Of a stretch of 64,000 nucleotides of DNA, positions 1-64,000 are shown piece after piece (the first letter of the stretch is position 1; the number at the start of each line of letters is the position of its first letter). The notes under the pieces were generated by a model. The model saw only the letters and a list, made by a program, of their open reading frames with translations, was not told the origin of the DNA and did not search any database. Origin of the DNA: Pontibacter populi (lineage in GTDB: Bacteria; Bacteroidota; Bacteroidia; Cytophagales; Hymenobacteraceae); the NCBI RefSeq assembly GCF_019336435.1, contig NZ_JAHWXQ010000003.1, forward strand, positions 310,001 through 374,000. Direction: 5' to 3'. The translations under genes were made by a program, and so were the position numbers.

Positions 1-499
1 CGGGTGTATAATCCCCATACAGGTCGTGTTCTCGAGGATCATAACTGCCCGAATTCTGACCATGACTGTCGTAATCGCTCATATACCCATATCGTCTGTG
101 ATGGTCATGCTCACGTTCAAAATCAGCATCGCTTCGGCTTCTTCCATGGCCGCTGTCGAATTGCGAACCTGTATGAGACGTACGCTGCGAGCCATAACCG
201 GCGCGTGATGAACCAAATCCCTGTGCACCGCCATAACTGCCCATATTGCCATAGTTCTGCGATGTTGCATATGTTTCGGAGCCACGGTTCGCTACGTGTC
301 GGGAGCTTCCCGCCTCGTTGCCCTGGTTCCCAAAAGTGCCTGTATAGCCTTCGTTTCCATAGCCACCGTGTGCGGGATCACCATAGTCATCAAAACTGTA
401 CCTGCTGTTGCCCTGATCGGGGTGGCGATAGCGCTCTGAACGTTGTGCGAAGTAACTTCTCTGGCTTCTTTCGTATCGGTCTGGTGTATTGTAATTCAT
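1..499 (-). CDS. Gly/Tyr/Arg/Ser-rich low-complexity protein, 3' part outside window
   Basis: An open minus-strand frame runs from an ATG at 499 to the window edge without a stop (166 codons seen). The product begins MNYNTPDRYERSQRSYF and is dominated by Gly, Tyr, Ser, Arg, His and Asp in repeats such as GGYGNEGY and NYGNMGSYGG. There is no signal peptide, membrane segment or catalytic motif. The composition resembles the N-terminal tails of SWFGD-domain proteins, which I know from Hymenobacteraceae and which carry a short folded domain at the C terminus; that part would lie beyond the left edge, so the assignment is only a suggestion. The opposite strand is also open but gives an implausible Cys/His-rich product with a GTG start, so I prefer this strand. 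Confidence 0.7.
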   Translation of the reverse strand, partial: MNYNTPDRYERSQRSYFAQRSERYRHPDQGNSRYSFDDYGDPAHGGYGNEGYTGTFGNQGNEAGSSRHVANRGSETYATSQNYGNMGSYGGAQGFGSSRAGYGSQRTSHTGSQFDSGHGRSRSDADFEREHDHHRRYGYMSDYDSHGQNSGSYDPREHDLYGDYTP

Positions 500-691
500 A
501 GCTTTAACGTGTGTAATAATGGAAAATGCTTCTAATTAAATAAACGACAGGAGAGGGCGCAGGTTAGTGGCTAGTGTGTAAATGTCTTGTTTGTAGTCAT
601 TTAGAGATGAGATGGTCTAGTCGGTTCTGGCTGAACGGGCTTTGCAACAGGCTTCACTAAACATGCTTTAAAGACCCTTAATCTCAACTAC

Positions 692-723
692 AAAAAAAGC
701 CCCGACATTGCTGCCGGGGCTTC
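692..723 (-). terminator. Rho-independent terminator of the lipoprotein gene
   Basis: On the minus strand the arms GCCCCG and CGGGGC enclose a ten-base loop and are followed by seven T. It lies about 20 bases after the stop codon of the lipoprotein gene at 745-1473. Confidence 0.85.
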
Positions 724-744
724 TATGAATTTTGCTTGTGCGCC

Positions 745-1473
745 TTATTGCCTGTATAGAGTAAGAGCTTTATAGGCGTTATTTATAGGGCTATAAGTTT
801 CAATAAGGATCTCAGAACCCGACGTGTTGAACGTTACCGTAGTGTTTGTGCTGTATTGCACACCGGTTACGGCATCCGTGCCTGTTCCATAGTTCCATAA
901 CGCCTCAGCGCGGTATTTTTTTCCGGCTGGCACAAAATTACGCAGGAAAAAAGTACTGTTCAGTGTTACATATCCTTCAGCAACAGCCTCAGACCAATCC
1001 GGAGTATTGGCAGTTTTGAAGATAAGTCCCAGCCCCGAACCGGTGAACTTAAGTGTACCCTGCTCATTAGCCCATTCGCCTTTAAACGGTGATTCCGGTG
1101 TTCTGAAGCTAACTTCGTTGCTGTATTTTACTGCTCCGTTACTGATGTAATAACCGCGTACAAAGTATTCTGTGTTGGCTAATAAGCCTGTCATGTTACC
1201 GGTAAACGAGCCCGAACCTTCGCCAACCTTAAGTACATCATTATCTATTCTTGGGCCGCCGAATGTGTTCCAGCAAATTCCTTTTTCTTCGATCTTGGTG
1301 CCATCAGTTAAGTTAAGGTCTACTGATACACTTGCATAACTTGGGCCGATCTGGAAAGCAGTATCGGTTTTAAACTCTGTTTTTGGTTCCGTAGTTTCTT
1401 TGTCATCGCAGGCTGTAAAAATGAAAACACCCAACACGAGTAACAGCAGCGATCTGAGTACTGATCTTGTCAT
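745..1473 (-). CDS. Surface lipoprotein with an FN3-like domain
   Basis: 242 residues. The N terminus MTRSVLRSLL is followed by a hydrophobic stretch and the lipobox FTAC, with Cys22 as lipidation site, so the protein is probably anchored in the outer membrane. Residues about 35-125 resemble the fibronectin-like modules of Bacteroidota lipoproteins: an 'EKGICWNT' strand, a 'GSGSFTGNMTGL' turn, 'NTEYFVRGYY' and 'NEVSFRTPE'. The C-terminal 115 residues look all-beta and I do not recognise them. It has its own terminator and no co-directional close neighbour, so it is probably a single-gene unit. The molecular role is unknown; binding or cell-surface scaffolding is the usual guess for such proteins. 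Confidence 0.75.
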   Translation of the reverse strand: MTRSVLRSLLLLVLGVFIFTACDDKETTEPKTEFKTDTAFQIGPSYASVSVDLNLTDGTKIEEKGICWNTFGGPRIDNDVLKVGEGSGSFTGNMTGLLANTEYFVRGYYISNGAVKYSNEVSFRTPESPFKGEWANEQGTLKFTGSGLGLIFKTANTPDWSEAVAEGYVTLNSTFFLRNFVPAGKKYRAEALWNYGTGTDAVTGVQYSTNTTVTFNTSGSEILIETYSPINNAYKALTLYRQ

Positions 1474-1704
1474 TGATTTTTAGTTTGTTAAAAGATGAAA
1501 TGGTTTGAGTAAGAATGCTTTAGTATAGAGAAAAGCAAAACTTTGATCCTTTCTAAGGCACTTATACCATGATACATACTACTAAATTACAACAATTTAT
1601 TTTCACGCTAAAAAGCTGCTAAAGCAAACGTTGTAAAGTAATTTAACAAACTATAAATAAATCCCTATAGTTCAATTTTAAGATCAACATATAATAAATT
1701 CTGA

Positions 1705-2739
1705 TCAGTCATTTTCACCATTGCCAAACCACTTTTTCAAGGCCATGCTTCCGAGCAGAAATCCGCCTAAAGCGGCTGCTGTAGTGAGGATATCCTTTTT
1801 ATGCATGCTTAGCCATAACTGCAGCGAGTCGTAGGTGGCTTCCGCATCGAAGGTGCCATGTGCGCCATGGTCGCCGGGGATAGGAGCCCACAGGTTATTC
1901 GGCCGGTTCGGGTCTTCGGGTATGTTGGTTTGCTGCCCATCAAAACCGGTTTTTGCCAGTACCCAGTCGCCTATTTCCGGTGCTATTTTGTCGCCAACTA
2001 TAGCCTGCACGGTAGGGTAGCCTACATACACTTCGCGGCGTTCGTTTTCGGCAGCGTAAACTATAGCTCTGGCGGCTACTTCGGGCTGGTATATCTTGCC
2101 CATTGGTTTAGGCTTGTTGGGAAGGCGGGTCTTTACAAACATAAACTGCGTAGTGTTCATGGCAGGCAGTTGTACCATGGTTGCGCGTACGTTGGTCTTG
2201 TCGTGCAGCAGCTCTGATCTCAGCGAGTCGAAGAAGCCCTGGATAGCATGCTTGGAGCCGCAGTACGCCGACTGCAGCGGAATGCCACGGTAGGCCAGTG
2301 CCGAACCTACCAGCACGATCACACCCTTGTTGCGGGGCAGCATGCGCTTTAAAGCAGACAGCGTGCCGTAAACCTGGCCCAGGTAGGTTACTTCGGTCAC
2401 GCGTTTGTATTCTTCGGGCTGCATTTCCTTTATCGGGCTGAAGACGCTGTTCATGGCATTGTTCACCCAAACCGTTATCGGGCCAAGCTGCTTTTCTGTT
2501 TCTTCGGCGGCATGCTCCACAGCAGCTGCATCAGCAACATCAACTATAAAATAAGCCGCACGACGGCCCATAGCTTCCACCTCGCTTTTAGCACCTTTCA
2601 GGCCGTCTTCGCCGCGCGCCAGCAACGCTACATCGTAGCCGTTGCTGGCAAATTCGCGGGCAATGCAGCGGCCCAGTCCTGCTGATGCCCCGGTTACTAC
2701 CACCACCCCCTTGCTTTGCTGTTGTTCGTCTGTTTTCAT
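1705..2739 (-). CDS. Short-chain dehydrogenase/reductase with C-terminal membrane anchor
   Basis: 344 residues of the SDR family. The cofactor motif TGASAGLG is at residues 16-23, the NNA motif at 93-95, and the catalytic Ser146, Tyr159 and Lys163 (YCGSK) are all present, so an active NAD(P)-dependent oxidoreductase is expected. The substrate cannot be told. The C-terminal 45 residues extend beyond the classical 250-residue SDR core and end in a hydrophobic Ala/Gly/Leu segment followed by KKWFGNGEND, which looks like a tail membrane anchor. The unknown gene at 2752-3384 ends only 12 bases upstream, so the two are probably co-transcribed. Family confident, function not. Confidence 0.88.
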   Translation of the reverse strand: MKTDEQQQSKGVVVVTGASAGLGRCIAREFASNGYDVALLARGEDGLKGAKSEVEAMGRRAAYFIVDVADAAAVEHAAEETEKQLGPITVWVNNAMNSVFSPIKEMQPEEYKRVTEVTYLGQVYGTLSALKRMLPRNKGVIVLVGSALAYRGIPLQSAYCGSKHAIQGFFDSLRSELLHDKTNVRATMVQLPAMNTTQFMFVKTRLPNKPKPMGKIYQPEVAARAIVYAAENERREVYVGYPTVQAIVGDKIAPEIGDWVLAKTGFDGQQTNIPEDPNRPNNLWAPIPGDHGAHGTFDAEATYDSLQLWLSMHKKDILTTAAALGGFLLGSMALKKWFGNGEND

Positions 2740-2751
2740 AGTGTATGTTGG

Positions 2752-3384
2752 TTAGTTGCTTTTGCTCTCGGTCTGGTGCACTAGGTAGGAGGTAAGTTTG
2801 TTCCATTGCAAAGCCTGCACGCCGGCCCAGCCCCCTTCGGCCAGCAAGGTGTTGGCAAGTCCGCGGTCTCCGGCTTCTTCGCCTTTGTTGTTTATCGCTT
2901 CGTTCTTACCGATCTCGTACGCGGTCAGCTTATTTCCCTTCAGCTCCACCCGGAAAGTGCTGCTGGCTTCTTTCGCAAAAAAGTGTTCAGTTACGTTTTC
3001 GTTTCCGGGTTCGGGCTGTGGCTTCTCGCTGGGGTGCACTATAAACTCGGCTATGTTTTCCTCTTCGTGCACGTCCGTTACCCGCACCCAGTTCTCCGGC
3101 GTTGGCCCCGGCAGGTTTATCCGGATGTAGCATCCGGGTATGGTGAGTGGTCTGTTTAGCTCGTTGCCGTGCTGGTCGTAAAGTACAAATTTTGAATTGA
3201 TGCCTGGCAGGTCCGACCAGCTGTTTACGTCAAATAGTTTTCTCTTTGAATCTTCAAATCCCTGCCGGGCCGAGGTCGCATCGGGGTAGGTGTTTTCGGT
3301 GCTATACACTTTGTCTTTCGAAGCATCGCCCTTCAGCACTTCGGCTTCTTCTTTTATTTTGTTGATGATATTTTTCAGTCCCAT
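2752..3384 (-). CDS. Conserved hypothetical protein upstream of the SDR gene
   Basis: I place the start at the ATG at 3384 (MGLKNIINKIKEEAEV, 210 residues). The frame is open 28 codons further upstream, but that extension is basic, contains Cys and looks unlike a real N terminus. The protein starts with an amphipathic Lys/Glu-rich helix, has no signal peptide or membrane segment, and its middle looks beta-rich (FVLYDQHGNEL, GCYIRINLPGP, AEFIVHPSEKP). I do not recognise the family. It precedes the SDR gene by 12 bases on the same strand, which suggests a two-gene operon. Function unknown. Confidence 0.65.
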   Translation of the reverse strand: MGLKNIINKIKEEAEVLKGDASKDKVYSTENTYPDATSARQGFEDSKRKLFDVNSWSDLPGINSKFVLYDQHGNELNRPLTIPGCYIRINLPGPTPENWVRVTDVHEEENIAEFIVHPSEKPQPEPGNENVTEHFFAKEASSTFRVELKGNKLTAYEIGKNEAINNKGEEAGDRGLANTLLAEGGWAGVQALQWNKLTSYLVHQTESKSN

Positions 3385-3855
3385 AAAATTTCTGTTTAAG
3401 CTTTTTTCTGTTACTCCAGACCTTAGAGTTACGCGACTGCAGACCATGTGGTTAGTAAAGAGCAGCAAGCAACTATAGGTATAGTGGTCTGATCTATTTA
3501 AAACGCAATCTGAATGAGCCTGACATTGTGTCTTATTTAATATAGTAAAGGTTGAGTATGATGTAGTTGTGATAACGTTGTTAAACTATAACTACAGGTT
3601 ATTTTTTGGCAGAGAATGCATTTTTGGAGATAATATGGCGCCTTGTCAGTAGTTTGTTTGGAGTTTACAGGAGCAGATAAGCAGAAACCGGGCTACAGGT
3701 AGAATCAGGAAGGCTAATGCGCAGGCGTTTGGTTGTATTTTAATTTGGATATAGTTTAAAGTTAATATTTATTAAAATGAATATAAGTGATTGATTAAGC
3801 GCGTAGTAAACGGAATTGCAAGACCTTCGTTTTATAAAGTAAAACAGGCTTTGTT
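3385..3855. other. 471-base intergenic region, no gene seen
   Basis: This AT-rich spacer separates the divergent genes at 2752-3384 and 3856-4098, so it should hold promoters for both. No coding potential is visible. It contains a few half-copies of the AACTATA word (for example near 3592). I could not identify a convincing promoter pair. Confidence 0.5.
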
Positions 3856-4098
3856 ATGATGGTGGCAGAGATGAACATGGATAACTTCTGGGCGGGCTTT
3901 GGTATCATTGGTATTATCATCGGATTGGTGCTGCTGGTGCTGTATTGCTGGAGCGTGGTTTGGGCTTACAAGGATGCGAACCGACGGGGAAAGCCGGGCT
4001 GGATGGTCGCTATTCTGGTAGCGTTGATGTCGTGGCCACTCGGGCTTGTGCTCTGGCTATTGTTCCGGCCAAACACAACGAACCTCTCGCACGAATAA
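3856..4098 (+). CDS. Small two-helix membrane protein
   Basis: 80 residues (or 75 if the ATG at 3871, preceded by GGCAGAG, is used). Two hydrophobic segments, roughly residues 14-36 and 50-67, are separated by a short basic loop (YKDANRRGKPGW). The pattern RRGKPGW followed by a second helix ending SWPLGLVLWLLFRP is shared by many small Bacteroidota membrane proteins of unknown function. Helices with flanking positive charges suggest an inner-membrane hairpin. It stands alone between divergent and convergent neighbours. No function can be proposed from the sequence. Confidence 0.65.
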   Translation: MMVAEMNMDNFWAGFGIIGIIIGLVLLVLYCWSVVWAYKDANRRGKPGWMVAILVALMSWPLGLVLWLLFRPNTTNLSHE

Positions 4099-4126
4099 AA
4101 AAAGAGCAACCGGGTTGGTTGCTCTT
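4096..4126 (-). terminator. Terminator at the end of the ebo operon
   Basis: A perfect 10-bp stem (AAGAGCAACC at 4102-4111 with its complement at 4117-4126, five-base loop) is followed on the minus strand by a run of seven T. It lies just past the eboF stop codon. It also sits right behind the small membrane protein gene on the plus strand, but lacks a T run in that direction. Confidence 0.85.
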
Positions 4127-4130
4127 CTGC

Positions 4131-5522
4131 TTAGTTAAGTACAAATTGTTCGGCCTGTAGATGTTGAAGTATCACCTCAAAAACATCGGTTGCCTGCAGC
4201 TCTTTCTGGGGTAACAGTTCCTTTTGTTTGGTCAGCAGCACCGGCCATTCTCCCTTGTCTTCGGGCACTCTGCCATGCGATCCTTTTATCAAAGTTGCAT
4301 CCAACGGTATCACATCCATCACTGTTCTGAAGCCGAGTTTTTTCTTCAATAGCTTCGTGCCGAGCAGTGCCTTCGGGAATTTTATAGTCGGGTTGATGAA
4401 CATCTCCACCGGGTCGAAGCCAGGCTTTTTATGGATGTCGACCATGCGGGCATAGTCGGGTGCTTTGGCATCATCGAGCCAGAAGTAATAGGTAAACCAG
4501 GCACCTTTATCGGCTATGGCTACCAAGTCGCCGCAACGCTCATGAGCCATTTTATACTTGTCGCGTCCATCCCCCGCGAGTACTTCCTGCACACCCGGCA
4601 CTCCCGAGATTAGCTTTTTCACAGCTTCCAGGTCCTTCGGATCATTTACATAAATATGCGCTACCTGGTGGTCGGTAACGGCAAAGGCTTTGCTTATGCC
4701 AGCGTCCAGTAACTCGGTACCCCGCTCATCGCGCACGGCAATGTAGCCTTTTTCGCGTAGCACGCGGTTCAGGTGCACCGGCTGGCTCACATCCGAAATC
4801 CCGTATTCCGAAACCACCATTACCTGTGCGCCTTTGGCTTCATAAAAGCTGATGAGGTCTTCGCAAACCGTATCTATCTCACGCAGGTCTTTTGCAATTC
4901 GCGGGTCGCTGGGGCCGAAGCGCTGCAGGTTATAGTCCAGGTGAGGCATGTAAATGAGCGTCAGGGTAGGGTCATACAGGTCATCGGTGATCTTAGAAGC
5001 ATCCGCGATCCACTGGCTCGATTTAATGGAAGTAGCTGGTCCCCAGTAATTAAACAGCGGGAACGTGCCCAGTTTGGCTTGTAAGGTGTCACGAAGCTCG
5101 GCTGGTTGGGTATAGCAGTCGGGTAGTTTGCGGCCATCGGCCAGGTATTGCGGACGTGGCGTTAGCGAATAATCTGCACTGGAATACATGTTGTACCACC
5201 AGCACATATTCGAAACCGTGAAGCTCGGGTCCATGGCTTTGGCAACGTCCCAGATCTTAGGTGCCTGTATCAGCTTATTAGACTGACGCCAGAATTTGAT
5301 CTCGCATTCATCCTTGAAATACCAGCCATTGCCCACGATGCCATGCTCTTCGGGCCATTTGCCGGTCATATAAGTTGCCTGCGCTGAGCAGGTAACCGCT
5401 GGCATGGCAGGCTGTATAGTTGCCTGCTGGCCCTGATCGGACCAGCGCTTTAAAAAAGGGGTATGTTCGCCGATAAGAGAGCCAGAAAGGCCCACTACGT
5501 TTAAAACTACGGTTTTACGCAT
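4131..5522 (-). CDS. eboF: EboF: alkaline phosphatase/NPP-superfamily protein with degenerate metal site
   Basis: 463 residues, last gene of the ebo operon; its ATG overlaps the end of eboE by 8 bases. The fold landmarks of nucleotide pyrophosphatase/phosphodiesterases are clear: MPAVTCSAQATYMTG (nucleophile-position Thr44), PEEHGIVGNGW near residue 57, and GSHGRVPED near the C terminus. However, by my manual alignment several metal ligands are missing: the early Asp-Gly reads VVGLSG, the D-x-x-G-H motif reads DYNLQRFGP, and S-D-H-G reads SEYG. Thr44, one Asp and the late His remain. So it may bind metal differently or have lost classical activity. No signal peptide, hence cytoplasmic. In known ebo clusters this is the terminal gene; its substrate is unknown. 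Confidence 0.88.
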   Translation of the reverse strand: MRKTVVLNVVGLSGSLIGEHTPFLKRWSDQGQQATIQPAMPAVTCSAQATYMTGKWPEEHGIVGNGWYFKDECEIKFWRQSNKLIQAPKIWDVAKAMDPSFTVSNMCWWYNMYSSADYSLTPRPQYLADGRKLPDCYTQPAELRDTLQAKLGTFPLFNYWGPATSIKSSQWIADASKITDDLYDPTLTLIYMPHLDYNLQRFGPSDPRIAKDLREIDTVCEDLISFYEAKGAQVMVVSEYGISDVSQPVHLNRVLREKGYIAVRDERGTELLDAGISKAFAVTDHQVAHIYVNDPKDLEAVKKLISGVPGVQEVLAGDGRDKYKMAHERCGDLVAIADKGAWFTYYFWLDDAKAPDYARMVDIHKKPGFDPVEMFINPTIKFPKALLGTKLLKKKLGFRTVMDVIPLDATLIKGSHGRVPEDKGEWPVLLTKQKELLPQKELQATDVFEVILQHLQAEQFVLN

Positions 5523-6747
5523 TTTCGTTTACTTGTATTTGTTGCAGTACCCACTCCAGTTCGCGGGCAATAGAGGTGGTTAAATCCGATTTCAGGCCTT
5601 CTGGTAACACTTCCCAGGTGTAGGTCTCTACTTCCAGGTGTTGCGTAAGCTCCGGGCGCTCCGAAATATAGTTCAGCACCGTTTCCACATCGTCTTGGGT
5701 TGAGTTCAGGCCGTTATAGGTTGAAGTGAAGAGCGGCACATGGAAATGGGTGCGCCATTCGGCAGCAGTTGGTTTCTGGATGTGTTGCAACGCGTAAGGC
5801 AGGTCGCTATAGTAGTTCAGCTTGCCAAACACATCGCGTTCTACCACCTGGTGAAGGTAGGTTGATTCAGCAAAAGGCTGTAGCTTTGTGGCCAGTTCGG
5901 TGCGGGCTGCTTCGCCGGTAGGCAATTCGGTCTTTAAAGCGGCGCTCAGCTGTATCTTGCCAATTTGAATACCAGCGGACTGGAGTCTAGCAAAAGTGTC
6001 TTCAGGAGCTTCGTAAGCCAGCGCAAAGTGGCACACGTCGTAGCAAACCCGGATATGGTTCAGTAATGCGTTTACCGCATCATTCGGAGACATGCCTTTG
6101 GTGCAGGCCAGACGCTTGCAGCCAATGTATAAAAGCCATTTCTGGTAAAAATGGATGACTTCCTGCGTGTTTTCTAACAGTCCATCTGGTTCCGGTTCAA
6201 TGTCGATGTGGATGGTCTTGCCTTTGCTTTCTTTCAGGTAGAGCAACTCTTCGGTTACCATCGCCAAATGCAGTGCTGATACCTCAAACACTTCCTTGAA
6301 ACGCTCTTTGTTAAAGCCCAGCCATGGTTTGTAGGAGAGGGGCGAGGTGGAGATGCCGCCTTCCATGCCTTCCGGCAGCAGTTCTGCCAAAATATAGGCC
6401 AAACGTATGGTATAAGCCAGGCGGTTTTGAGTGGTCCAGTCTGGTTTGTGCACAGCATCTTTTACTTCCTGGTTATGAAAACCGCCATACGGGAAACCGT
6501 TCATCGTAAACACATACAATCCTTCGGCATCAAGCCAGCTTTTAAACTCCGTCAGATTATTGCCGATCAGCAGTTCCTGGCTTGCCAGGTTAGACAGGCG
6601 CAGGCCAACACCAAAAGGCGCATCCGGCGACAGCTGCTTTTTAACTTCAGGTAGGTATTGTTTCAGGCTTGCAAAAACATCTTTCCAGTTTTCGCCGGGG
6701 TGTATGTTAGTGCAATAGGTAAGATGGGTGCCGTTTGGTAAAATCAT
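5515..6747 (-). CDS. eboE: EboE: TIM-barrel metabolite traffic protein
   Basis: 410 residues, starting MILPNGTHLTYCTNIHPGE, 11 bases after eboD and overlapping eboF by 8. The sequence fits the EboE family, related to xylose-isomerase-like TIM barrels: HIDIEPEPDG near residue 180 and VCYDVCHFALAYE near 240 supply acidic and His side chains of the sort that bind a divalent metal. The C-terminal half contains YSDLPYALQHI and a HFHVPLF segment, consistent with a sugar-phosphate-isomerase-like barrel. The family is annotated as a metabolite traffic protein because the cluster affects export of a scytonemin precursor in cyanobacteria; no reaction is established. Cytoplasmic by lack of a signal. Confidence 0.9.
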   Translation of the reverse strand: MILPNGTHLTYCTNIHPGENWKDVFASLKQYLPEVKKQLSPDAPFGVGLRLSNLASQELLIGNNLTEFKSWLDAEGLYVFTMNGFPYGGFHNQEVKDAVHKPDWTTQNRLAYTIRLAYILAELLPEGMEGGISTSPLSYKPWLGFNKERFKEVFEVSALHLAMVTEELLYLKESKGKTIHIDIEPEPDGLLENTQEVIHFYQKWLLYIGCKRLACTKGMSPNDAVNALLNHIRVCYDVCHFALAYEAPEDTFARLQSAGIQIGKIQLSAALKTELPTGEAARTELATKLQPFAESTYLHQVVERDVFGKLNYYSDLPYALQHIQKPTAAEWRTHFHVPLFTSTYNGLNSTQDDVETVLNYISERPELTQHLEVETYTWEVLPEGLKSDLTTSIARELEWVLQQIQVNENA

Positions 6748-6758
6748 GGCTAAAGGTA

Positions 6759-7967
6759 TTATAAGGGTACTACAAGTTCTGTCTCTTTTGATTCAGATAA
6801 AATATTTGATGAAAGTTGATGTTGCTTTTGCTGCAGCACTTTTACTGCTTCGGTAACTATAGTTTCGTTTATCTGATGCACTTCCACGCCGTGGCCTATT
6901 TCGTCCAGCAGCATAATGGTCAGTTGCCCGCCCAGGTGCTCCCGGAACTCAGTTAAGCCTCTTAAGATGCTCAGCTGGCCATTTTCTATAGTTGAAAGAT
7001 GTTCTGTGTAAATATCAAAGCCGAGTTTGTGGAGCAGGTTCAGGATATCATTACAGGCCTCCGCAGAAAGCATTCCACTTAGCCTGGCATACACTATATC
7101 CAGGGCAATGCCAATGGCTACTGCTTCGCCGTGGCGCAAACTATAGTTGCTGAGCTGTTCCAGTTTGTGGGCCGCCCAATGGCCAAAGTCCAGCGGTCTG
7201 GAAGAGCCGAACTCAAACGGATCGCCGCCACCAATATGCTCCACGTGCATTTCGGCACAACGGTGTATCAGGCGGTTCATAGCGCGCATATCGCGTTGTT
7301 TCAGTAAACTGGCATCGGCTTTTATGCTATGGTAGAAGCTGGCATCTTTTATCAGGGCTACTTTTATGGCTTCTGAAATGCCGCTTCGCCAGTCGCGTTC
7401 GTCTAGAGTTAGTAAAAAATTACTGTCATTAATAACGGCAACCGGCGGCGCAAAGGTGCCCAGGAAGTTCTTTTTGCCAAAGGCATTCATGCTGTTCTTT
7501 ACGCCCACACCCGAATCATTCTGTGATAAAACCGTAGTTGGGATGCGGATGAGGCGGATGCCGCGATGCGCAATAGCCGCTGCAAAACCAGCCAGGTCCA
7601 GCACGGCACCACCGCCAATGGCTACCAGGTAAGAGTGACGGCAGATGCCGTATTGGTTGATGCTTTCCAGTACCTGTTGCAGCACTTCGGGATTGTTTTT
7701 GCAGGCTTCGCCGCCCGGTATAATAAGCGGTTTGGCAGCTAACGTCATCGCATCAGCATGAGTCGTCGTATAGTTCAGGATGGACTGCAGCAGGAACGGA
7801 TGCGATTCGGCTACGCCGCTATCTATAACAAAAAATACTTTTGCAGGTGCATGGCTGCTTTGTTGCACTACATCGCGTAGCATGGCGTTTTCCTGCTCAA
7901 AAATATCTTCTGTAAAATAGATGCCGTAGTTAAACTGCACGGCAAAAGATTGTTGAATTGATCTCAT
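6759..7967 (-). CDS. eboD: EboD: 3-dehydroquinate synthase-like sugar phosphate cyclase
   Basis: 402 residues. The NAD-binding signature IGGGAVLDLAGFAAA, the loop IPTTVLSQNDSGVGVKN and all three zinc ligands of dehydroquinate synthases are recognisable: Glu in SGISEAIK, His in LDFGHWAAH and His in SLRHGEAVAIG. The active site therefore looks competent. The usual SSVGGKT signature reads SGVGVKN, which sets it apart from AroB and fits the distinct EboD branch of the sugar phosphate cyclase family. Substrate and product are unknown. It lies 16 bases after eboC and 11 before eboE, so it is in the same transcript. Housekeeping AroB would be encoded elsewhere. Confidence 0.92.
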   Translation of the reverse strand: MRSIQQSFAVQFNYGIYFTEDIFEQENAMLRDVVQQSSHAPAKVFFVIDSGVAESHPFLLQSILNYTTTHADAMTLAAKPLIIPGGEACKNNPEVLQQVLESINQYGICRHSYLVAIGGGAVLDLAGFAAAIAHRGIRLIRIPTTVLSQNDSGVGVKNSMNAFGKKNFLGTFAPPVAVINDSNFLLTLDERDWRSGISEAIKVALIKDASFYHSIKADASLLKQRDMRAMNRLIHRCAEMHVEHIGGGDPFEFGSSRPLDFGHWAAHKLEQLSNYSLRHGEAVAIGIALDIVYARLSGMLSAEACNDILNLLHKLGFDIYTEHLSTIENGQLSILRGLTEFREHLGGQLTIMLLDEIGHGVEVHQINETIVTEAVKVLQQKQHQLSSNILSESKETELVVPL

Positions 7968-7983
7968 AAACCTTAACTATAGA

Positions 7984-8895
7984 TCAGGTTACAGCGAAGC
8001 GTTTCGCCATAAACATCGATACTGGTAACAACAAAAGAACCGCTAAGCCATACTGCCAGCCGGCAAATCCAGCGGCAATGCTTGCGTTCATCACGATCAG
8101 GGCCAGAATACCTGCCTTTACGGCACGCATAATAAACTGCGGCTCCGGCGACGGCATAGCCCGGAACAATGGCGGAAAAACCAGGTACGCAAACAGCGCC
8201 AGGAACGGCAAACTATATGCTAACGAAAACTGCGGCAATAAGGCTAAACTGGCAATTCCGGCAAAAACAATAAGGTATAACGCCACCGCACCTTTTAGTG
8301 CTTTTGTGCTGCCCCCGTGCACTTCCCCGCGACTGATCATGGTGATAGCCGAGATGTAAATGATCGGAATAAAAGCGATGAACCATAGTTGCTCCAGGGC
8401 AGCAGGTATGGCACTTACACCCAGCAGCAGGTTACCACCACGACAACTACCCATATTGATCGGGCCGAGTACAGGATGGTGTTTGCCTTTCCAGTCGTAA
8501 AGCACGGCCAGGCCAGCAACAATAGCCGCAATGATGGCACTAACTACAGAAACCTGTAAAGCGGCAACTATACCTACTGTTAAAAGCAACATGCCCAGTA
8601 AAGATGCACCGGCTATAGTTGCTTTTCCACTCGGGATAGGGCGTTCCGGGCGTTCTACTCTGTCTAGATCCGCATCAAATACATCGTTAAACACCACGCC
8701 GCCGCCATACAAGCCAATCGTTGACAGTATAAGCCAGGCCAGGATCTCAAATCCATTCTCCGGAAAATCTCCCCGAACATGTGTAAAGGTTAAGACCACA
8801 GCACCTGATGCGGCAAAACCCATCAGGATATCGGCAATGGCGGTTACGATGTTTGCTGGCCGCATCAGGCGTATGTAAGCTCCGAATGAGGTCAT
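7984..8895 (-). CDS. eboC: EboC: UbiA-family prenyltransferase
   Basis: 303 residues, very hydrophobic with about eight to nine membrane helices. The first Asp motif of UbiA-type transferases is at residues 70-78 (NDVFDADLD), followed by RVERPERPIPSG; the second region is YDWKGKHHPVLGP with MGSCRGGNLLLG. These residues bind Mg-prenyl diphosphate in characterised relatives, so EboC probably transfers an isoprenoid group in the inner membrane. The acceptor is unknown; a product of EboD or EboE is an inference. Its start is one base after the eboB stop codon, indicating translational coupling. Confidence 0.93.
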   Translation of the reverse strand: MTSFGAYIRLMRPANIVTAIADILMGFAASGAVVLTFTHVRGDFPENGFEILAWLILSTIGLYGGGVVFNDVFDADLDRVERPERPIPSGKATIAGASLLGMLLLTVGIVAALQVSVVSAIIAAIVAGLAVLYDWKGKHHPVLGPINMGSCRGGNLLLGVSAIPAALEQLWFIAFIPIIYISAITMISRGEVHGGSTKALKGAVALYLIVFAGIASLALLPQFSLAYSLPFLALFAYLVFPPLFRAMPSPEPQFIMRAVKAGILALIVMNASIAAGFAGWQYGLAVLLLLPVSMFMAKRFAVT

Positions 8896-8896
8896 G

Positions 8897-9838
8897 TTAA
8901 CGGATAATGTTAGAATCGAAGATCGGGTTGGTTCTGATCTCGCCTATAGTTGGCAGCTGTCCGCCACGCAGAATAGAGTTGTTGAACAGCTTCTGGCTCT
9001 GGTCTATGGTTGTATTGTCCATCCAGTCGCTTTCCTTCATCTGACCGCTCTGGCCAAAAGCGTCCAGCGCATTCTGGTAGCACACTTTATGAATATCATC
9101 CACGCTGATGCCTTGCTCTAACATCAAAGAAGCAGTTTTAGGTACGGCCAGTGGATCGCTGATGCCCCAGTCGGCAGCGCTATTCACAATAATTCGTTCC
9201 GAGCCGTATTGCTTCACGATCTCTACCATGCGTTCGTTGCCCATTTTGGTGTTTGGGTAAATGGTAAAGGCTGCCCAGAAGCCACGGTCCAGCACATCGC
9301 GCACAGTTTCTTCGTTGTTGTGGTCCACAATAACCATGTGTGGTTCCAGCTTATGTTCCAGAGCCACTTCCATACTACGGATGGTGCCGGCTTTTTTATC
9401 GCGATGCGGGGTATGTATTTGTACCGGCAGGTTGGCTTCTTTGGCCAGGTCCAGCTGTAATCTATAGTATTTGTCTTCTGCTGCGGTCTGGTCGTCGTAA
9501 CCGATCTCACCAACACCCACCACGCCTTCTTTGCAGATGAATAGCGGCAGCAGGTCCATCACTTCTTCGGCCAGCGCCTCGTTGTTGGCTTCCTTAGAGT
9601 TCAAACCAATGGTGCAGTAATGCTTTATCCCAAACTGACTTGCCCTGAAACGCTCCCAGCCAATCAGGCTGCTGTAATAATCTTTGAAAGAGCCCAACTC
9701 GGTACGGGGCTGCCCCAACCAGAAAGCAGGTTCAATAATGGCCACAATACCGGCTTTCTGCATAGCTGCATAATCGTCGGTGGTGCGGGATGTCATGTGA
9801 ATGTGTGGATCGATGAATTTCATATTCAAAGTATTCAT
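8897..9838 (-). CDS. eboB: EboB: TatD-family metal-dependent hydrolase
   Basis: 313 residues. The HxH pair (His12, His14 in DPHIHM), the Glu of GVGEIGYDD, His in VQIHTPH, His in VIVDHNNEE and the Asp in VNSAADWG line up with the metal ligands of TatD/amidohydrolase TIM barrels. The site appears intact, so a hydrolase is likely, but the substrate is not known. An alternative ATG lies five codons in (MKFIDPHIH). The gene follows eboA by 36 bases and abuts eboC. EboB members form their own subgroup apart from the DNase TatD proteins. Confidence 0.92.
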   Translation of the reverse strand: MNTLNMKFIDPHIHMTSRTTDDYAAMQKAGIVAIIEPAFWLGQPRTELGSFKDYYSSLIGWERFRASQFGIKHYCTIGLNSKEANNEALAEEVMDLLPLFICKEGVVGVGEIGYDDQTAAEDKYYRLQLDLAKEANLPVQIHTPHRDKKAGTIRSMEVALEHKLEPHMVIVDHNNEETVRDVLDRGFWAAFTIYPNTKMGNERMVEIVKQYGSERIIVNSAADWGISDPLAVPKTASLMLEQGISVDDIHKVCYQNALDAFGQSGQMKESDWMDNTTIDQSQKLFNNSILRGGQLPTIGEIRTNPIFDSNIIR

Positions 9839-9874
9839 TAGCGTAAAGGGTTAGGTTCGGGGTGATATATAATT

Positions 9875-10765
9875 TTAGGCTGTGATCGCTTTCTGGCCGA
9901 TGTGGCTCCAGTTAAGCTGCCCTTCTTTGATCTTGTGTTTTAACAGGGGGTGTTGGTCCAGTAACGCCTGTGCTTCCGGGTAACTGCTTTGTGTGCAGGC
10001 AAGGGCAGCGGCTTCATGTTCCGTCTCGTTTTCGCTGGCGAACAGCTTTTTGATGTCGGAGATTATAGTTTCGTTGATATACGGACCAACCGGGCGCCAT
10101 AGTTCGGGTGTAACGGTGCGGCCGGCAGCCCAGCGCTCGTGCGCGTAATCTGAAAGCATGCGAGCCAGGTCTGGGTTGCTGCGCTCATCCAGCCCATAAA
10201 TTTTATGCAGCGACTTGCCTGTGAATATTGTTTTCAGCACCAGTTGGTTCCAGGCGGCTTCTATAAAGTTCTCGAAAGGGTAGGGGTTGTTTAAAGCAAT
10301 GGCTTCGTACACGTTGCCCATGTTTGTCCGGATGCCTTCGGTGGCCTGCGCTACAAATTTTTCAGGATGCGGCAATAGTGGCAAGGCAGCGTATAGTGCT
10401 ACCAGTTCGCCCATGTCGGCGGTGCCAAATAGCTTTAGTATCGTTTTGCTATAGTTATCAGCGTTATCGTGCGGCAGGCTTAGCAAAAGTATAGTCCGGG
10501 CCAGTTGGTCTGTGGTCCAGTTAGTTGGGTTAAAACCTTTACGCAGCTGGCTTGCCTGTTCCAGTTCATCTGGTGTCAGGCTTAACATCGATTTGCCTAC
10601 GTAACGTGGCGCAGCACTGAAGGGTAAGTATAAGTCCTTGCCGGTTTCAGATGATCTCACCAGGTTTTGTTTTTCTTTCAGCCATTGTGCAGCCGCAGGC
10701 GTAGCTTGGCGGTCGAAAAGTTGTTCCAGAAAAGCGATAGTGTTCGGTAGAAAGTTGCTATACAC
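9875..10765 (-). CDS. eboA: EboA domain protein, first gene of the ebo operon
   Basis: 296 residues, with a GTG start at 10765. The family pattern is strong: LYAALPLLPHPEKFV (written here as ALYAALPLLPHPEKF), EGIRTNMGNVYEAIALNNPY, IYGLDERSNPDLARMLSDYA and HERWAAGRTVTPELWRPVG. The protein is mostly helical, has no signal peptide and no recognisable catalytic motif; the C-terminal part resembles HEAT-like helical hairpins. EboA has no established biochemical role. As the 5'-most gene its upstream region (10766-11038, shared with divergent mug) must hold the operon promoter. Confidence 0.93.
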   Translation of the reverse strand: MYSNFLPNTIAFLEQLFDRQATPAAAQWLKEKQNLVRSSETGKDLYLPFSAAPRYVGKSMLSLTPDELEQASQLRKGFNPTNWTTDQLARTILLLSLPHDNADNYSKTILKLFGTADMGELVALYAALPLLPHPEKFVAQATEGIRTNMGNVYEAIALNNPYPFENFIEAAWNQLVLKTIFTGKSLHKIYGLDERSNPDLARMLSDYAHERWAAGRTVTPELWRPVGPYINETIISDIKKLFASENETEHEAAALACTQSSYPEAQALLDQHPLLKHKIKEGQLNWSHIGQKAITA

Positions 10766-11038
10766 TGTTTCGTTCGGTTAGGTATCAGATCGGTAGCCGG
10801 TAACACGACTTAATTTTCCTGGAGGCGTACGTTCGTACATCAACTGGTATTAAGAATTGCTCCCGACTATATTTCGTTTTGACTAAGTACGACTATGAAA
10901 CTATAAGGTTGAGGCGAGTTGTATTAACTACAACCCTTGTTATGTGCCGGAATTGTATTAAAATATGTAAAACACTATATATTAGCTTAATCCTTACAAT
11001 TTGGTTGCTCGCTGGGTAAAAAGAATAGCATAAAATCA

Positions 11039-11599
11039 ATGATAAAACCTACAAAGGCGGATATTATAAATTCACAGAACAGCACTATACGTGATGTGAT
11101 AGCGCCTGGGCTGGATGTGCTCTTTTGTGGAATTAACACCGGCCTGTATTCTGCTGCTACGGGGCACCATTTTGCCCGCCCGGGTAACCGTTTCTGGCCT
11201 ACGCTTTACCGTTCAGGTTTTACGCCACGCCTGTTTGCGCCCGACGAAGAACTGGAACTGATCTCGTTAGGCTACGGCATTACCAACATTGTGGACCGGG
11301 CTACGGCAGCAGCAGCTGATTTAACTATAGAAGAACTGAAACAGGGCGGCCTTAACCTGGAGCGTAAACTACAGGTGTTCCGGCCAAAAGTATTGGCCGT
11401 TTTAGGAATCTCCGCTTACCGAACTGCTTTTAACCAGCCCAAAGCCGTACTGGGCCGCCAATCCGAATTAATCGCTAACACTAATGTTTGGGTATTGCCT
11501 AACCCCAGTGGTTTAAACGCACATTTTCCGCCGGTTAAGCTGGCTGAGGTTTTTAGAGAGTTCAGGGATGAGTTGGATGGATTAGGGTTGAGGAGTTAG
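11039..11599 (+). CDS. mug: G/U mismatch-specific DNA glycosylase (Mug/TDG)
   Basis: 186 residues. The Mug/TDG signature is present: GINTGLYSAATGHHFARPGN near residues 32-51, and NPSGLNAHF near residue 155. In the E. coli enzyme the first motif is GINPG and the Asn activates the catalytic water; that Asn is kept, with Pro replaced by Thr. The enzyme removes uracil or thymine and ethenocytosine mispaired with G, in cytoplasmic base excision repair. Single gene, divergent from eboA, and followed by 800 bases of repeats with no close terminator. The ATG at 11039 overlaps no alternative start. Confidence 0.93.
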   Translation: MIKPTKADIINSQNSTIRDVIAPGLDVLFCGINTGLYSAATGHHFARPGNRFWPTLYRSGFTPRLFAPDEELELISLGYGITNIVDRATAAAADLTIEELKQGGLNLERKLQVFRPKVLAVLGISAYRTAFNQPKAVLGRQSELIANTNVWVLPNPSGLNAHFPPVKLAEVFREFRDELDGLGLRS

Positions 11600-11929
11600 T
11601 TGTTCAGGAGTTATCATAACTCAGTCGTTTGCTAAATTTGGGGGGTGTTTGGTATAGCTAAACCTTTAGTTTTATAGTTTCTCTTTTTTGATGGCGCGGG
11701 TTTGTAACCCGTGTCTTACTATGGTGTTGAGTTTTCTGACTCAACTGGCCCGGCAGGGACAGGAATTGTCTGAATCAGGATTTATAGGATTAAAGGATTG
11801 GCAGGATTGAGTTTTTTGCTATTGTTTGGTTTATAGTTTTATAGTTGCAGCGTTAACACCCCTGTAGTCCCCTCAAGGGGACAATCTCTGCCTTGATTAT
11901 AATTTGGGGCTATAGTTTTATAGTCTCAG
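11600..11929. repeat. Intergenic short hairpin repeats downstream of mug
   Basis: No gene. At 11691-11749 two hairpins follow each other (arms CGGGTT/AACCCG, then GTTGAG/CTCAAC) within a frame that recurs at 22370-22424 with different but still complementary arms. Near 11862 lies a CCCCT...AGGGG hairpin of the class seen in the longer repeats. TTTATAGTTT half-words are frequent. Confidence 0.7.
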
Positions 11930-12281
11930 ACCACAAGCAGGGCAGGTTTACCTGTCCCTTCGGAATAATAGCCACGATAAAAAGTCGAAGTTTACCGGCT
12001 CAAACTATAGTTAGTGGTAGCTATGAGAAACTTCTCAGTCTTTGGGTGGAGCGCCTTGTGAATATCTGGTGGCGCCAGGCATTTCGAGGTACGAGAAAAG
12101 GAAATGTACACCGCGCGATGCCCGAAGACGGGGCTTCCCGGCACCAAAGCCAACTATGACAACTATAGGTTAGTAAAGCTCCCAGGATTAGAAGTAACTA
12201 TAAAAAAGGCTTGGTTCAGGTTGCAACTGTAGTTAGCTAAAAGCTGAGATAGATTTCTCTCTGCGTTCGAAATGACAAAAG
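11930..12281 (-). repeat. Dispersed modular repeat, copy R1 (inverted, shortened)
   Basis: Read on the minus strand it begins TTTGTCATTTCGAACG and matches the first 350-400 bases of copies R2 (15489), R3 (40378) and R4 (60484): the shared landmarks are GAAATCTATCTCAGC, TTTGGTGCC, CCCCGTCTTCGGGCATCGCG, GGCGC...ACCCAAAGACTG and the hairpin around ACCTG...CAGGT. It lacks the C-rich module that ends the other copies. Any open frame here is a by-product of the repeat. Confidence 0.85.
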
Positions 12282-12359
12282 AAAGGCTTTTGTACCTAGC
12301 TTTCTCGCCTCAAGCTTGGTTTGACAGAAGTATAAAAGTTATCAATGCTTTGTAAGCAT

Positions 12360-12396
12360 AAAAGCCGCTTTGCGATAAACAAAGCGGCTTTTTTTA
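12360..12396. terminator. Terminator between convergent genes
   Basis: Arms AAAAGCCGCTTTG and CAAAGCGGCTTTT enclose a 7-base loop. Seven T follow on the plus strand, and four T on the minus strand, so it could serve mug (far upstream) and the phosphorylase-like gene that ends at 12410. Confidence 0.8.
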
Positions 12397-12409
12397 AGCT
12401 GAATATAGA

Positions 12410-14062
12410 TTAGTAACTATAAAGTTTCTCGTAATACTCATGTGCCATACGGTCTGAGCCGAAGAACGGTAACACATCAAACATACTTTGCTTCATGATG
12501 CCGAGCCATTTACCCCGATCATGATAATAAGCAGGGGCAATCTCGTGCTCCAGGATATGCATCAGGTTTTTATGGTCTTCTGAATCCTGTAGATGCTCTG
12601 GTAGATTGGTATCCACTATAGGCAGAATGAAGCTGTTTTCGCCGTGGCGTGCATATTCCGGCAACCAGCCATCCTGGATCGAAAAGTTTATGGATCCATT
12701 CATAGATGCAGTCATACCGCTGGTACCCGATGCTTCGCGCGGACGACGTGGCGTGTTAAGCCAAACATCAGAACCCTGCTTTAGTTTGCGCGAAAGCTCC
12801 ATTTCGTAACCGGACAACACGGCCATGTTCGGCTGTTTCTCCGACAGGTCCACCAGCTTATTAAATGTATTTACCGCTCCTTCATCAAAAGGATAAGGCT
12901 TGCCAGCCCAAATAACCTGTACCGGACGCTCTTTGTTATTGATAATTGTAAGGAAGCGTTCAAAATCACGAACCAGAAGATCAGGACGTTTGTAAGCTGC
13001 AAAGCGGCGTGCCCAAACTATAGTTAACACCTCAGGATTAAACAGCTTCCCTGTCTGGTCAGATACAATCTTGAACAGCAGGTGTTTCATTTCCTTTTTG
13101 CGAACCACCAGAACATTGTCGTTGCCAGACTGCAGCGCATCCCAAAGGTCATCATCGGTCCAGTAATTAGCGTGCTGTGCGTTTGTAATGGCTTTTATTT
13201 CGCAGATTCCGTGGTTCTCATTCCACATCTGTCTGGCTACTTCACCGTGCAACTGCGATACACCGTTGGCAACTTTAGAAAGACGCAGGGCAGCCAGCGT
13301 ATGGTTAAATAAGTGGCCGTCCATGTGGGTTAACTTTCGCACTTCTTCCAGCGGAGTCCCATTAAAGAAGCTCATTCTGTCCAGGAAGTTGGTGTCATGC
13401 TCTTCGTTGCCAGCTTTTTCAGGGGTGTGCGTGGTGAACACCATGTGCTCACGCACTTTTTCTACGCTTCTGTATTTATCAAGCAACCAGAATGAGAGCG
13501 GAAGAGCATGTGCTTCGTTCATGTGGTAAACTTCGGCACCGCCAAGGGCTTCCACCACTTTACCGCCGCCAATACCCAGCACAATACTCTGGGCAATTCG
13601 GGTGCTCATTTCCGGGTCGTATAAACGGTGCGTAATTGTTTGTGCCAGGTAATCGTTTTCAGGAATATCGGTGCTCAGGAAATACATCGGGACAGTACCA
13701 AACACTTCTGGTTTAAGCACAAGCGCCTTTACTTTTACCTCGTGGCCGTTAACAGCAACAGAAACAGTGATGTCAGTTTCTTCCAGGAACGTATAGAATT
13801 TCTTCTGAAACTGGGCCCGCATACTCTGATCGTCGTGGCGCACCTGGTCATAATATCCATATTTCCAGAGCATTCCGATACCGATCATGTTCTGACGCAG
13901 ATCATGGGCACTGCGCATATGCGAACCAGCCAGAAACCCGAGGCCGCCAGAATAGATCTTAAAGGCTTGATCGATACCATACTCCATGCTGAAGTAGGCG
14001 ACTCTCTTATTGTATTTTTCGTCAATATCGTACGGGTGATACCACCTGTTGTATTGTGTCAT
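12410..14062 (-). CDS. Alpha-glucan phosphorylase-like protein (GT35) with Thr at the PLP-lysine position
   Basis: 550 residues of the alpha-glucan phosphorylase family, short bacterial form. Family landmarks: AYFSMEYGI and YSGGLGFLAG at the N terminus, VYHMNEAHA near residue 180, VFTTHTPEKAGNEEHD, VWARRFAAYKRPDLL near 345, and RPREASGTSGMTASMNGS near 442-459. In characterised phosphorylases the last motif carries the lysine that binds pyridoxal phosphate (SGMK or GNMK); here that residue is Thr451. If the alignment is right, normal PLP-dependent phosphorolysis would be impossible, so it may be a regulatory or differently acting protein, or a member of a lineage where this is normal. Cytoplasmic. 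GlgX and a GH15 enzyme elsewhere in the window act on related substrates. Confidence 0.82.
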   Translation of the reverse strand: MTQYNRWYHPYDIDEKYNKRVAYFSMEYGIDQAFKIYSGGLGFLAGSHMRSAHDLRQNMIGIGMLWKYGYYDQVRHDDQSMRAQFQKKFYTFLEETDITVSVAVNGHEVKVKALVLKPEVFGTVPMYFLSTDIPENDYLAQTITHRLYDPEMSTRIAQSIVLGIGGGKVVEALGGAEVYHMNEAHALPLSFWLLDKYRSVEKVREHMVFTTHTPEKAGNEEHDTNFLDRMSFFNGTPLEEVRKLTHMDGHLFNHTLAALRLSKVANGVSQLHGEVARQMWNENHGICEIKAITNAQHANYWTDDDLWDALQSGNDNVLVVRKKEMKHLLFKIVSDQTGKLFNPEVLTIVWARRFAAYKRPDLLVRDFERFLTIINNKERPVQVIWAGKPYPFDEGAVNTFNKLVDLSEKQPNMAVLSGYEMELSRKLKQGSDVWLNTPRRPREASGTSGMTASMNGSINFSIQDGWLPEYARHGENSFILPIVDTNLPEHLQDSEDHKNLMHILEHEIAPAYYHDRGKWLGIMKQSMFDVLPFFGSDRMAHEYYEKLYSY

Positions 14063-14385
14063 AGGCTCAAAATTTAAATAAAAACCAACAAGTCAGGTCT
14101 ATAGTTTCTGTAAAAGCAATAAACCCGAAATGTTACTTTTCTGGCTTGATAAAATTCTACCAGTCGGTAAAAATAAGGTATAGCCAGGCAGTGCAAGATT
14201 ACAACCCTGAACTGCTCTAACCAAATCATTCACAAAATACATGCCTGTAACTACTTCTGTATCTTTATATTTTAGGAAAATGGTCCCGGAATAGTATACT
14301 TGGCGCTTTAAACATGTCGTTATAGTTGAACCAATGCTGCCACAACCGGCATTGTAGCTTATAGTTTAATTACTTATAGTTGTAT
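14063..14385. other. 323-base divergent intergenic region
   Basis: It separates the phosphorylase-like gene (minus) from the transglutaminase-like gene (plus) and should hold both promoters. It is AT-rich and contains several ATAGTT half-words (near 14102, 14325, 14361 and 14376). No RNA gene or terminator is visible. Confidence 0.5.
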
Positions 14386-15462
14386 ATGCGCTCTACCTTG
14401 CATTTTTTACCCCTTATACATATTTTAAAATCCCGCCACTTTTTTCTGCGCTTACAACTGGTGCTGCTTTTTGTCGCGGTTAGCATTAGTCAGGCTGTTG
14501 CAACCAATATACCAGGCTCGAAACGCTTGGAGCAACTCGACCAGTTTGCTTTTAATGCCGATGCGCGCTACTCCAAAGATGTAAAAACACTTGCCGCCTA
14601 CCTTAACAAAGAAGCAACCAACGACTACGAACGCGCCCGAATCATTTTTGCGTGGGTTGCCCGAAATATTCGCTACAACGACAACGGCTACAATGCCGGC
14701 AACTTTGGCGACAACTCGGCTGAGGTAGTTTTGAAGAGCCGCATATCGGTTTGCGATGGCTATGCCCGCCTGTATAAAGCGCTGGGAGAGGAAATGGGTT
14801 TGAAAGTGGAAACTGTAAGCGGTTATGCCAAAGGGTACGGATATGCTCCTGGCAAGCGCTTTACCCAAACAAATCATGCCTGGAACAGTGTGTTTTTGAA
14901 CGGGAGCTGGCGTTTAGTAGATGCCACTTGGGGCTCAGGAAGCGCCAAAATGGTGAATGGTAAGTTAAAAACCATTGTTAACTATACTCCTTACTGGTTT
15001 GATGTTGACCCACACGCTTTTCTGTTCAGTCATCTGCCGAAAGACCCGAAATGGCAGCAAATTGAAAAACCGATCACCCTTGCGCAGTATGAAAAATTAA
15101 CTTCGGTGGAAGAATCGCTTTTTAAGCTGGGAATAGATGCATCTGAAGTTCTAAACGGCCTCACCAGCGGTAAACTACAGTCAGTAGCTACTACCTGGAA
15201 TACCGACTTACCCATAAAAGTAGAAAGTGCACCGCTGCACGGTAAATTGCAGCCCGGAAAACCTTACAGCTTGTCGATTACAACTGCTGAAGACGTGGAA
15301 CTGCTTGTGCTAAATAACAAACAATGGTTTTATTTTGATACTAAAGGATCTAACCACACCATTCAGGTAAAACCAGCACCGGGTAGCCTCGCCATTATGG
15401 CCCGTAAAAAAGGAAGTAAAGGGAATTATAATTATTTTATGGAGTATAAGGTTGGAGGGTAA
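14386..15462 (+). CDS. Exported transglutaminase-like protein
   Basis: 358 residues from the ATG at 14386; a TTG two codons upstream is possible but less likely. Residues about 20-40 form a hydrophobic signal segment ending SQAVATN. The transglutaminase-like core (about 60-200) has the full papain-type triad: Cys123 in SVCDGYARLY, His164 in TNHAWNSV and Asp179 in LVDATWG. The remaining residues look like a beta-rich domain. Bacterial relatives are exported and may act as proteases or cross-linkers on cell-surface proteins; the substrate is unknown. Single gene, followed by a long repeat. Confidence 0.88.
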   Translation: MRSTLHFLPLIHILKSRHFFLRLQLVLLFVAVSISQAVATNIPGSKRLEQLDQFAFNADARYSKDVKTLAAYLNKEATNDYERARIIFAWVARNIRYNDNGYNAGNFGDNSAEVVLKSRISVCDGYARLYKALGEEMGLKVETVSGYAKGYGYAPGKRFTQTNHAWNSVFLNGSWRLVDATWGSGSAKMVNGKLKTIVNYTPYWFDVDPHAFLFSHLPKDPKWQQIEKPITLAQYEKLTSVEESLFKLGIDASEVLNGLTSGKLQSVATTWNTDLPIKVESAPLHGKLQPGKPYSLSITTAEDVELLVLNNKQWFYFDTKGSNHTIQVKPAPGSLAIMARKKGSKGNYNYFMEYKVGG

Positions 15463-15488
15463 AAGGTATATTTTACTGTAGTTTCTTC

Positions 15489-16113
15489 TTTTGTCATTTC
15501 GAACAGCGTGAGAAATCTATCTCAGCTTACAGTAGGATTAACTTCACCTTGAGCCAAGCTATCCTTCCATAGCCACCTCTCATTCTGGGAGCTCTACTTG
15601 CCTTTAGTTTCAATCTAGCTTTGGTGCCCTCACGGCCGGGAGGCCTCGTCTTCGGGCATCGCGCTGCTGCTTTCTTGCTATCCTCCTACGTCGGATTGCC
15701 TGGCGGCACCGCAACAAATCAAAGGCGCTCCACCCAAAGACTGCGATCAGTTCGATAGGTATTTTATAGTTTGATTGAGAAGCTATAGTTGCATCGCCTT
15801 ATCGTGGTGATAGTTTCCAAGGGACAGGTAAACCTGTCCTGATTCTGGACTTAAACTATAGTTCGATAGCCACCAACTATAGCAGTAGCAAAAAGTCTCC
15901 CTTTGAAGGGGGCAGGGGGATGACAAACTCTAACTATAGAACTGTATCGCAAACTATAACATAGCAGCAATTCCCCTCTCGGGAGGGGCAGGGGTGGGTT
16001 AAATCGCTAACTATGAAACTAGAACGGAAAGTATAGTAGTAAAAAACTCCCCGCCTTTGACAAGGAGGGGATAAAGGGGTGGTTGGACTGCACCAACTAT
16101 AGAACTATAAACC
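15489..16113 (+). repeat. Dispersed modular repeat, copy R2 (about 620 bases)
   Basis: Modules in order: a GTCATTTCGAACAGCG end; GAGCCAAGCT; a GGTGCCCTCACGGCC segment leading to TTCGGGCATCGCG; a CTGGCGGCACCGCAAC segment; AAAGACTGCGATCAG; the perfect hairpin GGACAGGTAAACCTGTCC at 15822-15839; CTTTGAAGGGGGCAGGGGG; CCCCTCTCGGGAGGGG; and CCCCGCCTTTGACAAGG. The same order recurs in R3 and R4. Between modules lie many AACTATAG words. No coding potential; it fills the space between convergent transglutaminase-like and menD genes. Confidence 0.9.
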
Positions 16114-16162
16114 TAACGATCGCAAACATAAATCCTACAGAATGCCGGAAATAGACTAACAC

Positions 16163-17911
16163 CTACAACGCCTTAAACAACGCCTGCTTATAATCCGCAA
16201 AGGCAGCTGCGTTTGCTTTGCTGTCTGTAAAAATCTCGAGGATGCCGGCGCCGGATTGTAATGAGAAAAATGCTGGCAGCGCTTGCTCCAATTCTTCCAA
16301 AGAACTGCAGGCAGTATAGTTCATGCCAAAATCCCGGGCTGTGTTGGCAGCATCCAAAGTCTGTTTGGTCTCAAAGAACTCCTCTAGTTCCGGTTGTTGT
16401 TTTGGGCCGTCTATTAACCTGAAAATACCGCCGGCGTGGTTGTTCAGGATTACGATGCGCAGGTTTTGAGGTAGATAGTTATGCCATAGGCCGTTCCGGT
16501 CGTAGAAAAAAGCCATATCGCCGGTTAGCAAGGTCGTGATGTTACTGCTTGTGAGGGCGCAGCCTACTGTTGTACTGTTGCTGCCATCAATGCCGCTGGT
16601 GCCGCGATTAGCGTATATTTCCACATTTTTGCCAGCGTCTAGTCCGATGATATTGGCATACCGTACGGCCATGCTGTTGGCTAAATGCAGGTTACTCTTA
16701 GTTGGCAAACTCTCAAAAATCCGGGCAACGGCAGAAAGTTCGCTGAACGCAGCCTCAGAAGTATACTCTTTTAGAAATGCGGCGGCTTTACTTTCAATTT
16801 CATTCCAGGCTGAACTATAGTTTGCTTCGTTTTTAGCGGTAGTTATAGTTGCAAAAAAAGCTTCCGGCGTGCAGCGGATAATGCGCGTGAGGGCTTGAAA
16901 AGTATCTGCCACCTGACCGGCAGGTTGTATGTGCCAGTGCGCTTTTGGTTTGTACTTGCGCAGGTATAATTTCAGCGCCTTCGAAATAACCGATTTGCCA
17001 AACGTGATCAGTAAATCCGGCAGTAGTTTAGCTAACTTCTCAGGATCAGGGCAGGCAAGGATAGCATCCTGGTGTCGTATAGTTTCAGGTAGTTCATGCA
17101 GGTTCGCGATAAGGTCCCCAACTATAACGGCGCCACTTTTATCGGTAAATTGCTGTAATACAGGCTGTAGTTCTGCTGTATGGTTCTGCTGTCCGGCAAC
17201 TATAAGAATGCGGCTATAGTTGCTTATTTCTTGCTGGAGTTGGGCAACCTGCTTTTCACTTAAACTATAGTTAGCCGGCTCTTCTTCAATGATCTTTACC
17301 TCCGTATCAAATACCAGGTCTTCGCCGGGAGCAGGGTAAAAGGGCTCCCGTAAAGGAATGTTAATATGCACTGGTCCGGCTGGGTAAGCTATGGTTTCAT
17401 TCAGCGCTTCAGATACCATGCGTTCGCTATGCCAGATACTGTCTTTGTGCGAGAGATCAGCCGGGAAAGTATAGCTGTGTTTGATGTGCTGGCCATACAC
17501 GTTTTGCTGTCGTATCGTTTGTCCGTCCAGTTGGTCGATCCATTCTGGTGGGCGGTCAGCGGTTAGAATGAGCAAAGGTACTTGCTGAAAGAATGCTTCG
17601 GCAACGGCCGGTGCATAGTTTAAAGCGGCAGTGCCGGATGTGCAGATCAGTACGGTTGGTTTTCCGGTTGTTAAGGCCATTCCGAGGGCAATAAAAGCAG
17701 CGGCGCGCTCATCGCTTATAGTTCGCACGTTCAGTTTAGTGTGGCGGGCAAAAGCTATAGTTAACGGTGCGCAGCGAGAGCCCGGCGATAACACCACATT
17801 TTCCACTCCCTTGCGGGCACAGATTTCGGCTATATTAACAACTGGCTGTAGGATCACGGGTTGATGGTTAAATTGTTGATTGCTGAATTGTTGGTTGTCG
17901 TATGCTGTCAT
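16163..17911 (-). CDS. menD: MenD, SEPHCHC synthase (menaquinone biosynthesis)
   Basis: 582 residues as called. Thiamine-diphosphate enzyme that adds the succinyl semialdehyde of 2-oxoglutarate to isochorismate. Landmarks: VVLSPGSRCAPLT, ISDERAAAF with the catalytic Glu, ICTSGTAALNY, ILTADRPPEW, and YANRGTSGIDGS with GDMAFFYDRNGL for cofactor binding. Cytoplasmic. The first 18 residues (MTAYDNQQFSNQQFNHQP) are low-complexity, and the ATG itself lies inside the hairpin repeat at 17907-17974; a GTG at 17857 would give 564 residues, closer to E. coli MenD. It is the last gene of the menI-menF-menD unit, separated from menF by that repeat. Confidence 0.95.
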   Translation of the reverse strand: MTAYDNQQFSNQQFNHQPVILQPVVNIAEICARKGVENVVLSPGSRCAPLTIAFARHTKLNVRTISDERAAAFIALGMALTTGKPTVLICTSGTAALNYAPAVAEAFFQQVPLLILTADRPPEWIDQLDGQTIRQQNVYGQHIKHSYTFPADLSHKDSIWHSERMVSEALNETIAYPAGPVHINIPLREPFYPAPGEDLVFDTEVKIIEEEPANYSLSEKQVAQLQQEISNYSRILIVAGQQNHTAELQPVLQQFTDKSGAVIVGDLIANLHELPETIRHQDAILACPDPEKLAKLLPDLLITFGKSVISKALKLYLRKYKPKAHWHIQPAGQVADTFQALTRIIRCTPEAFFATITTAKNEANYSSAWNEIESKAAAFLKEYTSEAAFSELSAVARIFESLPTKSNLHLANSMAVRYANIIGLDAGKNVEIYANRGTSGIDGSNSTTVGCALTSSNITTLLTGDMAFFYDRNGLWHNYLPQNLRIVILNNHAGGIFRLIDGPKQQPELEEFFETKQTLDAANTARDFGMNYTACSSLEELEQALPAFFSLQSGAGILEIFTDSKANAAAFADYKQALFKAL

Positions 17912-17974
17912 CTCGACGATAGGAGAGATCTATCGAAGATCATAACCAGATTTCTCCCTCCTGCTCGAAATGAC
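17907..17974. repeat. Short hairpin element with GTCATYTCGA ends
   Basis: Inverted arms begin GTCATCTCGACGATAGGAG and end CTCCTGCTCGAAATGAC, with complementary AGATCT/AGATTT portions inside. It lies between menF and menD and contains the annotated menD start codon. A second element of the same design is at 47523-47594, and the same terminal words bound the first 400 bases of R4. Confidence 0.8.
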
Positions 17975-18018
17975 AAGTGATTAGCAATTAAGCCACTCAA
18001 CAATTTAACAATTTATTG

Positions 18019-19230
18019 TTACTCAAAATTAGCAAGTATACGTTGCATCGTCTGCATTTTGTGCTGAGTTTCCTGCCATTCTTTTTCAGCGTCAGATTCG
18101 CCGGTAATGCCGGCGCCGGCGTAAAGTATAGCTTCATTTTTCAGCAATTGCATGCAACGCAGGTTTACATATAAATGAGTGCCTTGCGGGCTGTTTACCG
18201 GGCCTAGGTAGCCGCTGTAGTAGCTGCGGTTATAACCCTCGTGCTCTAAAATAAAGGTAAGAGCGGGCTCTTTGGGCAAGCCACAGACCGCAGAAGTAGG
18301 GTGGAGCAGTTCCAGCATATCCGTACCCAGCGTCGGAAAATCTACTTCCTTCAGATCCACGCTAAAATCAGTGCGCAGGTGCATCAGGTTTCCGGCAACT
18401 ATAGTTCTGGGGCCGACTTCAGTGTATTCACGTAACCGCAGTTTTTTAAAGCAGCTCAGAATGTAGCGCTCCACCATGCCCTGTTCTTCAATTTCCTTTT
18501 GCCGCCAGATCGCATTGCCCACCGGTTCACCATCCAAGGCAGGCTGTGTTCCAGCCAAAGCTACCGTTCTGAATATTTTCTGAGGATCAATACTTACCAG
18601 AATTTCCGGCGAAGCTCCCAGCCATGTACCAACTTCCGGTACCGAAACCAATGATACAAAAGCTCCCGGGTAAGATTGCAGAACCAACCTATAGGCAGCG
18701 ACCAGGTTAAAGCTGGAAGGCAATGGTTTTAAAGCCGTACGCGACAGCACCACTTTTTCCATGTGGCCACTGTTTATAGTTGCAATGGCTTCTGTAACGG
18801 CACTTTTAAATCCGGTTTCGGTTTGCTGGTTTATAGTTTCGGAGGCATGCAGGTGCCAGCTATAGTTTGTCGTTTGGGGTTGTTTCAGGGTAATTATAAA
18901 TTCCTGCTTCTGAGCTTCTGTAACAGCTTTCGAAAACCGGATATGCCCTGTTTCAGAACTATAAACTATATCTGCTTTAACAAAAATGGAAGGCTGCTCC
19001 CCAACTACAAATGGACTGAAAACGAAACCGTAAGGACTACTTTCTAGCGCAGGCTTGCTTATCTTTAAATCTTTATCAAAAGTGATGCAAACAGTGGTTT
19101 CTGTAGCTAAAGGTAAGCGCCAGGCGGCTACAGGTAAGCCTAAGGCAAAGGCGGCATGTACAACCTGCTCTAAACTATAAACGATAGAATCGGTTCCCGA
19201 ATTTGTAGTGCCTGGGGCAATATCTGCCAT
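18019..19230 (-). CDS. menF: Isochorismate synthase (MenF)
   Basis: 403 residues. The chorismate-binding fold is evident from KVVLSRTALKPLP, GTWLGASPEILVS, TVALAGTQPALDGEP, the catalytic stretch WRQKEIEEQGMVERY, HPTSAVCGLPKEPAL and GYLGPVNSPQGTHLYVNLRC. The enzyme converts chorismate to isochorismate in the cytoplasm with Mg2+. A siderophore-type EntC is the alternative, but the position 4 bases after menI and upstream of menD points to menaquinone. The ATG at 19230 is the only sensible start. Confidence 0.93.
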   Translation of the reverse strand: MADIAPGTTNSGTDSIVYSLEQVVHAAFALGLPVAAWRLPLATETTVCITFDKDLKISKPALESSPYGFVFSPFVVGEQPSIFVKADIVYSSETGHIRFSKAVTEAQKQEFIITLKQPQTTNYSWHLHASETINQQTETGFKSAVTEAIATINSGHMEKVVLSRTALKPLPSSFNLVAAYRLVLQSYPGAFVSLVSVPEVGTWLGASPEILVSIDPQKIFRTVALAGTQPALDGEPVGNAIWRQKEIEEQGMVERYILSCFKKLRLREYTEVGPRTIVAGNLMHLRTDFSVDLKEVDFPTLGTDMLELLHPTSAVCGLPKEPALTFILEHEGYNRSYYSGYLGPVNSPQGTHLYVNLRCMQLLKNEAILYAGAGITGESDAEKEWQETQHKMQTMQRILANFE

Positions 19231-19234
19231 GGTA

Positions 19235-19654
19235 TTATTTTTTATCGATAACAGCCACCGTCATACGGCTGATGCACACCAGGTCGCCGGCTTCGTTTGT
19301 AATTTTAGTTTCCCATACCTGCGTACTGCGGCCGTTATGCAAAACAGTTGCTTTGCCGTAAACCCAGCCTTCTTTCACGCCACGTATGTGGTTTGCGTTT
19401 ATCTCTAAACCAACACAGGCTTTTTTTGTTAGATCAACCTGAAGCGCAGCGCCTATACTAGCCAGTGTTTCGGCAAGTACCACCGAAGCGCCACCATGCA
19501 GCAAACCCATGGGTTGGTGTGTACGGAAATCGACAGGCATCTTCCCAATTAAATAACCCTCGCCGGCTTCAGTCACTTCAATACCCAGGTGCTCAACCAT
19601 GGTATTTTTATTCCACTCCTTTACGCGCTCTAACGTACTATTATTTTTATCCAT
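19235..19654 (-). CDS. menI: DHNA-CoA thioesterase, hotdog fold (MenI)
   Basis: 139 residues of the PaaI/YdiI hotdog family. The sequence around GLLHGGASVVLAETLAS closely matches E. coli MenI, with the catalytic Glu at 62, and NTMVEHLGI plus MPVDFRTHQPMG match its N terminus. The enzyme would hydrolyse 1,4-dihydroxy-2-naphthoyl-CoA. Context supports this: it is the first gene of the menI-menF-menD unit, with 4 bases to menF. A less specific acyl-CoA thioesterase remains possible. Confidence 0.85.
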   Translation of the reverse strand: MDKNNSTLERVKEWNKNTMVEHLGIEVTEAGEGYLIGKMPVDFRTHQPMGLLHGGASVVLAETLASIGAALQVDLTKKACVGLEINANHIRGVKEGWVYGKATVLHNGRSTQVWETKITNEAGDLVCISRMTVAVIDKK

Positions 19655-19712
19655 AAGCTGCGATGGCTATTTTCGCGGTTGAAAAGTCTTAAAAAGCAAA
19701 AGTAGAAGAATT

Positions 19713-20378
19713 TTGAGTATCAAAAAAGTATACCTCATCCGCCACGGGCAAACAGATTACAACGTGCAGTGCATTGTGCAGGGCAGCGGTGTGGATTCGC
19801 ATTTGAACAACGAAGGCCAGCAGCAGGCCAACCTGTTTTTCCAGCACTATAAACACATCCCTTTCAATAAAGTTTATACTTCCACGTTGCAGCGCAGCAT
19901 AGAATCGGTGCAGGGTTTCCTGGAGCTGGGCATACCACACGAAACACACGCCGGCCTGAACGAAATAAACTGGGGAACCCGCGAAGGCACCCGCATCACA
20001 CCCGAAGAAGATGCCTATTACCATAACATTCTGCAAACCTGGACTAATGGCGAGACCGGAGTTTGTATAGAAGGCGGCGAAAGCCCGGACCTGGTTGCTG
20101 CCAGGCAGGTTCCGGTAATTGAAACTATACTGAGCCGGCCCGAAGAAGAAACGATACTGATTTGTATGCACGGGCGGGCCATGCGCATTTTGCTGTGTAA
20201 GCTGCTAAAGTACCCGCTACGCTGCATGGACCAGTTCGAACATCAGAACCTGTGCCTTTACCAACTGGATTATACGGGCAGTATGTTCACGGTAAAAAAG
20301 TATTGCGACACAGTGCATCTGCACCTTCCTAAACTGCCAGACCAAACTATAACAGCTCCCCACGAACAATTTAGGTAG
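19713..20378 (+). CDS. Histidine phosphatase family protein
   Basis: 221 residues, with a TTG start at 19713 (no nearby ATG). The catalytic RHG motif is at residues 10-12 (YLIRHGQTDYN), and the second catalytic His is in ILICMHGRAMRIL. Overall it is a phosphoglycerate-mutase-like phosphatase of the cobC/GpmB type. The substrate is not predictable; a phosphosugar or nucleotide is usual. It lies 86 bases upstream of pdhC on the same strand and 58 bases from divergent menI. No signal peptide. Confidence 0.9.
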   Translation: MSIKKVYLIRHGQTDYNVQCIVQGSGVDSHLNNEGQQQANLFFQHYKHIPFNKVYTSTLQRSIESVQGFLELGIPHETHAGLNEINWGTREGTRITPEEDAYYHNILQTWTNGETGVCIEGGESPDLVAARQVPVIETILSRPEEETILICMHGRAMRILLCKLLKYPLRCMDQFEHQNLCLYQLDYTGSMFTVKKYCDTVHLHLPKLPDQTITAPHEQFR

Positions 20379-20463
20379 TATAGTTTGAATAAAATATTTT
20401 TAAATCTAATTTTGGGCGGATTATAAGGATGCCCGGACCGGGCGATTAAAAGATACGATAACT

Positions 20464-22185
20464 ATGGCTGAAGTAATAAAAATGCCTAAGATGAGTGACA
20501 CGATGACCGAAGGGGTGATCGCATCTTGGCTTGTTAAGGTTGGTGATAAAGTAAGTTCCGGTGATGTGCTGGCAGAAGTAGAAACCGATAAGGCAACTAT
20601 GGAGCTGGAATCTTACAACGACGGCGTACTGCTTTACATTGGTCCTAAAAAAGGCGAAGCTGTTCCTATTGATGCAGTTATAGCTATTATTGGTAAAGAA
20701 GGTGAAGATATTTCGGGCTTACTGAACGAAGCAGGCGGAAGCGCTCAGCCAGCTGAAACTGCAAAAGCTGAAGCCCCGAAAGAAGAGAAGAAAGAAGAAG
20801 CGAAACCTGCTGCAGCCAAAGCCGAAGCACCTGCTGCTAAAACGTCTGTTGATACCAGCAACATCAAGGCATCTGTTATCAGAATGCCAAAAATGAGCGA
20901 TACCATGACGGAAGGCGTGTTGGTTAGCTGGCTGAAAAAAGTAGGCGATAAAGTAAAATCAGGTGATGTTTTAGCAGAAGTAGAAACCGATAAGGCAACT
21001 ATGGAGCTGGAATCGTACGAAGATGGTACTTTACTGTACACTGGCGTAAATGCCGGCGACTCTGTAGCTATTGATGCGATTATCGCGATCATCGGCGAAG
21101 AAGGCGCTGACTACAAAGCCCTGCTGGAAGGTGGCGCATCTGATAACAAAGGTACTGCCGACAAACAGGAACGTCAGGAAAACGCACAGACTGATGAAGG
21201 TATTGAAGCCGGCGTAGATGCCGTTACTTCTGATAAAGTAGAGAGCACAACTGTACCTGCACAAGGTTCTGAAACTGAAGGTACAACTGCTGAAGGTGGC
21301 CGTATCAAAGCTTCTCCGCTGGCTAAGAAAATGGCTCAGGAGAAAGGCATTAACTTAGCACAGGTAAAAGGTACCGGCGAAGGTGGCCGTATTGTTCAGC
21401 GTGATATAGAGAACTTTAAGCCAGGCGCTGCACCTGCACAACAGGCTGCTCCGGCTGCTAAACCTACCGCTGCACCAGTTGCTACTACACCAGGCATTCC
21501 TGCCGATTCTTATGAAGATGTGAATGTTTCTCAGATGCGTAAGGTAATTGCCCGCCGTCTGTCTGAAAGCAAGTTCTCTGCGCCGCACTTCTACCTGACC
21601 ATGGAAATTGACATGGATAAGGCCATGGAAGCACGTGCCAGCATCAACGAAGTATCTCCGGTTAAGGTATCGTTTAACGACCTGGTAATAAAAGCTGCTG
21701 CTGCTGCATTGCGCCAGCATCCTGCGGTTAACTCGTCGTGGTTAGGTGATAAGATCCGATACAACAAGCAGATAAACATTGGTGTAGCCGTTGCAGTTGA
21801 GGAAGGCTTATTAGTACCTGTTGTGCGCAACGCCGATTATAAATCGCTGTCAACTATAGCTGCCGAAGTGAAAGACCTGGGTGGCAAGGCAAAGAACAAA
21901 AAACTGCAGCCATCTGATTGGGAAGGTAACACATTCACCATCTCTAACCTGGGCATGTTCGGTATCGAAGAGTTTACTGCTATCATCAACTCTCCGGATG
22001 CCTGCATTATGGCCGTTGGCGCTATCAAGCAGACGCCGGTTGTGAAGAACGGTAATATCCAGATCGGCAACGTAATGAAAGTTACGCTTTCTTGCGATCA
22101 CCGCGTAGTGGATGGTGCCGTTGGCTCAGCGTTCCTGCAGACATTTAAGAATCTGTTGGAGAACCCGGTAAGAATACTGGTGTAG
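20464..22185 (+). CDS. pdhC: Pyruvate dehydrogenase E2, dihydrolipoamide acetyltransferase
   Basis: 573 residues. Two N-terminal lipoyl domains carry the ETDKAT motif with lipoylated Lys43 and Lys177; linkers are Ala/Pro/Glu-rich. A peripheral-subunit-binding domain follows (ASPLAKKMAQEKGINL, about residues 280-315), then the catalytic domain with DHRVVDGAVGS (His546). The enzyme moves the acetyl group from E1 to CoA in the cytoplasmic complex. A 41-nt stretch around each ETDKAT is identical (20572-20612 and 20974-21014). The 'DTMTEGV' signature favours the pyruvate over the 2-oxoglutarate complex. E1 and E3 genes are not in the window. A clear terminator follows. Confidence 0.95.
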   Translation: MAEVIKMPKMSDTMTEGVIASWLVKVGDKVSSGDVLAEVETDKATMELESYNDGVLLYIGPKKGEAVPIDAVIAIIGKEGEDISGLLNEAGGSAQPAETAKAEAPKEEKKEEAKPAAAKAEAPAAKTSVDTSNIKASVIRMPKMSDTMTEGVLVSWLKKVGDKVKSGDVLAEVETDKATMELESYEDGTLLYTGVNAGDSVAIDAIIAIIGEEGADYKALLEGGASDNKGTADKQERQENAQTDEGIEAGVDAVTSDKVESTTVPAQGSETEGTTAEGGRIKASPLAKKMAQEKGINLAQVKGTGEGGRIVQRDIENFKPGAAPAQQAAPAAKPTAAPVATTPGIPADSYEDVNVSQMRKVIARRLSESKFSAPHFYLTMEIDMDKAMEARASINEVSPVKVSFNDLVIKAAAAALRQHPAVNSSWLGDKIRYNKQINIGVAVAVEEGLLVPVVRNADYKSLSTIAAEVKDLGGKAKNKKLQPSDWEGNTFTISNLGMFGIEEFTAIINSPDACIMAVGAIKQTPVVKNGNIQIGNVMKVTLSCDHRVVDGAVGSAFLQTFKNLLENPVRILV

Positions 22186-22206
22186 ATTCCATCAACTATA
22201 GACTAA

Positions 22207-22241
22207 TAAAAAAGCCTCTCCGGAAACGAAGAGGCTTTTTT
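22207..22241 (+). terminator. Terminator of pdhC
   Basis: Arms AAAAAAGCCTCT and AGAGGCTTTTTT enclose a CCGGAAACGA loop, ending in a T run, 20 bases after the pdhC stop codon. Confidence 0.92.
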
Positions 22242-22254
22242 ATTGGCAGACATA

Positions 22255-22584
22255 CCGCAAGTTTAGCGCCAGCTTAACTTGTGGTTGAGTTTGGTGCCAG
22301 TTTGTAACTGGCTTTCTGCGCGAGCTGGAAACTATAGTTTTGCCTAAATCTATAGTTGTGGCAATTACCATGGCGCGAGCGTCCTCGCTCGTGTCGATTA
22401 TAGTTGGGCCTCTGGCCCAGTTGGATTATAGATCCAATTTTATAGGCAGGTCACAGATCTACGCCCGCATAGTTCAGACCCAACTATAGTTACTGTCAGC
22501 GCTAACCTTGCTTTTTTAAAGCAAAGCAAGTTGAAAACTTGCTGCCATACAAAGCCACAAGTTACGCTGGCGCTAAACTTGCGG
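22255..22584. repeat. Inverted repeat with 30-bp arms enclosing hairpin modules
   Basis: The 30-bp arms at 22255-22284 and 22555-22584 (words CCGCAAGTTTAGCGCCAGC and its complement) match at 29 positions in inverted orientation. Between them are a two-hairpin module at 22370-22424 related to 11691-11749, two complete AACTATAGTT palindromes (22330, 22482) and other short repeats. No gene lies here. It could be a MITE-like unit, but no target duplication was identified. Confidence 0.75.
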
Positions 22585-22622
22585 CCGTGGTATTAACTTC
22601 GGTTCAGACATCGTCTCTATAA

Positions 22623-22657
22623 AAACAAAAGGCCTTTCCAGTTTCGGAAAGGTCTTT
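22623..22657 (-). terminator. Terminator of the DUF922 gene
   Basis: On the minus strand, arms AAAAGACCTTTCC and GGAAAGGCCTTTT enclose GAAACT and run into a T-rich tail. It lies about 20 bases after the stop codon at 22676. Confidence 0.85.
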
Positions 22658-22675
22658 TATGTAGGTAGATTATAG

Positions 22676-23224
22676 TTAAACTTCTACTGTCGTACTGAGA
22701 ATTCCAAGTGCTTTACTAATCTTCCTGGCCCATCTCATCTGCTGTTTATAGTTGTTACCGCCGTTGGTTTCGCGGTCGTACTTGTTCTGGAACTGCTGCA
22801 TCTCAGCCAGGTGGTTTTTCAGGATCTTCTCCACTTCAGCTTCGTCTTTTGATGTTTTACTGTCCAGGCTGTTTAGTTTTACTTCCAGGGTTTCAGCGTA
22901 CAGGTGCGCTATGTCAAAATGCAGCTGCTCGTGTTGCAACGAATAGTTTTCCCGGTAAGCAGGTTTCACCCACGACTCATCTTTAAAAGCAACCGCATAA
23001 GCATCATACGTTACCCTGCCCGACCAGAAACTGGTATCCCGTATCTTCAGAAAAATACTGACTGTGATCTCAGCGCCTTTGTGTGCATCCGAAGGTTTAG
23101 GTCTGCCTTTAAAATCCTGCCATGTTAGTTTGCGGTCTGTTTCATAAGCCAGCACATTGTAGTCCTGCGCAAAACCCTGCAACCACAGCAGCAAACCCAG
23201 AAAGATCAGAAAAGTCCGTTTCAT
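22676..23224 (-). CDS. Secreted DUF922 protein, putative zinc metalloprotease
   Basis: 182 residues from the ATG at 23224; the frame is open 16 codons upstream, but only this start gives a normal signal peptide (MKRTFLIFLGLLLWLQGFAQ, cleaved after about residue 19). Residues 98-104 read HEQLHFD, an HExxH motif followed by a downstream acid, as in the DUF922 family, which is predicted to be a secreted zinc-dependent protease. The LTWQDFKGRPKP segment near residue 33 is also typical. The C-terminal 80 residues are helical and charged. No linked partner gene. Activity is predicted only. Confidence 0.82.
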   Translation of the reverse strand: MKRTFLIFLGLLLWLQGFAQDYNVLAYETDRKLTWQDFKGRPKPSDAHKGAEITVSIFLKIRDTSFWSGRVTYDAYAVAFKDESWVKPAYRENYSLQHEQLHFDIAHLYAETLEVKLNSLDSKTSKDEAEVEKILKNHLAEMQQFQNKYDRETNGGNNYKQQMRWARKISKALGILSTTVEV

Positions 23225-23439
23225 GTATAGTTTTATAGTTGTACCTCCTGTATAATGCATAAAACGGGCCAAGTGTAAAGTTGGTGGTTATGTTAGTGTA
23301 ATTTTGATTGATTATCTGCTGTAGCCCAAAGTGTGAGATATATGCAGCAGCAAATAAACGACTGTAGAACAGTATATTGCTCTTTCTGAACCCATGCCCT
23401 TAGCAGCCGTACCAGTTTTATTAACACCTACACGGCACT

Positions 23440-25257
23440 ATGGCATATTTACCCATCGAAGATCATGGCGTAATCGGAGATCTGAATACAGTGGCACTGG
23501 TCGGGCTGAATGGCTCCATCGATTTTATGTGCTTCCCTGATTTCGACTCGCCTTCCATTTTTGCATCGCTGCTGGATGATCAGAAGGGGGGGAACTTTAC
23601 GATTGAGCCAACGCACAACGACATGAAACATAAGCAGATGTATCTGCCGGATACCAATGTGCTGCTCACGCGTTACCTGTCTGATGATGGAATTGGCGAA
23701 GTGACCGATTTTATGCCTGTAGAAGAGCAGACTAAAGGCAGCCGACTCATTCGTCGCGTATCATGCGTGCATGGCGATATGACGTTCCGGTTGCAGTGCA
23801 GTCCGCGATTTAACTATGCTCGTTCGCCCCATACCGCTACTCAGGTAAATGAGTATGAAGTGGTATTTACCTGCCAAGAAACCGATGGTATGGCGGTCAG
23901 GTTAAAAAGTACGACGCCGCTGCAAATAACTAATAATGATGCCGCTGCCACCTTCAGCCTGAAGACTGGGGAAAAAGTGGATCTGTTACTGGAACGCGCC
24001 TCTGACCAGGAGCCGGCCACACAGGAGCTGGAAAGTTTTGTGACCAAAAGCCTGTACGAAACCATTGCCTACTGGAAAAACTGGGTGACTAGTTGCCATT
24101 ACAAGGGCCGTTGGGTAGAGATGGTGAATCGCTCGGCATTGGTGCTTAAACTGATGGTGTCGAACAAATACGGCTCGTTGGTGGCAGCGCCCACCTTTGG
24201 TTTGCCCGAAGAATTAGGTGGCGAGCGCAACTGGGACTACCGCTATACCTGGATCCGGGATGCCTCGTTTACCGTGTATACCTTGCTACGGCTGGGCTAC
24301 AAACAGGAAGCCAAGAATTTTGTGGATTGGGTAGATCGTCAGTGCGATGCTTTACAAAGTGCCGGCAGGCTCAGGCTAATGTATACCCTAAGCGGCAAAC
24401 TGGAGCTAGACGAAATTGCACTTGATCACCTGGAAGGCTACAAAGGCTCGAGGCCGGTACGCATTGGCAACGCGGCCCACGACCAGGTGCAACTGGATAT
24501 TTTCGGCGAGCTGCTGGATGCTGTTTACCTCTACGACAAATATGGTGCACCCATTGCCTTTGAATTTTGGGACGACCTGCGGCAACAGGTGGAGTGGGTC
24601 TGCGACAACTGGCATCGCGAGGACGAAGGCATCTGGGAGGTACGCGGCGGCAAAAGGCAGTTCCTGTACTCGCGCATGATGTGCTGGGTAGCAATAGACC
24701 GGGCCATGAAGATTGCCGAAAACCACTCATATCCGTTGCCGGCCCGCTGGCGCGTGGAGCGCGACAAGATCTTTTTCTCAATACACCACGACTTCTGGAG
24801 TGAAGAACTGCAAAGCTTTGTGCAATACAAAGGTGCTGACTCCGTGGATGCAGCTACGCTGCTTATGCCGCTTATCCGATTCATCAGTCCCAAAGATCCG
24901 CGCTGGCTATCTACTCTGAAGCTCATTGAAGACAGGCTGGTTTCGGATGCGCTGGTTTTCCGTTACCGCAACAGCGAAGGTTTCGATGGCCTGAAAGGAA
25001 ATGAGGGTACTTTCTCGATGTGCACGTTCTGGTATGTGGAGTGCCTGGCTAAAGCAGGGCAGATAGACAAGGCACGGCTATACTTCGATAAGATGCTGGG
25101 TTACGCCAACCACCTGGGCCTATACGCAGAAATGCTGGGTTTGAAAGGCAACCACCTGGGTAATTTTCCGCAGGCCTTTACGCACCTGGGCCTGATAAGC
25201 GCCGCCATGACCATAAACGACATTCTGGAAGGACATGAGAACAAAAAGCGACTATAA
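23440..25257 (+). CDS. Glycoside hydrolase family 15 protein (glucoamylase/trehalase type)
   Basis: 605 residues. An N-terminal beta-sandwich (PIEDHGVIGDLNTVALVG, then SIDFMCFPDFDSP) is followed by an (alpha/alpha)6 catalytic domain. GH15 landmarks: EELGGERNWDYRYTWIRDAS near 250-270, EGIWEVRGG near 397-405 with the general-acid Glu, and NEGTFSMCTFWYVECLA, where the second catalytic Glu may lie. There is no signal peptide, so it acts in the cytoplasm, on alpha-glucan chains or trehalose; the two cannot be distinguished here. It is not in an operon, though glgX and a phosphorylase-like gene in the window use related substrates. Confidence 0.92.
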   Translation: MAYLPIEDHGVIGDLNTVALVGLNGSIDFMCFPDFDSPSIFASLLDDQKGGNFTIEPTHNDMKHKQMYLPDTNVLLTRYLSDDGIGEVTDFMPVEEQTKGSRLIRRVSCVHGDMTFRLQCSPRFNYARSPHTATQVNEYEVVFTCQETDGMAVRLKSTTPLQITNNDAAATFSLKTGEKVDLLLERASDQEPATQELESFVTKSLYETIAYWKNWVTSCHYKGRWVEMVNRSALVLKLMVSNKYGSLVAAPTFGLPEELGGERNWDYRYTWIRDASFTVYTLLRLGYKQEAKNFVDWVDRQCDALQSAGRLRLMYTLSGKLELDEIALDHLEGYKGSRPVRIGNAAHDQVQLDIFGELLDAVYLYDKYGAPIAFEFWDDLRQQVEWVCDNWHREDEGIWEVRGGKRQFLYSRMMCWVAIDRAMKIAENHSYPLPARWRVERDKIFFSIHHDFWSEELQSFVQYKGADSVDAATLLMPLIRFISPKDPRWLSTLKLIEDRLVSDALVFRYRNSEGFDGLKGNEGTFSMCTFWYVECLAKAGQIDKARLYFDKMLGYANHLGLYAEMLGLKGNHLGNFPQAFTHLGLISAAMTINDILEGHENKKRL

Positions 25258-25426
25258 CGGCTTTACCTTATATCGACTTAAACTATAGCTCTTCACAAAA
25301 CAACTATACCGACAATTTGGCGCAAACTATACAATTGGCTTTTTGTTTGAGGATGGCGTAGTTTTACAAACAGCCGCTAACTATAAACTATAGCCGCAGC
25401 AAACTATAAACGTAATTGCACAACAC
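25258..25426. promoter_or_regulatory. hslV leader with six AACTATA half-words
   Basis: In 169 bases the word AACTATA occurs six times (near 25280, 25303, 25326, 25378, 25385 and 25402), two continuing as AACTATAG. This is among the densest clusters in the window. Promoter elements could not be assigned with confidence. Confidence 0.5.
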
Positions 25427-25969
25427 ATGACCAAGATAAGATCAACCACCGTTTTAGGCATTTACCATAATGGCGAAGTAGCCCTGGGCGCCGACGGACA
25501 GGCCACTATGGACAAGCATATTGCCAAAAGCAATGTTAAGAAGATACGCAAGCTGCTGGATGGCAAAGTAGTAACAGGTTTTGCCGGCTCCACTGCCGAC
25601 GCCTTTACTTTACTGGAGCGCTTCGAGGAAAAACTGAACGCTTACCAGAACAATATGAAGCGTGCTGCCATAGAGCTGGCCAAAGACTGGCGTAAAGACC
25701 AGTACCTGCGCAAACTCGAAGCGATGATGGTGGTAGCCAACAAAGAAGAACTACTCATTATTTCAGGAACAGGCGATGTGCTGGAGCCCGACCATCAGAT
25801 TGCGGCTATCGGGTCAGGAAGTATGTTTGCCCATTCGGCAGCACTGGCGCTGAAAAAGCATGCTCCACATTTATCAGCAGAAGAGATGGTGCGTGAGGCC
25901 CTGAACATTGCCGCTGATATCTGTATCTATACCAACCATAACCTGATCATCGAGAAACCGACTCAGTAG
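25427..25969 (+). CDS. hslV: HslV, proteolytic subunit of the HslUV protease
   Basis: 180 residues. After a short pro-segment (MTKIRS) comes TTVLGIYHNGEVALGADGQA; Thr7 aligns with the catalytic N-terminal Thr of E. coli HslV, which starts directly after Met. Other landmarks are KKIRKLLDGKVVTGFAG, ELAKDWRKDQYLRKLEAMM, IAAIGSGSMFA and DICIYTNHN. HslV forms a double hexamer threaded by the ATPase HslU for cytoplasmic protein degradation. The six-residue pro-segment is longer than usual. hslU is not adjacent and lies outside the window. Confidence 0.95.
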   Translation: MTKIRSTTVLGIYHNGEVALGADGQATMDKHIAKSNVKKIRKLLDGKVVTGFAGSTADAFTLLERFEEKLNAYQNNMKRAAIELAKDWRKDQYLRKLEAMMVVANKEELLIISGTGDVLEPDHQIAAIGSGSMFAHSAALALKKHAPHLSAEEMVREALNIAADICIYTNHNLIIEKPTQ

Positions 25970-25990
25970 TTAAGAATTTAGAAAGTGTAG

Positions 25991-26010
25991 AGACGCAATA
26001 TTTTGCGTCT
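25991..26010. repeat. GACGCAA/TTGCGTC hairpin
   Basis: A perfect 8-4-8 hairpin (AGACGCAATATTTTGCGTCT) lies 22 bases after hslV, and a sister copy is at 55484-55501. It could act as a weak terminator but has no T run. At 26030 a CCCCTCTAGAGAGGGG hairpin follows, of the class found at the end of R2-R4. Confidence 0.7.
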
Positions 26011-26213
26011 TGTTGACCACGATCAAATTCCCCTCTAGAGAGGGGCAGGGTGTGTTAATTTTAAAGTAAGGTCAGAGTGCAATGAAGCCCTTCTGGTTTG
26101 TAGTTTGCCCTTACTTAACCTTATAGCATCGATTAACGAATAACGGAGAACGAATAACGAAATAAGTCTTAACTTTGGGATCCAGGCAGACCGGATATGT
26201 TTGCCTTAAGCTA

Positions 26214-27191
26214 ATGAACATGGAAGTAACAAATTTCTTAAAGAAACACTACAAACACTTTAACGCGGCCTCTGTGATAGACGCTGCTGAAGGATACAAA
26301 ACCCACCTGAACAACGGTGGTAAAATGATGATCACACTGGCTGGCGCAATGTCTACAGCTGAGCTGGGAATAATTCTGGCTGAGATGATCCGTCAGGATA
26401 AAGTGCATGCCATTTCGTGTACAGGTGCTAACCTGGAAGAAGATATCTTTAACCTGGTAGCGCACGATTTCTACGAGCGTGTGCCGCATTACCGCGAATT
26501 ATCTGCAGCTGACGAAGAAGCACTGCTGGAGCGCCACATGAACCGCGTAACCGACACATGTATTCCTGAAGAAGAAGCGATGCGCCGCATTGAGCACACA
26601 GTGCTTAAATTCTGGGAGAAAGCAGACCAGGAAGGTAAAGCTTACTTCCCGCACGAGTTCTTCTATCAGATTCTGTTATCAGGTGATCTGGAGCAGTATT
26701 ACCAGATCGACCCTAAAAACAGCTGGATGCTGGAAGCTGCCAAGAAAAACCTTCCGATCATCTGCCCGGGTTGGGAAGATTCAACACTGGGTAACATCTT
26801 CTCCAGCCACGTGATCAACGGTGACATTAAAAACGTGCATACTGTAAAAACTGGTATCCAGTACATGATGTACTTAGCTGACTGGTATACTGAGAATGCG
26901 AAAGATGATTCTACTGTAGGTTTCTTCCAGATTGGTGGTGGTATTGCCGGTGACTTCCCTATTTGTGTGGTACCGATGCTGCACCAGGATCTGCAGCGTA
27001 CCGGCGTTCCGCTTTGGGGTTATTTTGCACAGATCTCCGATTCTACAACCAGCTACGGTTCTTACTCTGGCGCGGTGCCGAATGAGAAAATTACCTGGGG
27101 CAAACTGGGCAAAGAAACACCAAAGTTCGTGATTGAGTCGGATGCAACTATAGTAGCGCCACTTATCTTCGCTATAGTTCTGGATATGTAA
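26214..27191 (+). CDS. Deoxyhypusine synthase family protein
   Basis: 325 residues from the ATG at 26214 (an in-frame ATG two codons later, at 26220, is as good). The family is clear: MMITLAGAMSTAELG, AISCTGANLEEDIF, FFQIGGGIAGDFPI for NAD binding, and NEKITWGKLGKE with Lys297 at the position of the catalytic lysine that forms the spermidine-derived imine in eukaryotic DHS. Eukaryotes and archaea use DHS on eIF5A, which bacteria lack, so the bacterial substrate is different; homospermidine-type polyamine synthesis is a plausible role. Cytoplasmic, single gene. Confidence 0.92.
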   Translation: MNMEVTNFLKKHYKHFNAASVIDAAEGYKTHLNNGGKMMITLAGAMSTAELGIILAEMIRQDKVHAISCTGANLEEDIFNLVAHDFYERVPHYRELSAADEEALLERHMNRVTDTCIPEEEAMRRIEHTVLKFWEKADQEGKAYFPHEFFYQILLSGDLEQYYQIDPKNSWMLEAAKKNLPIICPGWEDSTLGNIFSSHVINGDIKNVHTVKTGIQYMMYLADWYTENAKDDSTVGFFQIGGGIAGDFPICVVPMLHQDLQRTGVPLWGYFAQISDSTTSYGSYSGAVPNEKITWGKLGKETPKFVIESDATIVAPLIFAIVLDM

Positions 27192-27207
27192 TACAGTCTA
27201 AGATTAG

Positions 27208-27263
27208 ACTATAAAACAAGAGCGGCTGCAAGTGAAAACCTGCAGCCGCTCTTGTTTTATAGT
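27208..27263. terminator. Bidirectional terminator between convergent genes
   Basis: Long nearly perfect inverted arms (ACTATAAAACAAGAGCGGC... and its complement) around a short GTGAAAAC loop. A and T runs flank the stem on both sides, so it can stop transcription from both the DHS-like gene and the 2H phosphoesterase gene. The outer ends carry ACTATA/TATAGT. Confidence 0.93.
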
Positions 27264-27814
27264 TAGCTTATCAGTTCGCGCCGGCCAAACCGGAACTCTT
27301 CTTCTTTAAGGTAAAAGTCGCCGCACTGTTGCAGAATGGTAATGTTATCGATGGTTACTTCCCAGTTAAAGTTATAGTTGCACAAAAACGAAAGCACAGG
27401 TCCAAGCATCTCTGGCGTGGTATCGCCGAGGGCAAGGGTAATGTGAGGCAGCCACATATTCGGATTATAGTACACACCCATCTCGCTGCTCATTTCAGAA
27501 ATGTCGCGGTGCAGCTTTGCGTGTAACTGGTTAAGGGGGGAAGTGCGCAGCACAGGTATGTAAACCACCGGCGTTGGCCCCGGGAAAATGCCCAGCCCGG
27601 TAGTGCGGATCGTAAAATCAGGCATCTCAAAACAGGTAAGCTCCAGGTATTGCTTCAGCTCCTCCATGTCCGGTATTTCTGCAGTAAGAATAGTCAGGTG
27701 CGGGTAAGGAGTTATTTTTACTCCATTCAGTCCAAACTTGGTCTCAAGCAGTTCTGTCAGTTCAGAAACGCGGTCGGAATGAAATTTGTCTAACAGCGAA
27801 GTTATCGCGATCAT
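27263..27814 (-). CDS. 2'-5' RNA ligase-like 2H phosphoesterase
   Basis: 183 residues. Two HxT motifs, PHLTIL (His39, Thr41) and PHITLA (His124, Thr126), mark the duplicated active site of the 2H phosphoesterase/LigT superfamily. Such proteins act on 2',3'-cyclic or 2'-5' linked nucleotide ends; the physiological substrate is not predictable. No signal peptide. It ends inside the shared terminator and is transcribed convergently to the DHS-like gene. Length is in the usual range for the family. Confidence 0.88.
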   Translation of the reverse strand: MIAITSLLDKFHSDRVSELTELLETKFGLNGVKITPYPHLTILTAEIPDMEELKQYLELTCFEMPDFTIRTTGLGIFPGPTPVVYIPVLRTSPLNQLHAKLHRDISEMSSEMGVYYNPNMWLPHITLALGDTTPEMLGPVLSFLCNYNFNWEVTIDNITILQQCGDFYLKEEEFRFGRRELIS

Positions 27815-28052
27815 AATTGCCTGTTAAGTAAATGTTTTGCCAACCGGCAAAGGTATGCATTTAAACAACTGCATGTGCTAATGAAACGATTGCTTACCGT
27901 AATTGTTTAGCTAAACGTTTTAAAACGCGGCAACTATAGTTTTTAGTATGTAGCGGCAATAAGTTATATAGTTCATGGTCTTAGGTTTAGCTTGTAGGTG
28001 CGCAGTATGGGTTTATTTAAGTACCTTTGCACTTTATAGTTGATTTGATTAC

Positions 28053-29981
28053 ATGATCTCCATAAACAACCTTAGCTTTCATTTTGGCAGCCGCCCGATG
28101 TACGACGATGCCAACCTGCACATCCGTCCAAAAGATAAAATAGGCCTTATTGGCCTGAACGGTACCGGAAAGTCTACCTTGCTGCGCATTATAGTGGGCG
28201 AGTACAAACCAGACAGTGGCAGCATACAAATGAGCAAGGAAACCACCATCGGCTTCCTGAACCAGGATTTGCTCAGCTACCAGACCCACGAAAGTATTCT
28301 CTCGGTGGCGATGCAGGCATTTGAAGAAGCAATCTATCTGCAGGCCGAGATCGATAAGGTGCTGGTGGAGTTCGAGAATAATTTCCATGATAACCTGGTA
28401 GAAAAGCTGGCCAATTTGCAGGAGCGCTTTGAAGCGCTGGGCGGCTATACCATGCAGGCCGAAGCCGAAGCAATTCTGGAAGGCCTTGGTTTTACGACGG
28501 AGGAATTGCAGCAGCCACTGGCTTCCTTTTCTGGTGGATGGCGCATGCGTGTGATGCTGGCCAAGATACTGTTACAGAAACCTTCGCTGCTGTTACTGGA
28601 TGAGCCTACCAACCACCTGGACTTACCATCTATTAAGTGGCTGGAAACCTACCTGGAGCGCTTTGAAGGGGCTGTTATCATCGTTTCCCACGACCGTGAA
28701 TTCCTGGACCGTACTACCAATATTACAGTAGAAGTATCGGGTGCCAAGCTGAATGTGTATGCAGGTAACTACAGTTTTTACCTGGAAGAAAAGGTGATGC
28801 GCAATGAGATTCAGAAAGGCGCTTACGAAAACCAGCAGGCACATATCAGGCAGACAGAACGTTTTATTGAGCGCTTTAAGGCCAAAGCGACCAAAGCGAA
28901 GCAGGCGCAAAGCCGCATGAAGCAGCTGGAGCGATTGGAGCGGATAGAAGATGTTGCACCGGAATCAGCAAAGGTAAATTTCAGCTTTAAGTTCAGCGTG
29001 CAACCGGGCCGCCATATTTTCCGGTTAGAGCACATGAGCAAGGCCTTTGGCAACAAAGTTATTTTCCGGGATACGAACGTGCACATCGAGCGCGGCGATA
29101 AGATTGCGTTGGTTGGTGCAAACGGTAAAGGTAAATCTACACTGCTCCGCATTATTGCCGGCACTGAGCCTATACAGGGCAAACGCGAACTGGGCCATAA
29201 TGTGATCATGTCATTCTACGCACAGCACCAGCTGGAATCACTAAATGTAGATAACGAGATCCTGCAGGAACTACAGCAGGCAGGCTCTAAGAAAACTGAG
29301 GTGGAATTGCGTACCCTACTTGGATCTTTCCTGTTCACCAGCGATGATGTTTTCAAGAAGATAAAGGTATTGTCAGGAGGGGAGAAGAGCCGTGTAGCGC
29401 TGGCAAAAACACTGATCTCAGAAGCTAATTTCCTGATGCTGGATGAGCCTACCAACCACCTGGACATGCAGTCGGTAAACATCCTGATACAGGCACTGGA
29501 GCAATACGAAGGTACCTTTGTGATCATCTCGCACGACCGTTACTTTGTAGAGAATGTGGCCACCAAGATCTGGTACATCGAAGATTATCAGTTAAAAGAA
29601 TACCCTGGCACTTACCATGAATACGAAGCTTTCCAGGAGAAGCGTGAGAAAGAGGCCAAACTACAGGCTACTGTCGCGCCCGCTCCTAAAAAAGAAGAGC
29701 CGAAACCAGCCCGCAACAATTCTGAATTTAACCAGCTGAGCAACCAGCTGAAGCAGGCTAACAAAAAACTGAGCGAACTGGAAAAGAATGTGCAGCGCCT
29801 GGAGGAGGAACTGGCAAAATATGAGACCGAACTGGCTGATCCGAAAGTGTATGGCAATGTAAGCTTACTGCAGGAGACTTCTAAAAAGTTTGAATCTGTG
29901 CAGAAAGAGCTCGAAAAAGCCAACAGCCAGTGGGAAGAGCAGATGATGGAAGTAGAGGAACTGGAAGGGAAGCTAAACTAA
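28053..29981 (+). CDS. ABC-F family ATPase (ribosome-associated)
   Basis: 642 residues without membrane segments. Two ABC cassettes in tandem: Walker A GLNGTGKST (near 34) with FSGGWRMRVMLAK and LLLLDEPTNHLD, then GANGKGKST (near 355) with LSGGEKSRVALAK and LMLDEPTNHLD. Between them lies a basic linker (KAKATKAKQAQSRMKQLERL) that in ABC-F proteins reaches the peptidyl-transferase centre. The C-terminal 100 residues form a Lys/Glu-rich coiled coil like that of Uup. Likely a translation factor or Uup-type protein rather than a transporter; an antibiotic-resistance role cannot be excluded. Confidence 0.93.
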   Translation: MISINNLSFHFGSRPMYDDANLHIRPKDKIGLIGLNGTGKSTLLRIIVGEYKPDSGSIQMSKETTIGFLNQDLLSYQTHESILSVAMQAFEEAIYLQAEIDKVLVEFENNFHDNLVEKLANLQERFEALGGYTMQAEAEAILEGLGFTTEELQQPLASFSGGWRMRVMLAKILLQKPSLLLLDEPTNHLDLPSIKWLETYLERFEGAVIIVSHDREFLDRTTNITVEVSGAKLNVYAGNYSFYLEEKVMRNEIQKGAYENQQAHIRQTERFIERFKAKATKAKQAQSRMKQLERLERIEDVAPESAKVNFSFKFSVQPGRHIFRLEHMSKAFGNKVIFRDTNVHIERGDKIALVGANGKGKSTLLRIIAGTEPIQGKRELGHNVIMSFYAQHQLESLNVDNEILQELQQAGSKKTEVELRTLLGSFLFTSDDVFKKIKVLSGGEKSRVALAKTLISEANFLMLDEPTNHLDMQSVNILIQALEQYEGTFVIISHDRYFVENVATKIWYIEDYQLKEYPGTYHEYEAFQEKREKEAKLQATVAPAPKKEEPKPARNNSEFNQLSNQLKQANKKLSELEKNVQRLEEELAKYETELADPKVYGNVSLLQETSKKFESVQKELEKANSQWEEQMMEVEELEGKLN

Positions 29982-30002
29982 ACTAACAGTTACCTGAACT
30001 AT

Positions 30003-30048
30003 AAAAGTAAAGGCCCAACTATCAAACTATAGTTGGGCCTTTACTTTT
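30003..30048. terminator. Bidirectional terminator between ABC-F and M48 genes
   Basis: Arms AAAAGTAAAGGCCCAACT and AGTTGGGCCTTTACTTTT flank a loop containing ATCAAACTAT. The right arm completes a full AACTATAGTT palindrome at 30025-30034, so the genome-wide word sits within a functional terminator. Confidence 0.92.
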
Positions 30049-30064
30049 AAGCTAATCCTACCTG

Positions 30065-31501
30065 TTATTCGGTAATTACTTTTAACAGCATTCCTTTATC
30101 AACGCGGTCGTTAAGCTGCATGCCGTTAAGTACTGCCAGTTCCTCGAGCCTTTTGGTTGGCATACCAAAAGACTGTAACGCCTGCGACAACGATGACGCG
30201 TTGGCAACAGTTTTAATTCGAACACGCTCCGGTTTTTTATTGATCTTTGACTGGTCTGTCAGCTGCTTAAAGTTGGTCATGGTGCCCGAAAAAGTGTTGA
30301 AATAATTATTGAAATCAGCAGCAGTGGTAATGCCCATGATACTATAAATGTTGCTGCCATATTGGATAAAATACGTCAGCGTGCCTATAGTTCCTTGTTC
30401 CTGTTTCTGCTCGGCAACCATAGCCAAAGCATTATTTCCGTTCACTGTTACATTTTTCGATTCTACCAGTGTCAGCTTATAACCTTCCAGCGTCTGGCGG
30501 GCGGCGTCTTCCAGCGAGGTGCCGGGTGCCAGCGTAAGGTTTATGATCGCTTTACCGTTCGGTTCAGCCATCTGGAAACTCTGTGGTGAGTTCAGGTACT
30601 TCCAGCCTTGCGGGATCGGGAACTGGAATTTTAACTCCGGATGATAAAATATCTGGTTTTCCACAAACCCCTGCTTAGGGTCTTCCCCATACACAATACC
30701 ATCTATCAGTCGCAGATACGAGTCACGTCCGACTTTTAGGTTAGTGACGTTTAGTTTCTTCTCCCATTGTGCGGCCAGTTCATGCACGGTCGTATAACGG
30801 TTGCCCGGGTCAGGGTGAGTAGATAAGAACTCCGGAATGGCTTGACCACTTTCTTCCTGCTTGCGTTTCAGCGTTAAAAAGAAATCGGCCATTTCATCGG
30901 CATCGTACCCGATTTTGGTCGAATATTCCACCCCTAATTCATCCGACTGCCGTTCATCATCGCGGCCAAATTTTAGGAAGAGCAAACCCAGGCCCTGCGA
31001 GGCAACATCTCCGAATTGTGCCAGTTCCGGAGCGATAACCATACCGGCTATTAAGCCTACCTGAGCCAGTATCGATTTACTTTGCTGCTGGGCAGAATGG
31101 CGTGCAGCAATGTGCCCGATCTCGTGGCCAAGTACACCGGCAAACTGCGCTTCGTTGTTAAAATGCGCCATAATACCACGTGTAAAGTATACATAACCGC
31201 CCGGCACCGCAAAAGCGTTAATAACCGGTGAGTCGAGTACTTTAAAGTTGTATTTGATATTGCTGCGGTGAGATACAGCGGCCATTGCCTGGCCTTTTTC
31301 ATCTATAAAGCGCTGTATGGCCGGGTTTTCATACATCCCGAACTGCGCCACAATCTGAGGGTCTGCTTCCTGGCCCATCGCCAGTTCCTGACCTTCCGAC
31401 ATCAGGATCACGTCCTTTTTACCTGTTACCGGGTTGGTAGAGCAGGCGTTAAAGAACAGCATTATACTGGTCATTAAAACCGTTATCGATAATCTTTTCA
31501 T
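30065..31501 (-). CDS. M48-family metalloprotease lipoprotein (BepA/YfgC-like)
   Basis: 478 residues. N terminus MKRLSITVLM with lipobox FNAC and Cys20 as lipid attachment. Zinc motif HEIGH at residues 126-130, with the third ligand in DERQSDELG. The upstream VINAFAVPGGYVYFTRG is typical of M48 proteases. Residues about 290-410 form an unassigned domain, and the C-terminal 55 residues (RIKTVANASSLSQALQSFGM ... LNDRVDKGMLLKVI) resemble a LysM-like binding module. Probably a periplasmic quality-control protease for outer-membrane proteins. It stands alone between terminators. Confidence 0.92.
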   Translation of the reverse strand: MKRLSITVLMTSIMLFFNACSTNPVTGKKDVILMSEGQELAMGQEADPQIVAQFGMYENPAIQRFIDEKGQAMAAVSHRSNIKYNFKVLDSPVINAFAVPGGYVYFTRGIMAHFNNEAQFAGVLGHEIGHIAARHSAQQQSKSILAQVGLIAGMVIAPELAQFGDVASQGLGLLFLKFGRDDERQSDELGVEYSTKIGYDADEMADFFLTLKRKQEESGQAIPEFLSTHPDPGNRYTTVHELAAQWEKKLNVTNLKVGRDSYLRLIDGIVYGEDPKQGFVENQIFYHPELKFQFPIPQGWKYLNSPQSFQMAEPNGKAIINLTLAPGTSLEDAARQTLEGYKLTLVESKNVTVNGNNALAMVAEQKQEQGTIGTLTYFIQYGSNIYSIMGITTAADFNNYFNTFSGTMTNFKQLTDQSKINKKPERVRIKTVANASSLSQALQSFGMPTKRLEELAVLNGMQLNDRVDKGMLLKVITE

Positions 31502-31698
31502 TGTATCATAGTTTATAGTCTAAAGGCTTTTGTATAAGATAGCTAAATCTTCAAAAACCTATATTCTACTTGCAACGATTATGAAATTGATTAGTTGCAG
31601 CAAACCCTTTGTTGCAGCCTGAGACTATAGTTTTGACCCGCCTGGTTTAACTTTATAGTTTAAAGGCTTGTAGCATTTAAACTATAGTTTATTATACT

Positions 31699-32148
31699 TT
31701 AGTCGTTGTCTGAGGCGTGCCACTCCGCAAAAGAGTTTTCTGTTTCCCAAAGCCTTAAACTATGCAGTTTTATAGTTGCCGGTAAATGCTGGGTTAGCGT
31801 GTTCTTAAAATCGAGGAGCATGTGCTCGCAGGTAGGCTGGTACGGGGTAAGTACCACCTTATGATTTAGCTGCTGCAGTAAGGTAATCAGCTCAGGTGAG
31901 CTGCCTAGTCGCAGGATAAGGGCATGATCCAGGGGTTCAACTATAAAGGTATTCACTACTTTTTTAAGGTCGCCGAAATCCAGTACCATGCCATATTTCG
32001 GGTCCGAAACATCGGTTATGGGCTGACCAATTATCGTTACCTGCAGTTTATAAGAGTGCCCGTGTATATTTTTACACGGGCCATCATAGTTAAGTAAGGC
32101 ATGCGCCGTTTCGAAGGTGAACTGGCGCGTAAGTCTGATAAAATCCAT
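31699..32148 (-). CDS. queD: 6-pyruvoyl-tetrahydropterin synthase/QueD family protein
   Basis: 149 residues. Zinc ligands are His16 (FETAHAL), His29 and His31 (NIHGHSYKL), and Cys25 four residues before His29 is the catalytic thiol. LDHALIL and LWETENSFAEW give the remaining active-site residues. The enzyme would convert dihydroneopterin triphosphate to 6-carboxy-tetrahydropterin in queuosine synthesis, or a related pterin step. It starts 5 bases downstream of the 609-residue unknown gene, so the two are co-transcribed, which is not a usual queuosine arrangement; a different pterin role is possible. Confidence 0.88.
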   Translation of the reverse strand: MDFIRLTRQFTFETAHALLNYDGPCKNIHGHSYKLQVTIIGQPITDVSDPKYGMVLDFGDLKKVVNTFIVEPLDHALILRLGSSPELITLLQQLNHKVVLTPYQPTCEHMLLDFKNTLTQHLPATIKLHSLRLWETENSFAEWHASDND

Positions 32149-32153
32149 TACAG

Positions 32154-33983
32154 TTAAGCTACAGCTTCTGCTCTTCTCAGTTGGGCTTGTATTAATACAT
32201 CTTCCGTTTCCAGCAACTCATCCAGCATCAGTACCTGGCGCTCCAGCTGGTTTCTGAAAAGCTCTGGTAAAAGCTGCTTGTAATAAGTAATGCCGTCCTG
32301 CATGTTCTGCCAGAAATTGTTCAGGTATTTTTCCTGCTTGTCTGTAAGCGTTTCAAACTGTTCTGCTTTTTTGTTCTTCCAGTAGTCTACATACATTTTC
32401 AGCTCGTTGATGAACATATGCGGACGGTAGGTCTGGTTAAGCGCGTTAAAACGGTCATAGATATGATCAACCATTTCGTGCAGTTTAAACACACCCGAGA
32501 AAAAGGCAAGGTTCGGTCCTGGGCAGATGGTTACAGCTTTAGAGGCGGCTTTTTTACCAATGTTAAAGATCTGTAGTGCCGAGTTCGCCAGGCCTTCGCA
32601 TAAACATTCTTTGGCCAGCACACTTTCTTTTTCAGCCTTGTATAGTTCAGGTGTTAAAACCTGTGTGTTTAATTGCTCATCAAGCTGCTCTAACTTGCGG
32701 CGCTGGTATTTGCGCGATGCCGTACAGATCGCCTCTTCAGTAAATTCGGTGTTTGAAACCAGGTGCTTTTTAATGCATGGGCTGCCAGGTTTATCTTTAT
32801 CAATGCGTATCTGTTTCAGTTCCTCGCTTGATGTACCGCGCAACGCATTAAATGGAACACCTAAAGGCGAAATCGGGCTCAGATACAGGTCTTCCGCTTT
32901 GGCATTAGATAATTGCTGTAAGGTTGGTTCGTCAACTGTGGTGGCTTCCGGTACCAGCAGGAAAGGAGTTCCCCAGCCGGTGGCATCCATCCCGTAATGT
33001 TCCAGCAAAAAGTTGTGCTCTGCAGCAGTGCCTATACCGCCCTGCATGGTAATGCGTTGTGCCGGTATCTCGCCCGGTACGTGTATGCCTTTACTTGCCA
33101 GCGATGAGCTGAACAAACTATAAAGCTCAGACTGTAGAGCCTGGCGGTTCTGCTTAAACTCTTCCAGTATCGGGCCGATCAGGTAACCGTCTGTTGCAAA
33201 CGCATGGCCACCGCAATTTAACCCGGACTCTATTCTGAACTCAGATACCCAGATACCTTTTTTAGCCAGTATTTTACCTTGTACCAGCGCCGAGCGGTAA
33301 TCACTTACTTTAATGATCACGGTCTTTTCAAACTGGCCTTTGGCATCCGGCAGAAAGCATGGGAACTGCTCCAGGTAAGCAAACAAACGCATGTTCATGC
33401 CCGCTGAGAAAACAACCGATGAGTTAACCGTGCTGTTGGCAAAACCACGCAAAGCTGCCAGCGCATCCGAAAATTCCTGAGGCAACGCTTCCCCTGATTT
33501 GCTATAGTTTGTCCTATCCAGTTTGGTCATGATGTTTACGTCAATTCTGCCGGGTACCAGCGCATTGAGTAATTCAGTTTGCAGCAGTTCTTTTTGTGCC
33601 GGATCTGTAGTTTCCAGCATCTGGTTGTAGCGCTCTCTTAACGGAGAGTTATCAGGCAGCAGGGTAAAGTATTTGGTAATTTCTGATTCCGGTGTAAACT
33701 TCTGCATCCTTAACGCTTCCATCTGTTCTTTCACGATCTCATCCACCAGGTTCAGGAAAGCAGTGGTGCGCTTGGCTCTGTAGTCTTCCTGTTTGTCGGT
33801 GATTGGTTCGTAAGGGCGGTTATATACCTGGGCGTAATGTGAGCGGGTATGCTCCAGCAAGGCATCGTCGCTGAGCGAAGCCACAGAGGATATTCCGAAG
33901 CGGGCTACCTTAATCGGCGAATCAATAGAGAAAGCAAGCCCCATTACAGGCAAATGAAAGTTGTGCGGTGTAGATAGTTGCAT
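32154..33983 (-). CDS. Unrecognised 609-residue protein coupled to queD, possible FMN-type TIM barrel
   Basis: 609 residues, no signal or membrane segment. I do not recognise a named family. The N terminus LPVMGLAFSIDSPIKVARFG and the stretch MQGGIGTAAEHNFLLEH (313-329) followed by GWGTPFLLVPEA recall the phosphate-binding and domain ends of nitronate-monooxygenase/FabK-like flavin barrels, though the match is partial. Cysteines 257 (GLNCGGHAF), 403 (GSPCIKK), 420, 460, 462 (KECLCEG) and 487 (TICPGPN) are spaced in a way that could bind metal or a cluster. The C-terminal 110 residues are helical. It ends 5 bases before queD, implying a joint role. Function unknown. Confidence 0.7.
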   Translation of the reverse strand: MQLSTPHNFHLPVMGLAFSIDSPIKVARFGISSVASLSDDALLEHTRSHYAQVYNRPYEPITDKQEDYRAKRTTAFLNLVDEIVKEQMEALRMQKFTPESEITKYFTLLPDNSPLRERYNQMLETTDPAQKELLQTELLNALVPGRIDVNIMTKLDRTNYSKSGEALPQEFSDALAALRGFANSTVNSSVVFSAGMNMRLFAYLEQFPCFLPDAKGQFEKTVIIKVSDYRSALVQGKILAKKGIWVSEFRIESGLNCGGHAFATDGYLIGPILEEFKQNRQALQSELYSLFSSSLASKGIHVPGEIPAQRITMQGGIGTAAEHNFLLEHYGMDATGWGTPFLLVPEATTVDEPTLQQLSNAKAEDLYLSPISPLGVPFNALRGTSSEELKQIRIDKDKPGSPCIKKHLVSNTEFTEEAICTASRKYQRRKLEQLDEQLNTQVLTPELYKAEKESVLAKECLCEGLANSALQIFNIGKKAASKAVTICPGPNLAFFSGVFKLHEMVDHIYDRFNALNQTYRPHMFINELKMYVDYWKNKKAEQFETLTDKQEKYLNNFWQNMQDGITYYKQLLPELFRNQLERQVLMLDELLETEDVLIQAQLRRAEAVA

Positions 33984-34345
33984 TGTAATTTGGTTATATA
34001 AATAACTATAGTGTTGCTGGTTTACCTGTTCTAAATAAGTGCAGCAACTATAAACTATAGTAGGTTATGGATACATGATAAGCGTGCCGCAAGGTATGTA
34101 GCAACTTGCCAGTTATAAATGAGCAGCATCAGCCCAAAAAATGACAAGAGTCATTTTGTTTATAGTGCAGATTTAATATAGACTTGAAGGGTGAAATGAA
34201 CAGCCCGCACCTATAAACAGAAGGTATAAATAAGCCTGAGCGTTAAGAAGATAGCCCATTAAACTATAAATATCGTATTTCAGGCTTGGAGTTCAGGTTT
34301 TGCCATTACATACAGAACACTTATATTTAGTAAAATCCTTTTGAA
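33984..34345. other. 362-base divergent intergenic region
   Basis: It separates the 609-residue unknown gene (minus) from the PAS kinase (plus) and should hold both promoters. It contains the perfect inverted repeat at 34138-34157 and several AACTATA words (34045 to 34060). No RNA gene is visible. Confidence 0.6.
34138..34157. promoter_or_regulatory. Perfect 8-4-8 inverted repeat, Crp/FNR-type operator candidate
   Basis: AAAATGAC - AAGA - GTCATTTT. The TGAC-N4-GTCA core has the 4-base spacing of FNR/FixK boxes, and the same core occurs at 38984-38995 upstream of hemA. The kinase start is 190 bases downstream and the divergent gene start is 155 bases away. Confidence 0.55.
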
Positions 34346-35881
34346 TTGGAAGAGAACAACAGCCACAGCATTGACAACCAGGCACGGTTAAAGGCCATTA
34401 TTGATACAGCTATTGACGGTATCATCACCATTGATAACAGGGGTAGAGTTGAAACCATGAACCCTGCCGCAGCCAGTATTTTTGGATACGAGCCGGAAGA
34501 AGTGATCGGCAATAATATTAAGATGCTGATGCCCGAGCCAGACAAGAGTCTGCACGATGTGTACATTGATAATTACCATCGTACCGGAGTGGGCCAGATC
34601 ATCGGCGTTGGACGTGAGGTGCTGGGTAAAAAGAAAGACGGTACCATTTTCCCGTTTCTGCTGAGTATAAGTGAGGTAAAGCTGCAGGATAAGCAGATAT
34701 TTACGGGCATTGTGCACGACATTACAGAGCTGAAGAAAACCGAAACAGCTCTACGCGAAAGCGAAAATAAGTTTAACTCCATCATTAAAACAGCTGTTGA
34801 CGGCATTATAACGATTGATACCCATGGCCTGATGGAGATGGTGAACCCGGCTGCTCAAAAGCTTTTTGGTTATAACGAAAGCGAATTGCTTGGCCGCAAC
34901 ATAAACATGCTGATGCCCGAGCCGGACAGCAGTCAGCACGACGGGTATATGGAGCGTTACCACCACACCGGTGTACCACACATTATTGGTATTGGTCGCG
35001 AAGTTTCTGGGCTGCGTAAAGATGGTTCTGTTTTTCCGTTCTTTCTGAGCATAAGCGAAGTACAGCTCGCCGACCGTAAAGTATACACCGGTTTTGTGCA
35101 CGACATTACCCGTCAGAAAGTAAGTGAGGAGCGCCTGCGCCGTTATGCATCTGAACTGGAACGAAGTAACCGTGAACTGCAGGATTTCGCCTATGTTTCG
35201 TCGCATGACCTGCAGGAACCATTGCGCAAAATACAGGCCTTTGGCGACCGGCTCAAGACCAAAGAATATGACAAACTAAGTGACCAGGGCAAAGATTACG
35301 TGGACAGAATGCTGAATGCAGCTTCGCGTATGCAAAACCTGATAAACGACCTGCTCGACTTCTCGAGAGTCACCAGCAAATCAAAAGCATTTGTTAAAGT
35401 AAAACTGGATAAGATACTTACGGAAGTACTCTCGGATCTGGAAGTAACTATAGAAGAGACAGGAACTATAATTGAACGTACGCCGCTGCCAACTATAGAA
35501 GGCGAACCTACCCAGATCCGTCAATTATTTCAGAACCTGATCAGTAATGCCATTAAGTTCCGCAAAGATGGTGTTACACCTGTCGTTAAGATTGCATCCA
35601 GAAATGTTCAGCTGCACGCACACCTGACATCAACCCCCGGCGACGAAATGGTAGAAATATCAATTGAAGACAACGGAATAGGTTTTGACGAAAAGTACCT
35701 GGACCGCATCTTTAACATTTTCCAGCGACTGGAAGGGCAGAAGTATGAGGGATCGGGTATCGGTTTGGCCGTTTGCCGGAAAATTGCTGTTCGCCATGGC
35801 GGCGACATAACTGCCAAAAGCCATCCCGGTGAAGGCACCCGATTTATTATTACCTTAGCAAAAAAACATCTTCAGGAATAA
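34346..35881 (+). CDS. Sensor histidine kinase with two FixL-like PAS domains
   Basis: 511 residues with a TTG start; the only in-frame upstream codons run to a stop. Two consecutive PAS domains (about 13-130 and 141-258) are strongly alike. Each keeps the FixL heme pattern: the proximal His (His70 and His198 in MPEPDxSxHD) and, 20 residues later, the distal-pocket Arg (Arg90, Arg218 in IIGxGR). The second also has His212 matching FixL His214. HisKA has His287 (VSSHDLQEPLRK) and the ATPase domain has DNGIGFDEKYL. No membrane segment, so a cytoplasmic oxygen or redox sensor is likely. Heme binding is inferred. A response regulator follows after 10 bases. Confidence 0.9.
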   Translation: MEENNSHSIDNQARLKAIIDTAIDGIITIDNRGRVETMNPAAASIFGYEPEEVIGNNIKMLMPEPDKSLHDVYIDNYHRTGVGQIIGVGREVLGKKKDGTIFPFLLSISEVKLQDKQIFTGIVHDITELKKTETALRESENKFNSIIKTAVDGIITIDTHGLMEMVNPAAQKLFGYNESELLGRNINMLMPEPDSSQHDGYMERYHHTGVPHIIGIGREVSGLRKDGSVFPFFLSISEVQLADRKVYTGFVHDITRQKVSEERLRRYASELERSNRELQDFAYVSSHDLQEPLRKIQAFGDRLKTKEYDKLSDQGKDYVDRMLNAASRMQNLINDLLDFSRVTSKSKAFVKVKLDKILTEVLSDLEVTIEETGTIIERTPLPTIEGEPTQIRQLFQNLISNAIKFRKDGVTPVVKIASRNVQLHAHLTSTPGDEMVEISIEDNGIGFDEKYLDRIFNIFQRLEGQKYEGSGIGLAVCRKIAVRHGGDITAKSHPGEGTRFIITLAKKHLQE

Positions 35882-35891
35882 CTATAGTAGC

Positions 35892-36338
35892 ATGAGCAAT
35901 AAAAGATCAATTATCATACTGATTGCCGACGACGACGCCGAAGACCGGATGCTTGTAAAAGAAGCACTGGAAGAGAGCCGTCTGAATAATAATATACAGT
36001 TTGTAGAGAATGGGGAAGAGTTGCTGGACTACCTGAATAACAAAGGCAGGTTTGAAGACAAAGATAAATACCCGACTCCGGGCCTGATTCTGCTTGACCT
36101 GAACATGCCTAAAAAAGATGGTCGTGAGGCGCTGAAAGAAATAAAGAACGAAGATCACCTGCGCATCATTCCGGTAGTAGTGCTCACTACATCCAAAGCC
36201 GAAGAAGATATCCTGCGCACATATGACCTGGGCGTAAGCTCTTTTATTACCAAGCCAGTAACCTTCAGCTCGTTGGTTGATGTCATGAAAACCCTGAGCA
36301 AGTACTGGTTTGAGATCGTGGAACTGCCGAAAAGTTAG
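35892..36338 (+). CDS. Single-domain response regulator (Rcp1/CheY-like)
   Basis: 148 residues, one receiver domain with no output domain. The acidic pocket is ADDDAED, the phosphorylation site is Asp69 (LLDLNMPKKDG), and Lys is in FITKPV. The insertion after the third helix (GRFEDKDKYPTP) is typical of Rcp1-like receivers paired with phytochrome- or PAS-kinases. It starts 10 bases after the PAS kinase gene, so it is probably its direct phosphoacceptor and part of a relay to the proteins downstream. Confidence 0.93.
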   Translation: MSNKRSIIILIADDDAEDRMLVKEALEESRLNNNIQFVENGEELLDYLNNKGRFEDKDKYPTPGLILLDLNMPKKDGREALKEIKNEDHLRIIPVVVLTTSKAEEDILRTYDLGVSSFITKPVTFSSLVDVMKTLSKYWFEIVELPKS

Positions 36339-36470
36339 AAAGTTTAGAAGTTAAAAAGTTTAGAAGTTTTAGAGTTATGAAAAAGTGAAAGTTCATAGTT
36401 GCCTTTTGATTTAACCGATTGAGAAGTTTCAATTATCAACTTTCTAACTTTCTAACTTATCACTTAAAAT
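36339..36470. repeat. Inverted AT-rich repeat between signalling genes
   Basis: Words AGTTAGAAAGTTTAGAAGTT near 36333 and its near-complement CAACTTTCTAACTTTCTAAC near 36438 form a loose hairpin separating the receiver gene from the receiver-kinase gene. Similar TTTCTAATT/AATTAGAAA blocks occur at 53080-53250. Confidence 0.65.
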
Positions 36471-37706
36471 ATGCTTGACAAAAAAACCCGTGTGCTGCTT
36501 GTTGATGATGATGAAGATGACTTTATCATTACCCGGGATACGATAGACGAGATTCCGGGGCGCAACTATGTGCTCGACTGGACGGCTTCTTTCGGTGAAG
36601 CGCTGGAGTTGATCCGGCAGGAAAAACATGATGTTTACCTGGTAGATTACAGGCTGGGCGCGCACGACGGGCTTGAACTGATTTCGGAAGCTGTGGAAGG
36701 GGGAAGCCTGGCGCCATTTATTCTTTTAACTGGCCAGAGCAATCGCGAAACTGACGAAAAGGCCATGCACGTGGGCGCTTCAGATTATCTTGTAAAAGGT
36801 ACGTTTGACCCGTTTAGTTTAGAGCGTTCTATCCGCTATAGTATCGAGCATGCCAAAAGCATGGCCGAGATACAAAAGCTGAACTCTGAGCTTGAACAGC
36901 GCGTGGAGGAGCGTACCCGTGAGCTGGGTGAAGCCATTAAAAAGCTGGAAGAAACCAACCGCAGCCTGTACGAGGCGCAGGTTGAGATACGCAAAGCACT
37001 GCAAAAAGAAAAGGAGCTGCATGAACTGAAATCGCGGTTCGTAACTATAGCTTCGCATGAATTCCGTACGCCGCTGAGCACGGTGCTTTCTTCGGCATCT
37101 TTAATTGGGAAATACAAAACTACCGAAGACGATGAGAAACGGCAGAAACACGTAGAGCGCATTAAATCGGCGGTAAGTAATCTTACAACTATACTCAACG
37201 ACTTCCTGTCGATAAGCAGGATAGAGGAAGGTAAAATTTACAATGTGCCTACTACCTTCGACCTGAAAGAGTTTACCGCTGAGATTGTAGACGAGATGCA
37301 GGGGCTGGTAAAGATTGGGCAGAAGATACATTATACGCATTCCGGCTCCGAAACTATAGTTACATTAGATAAACAGTTACTAAAGAATATCATTCTAAAC
37401 CTGCTCTCTAATGCCAGCAAATACTCCGGCGAAGGCAAGCAGATCTACATTGATACAGCAGTCGATGGTACAATAAACCTGACTGTAAAAGATGAAGGTA
37501 TTGGGATACCGGATGCTGACAAGATACATTTGTTTACGCCTTTTTTCAGAGCGCAGAACGTAACCAACATACAGGGAACCGGCCTTGGATTAAACATTGT
37601 GAACCGTTACGTAGAGATTATGGACGGTACTTTGAACTATACTAGTGAACTGAACGAGGGAACAACCTTTAGGATAACATTGCCAAACACAACACCCGAC
37701 GCATGA
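36471..37706 (+). CDS. Receiver-histidine kinase hybrid
   Basis: 411 residues. Receiver domain 1-125 with Asp59 (YLVDYRLGAHDG), then a coiled coil (EIQKLNSELEQRVEERTREL), then HisKA with His196 (IASHEFRTPLS) and an HATPase domain (DEGIGIPDADK, GTGLGLNIV). Receiver-first architecture means it is probably driven by phosphotransfer from another kinase, such as the PAS kinase upstream. No membrane segment. Its last four bases overlap the start of the receiver-Crp gene (ATGA), indicating tight coupling. Confidence 0.93.
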   Translation: MLDKKTRVLLVDDDEDDFIITRDTIDEIPGRNYVLDWTASFGEALELIRQEKHDVYLVDYRLGAHDGLELISEAVEGGSLAPFILLTGQSNRETDEKAMHVGASDYLVKGTFDPFSLERSIRYSIEHAKSMAEIQKLNSELEQRVEERTRELGEAIKKLEETNRSLYEAQVEIRKALQKEKELHELKSRFVTIASHEFRTPLSTVLSSASLIGKYKTTEDDEKRQKHVERIKSAVSNLTTILNDFLSISRIEEGKIYNVPTTFDLKEFTAEIVDEMQGLVKIGQKIHYTHSGSETIVTLDKQLLKNIILNLLSNASKYSGEGKQIYIDTAVDGTINLTVKDEGIGIPDADKIHLFTPFFRAQNVTNIQGTGLGLNIVNRYVEIMDGTLNYTSELNEGTTFRITLPNTTPDA

Positions 37707-38764
37707 AAAAAATATTGCTGATAGAAGATAATCAGGAAATCAGAGAAAATACAGCCGAAATACTCTCGCTGGCAAACTATAGCGTGCTCGAAGCTGAGAA
37801 CGGAAAAGCAGGCGTTGAGCTTGCTAAAAGCGAGCGACCTGACCTGATCATCTGCGACATTATGATGCCTCAACTGGATGGTTACGGCGTGCTGCACATG
37901 CTCAGCAAAAACCCGGCAACATCCAGTATTCCGTTTATTTTCCTGACTGCAAAATCGGAGAAAGAAGACTTCCGGAAAGGCATGAACCTGGGCGCCGACG
38001 ACTACCTGACCAAACCGTTTGACGATCTGGAATTGCTGGATGCGGTGGAAATGCGCCTGAAAAAGAACGAGATACTGAAGGCAGAGTTTAACAAGAGTGT
38101 TGAAGGCATCGATAGTTTTATACAGGAAGCGCGCGGCTTCGAGGATCTGAACAAACTGCTGTCGGATAAGCGCAAGGTGACGGTGTTTAAGAAAAAGCAG
38201 CACCTGTTTATGGAGGGTTACCGCACCACGGCTTTGTATTTCCTGAACAAAGGCAAGATCAAGACTTTTAAGGCTAACGAAGAAGGCCGCGAATACATTA
38301 CCAATCTCTACAAAGACGGCGACTTTATCGGTTACCTCGACTTGCTGGAGGAAACACCTTATCGCGAATCGGCTGTAGCGCTGGAAGACTCTGAAGTGTA
38401 CATCATCCCTAAAGAAGACTTTTTTACGCTGCTCAACCACAACCGCGACATTGCCAACAAATTTATAAAACTGCTTTCTGATAACCTGGCCGACCGCGAA
38501 GAACGCCTGTTGAAACTAGCTTATAACTCGGTACGCAAGCGTGTGGCCGAAGCCTTGCTGCTAGTAGAAAAACAATACCAGCAACAGGCCGGCGATAAAA
38601 CCCAGATCAGCATTACCCGCGAAGACCTGGCTAGTATAGTTGGCGCATCTAAAGAAACTGTAATCAGAACCTTAGCAGATTTTAAAGACGAAAAACTGAT
38701 CGACAGCCAGGGAAGCCGCATTTTTATACTTGATTCAGCCAAGCTGGCCAAAATGCGGAATTAA
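37703..38764 (+). CDS. Response regulator fused to a Crp/FNR-type DNA-binding domain
   Basis: 353 residues. Receiver domain with Asp52 (IICDIMMPQLDG) and Lys104; a cyclic-nucleotide-binding-like fold (about 150-245) and a Crp-type helix-turn-helix with ITREDLASIVGASKETVIRT (304-323). Recognition-helix residues Lys317, Glu318 and Arg322 line up with CRP Arg180, Glu181 and Arg185; Glu and Arg fit recognition of TGA half-sites. There is no Fe-S cysteine set like that of FNR, so the signal must come from phosphorylation or ligand. Likely the output of the PAS-kinase block; hemA downstream carries matching boxes. Confidence 0.93.
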   Translation: MKKILLIEDNQEIRENTAEILSLANYSVLEAENGKAGVELAKSERPDLIICDIMMPQLDGYGVLHMLSKNPATSSIPFIFLTAKSEKEDFRKGMNLGADDYLTKPFDDLELLDAVEMRLKKNEILKAEFNKSVEGIDSFIQEARGFEDLNKLLSDKRKVTVFKKKQHLFMEGYRTTALYFLNKGKIKTFKANEEGREYITNLYKDGDFIGYLDLLEETPYRESAVALEDSEVYIIPKEDFFTLLNHNRDIANKFIKLLSDNLADREERLLKLAYNSVRKRVAEALLLVEKQYQQQAGDKTQISITREDLASIVGASKETVIRTLADFKDEKLIDSQGSRIFILDSAKLAKMRN

Positions 38765-38910
38765 ACTATAGATGAAACTATTGTTTCTTACTGTACTAAA
38801 AGTGAGACAACAACCATTATTCTGTTAAGAAACCTGGTGGAAAGGAGATTAGCTTGTCCTACCAACTATAAGGATACTTTCAGGATGTCAACATAAAAAC
38901 GACTAATGAG

Positions 38911-38953
38911 ATAGCCCGGACTTCAGAAATGTAGTCCGGGCTATAATTTTTTT
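38911..38953 (+). terminator. Terminator of the signalling operon
   Basis: Stem AGCCCGGACT with its complement AGTCCGGGCT, followed by ATAATTTTTTTA. It closes the kinase-regulator block and leaves hemA with its own promoter. Confidence 0.93.
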
Positions 38954-38959
38954 ATAAAG

Positions 38960-38973
38960 TTGACATCAATCAA
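38960..38973. promoter_or_regulatory. FNR/FixK-like box 1 upstream of hemA
   Basis: TTGACATCAATCAA fits TTGAY-N4-RTCAA (TTGAC, ATCA, ATCAA), with one change from the canonical FNR consensus TTGAT-N4-ATCAA. It lies 76 bases before the hemA ATG. Confidence 0.6.
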
Positions 38974-38982
38974 TGGCTATAG

Positions 38983-38996
38983 TTGACATAAGTCAT
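38983..38996. promoter_or_regulatory. FNR/FixK-like box 2 upstream of hemA
   Basis: TTGACATAAGTCAT has the inverted TGAC-N4-GTCA core seen at 34142-34153. It is centred 23 bases from box 1, about two helical turns, and 52 bases before the hemA ATG. GACATTTG at 39019-39026 is close to the Bacteroidota -7 element TAnnTTTG, which would put box 2 near -40, typical of an activator. Confidence 0.55.
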
Positions 38997-39048
38997 GTTT
39001 CTGTTGAATTGCTTTTCAGACATTTGCATTGTAATCTGAAACACCACC

Positions 39049-40311
39049 ATGCAGAACAACTTTAAAGCCCTTACTTTATCTTACAAACATGCACCGATAA
39101 ACGTGCGCGAAGCAGTAGCCCTGAACGAGATAGGTTGCCGCAATTTGCTGGATAAGATCAAGGAGTTTACAGATGCCCAGGATGTGCTGGTACTTTCTAC
39201 CTGTAACCGCACGGAAGTATACTATAGCTCTGAGAGAGAGCTGGACCAGGCGATTATAAAACTGATCGCGATGGAACGTGGCTTTATATCTACAAAAAAG
39301 ATCACGCCCTACTTTAAGCATATTACCGATCCTGAGCTGGCTGTTCAGCATTTATTTTATGTAGGCCTTGGTCTGGAGTCGCAGGTGGTGGGCGATATGC
39401 AGATCCTGAACCAGGTAAAGAAAGCTTATCAATGGTCTGCAGAAGCAAACATGGCCGGCCCCTTTTTGCACCGTTTGCTACACACGATCTTCTCTACCAA
39501 CAAGCAGGTTTTCAATGAGACTTCCTTTTTCGATGGCGCTGCTTCGGTATCGTATGCTACTGTTGAGTTAGTGGAAGAACTAATAACTGACCTGGTTAAT
39601 CCGCGTGTGCTGATGATCGGTGTAGGAGAGATTGGGGCGAATGTGTGTGATAACTTTCAGAAGTCAACTATAAACAATGTAGTTATCGTTAACCGCACGC
39701 ATCATAAAGCACAGGCGCTGGCCGAGAAAACCAACGCTATAGCTGTGTATTGGGAAAACGTGTGGGAAGAGATTGCTCAGGCAGATGTTGTTATCTCCTC
39801 TGTTCCCGGCGACTGCTTTTTCATAAGTAAAGAAGTGATAGCGCAGCAGGGTGTAAATACCCCTAAGTTCTTCCTGGACCTGTCTATGCCACGTAGCATC
39901 GACAGCACACTGGAAGAAATTGCAGGTGTAGAAGTATACAATGTAGATACCATTAAAAACCGTGCTTCTGAAGCCCTGGAAATGCGTATGGCTGCCATCC
40001 CACAAGTGCAGCAGATCATCGCAGCAGCTATAGTTGAGTTCAGCACCTGGACCCGCGAAATGGCGATGTCGCCAGCCCTGCAGCAGTTCAAAAGCAAGCT
40101 AGAAGAAATCCGCCAGCAGGAGCTAAACCGATATATGAAGAACCTAGGCGAAGCAGAGAGAGAAGTAGTGGAAAAATTAACACAGAACATTCTCAACAAG
40201 ATCGTAAAGCTACCCGCCCTGGAACTGAAAGCCGCCTGTATGCGTGGTGAGTCGGAAGCGTTAGTAGAGGGATTAGCTGCTTTGTTTAGTTTGGAGAAAG
40301 ATAAAGTTTAG
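39049..40311 (+). CDS. hemA: Glutamyl-tRNA reductase
   Basis: 420 residues. The catalytic Cys52 is in LVLSTCNRTEVYY, and GLESQVVGDMQIL with QVKKAY are the conserved substrate-binding stretches; the NADPH domain reads LMIGVGEIGANVC. The enzyme reduces glutamyl-tRNA to glutamate-1-semialdehyde, first step of heme synthesis by the C5 route, in the cytoplasm. A C-terminal dimerisation helix (about 310-415) is complete. Monocistronic with two candidate FNR-like boxes upstream and a terminator after. Later heme genes are not in the window. Confidence 0.96.
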   Translation: MQNNFKALTLSYKHAPINVREAVALNEIGCRNLLDKIKEFTDAQDVLVLSTCNRTEVYYSSERELDQAIIKLIAMERGFISTKKITPYFKHITDPELAVQHLFYVGLGLESQVVGDMQILNQVKKAYQWSAEANMAGPFLHRLLHTIFSTNKQVFNETSFFDGAASVSYATVELVEELITDLVNPRVLMIGVGEIGANVCDNFQKSTINNVVIVNRTHHKAQALAEKTNAIAVYWENVWEEIAQADVVISSVPGDCFFISKEVIAQQGVNTPKFFLDLSMPRSIDSTLEEIAGVEVYNVDTIKNRASEALEMRMAAIPQVQQIIAAAIVEFSTWTREMAMSPALQQFKSKLEEIRQQELNRYMKNLGEAEREVVEKLTQNILNKIVKLPALELKAACMRGESEALVEGLAALFSLEKDKV

Positions 40312-40336
40312 AAGTTTTAGTATAGGTGAATAGATA

Positions 40337-40366
40337 AAAAGGCTCTTGTTTCAAGAGCCTTTTTTG
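40337..40366 (+). terminator. Terminator of hemA
   Basis: Stem AAAAAGGCTCTTG with its complement CAAGAGCCTTTTTT around TTT, 25 bases after the hemA stop codon. Confidence 0.92.
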
Positions 40367-40377
40367 TTGTTTTACTT

Positions 40378-40999
40378 TTGTCATTTCGAACATTCTTGAG
40401 ACGCGAGTCGAAAAGAGCCAGCGCAGCTGTGAGAAATCTATCTCAGCCTATAGTTTGCTACTTCCCTATTCGAACCAAGCCTTCCTCTCAAATATACTTT
40501 TATCCTGGGAGCTTTACTTGCCTACAGTTTTATAGTTAGCATTGGTGCCCTCACGGCCGGGAGGCCCCGTCTTCGGGCATCGCGCTGCTGCTTTCTTGCT
40601 TCCCTCGCTCTGCTCGAGCTGCCTGGCGGCACCGCAACAAAGCAAAGGCGCTCAACCCAAAGACTGCGATCAGTTCGATAGCCAAATTATAGTTTAAGGA
40701 GCTGCTATAGTTGCTTGGCTTTATCGTGGTAATAATTCCGAGGGGACAGGTAAACCTGTCCTGATCCTGAACTTAAACTATAGTTCGATAGCCACCAACT
40801 ATGGCAGCAGCCGAAATTCCCCTCTCGGGAGGGGTAGGGGTGGGTTAAAACACTAACTATAGAACTATAGCTCTATCTATAGCAAAGTCTTATTGTCACT
40901 TCTACCGAGATCCTTTCAGGATGACAGAGCTGGGAGCAATCAAAACTCCCCGCCTTAGACAAGGAGGGGAAGGGGTGGTTGAACAAGGCCAACTATAAC
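40378..40999 (+). repeat. Dispersed modular repeat, copy R3
   Basis: Same module order as R2: GTCATTTCGAACATTC end (with an extra 45-base piece GAGACGCGAGTCG...), the GGTGCCCTCACGGCC and TTCGGGCATCGCG segments, hairpin GGACAGGTAAACCTGTCC at 40744-40761, CCCCTCTCGGGAGGGG, and CCCCGCCTTAGACAAGG. It fills the space between hemA and nuoN. Confidence 0.9.
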
Positions 41000-41030
41000 A
41001 CAACAGCTACAACAGCAGTCCAGAAGAACT

Positions 41031-41054
41031 CCTTCCCCTGTTTTTAGGGGAAGG
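41031..41054. repeat. C-rich hairpin beside the nuoN stop codon
   Basis: CCTTCCCCTG-TTTTT-AGGGGAAGG forms a 9-bp stem 18 bases after nuoN. It could protect or end the nuo transcript, although no T run follows on the minus strand. Confidence 0.55.
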
Positions 41055-41071
41055 CTGGGAAGGGGTAAATC

Positions 41072-42532
41072 CTACTTAGCCACTATCTCCGGCACACTCA
41101 CCAACACATTCTGAATCAGCTGAACCAACCCAGTAGGATAAACACCAACATAAACAAGCAGCAGCGCCAACACCGCCAGCGTACCAACACTGGCCACATA
41201 AATAGACGGACGTAACCGTATAATTGGCTCACGTTCCGTTTCCGGTTGCTGGAACATGACGGCTATGATCTTAATGTAGTAGTATAAGCCGATCACACTG
41301 TTGAGTACCAGCATTACCACCAGCAGCCATAATTGATCGTTTATACCAGCGGCGATAATGTAAAATTTACCGACAAAACCAGCAGTTAACGGAATACCCG
41401 CCAGCGATAGCAACATAGCCGAGAACACAGCAGCTGTCCAAGGGCGTCGCCAAAGCAGGCCTTTGTAGTCTTCCAGCAACTCGGCATCGCTGTTTTTATC
41501 CGAGAGCATGGCTACCACACCAAACGCACCAACACTGGTAATAAAGTACGCCACCAGGTAAAAGGTTATTGCTTCTACGCCCATTTGGTTTCCGGCCATA
41601 AAGGCCACTAAAATATACCCTAAATGCGAGATTGAAGAATAAGCCAGGATGCGTTTTACGTTCTTCTGCATGAGCGCCAGCAGGTTACCGGCAAACATGG
41701 ACGCAATGGCAACTATAGTTAAAATCGTAACCAGCACCGGATAACGGAAACCATCGACTTCCATGAAAAAACGGATCAGCAAGCCTAATACTCCTCCCTT
41801 AGAAACGGTAGCGATAAAAGCCGTAACGGGAGCGGGCGCACCTTCATACACATCCGGCGTCCACATATGGAACGGTACAATGCCCAGCTTAAAACCAACC
41901 CCGATCAGCATCATGCCGATACCAGTTAGTAAGAGTAGCGGCAATTCCTGCATACCGGCTATACTTTGAGCCAGGCCTGAGAAAACCATCGTGCCTGTGC
42001 TATAGTAAACCAGCGCCATCCCAAACAGCATAAAGGCAGATGAAAAAGCAGCTAGTATGAGGTATTTGATTCCTGCTTCGTCGGAGCGGGGACGTGTGCG
42101 TAGGTAGGGGATGAGTGCGTAAAGCGAGATACTGAGGATTTCCAGACCCAAAAAAAGCGAGGCAAAATGTGTACTGATCACCAGCACACAGGCACCTAGG
42201 GTAGCCAGAACCAGCAACAGGTAATACTCTTCTTTCCGTTCTTCGCGCTGCTCAAAATAAGCGTACGACAGCATACTCACGAGCAGCGACGTCAGCAGGA
42301 TCATCCCGATATAGAACACGCCAAAACCATCAATCACAAACATGGGCTCAATGACATAAGCTGTGGTGGTGCGCAACTCAAACAGCGACCCAAAAGCAGC
42401 TATAAAAGACAGCGCTGTAATGACATAAATGATCTTATGGTTGCGCCATGCTGCTATGACAAGCATCGAGATAAGTACTGCAAATGTGAGGATCAACAGC
42501 GGCATCAGATATAAAAAATCAGTCTGGCTCAT
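41072..42532 (-). CDS. nuoN: NADH-quinone oxidoreductase subunit N
   Basis: 486 residues, about 14 membrane helices. An antiporter-like proton channel of Complex I; the conserved Glu and Lys positions are visible in LGLEILSISLYALI (Glu in helix 5) and VGFKLGIVPFHMWTPDVYEG. PAPVTAFIATVSKG and RILAYSSISHLGYIL are the usual loop and helix signatures. Last gene of the nuo operon, 5 bases after nuoM. Proton translocation across the inner membrane. Confidence 0.96.
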   Translation of the reverse strand: MSQTDFLYLMPLLILTFAVLISMLVIAAWRNHKIIYVITALSFIAAFGSLFELRTTTAYVIEPMFVIDGFGVFYIGMILLTSLLVSMLSYAYFEQREERKEEYYLLLVLATLGACVLVISTHFASLFLGLEILSISLYALIPYLRTRPRSDEAGIKYLILAAFSSAFMLFGMALVYYSTGTMVFSGLAQSIAGMQELPLLLLTGIGMMLIGVGFKLGIVPFHMWTPDVYEGAPAPVTAFIATVSKGGVLGLLIRFFMEVDGFRYPVLVTILTIVAIASMFAGNLLALMQKNVKRILAYSSISHLGYILVAFMAGNQMGVEAITFYLVAYFITSVGAFGVVAMLSDKNSDAELLEDYKGLLWRRPWTAAVFSAMLLSLAGIPLTAGFVGKFYIIAAGINDQLWLLVVMLVLNSVIGLYYYIKIIAVMFQQPETEREPIIRLRPSIYVASVGTLAVLALLLVYVGVYPTGLVQLIQNVLVSVPEIVAK

Positions 42533-42537
42533 GTCTT

Positions 42538-44136
42538 TTAGTTTGGAGATTGAATGATCTGGAGATTTGAAAATGCACGCTGATTTATAGCTAGTTGGTT
42601 CGTGTTTATAGTTGCTTCAGATTGCGGCTGTTCAACCACAGTTTTGGGCTCGGCTATAGTTGGCTCCTCCATATTGTAAGCCTGTAGTTGTTCCGTGATT
42701 GATGGTCTGGCCATATCGATGATCGGTTGCGGATACAGCCCCAACCAGAGTAAACCAAGCACCATGGGTACAGCGATCAGCATTTCGCGGAAGTTCAGGT
42801 CGCGGAATGATTCGTGTCGTGGACCGGGTTCGTAAAATACCTTTTGCATGATGCGCAGCGAGTAAACAGTTGCCAGTACAATGCCTATAGTTGCAAAAAC
42901 AGTAAGCCAGTTAGCTGCCTGCCACGAGCCAACCAGGGTCAGAAATTCAGCTATAAAATTGCCCAGTCCGGGAAGGCCCAGCGTTGCCATTACAAACACT
43001 AACGCCACAACGCCCATTTTCGGAGCTTTTGACCAGAAGCCGCCCATCCGTGCCAAATCGCGGGTATGCAGGCGCTCGTACAGGAAGCCGGCCAAAATGA
43101 ACAGCGCACCGGTACTTAGACCGTGCGCGATCATCTGCATCACCACGCCCTGCAATGCCCATTCGTTAAAGGCAAAAACACCCAGTATCACAAAGCCCAT
43201 GTGGCTCACAGAAGTATAGGCTACCAATCGTTTTAGGTCGGTTTGCGAGTAAGCAACTATAGCTCCATAAATAATGCCGATCACACCTAACAGCATGGCC
43301 CAGGGCGCAAATTCCACAGCAGCAGTCGGGAAGAGTGGCACGACGAATCTAAGCAGACCATAAGCCCCGGTTTTAAGCAACAGTCCGGCTAGTATAACAC
43401 TACCTGCAGTGGGAGCTTGTGAGTGTGCATCGGGCAGCCACGAATGGAAGGGCACTACCGGTAACTTCACCAGGAACGCAGCCAGGAAACCAAACATCAG
43501 CAGGCGTGCAGCATCCGGGGCAAGCGGCGTATTAAGGAGCTCAAAGTAGTTAAAAGTATAGTTGCCTGTTTCGGAGCCGTGAATAAAGTACAGACCAAGG
43601 ATCGCCAGCAGCATGAGTAAGCCGCTTGCCTGGGTGAAGAGGAAGAATTTGAAAGCTGCGTACGTACGGTTCTCATGCCCCCAAACCCCGATCAGGAAGT
43701 ACATTGGTATCAGCATTACTTCCCAGAAAAAGTAGAACAGAAACAAATCCATGGTCAGGAACACACCTGCGATACCGGCCAAAACCCACAGCAAATTAAA
43801 ATGGAAGAAGCCGACTTTGGCTTTGATCTCTTTCCAGGAGATAAGCACCGACAGCAATCCGAGAAAGAAGGTCAGTAATAACATCAGCAGACTTAATCCA
43901 TCCAGCGCCAGACTAAAGCTCACTCCCCATTGCGGAATCCAGGATATTTCATAGCGCATCAGCCAGGCAGAACCAGTTGTTGCTTCCGTGCTGATCCATA
44001 GATAAACTATAAGTATAAGATCGAGCAGTACGGCAGCCAGTGCCACCCAGCGAGGCAATTCCGGGTTTATTTTTTTAGAGAGCCAGGCCAGCAGTCCACC
44101 AGCCATCAGTATCACAATCAGCCAGACAAGTATCAT
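42538..44136 (-). CDS. nuoM: NADH-quinone oxidoreductase subunit M
   Basis: 532 residues, 14 predicted helices. Antiporter-like subunit: FFWEVMLIPMYFLIGVWG holds the conserved channel Glu, KLPVVPFHSWLPDAHSQAPT the half-channel Lys, and LKRLVAYTSVSHMGFVILG is typical. It overlaps the end of nuoL by 4 bases (ATGA). The C-terminal 60 residues are hydrophilic and Gln/Asn-rich (VEQPQSEATINTNQLAIN), longer than in E. coli. Proton-pumping membrane arm of Complex I. Confidence 0.96.
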   Translation of the reverse strand: MILVWLIVILMAGGLLAWLSKKINPELPRWVALAAVLLDLILIVYLWISTEATTGSAWLMRYEISWIPQWGVSFSLALDGLSLLMLLLTFFLGLLSVLISWKEIKAKVGFFHFNLLWVLAGIAGVFLTMDLFLFYFFWEVMLIPMYFLIGVWGHENRTYAAFKFFLFTQASGLLMLLAILGLYFIHGSETGNYTFNYFELLNTPLAPDAARLLMFGFLAAFLVKLPVVPFHSWLPDAHSQAPTAGSVILAGLLLKTGAYGLLRFVVPLFPTAAVEFAPWAMLLGVIGIIYGAIVAYSQTDLKRLVAYTSVSHMGFVILGVFAFNEWALQGVVMQMIAHGLSTGALFILAGFLYERLHTRDLARMGGFWSKAPKMGVVALVFVMATLGLPGLGNFIAEFLTLVGSWQAANWLTVFATIGIVLATVYSLRIMQKVFYEPGPRHESFRDLNFREMLIAVPMVLGLLWLGLYPQPIIDMARPSITEQLQAYNMEEPTIAEPKTVVEQPQSEATINTNQLAINQRAFSNLQIIQSPN

Positions 44137-46019
44137 AGGAACAGGCTTATAGTTAGAATCATGATCGCGCCAACCACAATGCCGGCCACGTAGTTGCGAA
44201 GCACACCATTCTGCGTTTCAGAGAACATCACATGGAAGCCTTCGGCCATACGGGCAAGTCCGGTGTAAAAGCTGTCGATAAAGTCGCGCTTGTTGAGCTT
44301 GGAGATGAACACGTACGGCCGCACGATCAGGGCATCATACAGCGCATCAAAGCCCCAGCCAGAATGCCAGAAACGGTGCAGCGCCATAGCAAAGTCAGAG
44401 CGCTCTATACTTGCCAGCAACTGCGGACTTTTAATGTAGAACAGGTACGCTACGAAAACACCACCCAATGAAACTATAGCAGCCACCAACTGGAACATCC
44501 ATTCGTTTGCCGCCAGCCCTTCATTGGCTGCTATAGCCGGCAGCACCGGCGCCATCAGGTTAGAGAATAAAGTAACATGCCCAAAGTTGTGTGGCAGCTC
44601 TATAAATCCCCCAACCAGCGAAAGTATAGCCAGGATGATAAGCGGGATAGTAATGACTTTGCCCGGTGGGTGCTCCAAGTGCGTTTTGCTCTCTCCGAAG
44701 AAGGTAATGAATACCATCCGGAACGTATAAATAGATGTGATAAAAGCGCCGATCAATCCCGCCAGGTATAGCCAGATGCTACCATTCTCCCCGGCCAGCG
44801 CATACCACAAAATCTGGTCTTTACTATAGAAACCCGCAGTGATAAGTGGCAAGGCCGCCAGCGATGCAGCGCCGATCAGGAAGGTCCAGTATACGACAGG
44901 CATTTTATGGCGAAGGCCACCCATTTTGCGCATGTCCTGTTCGTGGTGCAACGCCATGATGATTGCCCCGGCGCAAAGGAAGAGCAGCGCCTTAAAGAAG
45001 CCGTGAATCATGAAATGAAAGATGCCTGCCGACCAGGCACCAACTCCCAAGGCTAAAAACATATAGCCGATCTGGCTGATGGTAGAGTAGGCAAGTACCC
45101 GTTTCAGGTCGTATTGGGTTAGGGCCGAGAAGCCAGCCAAAAGCAATGTAACAGCGCCAACTATAGCCACAATCGTTTGTGCCAGTGGAGCCAGTTCAAA
45201 GATAACATACATACGCGCGATCAGGTACACACCAGCCGTCACCATAGTAGCTGCATGTATCAGTGCAGAAACCGGTGTAGGACCAGCCATTGCATCGGGT
45301 AACCAGGTTTGCAGCGGCAACTGCCCGGATTTACCTACTGCGCCACCTAATAGTAACAGCGCAACTATAACGGCCATCTGCGAGCCAACGCTCCAGGCTT
45401 CAGGTGCTTCGGTCAGTATTGTCTGGATGTGCAATGTCCCGAATGCCTGGAACAGCATGAATGACCCGATTGCCATAGCGGTATCGCCCACACGGGTAAT
45501 GAGGAAAGCTTTTCGGGCAGCATAACCGTTTTCCGGCTCTTTGTACCAGAACCCGATGAGCAGGTACGAGCACAGACCTACCCCTTCCCAGCCTAAATAT
45601 AAAAGCAGCAGGTTATCAGCCATTACCAGCATAAGCATGGAGCCTACAAAGAGGTTCATACAGGCAAAAAAGCGGGAATAATCCTGGTCGTCGGCCATGT
45701 AAGCGGTGGCGTAGAAATGTATGAGCGCACCTACAAATGTGATCACGAAAACGAAAACTATAGACAGTGCATCAACATGGAAAGCAATAGAAGGAGTGAA
45801 GCCTGCCACATTAAACCATTGCCATACTTCCTGGTGGTAAAACTCCGGCCGGGTCTGCAGAAATTCTATTCCTAACAGGATGGTAATAAGTGCTGAAACC
45901 GCCACGCTGCTCGCGCCAAGAATAGCTACTAGCATGCGCGACAAACGGGTGCCGAGAACAATCAGCAGCAGTGCTCCCAGAAAAGGCAGCGCAGGTATAA
46001 GCCAGAGTAGATTTTCCAT
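44133..46019 (-). CDS. nuoL: NADH-quinone oxidoreductase subunit L
   Basis: 628 residues. The third antiporter-like subunit: LLYLGWEGVGLCSYLLIGFW and GKSGQLPLQTWLPDAMAGPT, PVSALIHAATMVTAGVYL are signatures. The C-terminal region contains the long amphipathic helix that clamps the membrane arm (residues about 515-590), then a final transmembrane segment (IVVGAIMILTISLFL). Six bases follow nuoK. Distal proton channel of Complex I. Confidence 0.96.
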   Translation of the reverse strand: MENLLWLIPALPFLGALLLIVLGTRLSRMLVAILGASSVAVSALITILLGIEFLQTRPEFYHQEVWQWFNVAGFTPSIAFHVDALSIVFVFVITFVGALIHFYATAYMADDQDYSRFFACMNLFVGSMLMLVMADNLLLLYLGWEGVGLCSYLLIGFWYKEPENGYAARKAFLITRVGDTAMAIGSFMLFQAFGTLHIQTILTEAPEAWSVGSQMAVIVALLLLGGAVGKSGQLPLQTWLPDAMAGPTPVSALIHAATMVTAGVYLIARMYVIFELAPLAQTIVAIVGAVTLLLAGFSALTQYDLKRVLAYSTISQIGYMFLALGVGAWSAGIFHFMIHGFFKALLFLCAGAIIMALHHEQDMRKMGGLRHKMPVVYWTFLIGAASLAALPLITAGFYSKDQILWYALAGENGSIWLYLAGLIGAFITSIYTFRMVFITFFGESKTHLEHPPGKVITIPLIILAILSLVGGFIELPHNFGHVTLFSNLMAPVLPAIAANEGLAANEWMFQLVAAIVSLGGVFVAYLFYIKSPQLLASIERSDFAMALHRFWHSGWGFDALYDALIVRPYVFISKLNKRDFIDSFYTGLARMAEGFHVMFSETQNGVLRNYVAGIVVGAIMILTISLFL

Positions 46020-46025
46020 AGTTGG

Positions 46026-46334
46026 TTATCCTTTCATTAAGTTAGCGGCATCACTGTCCAAGGTTTTGAGCTGGTGATAGATTTGAAGTATAAGCGCGAG
46101 CCCCACCGATACTTCGGCAGCAGCCATGGTGAGTATAAAAATGAACATCACCTGCCCGTCGGGCTGCACCCATTTAGAGCCGGCAACTATAAAAGCCAGC
46201 CCGGCGGCATTCAGCATGATCTCCACAGAAATGAGCATGAAGATGATGTTGCGGCGGATGAGTACGCTGATCAGGCCGAGCATAAAAAGTACGCCAGCCA
46301 GCAGTAAAGCGGCTTCCATGTGTGCGGGTGTCAT
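46026..46334 (-). CDS. nuoK: NADH-quinone oxidoreductase subunit K
   Basis: 102 residues from the ATG at 46334 (MTPAHMEAALLLAGVL). The frame is open 37 codons further, but that stretch overlaps nuoJ and is basic and Cys-containing. Three membrane helices with the conserved Glu pair: VEIMLNAAG in helix 2 and AAAEVSVGLALI in helix 3, both needed for proton pumping. Overlaps nuoJ by 4 bases. Length matches the family. Confidence 0.95.
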   Translation of the reverse strand: MTPAHMEAALLLAGVLFMLGLISVLIRRNIIFMLISVEIMLNAAGLAFIVAGSKWVQPDGQVMFIFILTMAAAEVSVGLALILQIYHQLKTLDSDAANLMKG

Positions 46335-46876
46335 ATGGCGGCGCTCCTTCCTTCTTTTGGTTGTAAAAACCTGTGCACCACTTTTTTCTTCTGGCGACCC
46401 AGGTGGTACGCACCAACTATACCGGCCATCAGCAATATGCCACACAACTGCACACCCAGCATATAAGGCCCGTACAACGACATGCCTACCACTCTGGCAT
46501 CAACAGCCACGAGTGCTTCGGTAGGTTGTGTGTCAGGGGCTAAAATGATATATGCCAGCTCAGCCAACAGTACTAAAGAAAGTATAGCCGGACCAACCCA
46601 AACCCGGGGAGTAAGCCAGGCCTTTTCCTTGTCCACGTCTTCATGCGTCAGGTTCAGCATCATGATCACGAAAATGATGAGTACAACTATAGCTCCGGCA
46701 TAAATAATGATCTCCAGCGCAGCCATGAACGGCGCACCCAGTGTGAAAAACACGACAGCCACCGCCAGGAAAGAAACTACTAGGTAGAGCAGCGCATGGA
46801 TGATGTTGTAGCGTGTTATAGTTAGGATGGTAGCGACTGTGGCAACTGCTGCCGCTATGTAAAATGTTAGTTCCAT
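46331..46876 (-). CDS. nuoJ: NADH-quinone oxidoreductase subunit J
   Basis: 181 residues with five membrane helices. YLVVSFLAVAVVFFTLGAPF and IIYAGAIVVLIIFVIMMLN are typical; the latter is the helix that in known structures holds a pi-bulge linked to quinone reduction. The C terminus is basic (HLGRQKKKVVHRFLQPKEGR). Starts 4 bases after nuoI. Membrane arm of Complex I. Confidence 0.95.
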   Translation of the reverse strand: MELTFYIAAAVATVATILTITRYNIIHALLYLVVSFLAVAVVFFTLGAPFMAALEIIIYAGAIVVLIIFVIMMLNLTHEDVDKEKAWLTPRVWVGPAILSLVLLAELAYIILAPDTQPTEALVAVDARVVGMSLYGPYMLGVQLCGILLMAGIVGAYHLGRQKKKVVHRFLQPKEGRSAAI

Positions 46877-46880
46877 GGCC

Positions 46881-47396
46881 TTAAGGTATTAAGCTTTTAA
46901 CATCTACCGGCGGACGCTCATTTTCGGCTTCGCCTTTATCTTTACCGCCGATGGCCATGCCCGCTACCTTATAGTAGTTGTAGCCATGGTATTTGCCCTG
47001 CCCGTTTATCAGCAGGTCTTTTTTCTCATACACCAGGTTCTGGCGATTGTATTCTCCCATCTCAAAATCGGGAACAAGCTGGATGGCGTAAGTAGGGCAG
47101 GCTTCTTCGCAGTAACCACAGAAAATGCACCGCGAAAAGTTGATGCGGAAAAACTCAGGATAACGGCGGCCTGTTTCATCTTCGGTAGCTTGCAGTGAGA
47201 TGCAGTCTACGGGGCAGGCAGCAGCACACAGGTTACAGGCTACGCAGCGTTCGCCACCATCCGGATCGCGTGACAGCACGATCCGGCCCCGCCAACGGGT
47301 AGGAAGTATAGCCTTCTGCTCGGGATATTGTATGGTGTCCCGCTTATGGAATGCATGCAGAAATGTAAGCCACATACTGCGCAACAAACTAAACAT
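46881..47396 (-). CDS. nuoI: NADH-quinone oxidoreductase subunit I (2x[4Fe-4S])
   Basis: 171 residues. Two ferredoxin-type motifs: [15 protein letters not shown] (near 51) and [16 protein letters not shown] (near 90), which hold clusters N6a and N6b and pass electrons towards NuoB. The C-terminal 50 residues are hydrophilic. It lies 4 bases upstream of nuoJ but is separated from nuoH by 238 bases that hold two repeat elements. Confidence 0.96.
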
Positions 47397-47435
47397 AGCT
47401 GCTCCTTTCTTTATACTTTGTTTTTATTGTCCCTT

Positions 47436-47507
47436 GCTGGTGCGAGCTTGCAGCTCGTACCTTTTACACAAGCTGAATTGCGGTACGAGCTGCAAGCTCG
47501 CACCAGC
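47436..47507. repeat. Hairpin repeat with 26-bp arms between nuoH and nuoI
   Basis: Perfect 26-bp inverted arms (47436-47461 and 47482-47507; words GCTGGTGCGAGCTTGCAGC and its complement) around a 20-base loop. Each arm carries its own small palindrome, GAGCTTGCAGCTC. A single arm of the same sequence lies at 53156-53181, also inside the nuo operon. Confidence 0.9.
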
Positions 47508-47522
47508 ATTAGGTTCTTTTTT

Positions 47523-47594
47523 GTCATCTCGACGACAGGAGAGATCTATTTCAACTATAAGCTGTATCAGATTTCTCACTTTGTTCGAAATGAC
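47523..47594. repeat. Short hairpin element with GTCATYTCGA ends, nuoH-nuoI gap
   Basis: Arms GTCATCTCGACGACAGGAG and its relaxed complement ending TTCGAAATGAC, with GATCTATTTC and an AACTATAAG word inside. Same architecture as 17907-17974. Confidence 0.8.
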
Positions 47595-47634
47595 AGCTAC
47601 TTATTCAGTCATTCAATATTCAGTTATTCAAAAT

Positions 47635-48597
47635 TCAACTCTCCAACCACAGCAACACAGCAGCAGTTACCATCAAATTAACCAAGGTCAATGGTAGCAA
47701 TATCTTCCAGCCGTACTCCATTAACTGGTCATATCTTGGTCTTGGCATGGATGCGCGGAGCAGGATGAAGATCATCAGAAAGGCGACTACTTTGATGATG
47801 AACCACACGATAGGTGGCAGAAAATCAGGGCCGAGCCAGCCACCAAAATATAAGGTTACCAGCATGCAGGAAATGAGCGTGATGCCCATGTATTCCCCGA
47901 TAAAAAACATCCCGAACTTCATGCCCGAATACTCCGAGTGGAAACCTGCGATCAGCTCACTTTCTGCTTCCGGAATATCAAAAGGCAAGCGGTGTGTTTC
48001 GGCAATGCCGGCGATGAAGAAGATGATAAAGCCGAGGATCTGCGGAATGAAAAACCATAAACCCCGTTGTGCTTCTACGATCTCGCGGAGGTTGAAAGAG
48101 CCGGCCATCAGCACCACGCCCATCAGCGCCAGACCCATAAATACTTCATAGGATATCATTTGAGCGGCCCCACGCATAGCACCCAACAAACTGTATTTGT
48201 TGTTTGATGACCAGCCACCGAGGATGATACTATAGGCACCCATAGATGACATCGCCAGGAAAAACAGCAAGCCAATGTTCAGGTCAGCAACTATAATTCC
48301 GGGGGCAAATGGTATCACTACAAAACTGAGCAGCACACTGATCACAACGATTGCAGGGGCCAGCACAAACACGGGTTTATCAGCAAATGGCGGAACCCAA
48401 TCCTGCTTAAAGAACAGTTTGATAGAGTCGGCGGCAACTATGAGCAGGCCAAACGGACCAGCGCGGTTAGGGCCGTAACGGTCCTGCCAGAGTGCGAGCA
48501 TGCGCCGTTCCACCCAAATAAGGGCGGCTGCCACATTTAGCATCACGAACAATACGCCGCCGATGATCAGAAAGTAGTTTGGTGCTGCGGTTTCCAT
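47635..48597 (-). CDS. nuoH: NADH-quinone oxidoreductase subunit H
   Basis: 320 residues, eight membrane helices. [55 protein letters not shown] and [19 protein letters not shown] are family signatures and contain acidic residues of the quinone channel. It overlaps nuoG by 31 bases. Links the peripheral arm to the membrane arm, next to the quinone site. Confidence 0.96.
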
Positions 48598-51302
48598 TGC
48601 AGTTCTCGGTTTAGGATGGCCCAGGCAGGTAATTCGGCAAACTTAACTCCAGGCAAGCCCACAGGTAAGCCGGCGGTTCCGCTGGCTATAGTTGTGCTTA
48701 ACTTTACTGGCAACTGGTAGAGATTTCCGTCTATGGCAAATGGCATTAACTGGCCTTCATCCAGCTTCATGCGCAGCGCATCGTCGGTGTTAATGGCAAT
48801 GTATGGTTCAGGTATGCGCTCCTGTATGGCAGCAGCTTGCGCACTCAATTCTTCAGACCCGAAAATGTGGTGCAACGGAAGTATAAACAGGTGTCCGTCC
48901 ATCGGCTCAAATTTCTCCGGCACAGCTGCAGAGTAGGAGAACTTATGTTCAGGTTTTGGCTCAATTAATCTGATGCCCGGATCGCCTCCTTTTAGATGCC
49001 CGCCTACTTCCTGCTGGTATTTATTAACAGATTGGTTCGAGTTCCAGCCCGGTGCCCAGAAGAACGGGATCATGGCAGAAGGTGGCTGACCGCGGTAACC
49101 TTCCATGGTATAAGACAGCGGTGAATCCGGATCTTCGGCAGGTTTTGGTTCGCTTACATTGATGTTGGCCCGCATGGCAGTTCTGCCGCTGAAGCGGTGT
49201 GGTTCACGTGGTATCTTTTGCCCGGCAATCCTGAAATCAGATGGTGGTGTCACCATTTCTATGCCTTTCATTTCAGGATGTTCTTTAACTATTGCACTCA
49301 GAATGTCGTCATAGCCGTGCCACCAGCTGATCTGATCGTGGGCAACTATAGTTCCGAGTTCCCCCAGCCAGCGCCAGCTTTCCTGTATGTCTTCTATAGT
49401 TGGGTATACCTGGTAAAAGCGCTGGGCCCGGCCTTCGTTGTTGATAAGTGTGCCATCGGCTTCTGAAAATGCGCCCGCGGCTAACAATACATCAGCATGT
49501 TCGGTAGTCTGGCTGTGCAGGTAGTCCAGCACAATCACTTTTTTGCAGGACTTCAGGAAGTTGGTAACGGCACCTTCACTGGCCAGACGGTACAGATCAC
49601 TCTCAACTATAATTACGGTATCAGCATAACCGTTCTCTACTGCTTCAAAAGCAGACTGTAACCGGTGGCCGCCTAACATAGCCAATCCCATGCTGTTGCT
49701 GGTCGGTAAGGTCAACACTATACCTGCGGATTTCTCTTTTGCCACCAGGGCATTGGCAATGTTAGCTGCTGCCTTTACTATAGCTTCGTTGCCGCTGGAT
49801 GTACCAGAAATTATAACCGGGTTTTTCGCTTTCATCAAGGCATCTGCAATTTGCTGTGCCAGGTGCAAGTCATTATTTTTCAGACCTCTTACGCCTGGCG
49901 ATTCCGGGTAGATGATGTTGGCGACAGCAAAGCCTAAACGCGCAATAGCATCCGGGTCAGCAAAGTAAGTTTGCGTAGCCAACTCATCCAGTTTGGTGGC
50001 GGTAGGAACTGCTATGAAAAGTGGGCCTTTTTCTGATTGTACCAGTTCGCGTACAGCCGCATCCTGCCAAACCGGAATCTTTGCCTCCGAAACCTGTTCT
50101 AATAGTGGTTCCTGTCGCACGGCCTGCCTTACGGCCAGCGCTAACATAGGAGCTGTGTTGGTCAGATCTTCGCCAAGTATAAATACGGCATCGGCTTTCT
50201 CCACTTCGCGCAGGCTTGGGGTACGGGCGTCGCTTTCCTTTAGTATCTTCAGCGAAAGTTCTGTCAGGTCATGTTCTGCATCTGATACCCCGTGATGGAA
50301 ATTGTCTTCACCTACCAGGGTCTTCAGCATAAAGTTAGATTCCAGCGATGCCCGTGGCGAACCGATGCCAATTACCCTGCCCTGGCGCATAAGCTGTACT
50401 ACTGTCTGCAAAGCGGTATATTTATCAGTAGCTTCGGGTAGGTTGCTGCGGACTAATGATTTGCGGATGCGGCTCACGCTGTTCACGTGCTCGTAGCCAA
50501 AACGGCCGCGATCGCACAGGAAATAGCCGTTTACTTCTCCGTTGTAGCGGTTGGTAATGTTGCGCAAGGTACCGTAGCGTTCGCCGGCTGTAATGTTGCA
50601 ACCCAAACTACAATGGTGGCACACCGATGCGGCCATGGTCAGGTCCCATTTGCGGGTATAATGTTGCTTTAAGGTCTTGTCGGTGAATACACCAGTCGGG
50701 CAGACTTCTGCCAGGTTTCCGCTGAACTCACTTTCCAGCACACCGTCTTCGGCACGGCCAAAGTATAAATGGTTGTGGGCTGCAAATACGTCCAGGTCCT
50801 TTCCGCCGGCATAATCTTTATAATAGCGCACGCAGCGATAGCACTGTATGCAGCGGTTCATTTCGTGGTTCAGAAACGGACCCAGGTACTGGTTTATGTA
50901 CGTGCGTTTATCAAACGTATAGTTTCTATAATTGTGGCCGGTCATCACGGTCATGTCCTGCAGATGGCAGGCGCCGCCTTCGTCGCACACCGCGCAATCG
51001 TGTGGGTGGTTGGTCATCAGCCAGCCGATGATATGCGCGCGAAATTCCTTGGCTTCGGGGTCAACTATAGATATCCGCATGCCATCGCGTACCTGCTCCA
51101 TACACGACATAAAGAGCTTGCCTTTGGTATCGTTCTCATCTTTATACACCTTTACCGCACATTGTCGACAGGCCCCAACAGAACCCATAGCCGGGTGCCA
51201 GCAGAAGTAGGGCAGGTCCTGGCCCAAAGACAGGCAAACCTCCAATAGGTTCTTTCCGGTTGGTACCTCAAAAGGGGTATTATCTATATAGATGGTTGCC
51301 AT
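48567..51302 (-). CDS. nuoG: NADH-quinone oxidoreductase subunit G
   Basis: 911 residues. N-terminal [2Fe-2S] domain ([18 protein letters not shown]), a His/Cys cluster motif ([18 protein letters not shown]), a [4Fe-4S] motif ([11 protein letters not shown]) and [13 protein letters not shown], which in some NuoG proteins holds the extra cluster N7. The rest is a molybdopterin-oxidoreductase-like domain without a cofactor. It overlaps nuoF by 19 bases upstream and nuoH by 31 downstream. Electron transfer in the peripheral arm. Confidence 0.95.
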
Positions 51303-52585
51303 GCTTTTGCTTTGCTCCAGGGACAGTGGTGTTCGTGAATGTGCCGTTCAAAATCTTCTCTGAAATATTTCAGAGCGCTCTGCAGAGGTTCCATAGCGCC
51401 GGGTGCCAACGCGCAAAACGTGTTGCCGGGACCAAGGTATTTGGTATGAAAATCGAGTGTAAGCAGGTGTTCGGGTTTGCCTTCGCCTTTATCGATAGCT
51501 AGTAATATTCGCTCGACCCAGGGCAGACCTTCGCGGCAAGGCGTACAGAAACCGCACGACTCTTGGGCAAAGAAATGTTGCAGATTCAGCGTAAAGCCAA
51601 CCGGGCAGGTCTGGTCATCCAGTATGATCATCGTTCCGGTACCCATACGGCTACCTGCTGCCTGTATCGAAGGATAATCCATTGGCAAATCCAGGTGTTC
51701 TTCTACTAAAAAGTCTGTAGATGCGCCGCCGGGCAATAGTCCCCGAAACAGATAACCGTCCTGCATGCCGCCGGCATAGTCTTCCAGGATCTCGCGGATA
51801 GTGGTGCCCATCGGCAGCTCCCAGCAGCCAGGTGTTTTAACTCTTCCACTCACGCCAAAAAGCTTGGTCCCGGCATCAGCGGTCAGGCCTAACTTTTTAA
51901 ACCATTCGGCTCCATTGTTTACAATGTGAGGCAGACAACAAAGTGTCTCCACGTTGTTAACTATAGTTGGCTTCCCGAACAAACCGCTTACCTGCGGGAA
52001 AGGCGGCTTTGCCCTCGGGTTGGCCCGTTTGCCTTCCAGGGCATTAAGTAATGCGGTTTCCTCGCCACACATATAGCGACCAACGCCGGTGTGCAGGTGC
52101 ATGTCCAGGTTAAAGCCGGAGCCAAGTATATTCTGACCTAAATAACCGGCTTCGTAAGCTTCCTGAATGGCTATTGTGATCTCGCGGGCAGCTACTTTGT
52201 ATGCCCAGCGCAAAAACACATAACTTATACTTGCCTGTATGGCATAAGCGGCTACGATCATGCCTTCAATCAGCTGGTGCGGATTTCCTTCCAGTAGCAC
52301 GCGGTCTTTAAAGGTACCTGGTTCCATTTCGTCGGCGTTGGCTACCAGGTATTTCGGGGTGGCAGCATCATCACCCATCGGGACAAAGCTCCATTTTAAG
52401 CCGGTGTTAAAACCAGCTCCGCCACGGCCTTTCAGGTCCGATTCCTTTACTAGTGCCTGTACTTCCTGAGGAGTCATTCCCTTCAGAATTTTGCGCACAG
52501 ACTGGTATCCGCCCACCTTCTCATACTCTTTTAAGCTGAGTGGCGCGCGACCGGGTACAATGTGTTGGGTAAGCGGCTTCTCCAT
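51284..52585 (-). CDS. nuoF: NADH-quinone oxidoreductase subunit F (NADH/FMN)
   Basis: 433 residues. Gly-rich FMN/NADH binding stretch LKGRGGAGFNTGLKWSF, the GRYMCGEETALLNALEG segment, and the N3 cluster ligands in SCGFCTPCREG with a fourth Cys in NTFCALAPGA. NADH oxidation site of Complex I, cytoplasmic face. Starts 17 bases after nuoE. Presence of E, F and G shows a complete NADH-dependent enzyme rather than the shorter ferredoxin-type. Confidence 0.96.
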   Translation of the reverse strand: MEKPLTQHIVPGRAPLSLKEYEKVGGYQSVRKILKGMTPQEVQALVKESDLKGRGGAGFNTGLKWSFVPMGDDAATPKYLVANADEMEPGTFKDRVLLEGNPHQLIEGMIVAAYAIQASISYVFLRWAYKVAAREITIAIQEAYEAGYLGQNILGSGFNLDMHLHTGVGRYMCGEETALLNALEGKRANPRAKPPFPQVSGLFGKPTIVNNVETLCCLPHIVNNGAEWFKKLGLTADAGTKLFGVSGRVKTPGCWELPMGTTIREILEDYAGGMQDGYLFRGLLPGGASTDFLVEEHLDLPMDYPSIQAAGSRMGTGTMIILDDQTCPVGFTLNLQHFFAQESCGFCTPCREGLPWVERILLAIDKGEGKPEHLLTLDFHTKYLGPGNTFCALAPGAMEPLQSALKYFREDFERHIHEHHCPWSKAKAWQPSI

Positions 52586-52602
52586 AGTCCCGCTTTTAAG
52601 TT

Positions 52603-53067
52603 TTAGGTATACTTATTCAGGATCTCATCCAGTTGTTCCACCGTCAGGTTACGGTACAGGTCGTTGTCTATCATAAGGGCAGGGGCACAGTCGCAGGTAC
52701 CGAGGCAGCAGTTTGGTAGCAAAGTAAAGCGGCCATCTGCTGTAGTCTGGCCGTACTGTATGTTCAGTTTTTCGTGTAATGCCTCTTTAATTCCTTCATA
52801 CCCCATCACATAACAGCTGATGCTGTCGCAGAGCAGGATCACGTGCCGGCCAACCGGCCTGCGGAAGATCAGGTTATAAAACGTTGCCACGCTGTCGAGT
52901 TCCGCAGAAGACATCCCCACATAATCGGCCACATCCTTCAGACTTTCATCCGACACCCAGCCATGGTTTTGCTGCACGATCTTCAGCGCTTCGATGCAGG
53001 CATTTTTAGGCGCCGGTACCAGGCTTATTTCATGGTCTATCTGATGTTTCTCTTCGGCGGTTAACAT
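52603..53067 (-). CDS. nuoE: NADH-quinone oxidoreductase subunit E
   Basis: 154 residues. Thioredoxin-like [2Fe-2S] protein; ligands in CDSISCYV and NCCLGTCDCAP hold cluster N1a. The N-terminal helical region PKNACIEALKIVQQNHGWVS is typical. Supports FMN in NuoF. The spacer to nuoCD (195 bases) is taken up by a repeat island. Confidence 0.95.
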   Translation of the reverse strand: MLTAEEKHQIDHEISLVPAPKNACIEALKIVQQNHGWVSDESLKDVADYVGMSSAELDSVATFYNLIFRRPVGRHVILLCDSISCYVMGYEGIKEALHEKLNIQYGQTTADGRFTLLPNCCLGTCDCAPALMIDNDLYRNLTVEQLDEILNKYT

Positions 53068-53079
53068 TTTGTATAATTA

Positions 53080-53252
53080 TGAATTAGAAATTAAAAATTA
53101 GAAATTGGATCATCTGAAGCAGGTGTAGGAGTGAGTTCTTAAGCTTCGATAAGACGGTACGAGCTGCAAGCTCGCACCAGCAACGTAGCGTACACTATAG
53201 TTAACTTGTGTTCCTTTCCATTTCTAATTCCTAATTTTTAATTTCTAATTTA
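53080..53252. repeat. Repeat island between nuoE and nuoCD
   Basis: AT-rich arms around 53081-53109 (AATTAGAAATTAAAAATTAG) and 53216-53250 (its near-complement) flank a single arm of the 26-bp element of 47436 at 53156-53181 and an ACTATAGTT word near 53193. It interrupts the nuo operon without a gene. Confidence 0.8.
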
Positions 53253-53262
53253 AGCGACAGCG

Positions 53263-55014
53263 TCAGCGATCAATGTCTGCCAGCACGTAATCCATGGCTC
53301 CTAAGATAGACAGCAGGTCGGCTACGGTGTAACCTTTACTGATGTAGGGGAGCATTTGCATGTGCGGGAACGATGGAGTCCGGATGCGTACCCGGTACGG
53401 CGATGTGTTGCCATCGCTGGTCAGGTAATAGCCGTTTGCTCCTTTGGTTGCTTCTATGCAGCTCATCGCTTCGCCGGCAGGTATAACCGGTCCCCAGCTC
53501 ACACCTAAAAAGTGCGTGATGAGCGTTTCGATATCATGCATGGTATTCTTCTTAATTGGCGGTGTGGTGAGCGGATGGTCTGATTTGAACGGGCCGTCCG
53601 GCATGTTTTTCAGACACTGCTCTACAATGCGCAGGCTCTGGCGCATCTCGGCTACGCGTACTATAGCGCGGTCGTAGCAGTCGCCGTTGCTGGCAACGGG
53701 TACTTCAAAATCGAATAGTTCGTAGCCGGAGTAGGGACGCTTTTTACGGAAATCCCAGTCCATGCCACACGCGCGAAGGTTTGGCCCGGTTACTCCCCAT
53801 TCTATCGCTTCTTCAGCTGTAAAAATGCCGATACCAACGGTGCGGGCTTTGAAGATGCTGTTCTTCATTACCATCGCATCATATTCCTTCAAGCGTTTCG
53901 GGAAGTAGTCGATAAAGCTTTGAACCAGATTTTCCCAGCCTATTGGTAAATCCTGCGCAACGCCACCAATCCTAAACCAGTTCGGGTGCATGCGTCCGCC
54001 ACAAATGCCTTCTATGATATCAAATATCTTTTCACGGTCGGTAAACATGTAGAAGACAGGGGAGAGCTGGCCAATGTCCTGTGCAAAGGTGCCGTACCAT
54101 ACAAGGTGGCTGGCAATTCTAAAGAGCTCGCAAAGCATGACACGGATATACTTTACCCGCTCCGGTACTTCTATACCTGCCAGTTTTTCAACTCCCTGCA
54201 AATAAGCCAGGTTGTTCATCACGCCGCCCAGGTAATCTACACGATCGGTATAAGGGATGTAAGTGTGCCATGACTGCCGTTCGCCCATTTTCTCGGCGCC
54301 TCTATGGTGGAAACCAATATCCGGAATAGCATCAACTATGTCTTCACCATCCAGCTGAAGTATAATTCTTAAAACACCGTGCGTGCCGGGGTGTTGCGGG
54401 CCGATATTCAGGAACATGAAATCGCTGTCGTCGCTCTGGCGTTTCAGGCCCCATTCTTCCGGGTTGAATTTTAGGGCAGCCTGTTCCAGGTCTACTTTGT
54501 CGTCGTATAGTTGGAATGGCCCCATTTCGGTGGCGCGGGCCGGATGTTCTTTTCGAAGCGGATGACCCACCCAGGTGCGTGGCATGAGGATGCGTGACAA
54601 GTGCGGATGGCCGGAGAAGCGAATACCGAACATATCGTATACTTCGCGCTCATACCAGTTTGCGTTGGCCCACAGGCTGCTTATACTTGGTGCCGTCGGA
54701 AAATCTCCCTGTAAGGCTACTTTCAAGCGAATAAACTCATTGCGGGTAAAAGAGAACAGGTGGTAAACAAGCGTAAAAGTGGATTTAGGTATGTGGTTGG
54801 TACCACGGTTCTTGGTCCGCTCATCGATAGCCGTCAGGTCAAATAACAGCTTAAAAGGCTCTGGCACTTCTTTTTTCAGGAACGTCAGCACATCTATAGT
54901 TTTATCCATCGGCAGCCAAAGCGTGAGCATCTCATCTCTGGTTGTCTGCTGCGTGAAGGTATCTTCGCCGAAGCGTGCCTGTAGCTGTAATAATGTGTTG
55001 CTGTTGTTTTCCAT
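53263..55014 (-). CDS. nuoCD: Fused NADH-quinone oxidoreductase subunit C/D
   Basis: 583 residues. The N-terminal 190 are NuoC-like ([20 protein letters not shown]), the rest NuoD-like ([48 protein letters not shown], and the C-terminal DYVLADIDR). The fusion joins without a linker near residue 200. NuoCD sits on the quinone site and next to cluster N2 on NuoB. Fusion of C and D is also known in E. coli. Confidence 0.96.
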
Positions 55015-55114
55015 GGCCAGGTTCTTTAATTGAGGGGACCAGTAAAGTATTAACTCATGCTAAATCTATAGTTGCATTATTATGATAAGTATAGTTATTG
55101 TTATAGTCGGTTGA

Positions 55115-55387
55115 TTATTCTGCTGTCACAGGATCTATGATCGCTTTCACTTCACTCACAGAGTTAGCAGGGAACCCGCCTTGTTTGGCATGCTCCCGCA
55201 CCATTTCTTCGTTTGGTGCATTGTACACACAATAGATTTTATCGCCTGTTACATAACTATGCACCCACTGAATCTGTGGTCCCATACTCTGAAGAACACC
55301 ATTAGAAGTTTGAGAAATCTTTTTTAATTCTTCTGCTGATAAGTTTCCGGCTCCCGGCACTTCCCGCTCAATTACATATTTGGGCAT
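55115..55387 (-). CDS. DUF4242 small protein inserted in the nuo operon
   Basis: 90 residues. The sequence PKYVIEREVPGAGNLSAEEL and the acidic/His residues near WVHSYVTGDKIYCVYNAP match the DUF4242 family, small ferredoxin-like-fold proteins of which one Streptomyces member binds nickel. No signal or membrane segment. It sits between nuoB and nuoCD, spaced 180 and 100 bases away, so it may have its own promoter. A role with Complex I is not established. Confidence 0.82.
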   Translation of the reverse strand: MPKYVIEREVPGAGNLSAEELKKISQTSNGVLQSMGPQIQWVHSYVTGDKIYCVYNAPNEEMVREHAKQGGFPANSVSEVKAIIDPVTAE

Positions 55388-55483
55388 AACTTTCTAACTT
55401 TAATTATATCCTGCTATTACTCTTTTATACTTATCTGAACTATAAGAGCTTATTAAAATGGTTAGCTATAGTCTCATAGCGGA

Positions 55484-55501
55484 GACGCAACGTATTGCGT
55501 C
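55484..55501. repeat. GACGCAA/TTGCGTC hairpin
   Basis: A perfect 7-4-7 hairpin (GACGCAACGTATTGCGTC), sister to 25991-26010, in the gap between nuoB and the DUF4242 gene. Confidence 0.7.
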
Positions 55502-55567
55502 ACTACATTTCCAAATACTATATCTGTATAACTCTTTAACTCCAAAATTCTCAAACTCCTAAACTGA

Positions 55568-56206
55568 CTATAGTTCATCCGGCGACCTGAACTCTGTCAT
55601 TTGGTCCCATCGCTCGCGTTTTCGGGCTTTCACTTCTATCTTCTCAGGTTTGATGACACCCTGTTCACCAATGGTCCAGCTGAGTGGTCTTCGTTCTTTG
55701 CCAACTGATTCTGCCAGCAGCATCAGGCCTTCCATAAAAGCATCGGGGCGGGGTGGGCAACCTGGCACGTACACATCTACCGGCAAGAATTTATCGACAC
55801 CCTGTACCACACTATAGATGTCGTACATGCCGCCGGAATTAGCGCAGGAACCCATTGAGATCACCCATTTCGGTTCCATCATCTGCTCGTGCAGGCGCTT
55901 AATGATCGGGGCCATCTTAATGAAAACTGTACCGGCAATGATCATGATATCGGCTTCGCGGGGAGTGCCGCGGATAACTTCTGCACCAAAACGCGCCACG
56001 TCATACTTGGGAGTCATGGAGGTCGCCATCTCTACAAAACAACAACTCAACCCAAAATGGAAAGGCCACATGGAGTTTTTGCGTCCCCAGGCTACCAGGT
56101 CCTGCACGGTGGTGAGCATAATACTTTGCTGCACGGTTTCTTCGTAAGAGCTGTTGCCCTTCACGGTGTTGGCAGGTTCTTCCGGTTTACTTAACCACCA
56201 TTTCAT
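55568..56206 (-). CDS. nuoB: NADH-quinone oxidoreductase subunit B
   Basis: 212 residues. Ligands of cluster N2 are visible: the twin Cys in LSCCFVEMA, Cys in [12 protein letters not shown] and Cys in [10 protein letters not shown]. It lies directly at the quinone site. The C-terminal 40 residues are charged ([14 protein letters not shown]) and longer than in E. coli. First peripheral-arm gene after nuoA; the spacer of 145 bases to nuoA is empty apart from a weak hairpin. Confidence 0.96.
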
Positions 56207-56351
56207 AGGCGTAGAGGTTTGGTGTTTCTATGTCGTATTTCGTCAGTGCATCAGGGTTGGGTGAGGGTCGTTACTGGTTATTTGTGGCGTGGTGTTCGTT
56301 AATCGAACTATGAATAGTATGTCTTTCTTCAAATACTTTTCTGGCTGGAAA

Positions 56352-56780
56352 TCAAACTGCAGGCTTTTGCATGCGCTTATAGGCTGCCAGTATCTTTTTC
56401 CCATCCGGACCGAAATCCAGCGCGCCCATGCGCCATTCATAGATCAATACCACCACCAGCATCACCATAAACACGGCCACACCGGCATAACCGTACCAAC
56501 CCAGTTCTCTGAAAGCTATAGCCCAGGAAAGTATAAATACCGTCTCCACGTCAAAAATTACAAAGAGCATGGCCACCATGTAAAACTGTGAGGAGAAACG
56601 GATGCGCGCGGAGCCTTCGCTAACTATACCGCCTTCGTAAGGCTCGTTTACGGCACGGCCTTTACCACGCTGACCCAGCACAAATGAGATAGCAAGTATA
56701 GCACCAACGAGGCTCAGCACTATAGCGCCGTATACCAGCAGGGGCCACAAAGGCGCGTTATTTACTTCTGAAGCGTCCAT
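56352..56780 (-). CDS. nuoA: NADH-quinone oxidoreductase subunit A
   Basis: 142 residues, three membrane helices (about 11-33, 66-88 and 96-118). KGRAVNEPYEGGIVSEGSAR and FYMVAMLFVIFDVETVFIL with the acidic pair in the second helix are signatures. Small membrane-arm subunit near the quinone channel. Starts the nuo operon proper, 44 bases after the CBS gene. Confidence 0.95.
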   Translation of the reverse strand: MDASEVNNAPLWPLLVYGAIVLSLVGAILAISFVLGQRGKGRAVNEPYEGGIVSEGSARIRFSSQFYMVAMLFVIFDVETVFILSWAIAFRELGWYGYAGVAVFMVMLVVVLIYEWRMGALDFGPDGKKILAAYKRMQKPAV

Positions 56781-56824
56781 AATGCTTATGGTTTTATACT
56801 ACACGCAACTATAAATTCTGGTAC

Positions 56825-57262
56825 TTACTCCTGGTGGCCGGTAATGTAATGTTCCAGCTCTTCTATTATGAACTTCTGCTCTTCTATCATGTATCTTACA
56901 ATATCACCGATAGAGACGATGCCGACCAGGTTGTTATTATCGAAAACCGGCAGGTGCCGGATATATTTGCTTGTCATGAGGGCCATGCATTGCTCCATGG
57001 TTGTGTGGGGAGTAACGGTTACAGGGTGCTCGCTCATAATTTCTTTTACAAGCGTTTCTTTTGACGCCCTGCCTTTCAGGATCACTTTGCGGGCATAATC
57101 CCGTTCAGTGACAATACCTGCAAAACGGCCGTTGTTCATCACTACAAGTGAGCCGATACGGTTTTCTTCCATCAGCTCAAGTGCACTATAAACGGTGGTT
57201 TCCGGACTCACAGAAATAACATCACCGCGTTTTTTCTGCAGAATACATCGAACGGTTCCCAT
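56825..57262 (-). CDS. CBS-domain protein upstream of nuoA
   Basis: 145 residues made of two CBS repeats (about 8-65 and 72-130; landmarks RIGSLVVMNNGRFAGIVTE and RHLPVFDNNNLVGIVSIGD). CBS pairs usually bind adenine nucleotides or NAD, so this is a sensor module with no output domain. The gene is 44 bases from nuoA and on the same strand, so it may be co-transcribed with Complex I; a link to energy charge is inference. No signal peptide. Confidence 0.9.
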   Translation of the reverse strand: MGTVRCILQKKRGDVISVSPETTVYSALELMEENRIGSLVVMNNGRFAGIVTERDYARKVILKGRASKETLVKEIMSEHPVTVTPHTTMEQCMALMTSKYIRHLPVFDNNNLVGIVSIGDIVRYMIEEQKFIIEELEHYITGHQE

Positions 57263-57689
57263 ACTTCCCCCTTCCGTAAATAAGTTAATTTGAATATTTA
57301 GAACTATATACGAGTCGAATAAAAAAAAGTAAATAAAATATATGTTGGTTTATGTTTTGTACAATATTGTTTCAACTATAGTTTAAAGATGTATGTGGTT
57401 TATAAGTATCTGATAATAAGGAATAAGTATGTTTGAATTCTTGCTAAAATGTTAATTATTGGAAATTAAGGGTGTAAAACCCGAGACTTGTTAGAAGGAT
57501 GTTATTAAATTGGGATAGCGTAGGAGGAGCGTGTGAAATGTATGAAAAATCATATTCTTTAAATAAAGTCGTTCAGGGGTTTCCAATTTTTTTATAGTTG
57601 GAGTCTTCTTAACTATTTGTTTGCAACAAAGTATAATAGAGGCACTCAGAAGTACAATCCGAGTGCATTCATTCTATAAGCTGATCTAT
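57263..57689. other. 427-base divergent intergenic region (nuo/CBS and glgX)
   Basis: AT-rich spacer that should carry the promoter of the CBS-nuo operon and of glgX. It contains a complete AACTATAGTT at 57374-57383. Clear promoter elements or RNA genes were not identified. Confidence 0.55.
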
Positions 57690-59867
57690 ATGAGTATACC
57701 AATATACCCTGGCAACCCGTATCCTCTGGGCGCTACCTGGGACGGAGAAGGAGTAAACTTTGCACTTTATGCCGACAATGCTACAGGCGTTGAACTTTGC
57801 CTGTTTGATGATATAACCAGCGAGCAGGAGTCGGTAAAAATAAAGATGGTAGAGCGTACACACCAGATCTGGCATACTTACCTGCCCGAAGTAGGACCCG
57901 GTCAACTATACGGCTTTAGAGTGCAGGGCCCGTACGAGCCTGAAAACGGGCATCGGTTTAATGATAATAAATTGCTCCTCGACCCTTATGCCAAAGCTAT
58001 TTCAGGAGCTGTAGAGTGGCATGATTCCTTATTTGGCTATAAAGTAGGGGACCCGAAAGAGGACCTGAGTTTCAGTGAAACCGATAGTGCTCCTTTTATA
58101 CCAAAGGCTGTAGTAATTGATCCTAACTATGATTGGGAAGGTGATAAACCACCTAAGACACCTTACTTCAGATCTATTATTTATGAAACACATGTAAAGG
58201 GTTTTACTTACCTGCATCCCGATATACCAGAAGAAATTCGCGGCACTTATGCCGGGCTGGCACACCCGGTAACTATAAAGTACCTGCAGGAACTAGGTAT
58301 AACAGCCATAGAACTTATGCCGGTTCACCATTTCATAAAAGACAGGCACCTGGCCGAAAAAGGCCTGACAAACTACTGGGGCTACAATTCTATTGGTTTC
58401 TTCGCTCCGGATGTACGCTATAGCAGCAGTGGCACATTGGGCGAGCAGGTGGTAGAGTTCAAAAATATGGTGAAGGCATTCCATAAAGCGGGAATAGAAG
58501 TTATTCTGGATGTGGTTTATAACCATACCGCCGAGGGCAACCATCTGGGGCCGACACTTTCGTTCAAGGGAATCGACAATGCATCTTATTACCGACTCAC
58601 GGAAGACAACAAGCGCTTTTACATGGACTATACTGGCACCGGCAATACCCTGAATTCGAGTTTGCCAAGTGTGCTTCGTTTGATCATGGACAGCCTGCGT
58701 TACTGGATTCTGGAAATGCACGTTGACGGCTTCCGCTTTGACCTGGCCTCAACACTGGCCCGTGAACTACACGAAGTCGACAGGCTGGGCTCTTTTTTTG
58801 ATATCATTCACCAGGACCCGGTTATCTCGCAGGTAAAATTAATTGCCGAACCCTGGGATATAGGGGAAGGCGGCTACCAGGTAGGTAATTTTCCGCCGGG
58901 CTGGACCGAGTGGAACGGCAAGTACAGGGATTGCATGCGCGATTACTGGCGTGGTGAAAACAGTATGCTGGCTGAGTTTGCCGATCGCTTTACCGGAAGT
59001 TCCGACCTGTATCAGGATGATTACCGGCGCCCGACGGCCAGTATCAATTTCATAACTGCCCACGATGGCTTCACTCTGAACGACTTGGTATCTTATAACG
59101 AGAAGCATAACGAGGCAAATGGTGAGAATAACCAGGACGGCGAAAGCCACAACCGCTCCTGGAACTGCGGCGCAGAAGGCCCGACCGATGATAAAGCTAT
59201 AGTTGAACTACGGCAGCGTCAGAAACGCAACCTGCTTACAACGCTCTTTTTATCGCAAGGCGTACCTATGCTGGTAGCCGGAGATGAGATAAGCCGCACG
59301 CAACAGGGCAACAATAACGCCTATTGCCAGGACAACGAAATATCCTGGCTGAACTGGGAAAAGGCTGATAACGAATTCCTTGATTTTACTCGTAAATTGA
59401 TCGCGCTCCGTAAAAAGCACCCGGTTTTTTGTCGCCGGCGCTGGTTCCAGGGGATGCCGATAAAAGGCCTTGGAGTAGAAGATATTGCCTGGTTTTTGCC
59501 GGATGGGACAGAAATGACGGACGAACACTGGAACCACGATCATGCGAAATCACTCGGCATTTATATGAACGGTCACGGGTTGCGCAGCGTGGGCCCGAAA
59601 GGAGAACAGATGATCGATGACGACTTTTACGTGATCTTCAACGCGCACCATGAGCCGCTTAAGTATAAACTGCCTTCTGAAAAATATGGCACCAAATGGA
59701 TTAAAGTGATTGATACTACTACCGGGCAGGTAGGTGAAAATGGTAAAGCATACAGTGCAGGTAAAATGCTGGAGGTAGGCCCCAGATCAATTATTCTACT
59801 ACATTCTAAAACTGAAAAGAAGCCTAAAGTTGCTGAGATGGCCCGTAAGTCAGGCGCTCCGATTTAA
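57690..59867 (+). CDS. glgX: Glycogen debranching enzyme (GlgX, GH13)
   Basis: 725 residues from the ATG at 57690 ([19 protein letters not shown]); the frame runs 23 codons further up but without a typical N terminus. An N-terminal CBM48-like domain is followed by the GH13 barrel with [26 protein letters not shown] (nucleophile Asp near 349), LIAEPWDIG (Glu near 386) and ITAHDGFTL (Asp near 458). It removes alpha-1,6 branches from phosphorylase-limited glycogen in the cytoplasm. Divergent from the nuo operon, 55 bases before the DUF4268 gene. Confidence 0.95.
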
Positions 59868-59922
59868 ATGTTAGTTGCTACCGAAATTTCTGATTGTCGG
59901 GAGTAATTGCCAATTTTGCTGC

Positions 59923-60384
59923 ATGTATACACGCGAACAAGCTTCACAACTTCGTCAGGCCTTCTGGACAGCTTTCGGGCAATATATTGCACCGCAACTG
60001 TCGGCAGACGGATACCGGACGAACTGGTCTAACTATAAAACGGGCTTAAAGCATGTTTACTTCCGGATGCGCGCCGAAAAGAAAACGGCAACAATAAGCA
60101 TAGAACTCACTCACCCGGACCCTGAAATACAGGAACTTTACTTTGAGCAGTTCGAAGAACTAAAAACCCTGTTGCATGAAACGTTGGGAGAAAAATGGGA
60201 GTGGGAACTGCACGGTGAAGACGAAGATGGCAGAACGGTAAGCAGGATTTACAAAGAAATTTCCAAGGTAAACGTTTTCAATAAGGAAGACTGGCCCCAG
60301 CTTATTTCCTTCTTTAAGCCCCGTATTATTGCGTTGGATGAATTCTGGAGTAATGCCAAGTATAGTTTTGATGCGTTGAAGTAG
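59923..60384 (+). CDS. DUF4268 protein
   Basis: 153 residues from the ATG at 59923; a start 16 codons upstream at 59875 is in a Cys-rich stretch and less likely. The sequence MYTREQASQLRQAFWTAFGQ, NYKTGLKHVYFRM and EKWEWELHGEDEDGRTVSRI is typical of the DUF4268 family, small alpha/beta proteins with nuclease-like-fold relatives but no proven activity. No signal. It follows glgX by 55 bases and may be co-transcribed. Function unknown. Confidence 0.82.
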   Translation: MYTREQASQLRQAFWTAFGQYIAPQLSADGYRTNWSNYKTGLKHVYFRMRAEKKTATISIELTHPDPEIQELYFEQFEELKTLLHETLGEKWEWELHGEDEDGRTVSRIYKEISKVNVFNKEDWPQLISFFKPRIIALDEFWSNAKYSFDALK

Positions 60385-60483
60385 TGTTTCAATCGAGATT
60401 AATAAAGAATAAAAGATTTCTTTAGACCTGGCAGTGTGCGCAGCTCCTGCTAGTGTCTGGATTATAGTTGATTTACTTCTCTT

Positions 60484-61121
60484 TTGTCATTTCGAACGAA
60501 GAGAGAAATCTATCTCTACTTATAGTTGAAGTCCACTACAAACTTGAACCAAGCTTTCCTGCCATAGCTGCTTCTACTCCTGAGAGCTCTACACACCTAT
60601 CGTTTCATTTTCAGCTTTGGTGCCCTCACGGCCGGGAGGCCCCGTCTTTGGGCATCGCGCGGTGTACATTTGCTTTGCTCGTCCCTCGCAATGCCTGACG
60701 GCACCGCAAATCTACAAGGCGCTCAACCCAAAGACTGCGAAGTTTCCCATAGCTACCAGCAACTATAGTTTGAACAGGTAAGCTTCGAGACTTATCGTGG
60801 TAGTAGTTTCAAAGGGACAGGTAAACCTGTCCTGCTCGTGGGCTTAAACTATAGTAAACTCAGATTTCTCCTATCGTCGAAATGACAGCTCTAAAAGCAG
60901 TAGCAGAATGTCCCCCTTTGAAGGGGGCAGGGGGATGACTAGCAGTAACTATAGAACGATAAATCAACCACAACTATAGCAGCAATTCCCCTCTAGGGAG
61001 GGGTAGGGGTGGGTTAAATCAGCAACAAAGAAACCATACCTTCAACTATAGCAGTAACCTTAAAAGCTCCCCGCCTTAGATAAGGAGGGGTTGGGGGTGG
61101 TTGGACCACGCCAACTATAAA
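60484..61121 (+). repeat. Dispersed modular repeat, copy R4
   Basis: Same order as R2 and R3: GTCATTTCGAACGAAG end, GGTGCCCTCACGGCC, hairpin GGACAGGTAAACCTGTCC at 60815-60832, CCCCTCTAGGGAGGGG, CCCCGCCTTAGATAAGG. Unlike the others it shows, near 60863-60889, the inverted end GATTTCTCC...TCGAAATGAC, so the first 400 bases are bounded by inverted termini like those of the short hairpin elements. The 792-base gap between the DUF4268 and PBP genes holds no gene. Confidence 0.9.
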
Positions 61122-61176
61122 ACTAAAACTATTACTAATATCTCAAACCGCCCCCCTTAATCCCGGTTCAGGTAAT

Positions 61177-63654
61177 TTAATCTTGCCCTCGCTTTTCTTT
61201 CCGTTCGCGTTTGCGTTCCTCGCGGCGTTTCTTTCGTTCTTCCTTCCAGTCTTTAAAGGTGTCTTTTACCTTTCCGCCTACGTTATCAAACAGCCTTTCA
61301 AAAAAGGTCTCGTGGGGAGGCTCTTCCCGGAAGGATGGGCAGTCTACCAGGTTTTGCAGGTAGGGTGCCAGCTTTGTGAAATGACTTTTATAATAACCTA
61401 CATAAGCCGGATCGAGCGCAATTTGTTTGTTAAAATCTCCCCAGATTGGTAGAGCAGTACTGGACCCCTGGCCTAAAGCTAAAGTTCTAAAACGTACTTT
61501 CGGGCTTTCGGCACCCACCCATACGCCTGTTACCAGGTTAGGCGTTATTCCTATAAACCAGCCATCGGCATTGTCCTGGGTTGTTCCGGTTTTACCGGCA
61601 ATATCCATCTGCAGTCCGTACTGAGAACGTAATTTGGCGGCGCTGCCTTCCTCTACCACACCCTGCATCAAATACAACATTATTGCAGCATTAGACTCTG
61701 AAATAGCCCTGCGTACGTGCCGATCCGACCTGTGTTTATGAAGTACTTTACCACTGCGGTCTTCTATTTTACGGATGTAGACTGGCTCAACTTTATATCC
61801 CTGGTTAGCTATAGTTGCGTAAGCATTTACCATTTCATACAGCGACAGATCTGCCACGCCTAACGCAAGAGAAGGCACCTCAGGTATATCGCTTTCTATT
61901 CCCAACCGATGTGCCACATCTACTACTTTATTTACACCAGCCTTCATCATTACCTGCGCCGACACCGTGTTTACCGAATGCGCCAAACCACCACGCATGG
62001 TATATTCGCCACCGTATTGGTCAGTAGCATTTCTTGGTGACCAGTCGTCGTACTCCGGGTAAGTGATGCGCTCGTTCGGGAACCAAGTACAGGGCTCCAC
62101 GCCACGCTCTAAGGCTGCGGCATAAACTATAGGTTTAAACGTAGAGCCTACCTGGCGCCTGGATCGCACATGGTCATATTTAAAAACATGGTGGTTGATT
62201 CCACCTACCCAGGCTTTTATTTCGCCGGAGTAAGGGTCCATCGAGAGCAGGCCGGCGTTCAGGAATTTATGGTAATAGGCCAACGAATCCATCGGCGACA
62301 TGGTGCGTTGTTTGTTTCCCTGCCAGCTGAACACAATCATTGGGCGTTCTTTTCGGAAAGCCTCTATGATCTCAGCATCGGTTTTGCCATCGGCCTTTGC
62401 TTTTTTGTAGCGGTCGGTACGGCGCATGGCTTCCTGCAGGAAACCAGCGCCGCGGCCCCACGGGTTGCGGCCGTTCCAGTGAGCATCAAACGTACGTTGC
62501 AGGGCTGCCATTTTATTGCGAACAGCTTTCTCGGCGTGCTCCTGCATACCAGCATCTATTGTTGTATAGATCTTTAGCCCATCGGTATATAGGTTATAAG
62601 GGTCACCGTTTTTCTTCTTTTTAGTTGCTACCCATTCCACCAGTTCCTGGCGCAATTGCTCCCGAAAATAGGGTGCCATGCCATCGTTATGGTTCGTAAC
62701 AGTGTAATCCAGTTTAAGCGGTTTCTTTTTCAGATCTTCGGCTTTACCGGCTTCCAGGTAGCCGTATTTCACCATCTGGTTCAGCACTACATTACGTCTG
62801 GTTTTCGACTTTTCGGGATTCAGGCGCGGGTTGTAGGTGGTGGTAGCTTTCAGCATGCCAATTAAAACGGCAGCTTCTTCGGTTTTCAGGTCTGCGGCAG
62901 ATTTGTTGAAGAAACGACTCGAAGCCCGCTCGATGCCATACAGGTTTCCTCCCATCGGCACCGTGTTCAGGTATAGTTCCAGCAGTTCTTCTTTAGAATA
63001 AATACCTTCCAGTTTGCGGGCAATAATGATCTCGCGGAGCTTGTTTACCGGCATATCCCAGAACCAGAAATTCTTGCGGGGATACAAATTTTTCGCCAAC
63101 TGCTGACTAAGCGTACTGCCACCACCGGCACTCTGGTCCTGCATCAAGATAGATTTAACTATAACCCGGCCTAAACTGCGCACATCTACCCCGGCATGTT
63201 CATAAAACCGGGCATCTTCGGTGGCAACCAGCGCATGTATAGCAGCAGGAGCAATATCAGTATATTTAACATTAGTGCGGTCCTGTATATAATAGCGGCC
63301 CAGTAGCTCGCCACCGGCAGCATATACTTCCGATGCTGTATTGTTTTGCACCGATTTCAGTTCGTTACGCGAAGGCATGGCACCCATAGCGCCCATGTAT
63401 ACCAGCAGGTAAAAAAACGTGAAAAGAAGCACCATGTACAGGCCCGAACGGTAAGCAATGCGCAACACCGATCTGCGATCGCGGCGCCAGTTAAAGGTGC
63501 GCAGCCTGGCCCATTTCTGTTTCCAGTAAGCTGTAGTTAGTTTGGGTTTCTGGCTCCTGAAGAAGGCTGACCACTCTACCTTCATAAACCTGGCCAGTGG
63601 CTCCAGGATGCCGATTACTATGAGTCTGATTAATTTTAAAAGCGCGCGCTTCAT
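61177..63654 (-). CDS. Class A penicillin-binding protein (PBP1A-type)
   Basis: 825 residues from the ATG at 63654 (a GTG six codons upstream is possible). A basic cytoplasmic N terminus and one membrane anchor (about 68-92) precede the GT51 glycosyltransferase domain with ATEDARFYEHAGVD (catalytic Glu) and GGSTLSQQLAKN, and the transpeptidase domain with STFK (QVGSTFKPIVYA), SVN and KTGT (AGKTGTTQDNADGWF). It polymerises and cross-links peptidoglycan. The C-terminal tail is very basic (KERRKRREERKRERKEK). Single gene, followed by repeat R4. Confidence 0.93.
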   Translation of the reverse strand: MKRALLKLIRLIVIGILEPLARFMKVEWSAFFRSQKPKLTTAYWKQKWARLRTFNWRRDRRSVLRIAYRSGLYMVLLFTFFYLLVYMGAMGAMPSRNELKSVQNNTASEVYAAGGELLGRYYIQDRTNVKYTDIAPAAIHALVATEDARFYEHAGVDVRSLGRVIVKSILMQDQSAGGGSTLSQQLAKNLYPRKNFWFWDMPVNKLREIIIARKLEGIYSKEELLELYLNTVPMGGNLYGIERASSRFFNKSAADLKTEEAAVLIGMLKATTTYNPRLNPEKSKTRRNVVLNQMVKYGYLEAGKAEDLKKKPLKLDYTVTNHNDGMAPYFREQLRQELVEWVATKKKKNGDPYNLYTDGLKIYTTIDAGMQEHAEKAVRNKMAALQRTFDAHWNGRNPWGRGAGFLQEAMRRTDRYKKAKADGKTDAEIIEAFRKERPMIVFSWQGNKQRTMSPMDSLAYYHKFLNAGLLSMDPYSGEIKAWVGGINHHVFKYDHVRSRRQVGSTFKPIVYAAALERGVEPCTWFPNERITYPEYDDWSPRNATDQYGGEYTMRGGLAHSVNTVSAQVMMKAGVNKVVDVAHRLGIESDIPEVPSLALGVADLSLYEMVNAYATIANQGYKVEPVYIRKIEDRSGKVLHKHRSDRHVRRAISESNAAIMLYLMQGVVEEGSAAKLRSQYGLQMDIAGKTGTTQDNADGWFIGITPNLVTGVWVGAESPKVRFRTLALGQGSSTALPIWGDFNKQIALDPAYVGYYKSHFTKLAPYLQNLVDCPSFREEPPHETFFERLFDNVGGKVKDTFKDWKEERKKRREERKRERKEKRGQD

Positions 63655-63831
63655 GTATGCTGTTAAATTCACTGCCTGTAACTATAGTTTATTATCGGCA
63701 GTTGGCGGATTGGACACAAATACTGCGCCATATCCAGATCCGGTTTGTAACGTAATTTCCGGCAAAATTGTGCAATTATAGTTTAAATTCCGTGGTTAGG
63801 TTACGTATCTATAGTTTAACTCAAACAAACT

Positions 63832-64000
63832 ATGGCAGGCACGGCACGTTTTAAATTCCACGCTACGCTTAACGTTTTCCTGGAGCTGCACAGGAAAGAC
63901 ACCTGGATAAACTATAGTTTCGTGGAGAGCCCGGCTGTGAAAGATGCCCTAGAAGCCATGGGTGTGCCGCACCCCGAAGTGAATGCTATAGTAGTGAATA
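63832..64000 (+). CDS. Mut7-C ubiquitin-like protein, N-terminal part
   Basis: 56 codons are seen from the ATG at 63832 and the frame is open at the window edge. MAGTARFKFHATLNVFLELH, SPAVKDALEAMGVPHPEVN and AIVVN fit the Mut7-C_ub domain, a ubiquitin-like fold that precedes a PIN-like Mut7-C RNase domain in related bacterial proteins. The RNase part, if present, lies beyond the edge, so function is only a suggestion. Inside the coding sequence a full AACTATAGTT palindrome (63910-63919) is read as Asn-Tyr-Ser. Confidence 0.8.
   Translation, partial: MAGTARFKFHATLNVFLELHRKDTWINYSFVESPAVKDALEAMGVPHPEVNAIVVN

Follow-up and report, generated by a model that had tools for sequence, protein, structure and literature searches.

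A short, exact and asymmetric TATA-cored word in a 64-kb stretch of Pontibacter populi and its clade-specific spellings across the genus

We analysed a 64,000-nt stretch of the Pontibacter populi genome (the window), in which the palindrome AACTATAGTT occurs 22 times. Ten copies lie in open reading frames (ORFs): 6855..6864 and 7139..7148 in the ORF 6759-7967 (minus strand), 13016..13025 in the alpha-glucan phosphorylase ORF 12410-14062 (minus), 16813..16822 and 17263..17272 in menD (16163-17911, minus), 18397..18406 in 18019-19230 (minus), 37352..37361 in 36471-37706 (plus), 41711..41720 in 41072-42532 (minus), 49344..49353 in nuoG (48567-51302, minus) and 51959..51968 in 51284-52585 (minus). 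The other 12 are intergenic. Four of these are in mosaic repeats, at 12003..12012 (with convergent genes on either side), 15854..15863, 40776..40785 and 60761..60770; two share a convergent region (22330..22339 and 22482..22491), and the rest are at 27932..27941, 30025..30034, 31680..31689, 57374..57383, 63680..63689 and 63910..63919. A sequence-only reading of this DNA had listed 21 of these copies, every one of which is exact; the copy at 27932 was absent from its list.

The palindrome was far above chance, as had been claimed. Against its 22 copies, 100 dinucleotide shuffles gave an expectation of 0.09 and a largest count of 1, and the whole 4.30-Mb genome contains 1124 copies against 5 of the reversed-word control. 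Markov models fitted to the window gave expectations of 0.07–0.77 at orders 1–3, 7.6 at order 4 and 21–26 at orders 5–8. A Markov model of order 5 or 6 had been proposed as a check, and the observed count is indeed close to this expectation. However, over-representation of the 7-mer half-word itself makes the expectation so high, and thus a test of order 5 or 6 is blind to the signal.

The half-forms are much commoner than the palindrome, again as had been noticed. AACTATA was found 206 times on both strands between positions 1 and 64000 (10.2 expected by an order-2 Markov model), ACTATAG 132 times (5.3 expected by the same model) and CTATAG at 108 sites (11.4 expected). The earlier reading saw no strand bias, and AACTATA is present 106 times on the plus strand and 100 times on the minus strand, followed by G in 110 cases and by A in 66. 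It had also taken the palindrome to be the word, and this part did not hold: 131 palindromes were seen against 132.2 expected from independent overlapping words that share TATA, and in the sister dialects described below the palindromic form was scarcer than chance overlap (9 against 53.7 expected, and 2 against 13.1). The over-represented unit is the asymmetric 7–8-mer AACTATA(G/A), about 10 nt long with its soft flanks, and AACTATAGTT is two overlapping copies of it.

By our own greedy ORF calls of at least 90 codons, 108 of the 206 AACTATA words in the window lie wholly in ORFs, 93 wholly between them and 5 over an ORF edge. When read on the sense strand of genes, the frame (x)A-ACT-ATA, giving Thr-Ile, was the commonest (42 of 66), and AAC-TAT, giving Asn-Tyr, accounted for 18 of 66; both the coding and non-coding placement and these peptide readings agree with the earlier description. 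After synonymous-codon shuffling, only 10.4 coding words were expected in place of the 108 (maximum of 20 shuffles, 15), so the word is not confined to dispersed repeats, a restriction that had been named as evidence against a genome-wide signal. The mosaics of convergent intergenic regions are word-laden, yet coding words were 8–13 times the synonymous-shuffle value in nine genomes, which excludes dispersed repeats as the cause.

A comparison with relatives had also been suggested, and we compared 50 Pontibacter genomes. An AxxTATA word was carried by 39 of them in clade-specific spellings: 20 with AAGTATAA (AAG), 12 with AGGTATAG (AGG), 5 with AACTATAG (AAC) and 2 mixed. The other 11 have no word or weak traces; this class joins true absence with weak traces, and G007, G069 and G068 carry faint or odd words. 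The counts on the two strands were 3115 and 3177 for AACTATAG in genome G000 (control 82 and 112), 3300 and 3584 for AAGTATAA in G062, and 2713 and 2509 for AGGTATAG in G017. The window shows one dialect, AACTATAG, of a genus-wide exact and asymmetric TATA-cored word, and AGGTATAG is that of another clade. Among named species, P. lucknowensis uses AGG, P. mucosus AAG and P. burrus AAC. Among the relatives, G074 may have a word of its own, CCTAGG.

A NuoG tree was built from the 44 genomes with a full NuoG (G002, G007, G019, G028, G030 and G034 were left out). The AGG genomes formed a single clade with support 100/100, and so did the AAC genomes together with the mixed ones (100/100). The AAG genomes were dispersed and the word-less state was scattered, with four to five separate changes to or from it. 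Word-less genomes stand next to word-bearing sisters: G068 to G001, G024 to G020, and G069 to G036 and G070. AAGTATAA is probably the ancestral spelling. The labels on the tree are not always pure: G065 is labelled AAC, yet about 1060 copies of AAGTATAA per strand remain, and G071 is labelled AAG, yet it has about 450 copies of AACTATAG per strand. The forward strands of G033, G027, G065 and G031 carry 2215, 1983, 1080 and 433 copies of AAGTATAA and 1004, 1307, 3140 and 3520 copies of AACTATAG, respectively. The first three of these genomes look like a dialect switch in progress.

The word is exact. Observed over expected counts were 20–36 for the exact 7-mer, 1.5–2.3 for one mismatch and about 1.0 for two. 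In the AAC clade, exact and one-mismatch counts were 490:438 in intergenic DNA and 556:1039 in coding DNA, which loosely resembles the ratios of 1:1.15 and 1:1.45 given by Frye et al. for the DNA uptake sequences (DUS) of Neisseriaceae, which are longer words (PMC3630211). At third codon positions, AACTATA was conserved between AAC pairs (z 7.3–10.6) and AGGTATA between AGG pairs (z 9.8–11.0), and between G027 and G033 both the AAC and the AAG words were conserved (z 8.2–9.9); four anagram controls, with small numbers, gave z from −2.5 to 1.6. No conservation halo was found around the words, so conservation is confined to the word itself and a lower mutation rate in its vicinity is ruled out.

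These data could also be caused by a biased mismatch repair or mutation process, in which a short-patch repair enzyme converts near-words to words that have no function. Such a one-step bias would fit the near-neutral one-mismatch class beside the exact-word excess, and also the missing halo. However, the sites of G000 differ from those of other dialects at several positions (for example, TACCATC or CACCATC for AACTATA), and therefore repeated repair steps would be needed; moreover, word counts stay mostly close to background on the second replicons and islands that share a cell with word-rich chromosomes, which a short residence could explain. We consider this process quite improbable.

Words were scarce on most of the mobile DNA sampled, namely three second replicons and two islands. 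AAGTATA per 60 kb was 11 in G001:C2, 18 in G021:C2 and 31 in G020:C2, where about 7, 11 and 10 were expected; the G020 chromosome had 24 within 20 kb. Eight of nine 20-kb parts of these replicons were within about 2.5 times of expectation; the second replicons are not uniformly poor, because one 20-kb part of G020:C2 (L232) is word-rich with 20 copies. The two islands had 3 words over 5.3 kb and 4 over 10 kb, compared with 50 over 10.7 kb and 35 over 10 kb beside them. Word poverty is not exclusive to mobile DNA, because a 12-kb core respiratory stretch of G031 with oxidase and Fe-S genes (L245) is word-poor too.

Known Chi sites are over-represented on the leading strand. A Chi-like site would halt a nuclease of the AddAB/RecBCD type and thereby lead to the repair of self DNA, while foreign DNA would be destroyed. 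The Pontibacter word resembles Chi in being an asymmetric exact 7–8-mer that is rich on the chromosome, scarce on most sampled second replicons and islands, and lineage-specific, as Chi motifs are described to be (PMC8022716). However, in 15 segments of 20 kb from the closed genome of G031, for which GC skew gave the orientation, we found no replication-strand bias (477 against 445), and the word is denser between genes than inside them. A Chi-like role is thus unlikely.

The spacing of the words was near-random (CV 1.04 in AGG genomes), and their orientation showed no preference between co-directional or divergent genes. Together with the exactness, the presence on both strands and the conservation limited to the word, this would be consistent with the site of an abundant sequence-specific DNA-binding protein that organises the chromosome and whose drifting specificity would create dialects. 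The density, however, seems beyond what anchoring needs, at about one word per 280 bp in AAC genomes and one per 580 bp in AGG genomes and G035, and the dispersed gains or losses of the word on the NuoG tree also count against it. We regard an architectural role as fairly unlikely. The intergenic density of the AAC clade is very high, 9–12 per kb, to which mosaic repeats contribute a part; this weighs against the uptake-type reading proposed below.

The sequence-only reading had likened the word to HIP1 of cyanobacteria. Like HIP1 (GCGATCGC), it is iterated genome-wide and varies by lineage, and the cyanobacterial words go with methyltransferases (PMC4390886); under the Elhai model, an orphan methyltransferase for the word would drive its accumulation. 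Unlike HIP1, the Pontibacter word is not palindromic, is AT-rich and follows clades. We searched for four methyltransferase families (PF01555, PF00145, PF02086 and PF02384). Some PF02384 match occurs in 50 of 50 genomes, but PF01555 is missing from G000, G060, G018, G031 and G033, PF00145 from 27 of 50 and PF02086 from 37 of 50, word-rich genomes included. P. cellulosilyticus (G061) lacks the first three, yet has 4958 copies of AAGTATAA, and its PF02384 evidence is two short matches that barely pass the cut-off, with E 7e-5 and 4.5e-4 and a coverage of about 100 of the 311 positions. Because this word-rich genome has no clear match to the four families, and none of them tracks the word, we consider the methylation reading very improbable. 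Of the reasons offered earlier, uptake, repair and architecture stay among the candidates, and methylation is weakened.

Taken as a whole, the pattern suggests that the word labels the DNA of its own lineage, as uptake words do in Neisseria. Neisseriaceae DUS are likewise short exact words that recur thousands of times, both inside genes and between them; their dialects are clade-specific on a robust tree, one genome has two dialects, and overlapping dyads occur in S. muelleri (PMC3630211). An atypical word density in mobile elements is also described for DUS (PMC7371117). The Pontibacter word differs in belonging to Bacteroidota, in being shorter and TATA-cored, and in the lack of a detected type IV pilus ATPase. 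We tentatively propose that it acts like DUS without type IV pili. It would mark long-resident chromosomal DNA, where selection or molecular drive would build and keep it in intergenic DNA and at synonymous positions. As the most likely mechanism, self DNA would be imported or recombined in a biased way: a putative cell-surface or recombination protein would read the word, word-bearing fragments would enter or recombine more often, and the word would spread as DUS do in Neisseriaceae and Pasteurellaceae. If the specificity of the reader changed, the old word would decay and a new one spread. However, selection on any DNA-binding role would yield the same equilibrium. With still more reserve, we suggest that Pontibacter may have its own TATA-word recognition of self DNA, independent of type IV pili, with at least two specificity switches (AGG and AAC), probably from AAG, each of which would have rewritten thousands of synonymous and intergenic sites and one of which may have been caught midway in G033, G027 and G065.

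In the 39 Pontibacter genomes listed, the type IV pilus ATPase PF00437 gave no full-length match but short weak ones, of which three were just over the cut-off, covering about 60 residues of 646–648-aa proteins. The known type of DUS receptor, a minor pilin of the ComP type that goes with type IV pili, thus seems absent, which counts against the uptake-type reading. ComEC was found in 50 of 50 genomes, which favours that reading. However, comEC does not track the word, and its loss cannot be the reason for word loss, as every word-less genome has the gene; comEC has a stop codon in the word-rich G009 and G022 and a short open frame in G018, also word-rich. Around comEC of G031 (L244), no obvious receptor candidate was found among 10 proteins scanned from 20 ORFs of at least 100 aa.

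Most knowledge of iterated genome words comes from Neisseriaceae and Pasteurellaceae, where they serve uptake, and from cyanobacteria (HIP1, unexplained). Pontibacter adds another phylum, with 50 genomes, three clade-specific spellings, an apparent switch and word-less lines beside word-bearing sisters, so that the long-open question of how such words arise, change and vanish is directly testable by comparative genomics. If the self-recognition reading is true, the protein that reads the word would represent a new class, and Pontibacter would provide the first uptake-type dialect system in Bacteroidota. The word may also help to find the machinery by which Bacteroidota take up DNA or recognise their own, in which the outer-membrane step is unsettled, and act as a signature of recently acquired DNA in Pontibacter genomes. 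A literature search for Pontibacter uptake words found nothing, and none of the matches listed was on Pontibacter; those listed for AACTATAGTT all concern Plasmodium falciparum malaria. Riemerella, also of Bacteroidota, takes up DNA in a ComEC-dependent way without pilus homologues, and R. columbina prefers its own DNA; in the passages cited here, the Riemerella k-mers are A-rich and untested, and neither an AxxTATA word nor a dialect appears (PMC8459023, PMC7965970).

In convergent regions, the word has an orientation. In AAC genomes, AACTATA there mostly runs opposite to the nearer gene (148 against and 62 along). The same direction was seen with small numbers in the mixed genomes (12 and 6) and in G035 (8 and 3), whereas AGG genomes showed the opposite trend, also with small numbers (4 against and 10 along).

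We counted the palindrome AACTATAGTT, which the sequence-only reading had taken as an iterated unit, and found 22 copies in the window against 0.09 expected from shuffles. All 21 positions earlier given for it were borne out, and one further copy, at 27932, had been overlooked. The whole genome of 4,304,021 bases contains 1124 copies, and five of the reversed-word control. The window covers positions 310001-374000 of contig C5 in this genome (G000). Counting both strands, the window has 206 copies of the asymmetric half-word AACTATA (10.2 expected), of which 110 are followed by G, 66 by A, 24 by C and 6 by T. In 304 kb from four genomes of the clade using this word (the AAC clade), TATA was found 2176 times, with AAC at its left in 546 cases, GTT at its right in 527 and both in 131; independence of the two sides would give 132.2. 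Thus, the palindrome is not the unit: AACTATAGTT is two overlapping asymmetric words with the self-complementary TATA in common. In the same four genomes, 69 palindromes were seen in coding DNA (55.7 under independence) and 62 between genes (85.6). In related dialects the palindromic form falls below independence (9 vs 53.7 and 2 vs 13.1 expected), because position 8 there favours G or A over the palindromic C. Two copies of AACTATAGTT lie between the arms of an inverted repeat at 22255-22584 (40-nt arms, 88%, 250 nt apart).

The word AxxTATA has three dialects, AAC, AAG and AGG. When 64-80 kb surrounding the nuo region was sampled in congeners, the top 7-mer was AACTATA in the window genome (G000), G060, G018 and G031, AAGTATA in G035, AGGTATA in G066, G015, G016 and G059, and both AACTATA and AAGTATA in two mixed genomes (G027, G033). 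With their soft flanks, the words are about CAGGTATAGC, AAAGTATAAA and (C/A)AACTATAG(T/C). Whole-genome counts in 50 Pontibacter genomes showed that 39 bear a word. AGGTATAG reaches 1397-2713 per strand in 12 of the 50; AAGTATAA exceeds 1000 per strand in 23 and is the main word in 20 of those; AACTATAG reaches 3115-4160 per strand in five (G000, G060, G018, G031, G065) and 998-1310 in the two mixed genomes. Strand counts are nearly equal (e.g., 3115/3177). G065 retains AAGTATAA (1080/1045) and G071 has AACTATAG (455/452). Non-main spellings are often 2-4 times the reversed control (e.g., AGGTATAG in the window genome, 200/198 vs 58/92), so the dialect classes are not absolutely clean. The other 11 genomes (G002, G007, G024, G025, G026, G028, G034, G064, G067, G068, G069) have no word or faint traces. 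Two of these nominally word-less genomes have odd words that may be further dialects: TATATAA/CTATATA in G068 (loci L125, L251, L252) and GGTATAAA in G069 (L165, L253).

Judged by sequence, the window genome is a Pontibacter species near P. burrus; its NuoG is 97% identical to that of P. burrus, 95% to Pontibacter sp. Tf4 and 94% to P. fetidus. A NuoG protein tree was built for the 44 Pontibacter genomes with full-length NuoG and two outgroups, six genomes without it being omitted. The AGG genomes form a single clade (100/100), as do the AAC plus mixed genomes (100/100). AAG is probably the ancestral dialect, because it is spread over the rest of the tree, including the lines closest to the outgroup. 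The word-less state requires four to five changes, and word-less genomes stand beside word-bearing sisters (G068 with G001, G024 with G020, G069 with G036/G070). Across G033, G027, G065, G031, G000, G060 and G018, forward-strand counts are 2215, 1983, 1080, 433, 457, 410 and 414 for the old word and 1004, 1307, 3140, 3520, 3115, 3772 and 4048 for the new one, which looks like a dialect switch caught at different stages. G027 and G033 are not one branch within the AAC clade, G033 pairing with G065 (98/99); the pace or history of the switch was thus unlike between lines.

We also searched beyond the genus. The three words were nowhere above about threefold in 16-20-kb samples of 19 genomes from other families of the order, were not among the top words in 20-kb samples of 20 genomes from five other genera of the family, and were not seen in loci of about 20 kb from Rufibacter, Adhaeribacter, Sabulibacter, Chitinophaga, Pedobacter and Dyadobacter. 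The open-access literature searched yielded no report of them. Ohtaekwangia koreensis and three MAG loci (L180-L183) have a milder [C/G]TATA excess (CTATA 579 vs 198 in 91 kb; AAGTATA 24 vs 7.2 in one locus), possibly a remote version of what is seen in Pontibacter. Another genus of the family (g25; G074, L105 and L254) has a different iterated word, ACCTAGG/CCTAGG, with 47 copies in 35 kb at two distant places (3.3 expected for ACCTAGG, 6.8 for CCTAGG). At L118 (G140, genus g26), a palindrome of the TGACGTCA type is in excess, ATGACGTCA occurring nine times in 20 kb against 0.1 expected.

Mismatch classes were compared in coding and intergenic DNA for all three dialects. Relative to dinucleotide expectation, exact 7-mers were 20-36 times enriched, one-mismatch forms 1.5-2.3 times and two-mismatch forms about 1.0 times. 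Coding words exceeded shuffles preserving proteins and codon pool 8-13-fold in nine genomes (e.g., 108 vs 10.4, 20 shuffles). Thr-Ile is written ACT-ATA in 42-46% of cases in four AAC genomes and 0-6% in four AGG genomes; in the former, 184 of 210 ACT-ATA are preceded by A. Per 1000, Thr-Ile amounts to 5.3-6.0 in the AAC genomes vs 3.8-4.4 in AGG, and Arg-Tyr (AGG-TAT) to 2.5-3.0 in AGG vs 1.8-1.9 in AAC; thus the word may have slightly reshaped proteins. Lys-Tyr was not raised in the sole AAG genome sampled (2.4; others 1.7-2.8).

Conservation between species was measured at third codon positions within words against codon-matched ones. It was 0.79-0.93 vs 0.52-0.70 for AACTATA in AAC pairs (z 7.3-10.6) and 0.80-0.87 vs 0.43-0.52 for AGGTATA in AGG pairs (z 9.8-11.0), and both AAC and AAG words were conserved in the mixed pair (z 8.2-9.9). 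In AGG pairs neither AAG nor AAC words showed an excess (z −1.5 to 1.6), nor did four anagrams used as controls, on small numbers (z −2.5 to 1.6). Within the AAC clade, AAG words retain a weaker excess (z 2.1-5.4). For AGG words, z was 3.0 between the two mixed genomes and 3.2 for one pair of AAC genomes. Conservation stops at the word edge, third-position identity 6-15 bp away being slightly under average. At 30 coding AACTATA sites of the window genome aligned to G066, an AGG genome, AACTATA was found at none, and AGGTATA was absent from the five commonest states shown. Biased repair as the source of the word appears quite improbable to us.

Word density in the window genome is 9.8/kb between called ORFs vs 2.0/kb within; in AGG genomes it is about 2.9-3.5/kb and 1.3-1.7/kb, with near-random spacing (CV 1.04). 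Where neighbouring genes are co-directional or divergent, the words between them have almost no preferred orientation. Where genes converge, AACTATA in four AAC genomes mostly runs counter to the nearer gene (148 to 62), and the few cases in AGG genomes lean towards the opposite (4 to 10). The convergent regions of the window are dispersed intergenic mosaic repeats of about 700-800 bp (11600-12409, 15463-16162, 40312-41071, 60385-61176), in which GC-rich hairpin modules have AACTATA between them, with words on the minus strand left and the plus strand right of a central palindrome. That the word is a nucleoid-protein site is possible, although doubtful. With GC skew used to orient 15 stretches of 20 kb from G031, a closed genome, replication-strand bias was not seen (477 vs 445); a Chi-like site, as for RecBCD/AddAB, would be a rather unlikely explanation. 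Elsewhere in the window, a 27-28-nt sequence, CGGTACGAGCTGCAAGCTCGCACCAGCA, has three perfect copies at 47434-47508 and 53155-53183, two of them mutually inverted and 20 nt apart. The nuo (complex I) genes occupy 44133-55014, with NuoL, NuoG and a fused NuoC/D identified.

Words were counted over 60 kb of the second contig, regarded as a second replicon, in each of three AAG genomes (contigs of 74-204 kb). AAGTATA occurred 11, 18 and 31 times, with about 7, 11 and 10 expected, compared with 24 in 20 kb of the G020 chromosome; one 20-kb part (L232) was word-rich, with 20 copies. G031 has an island at L244:10700-16000, beside an HscB-like gene, that encodes a serine recombinase and an SMC/AAA-like protein; it holds 3 words vs 50 in the adjoining 10.7 kb. 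At L246:10777-18228, a stretch of G031 that carries DUF3871 and genes for C5 methyltransferase, PRTase-CE and ORC-CDC6-like proteins resembles a mobile defence locus; the count there is 4 words in 10 kb vs 35 in a neighbouring 10 kb. However, a 12-kb core respiratory stretch of G031 (L245) is word-poor too (8 words), which counts against poverty being confined to mobile DNA.

Because of its close resemblance to the DNA uptake sequences (DUS) of Neisseriaceae, we tentatively consider a DUS-like self tag the most likely reading. Uptake sequences affect the proteome, and the perhaps slight proteome change in Pontibacter is one likeness; decay of the old word we also count as DUS-like. Further likenesses, to DUS as described by Frye et al. 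(2013), are that the word is short, exact, asymmetric and strand-symmetric in its counts, that its dialects follow the tree, that one genome can hold two of them and that copies overlap as dyads. The mobile DNA fits less cleanly: most of what we sampled has few words, but so has the core stretch L245, and PMC7371117 describes mobile elements of atypical density. Unlike in DUS systems, no receptor of the known type turned up in Pontibacter and uptake is putative, so that we propose likeness and not membership.

Methylation of the kind proposed by analogy with HIP1, the iterated palindrome of cyanobacteria, is very unlikely. Methyltransferase families are sporadic among the 50 genomes (PF01555 in 31, PF00145 in 23, PF02086 in 13), and PF01555 was not found in G000, G060, G018, G031 and G033. 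P. cellulosilyticus (G061) is word-rich (AAGTATAA 2370/2588), yet has no match to these three families and only two short matches to PF02384, barely over the cut-off, neither of which we take to be a DNA methyltransferase. That speaks against a methyltransferase from the four searched families being required, as in the HIP1 model.

PF00437 (type IV pilus/secretion ATPase) gave no full-length match among the 39 Pontibacter genomes listed. According to PMC8459023 and PMC7965970, Riemerella, also in Bacteroidota, is naturally competent with ComEC present and pilus homologues absent, and R. columbina favours its own DNA. comEC is present in all 50 Pontibacter genomes, the word-less ones included. 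It has an internal stop in two genomes (G009, contig C76; G022, C1) and a short open frame in a third (G018, C23), all three word-rich; the open frames of the other 47 span 702-736 aa.
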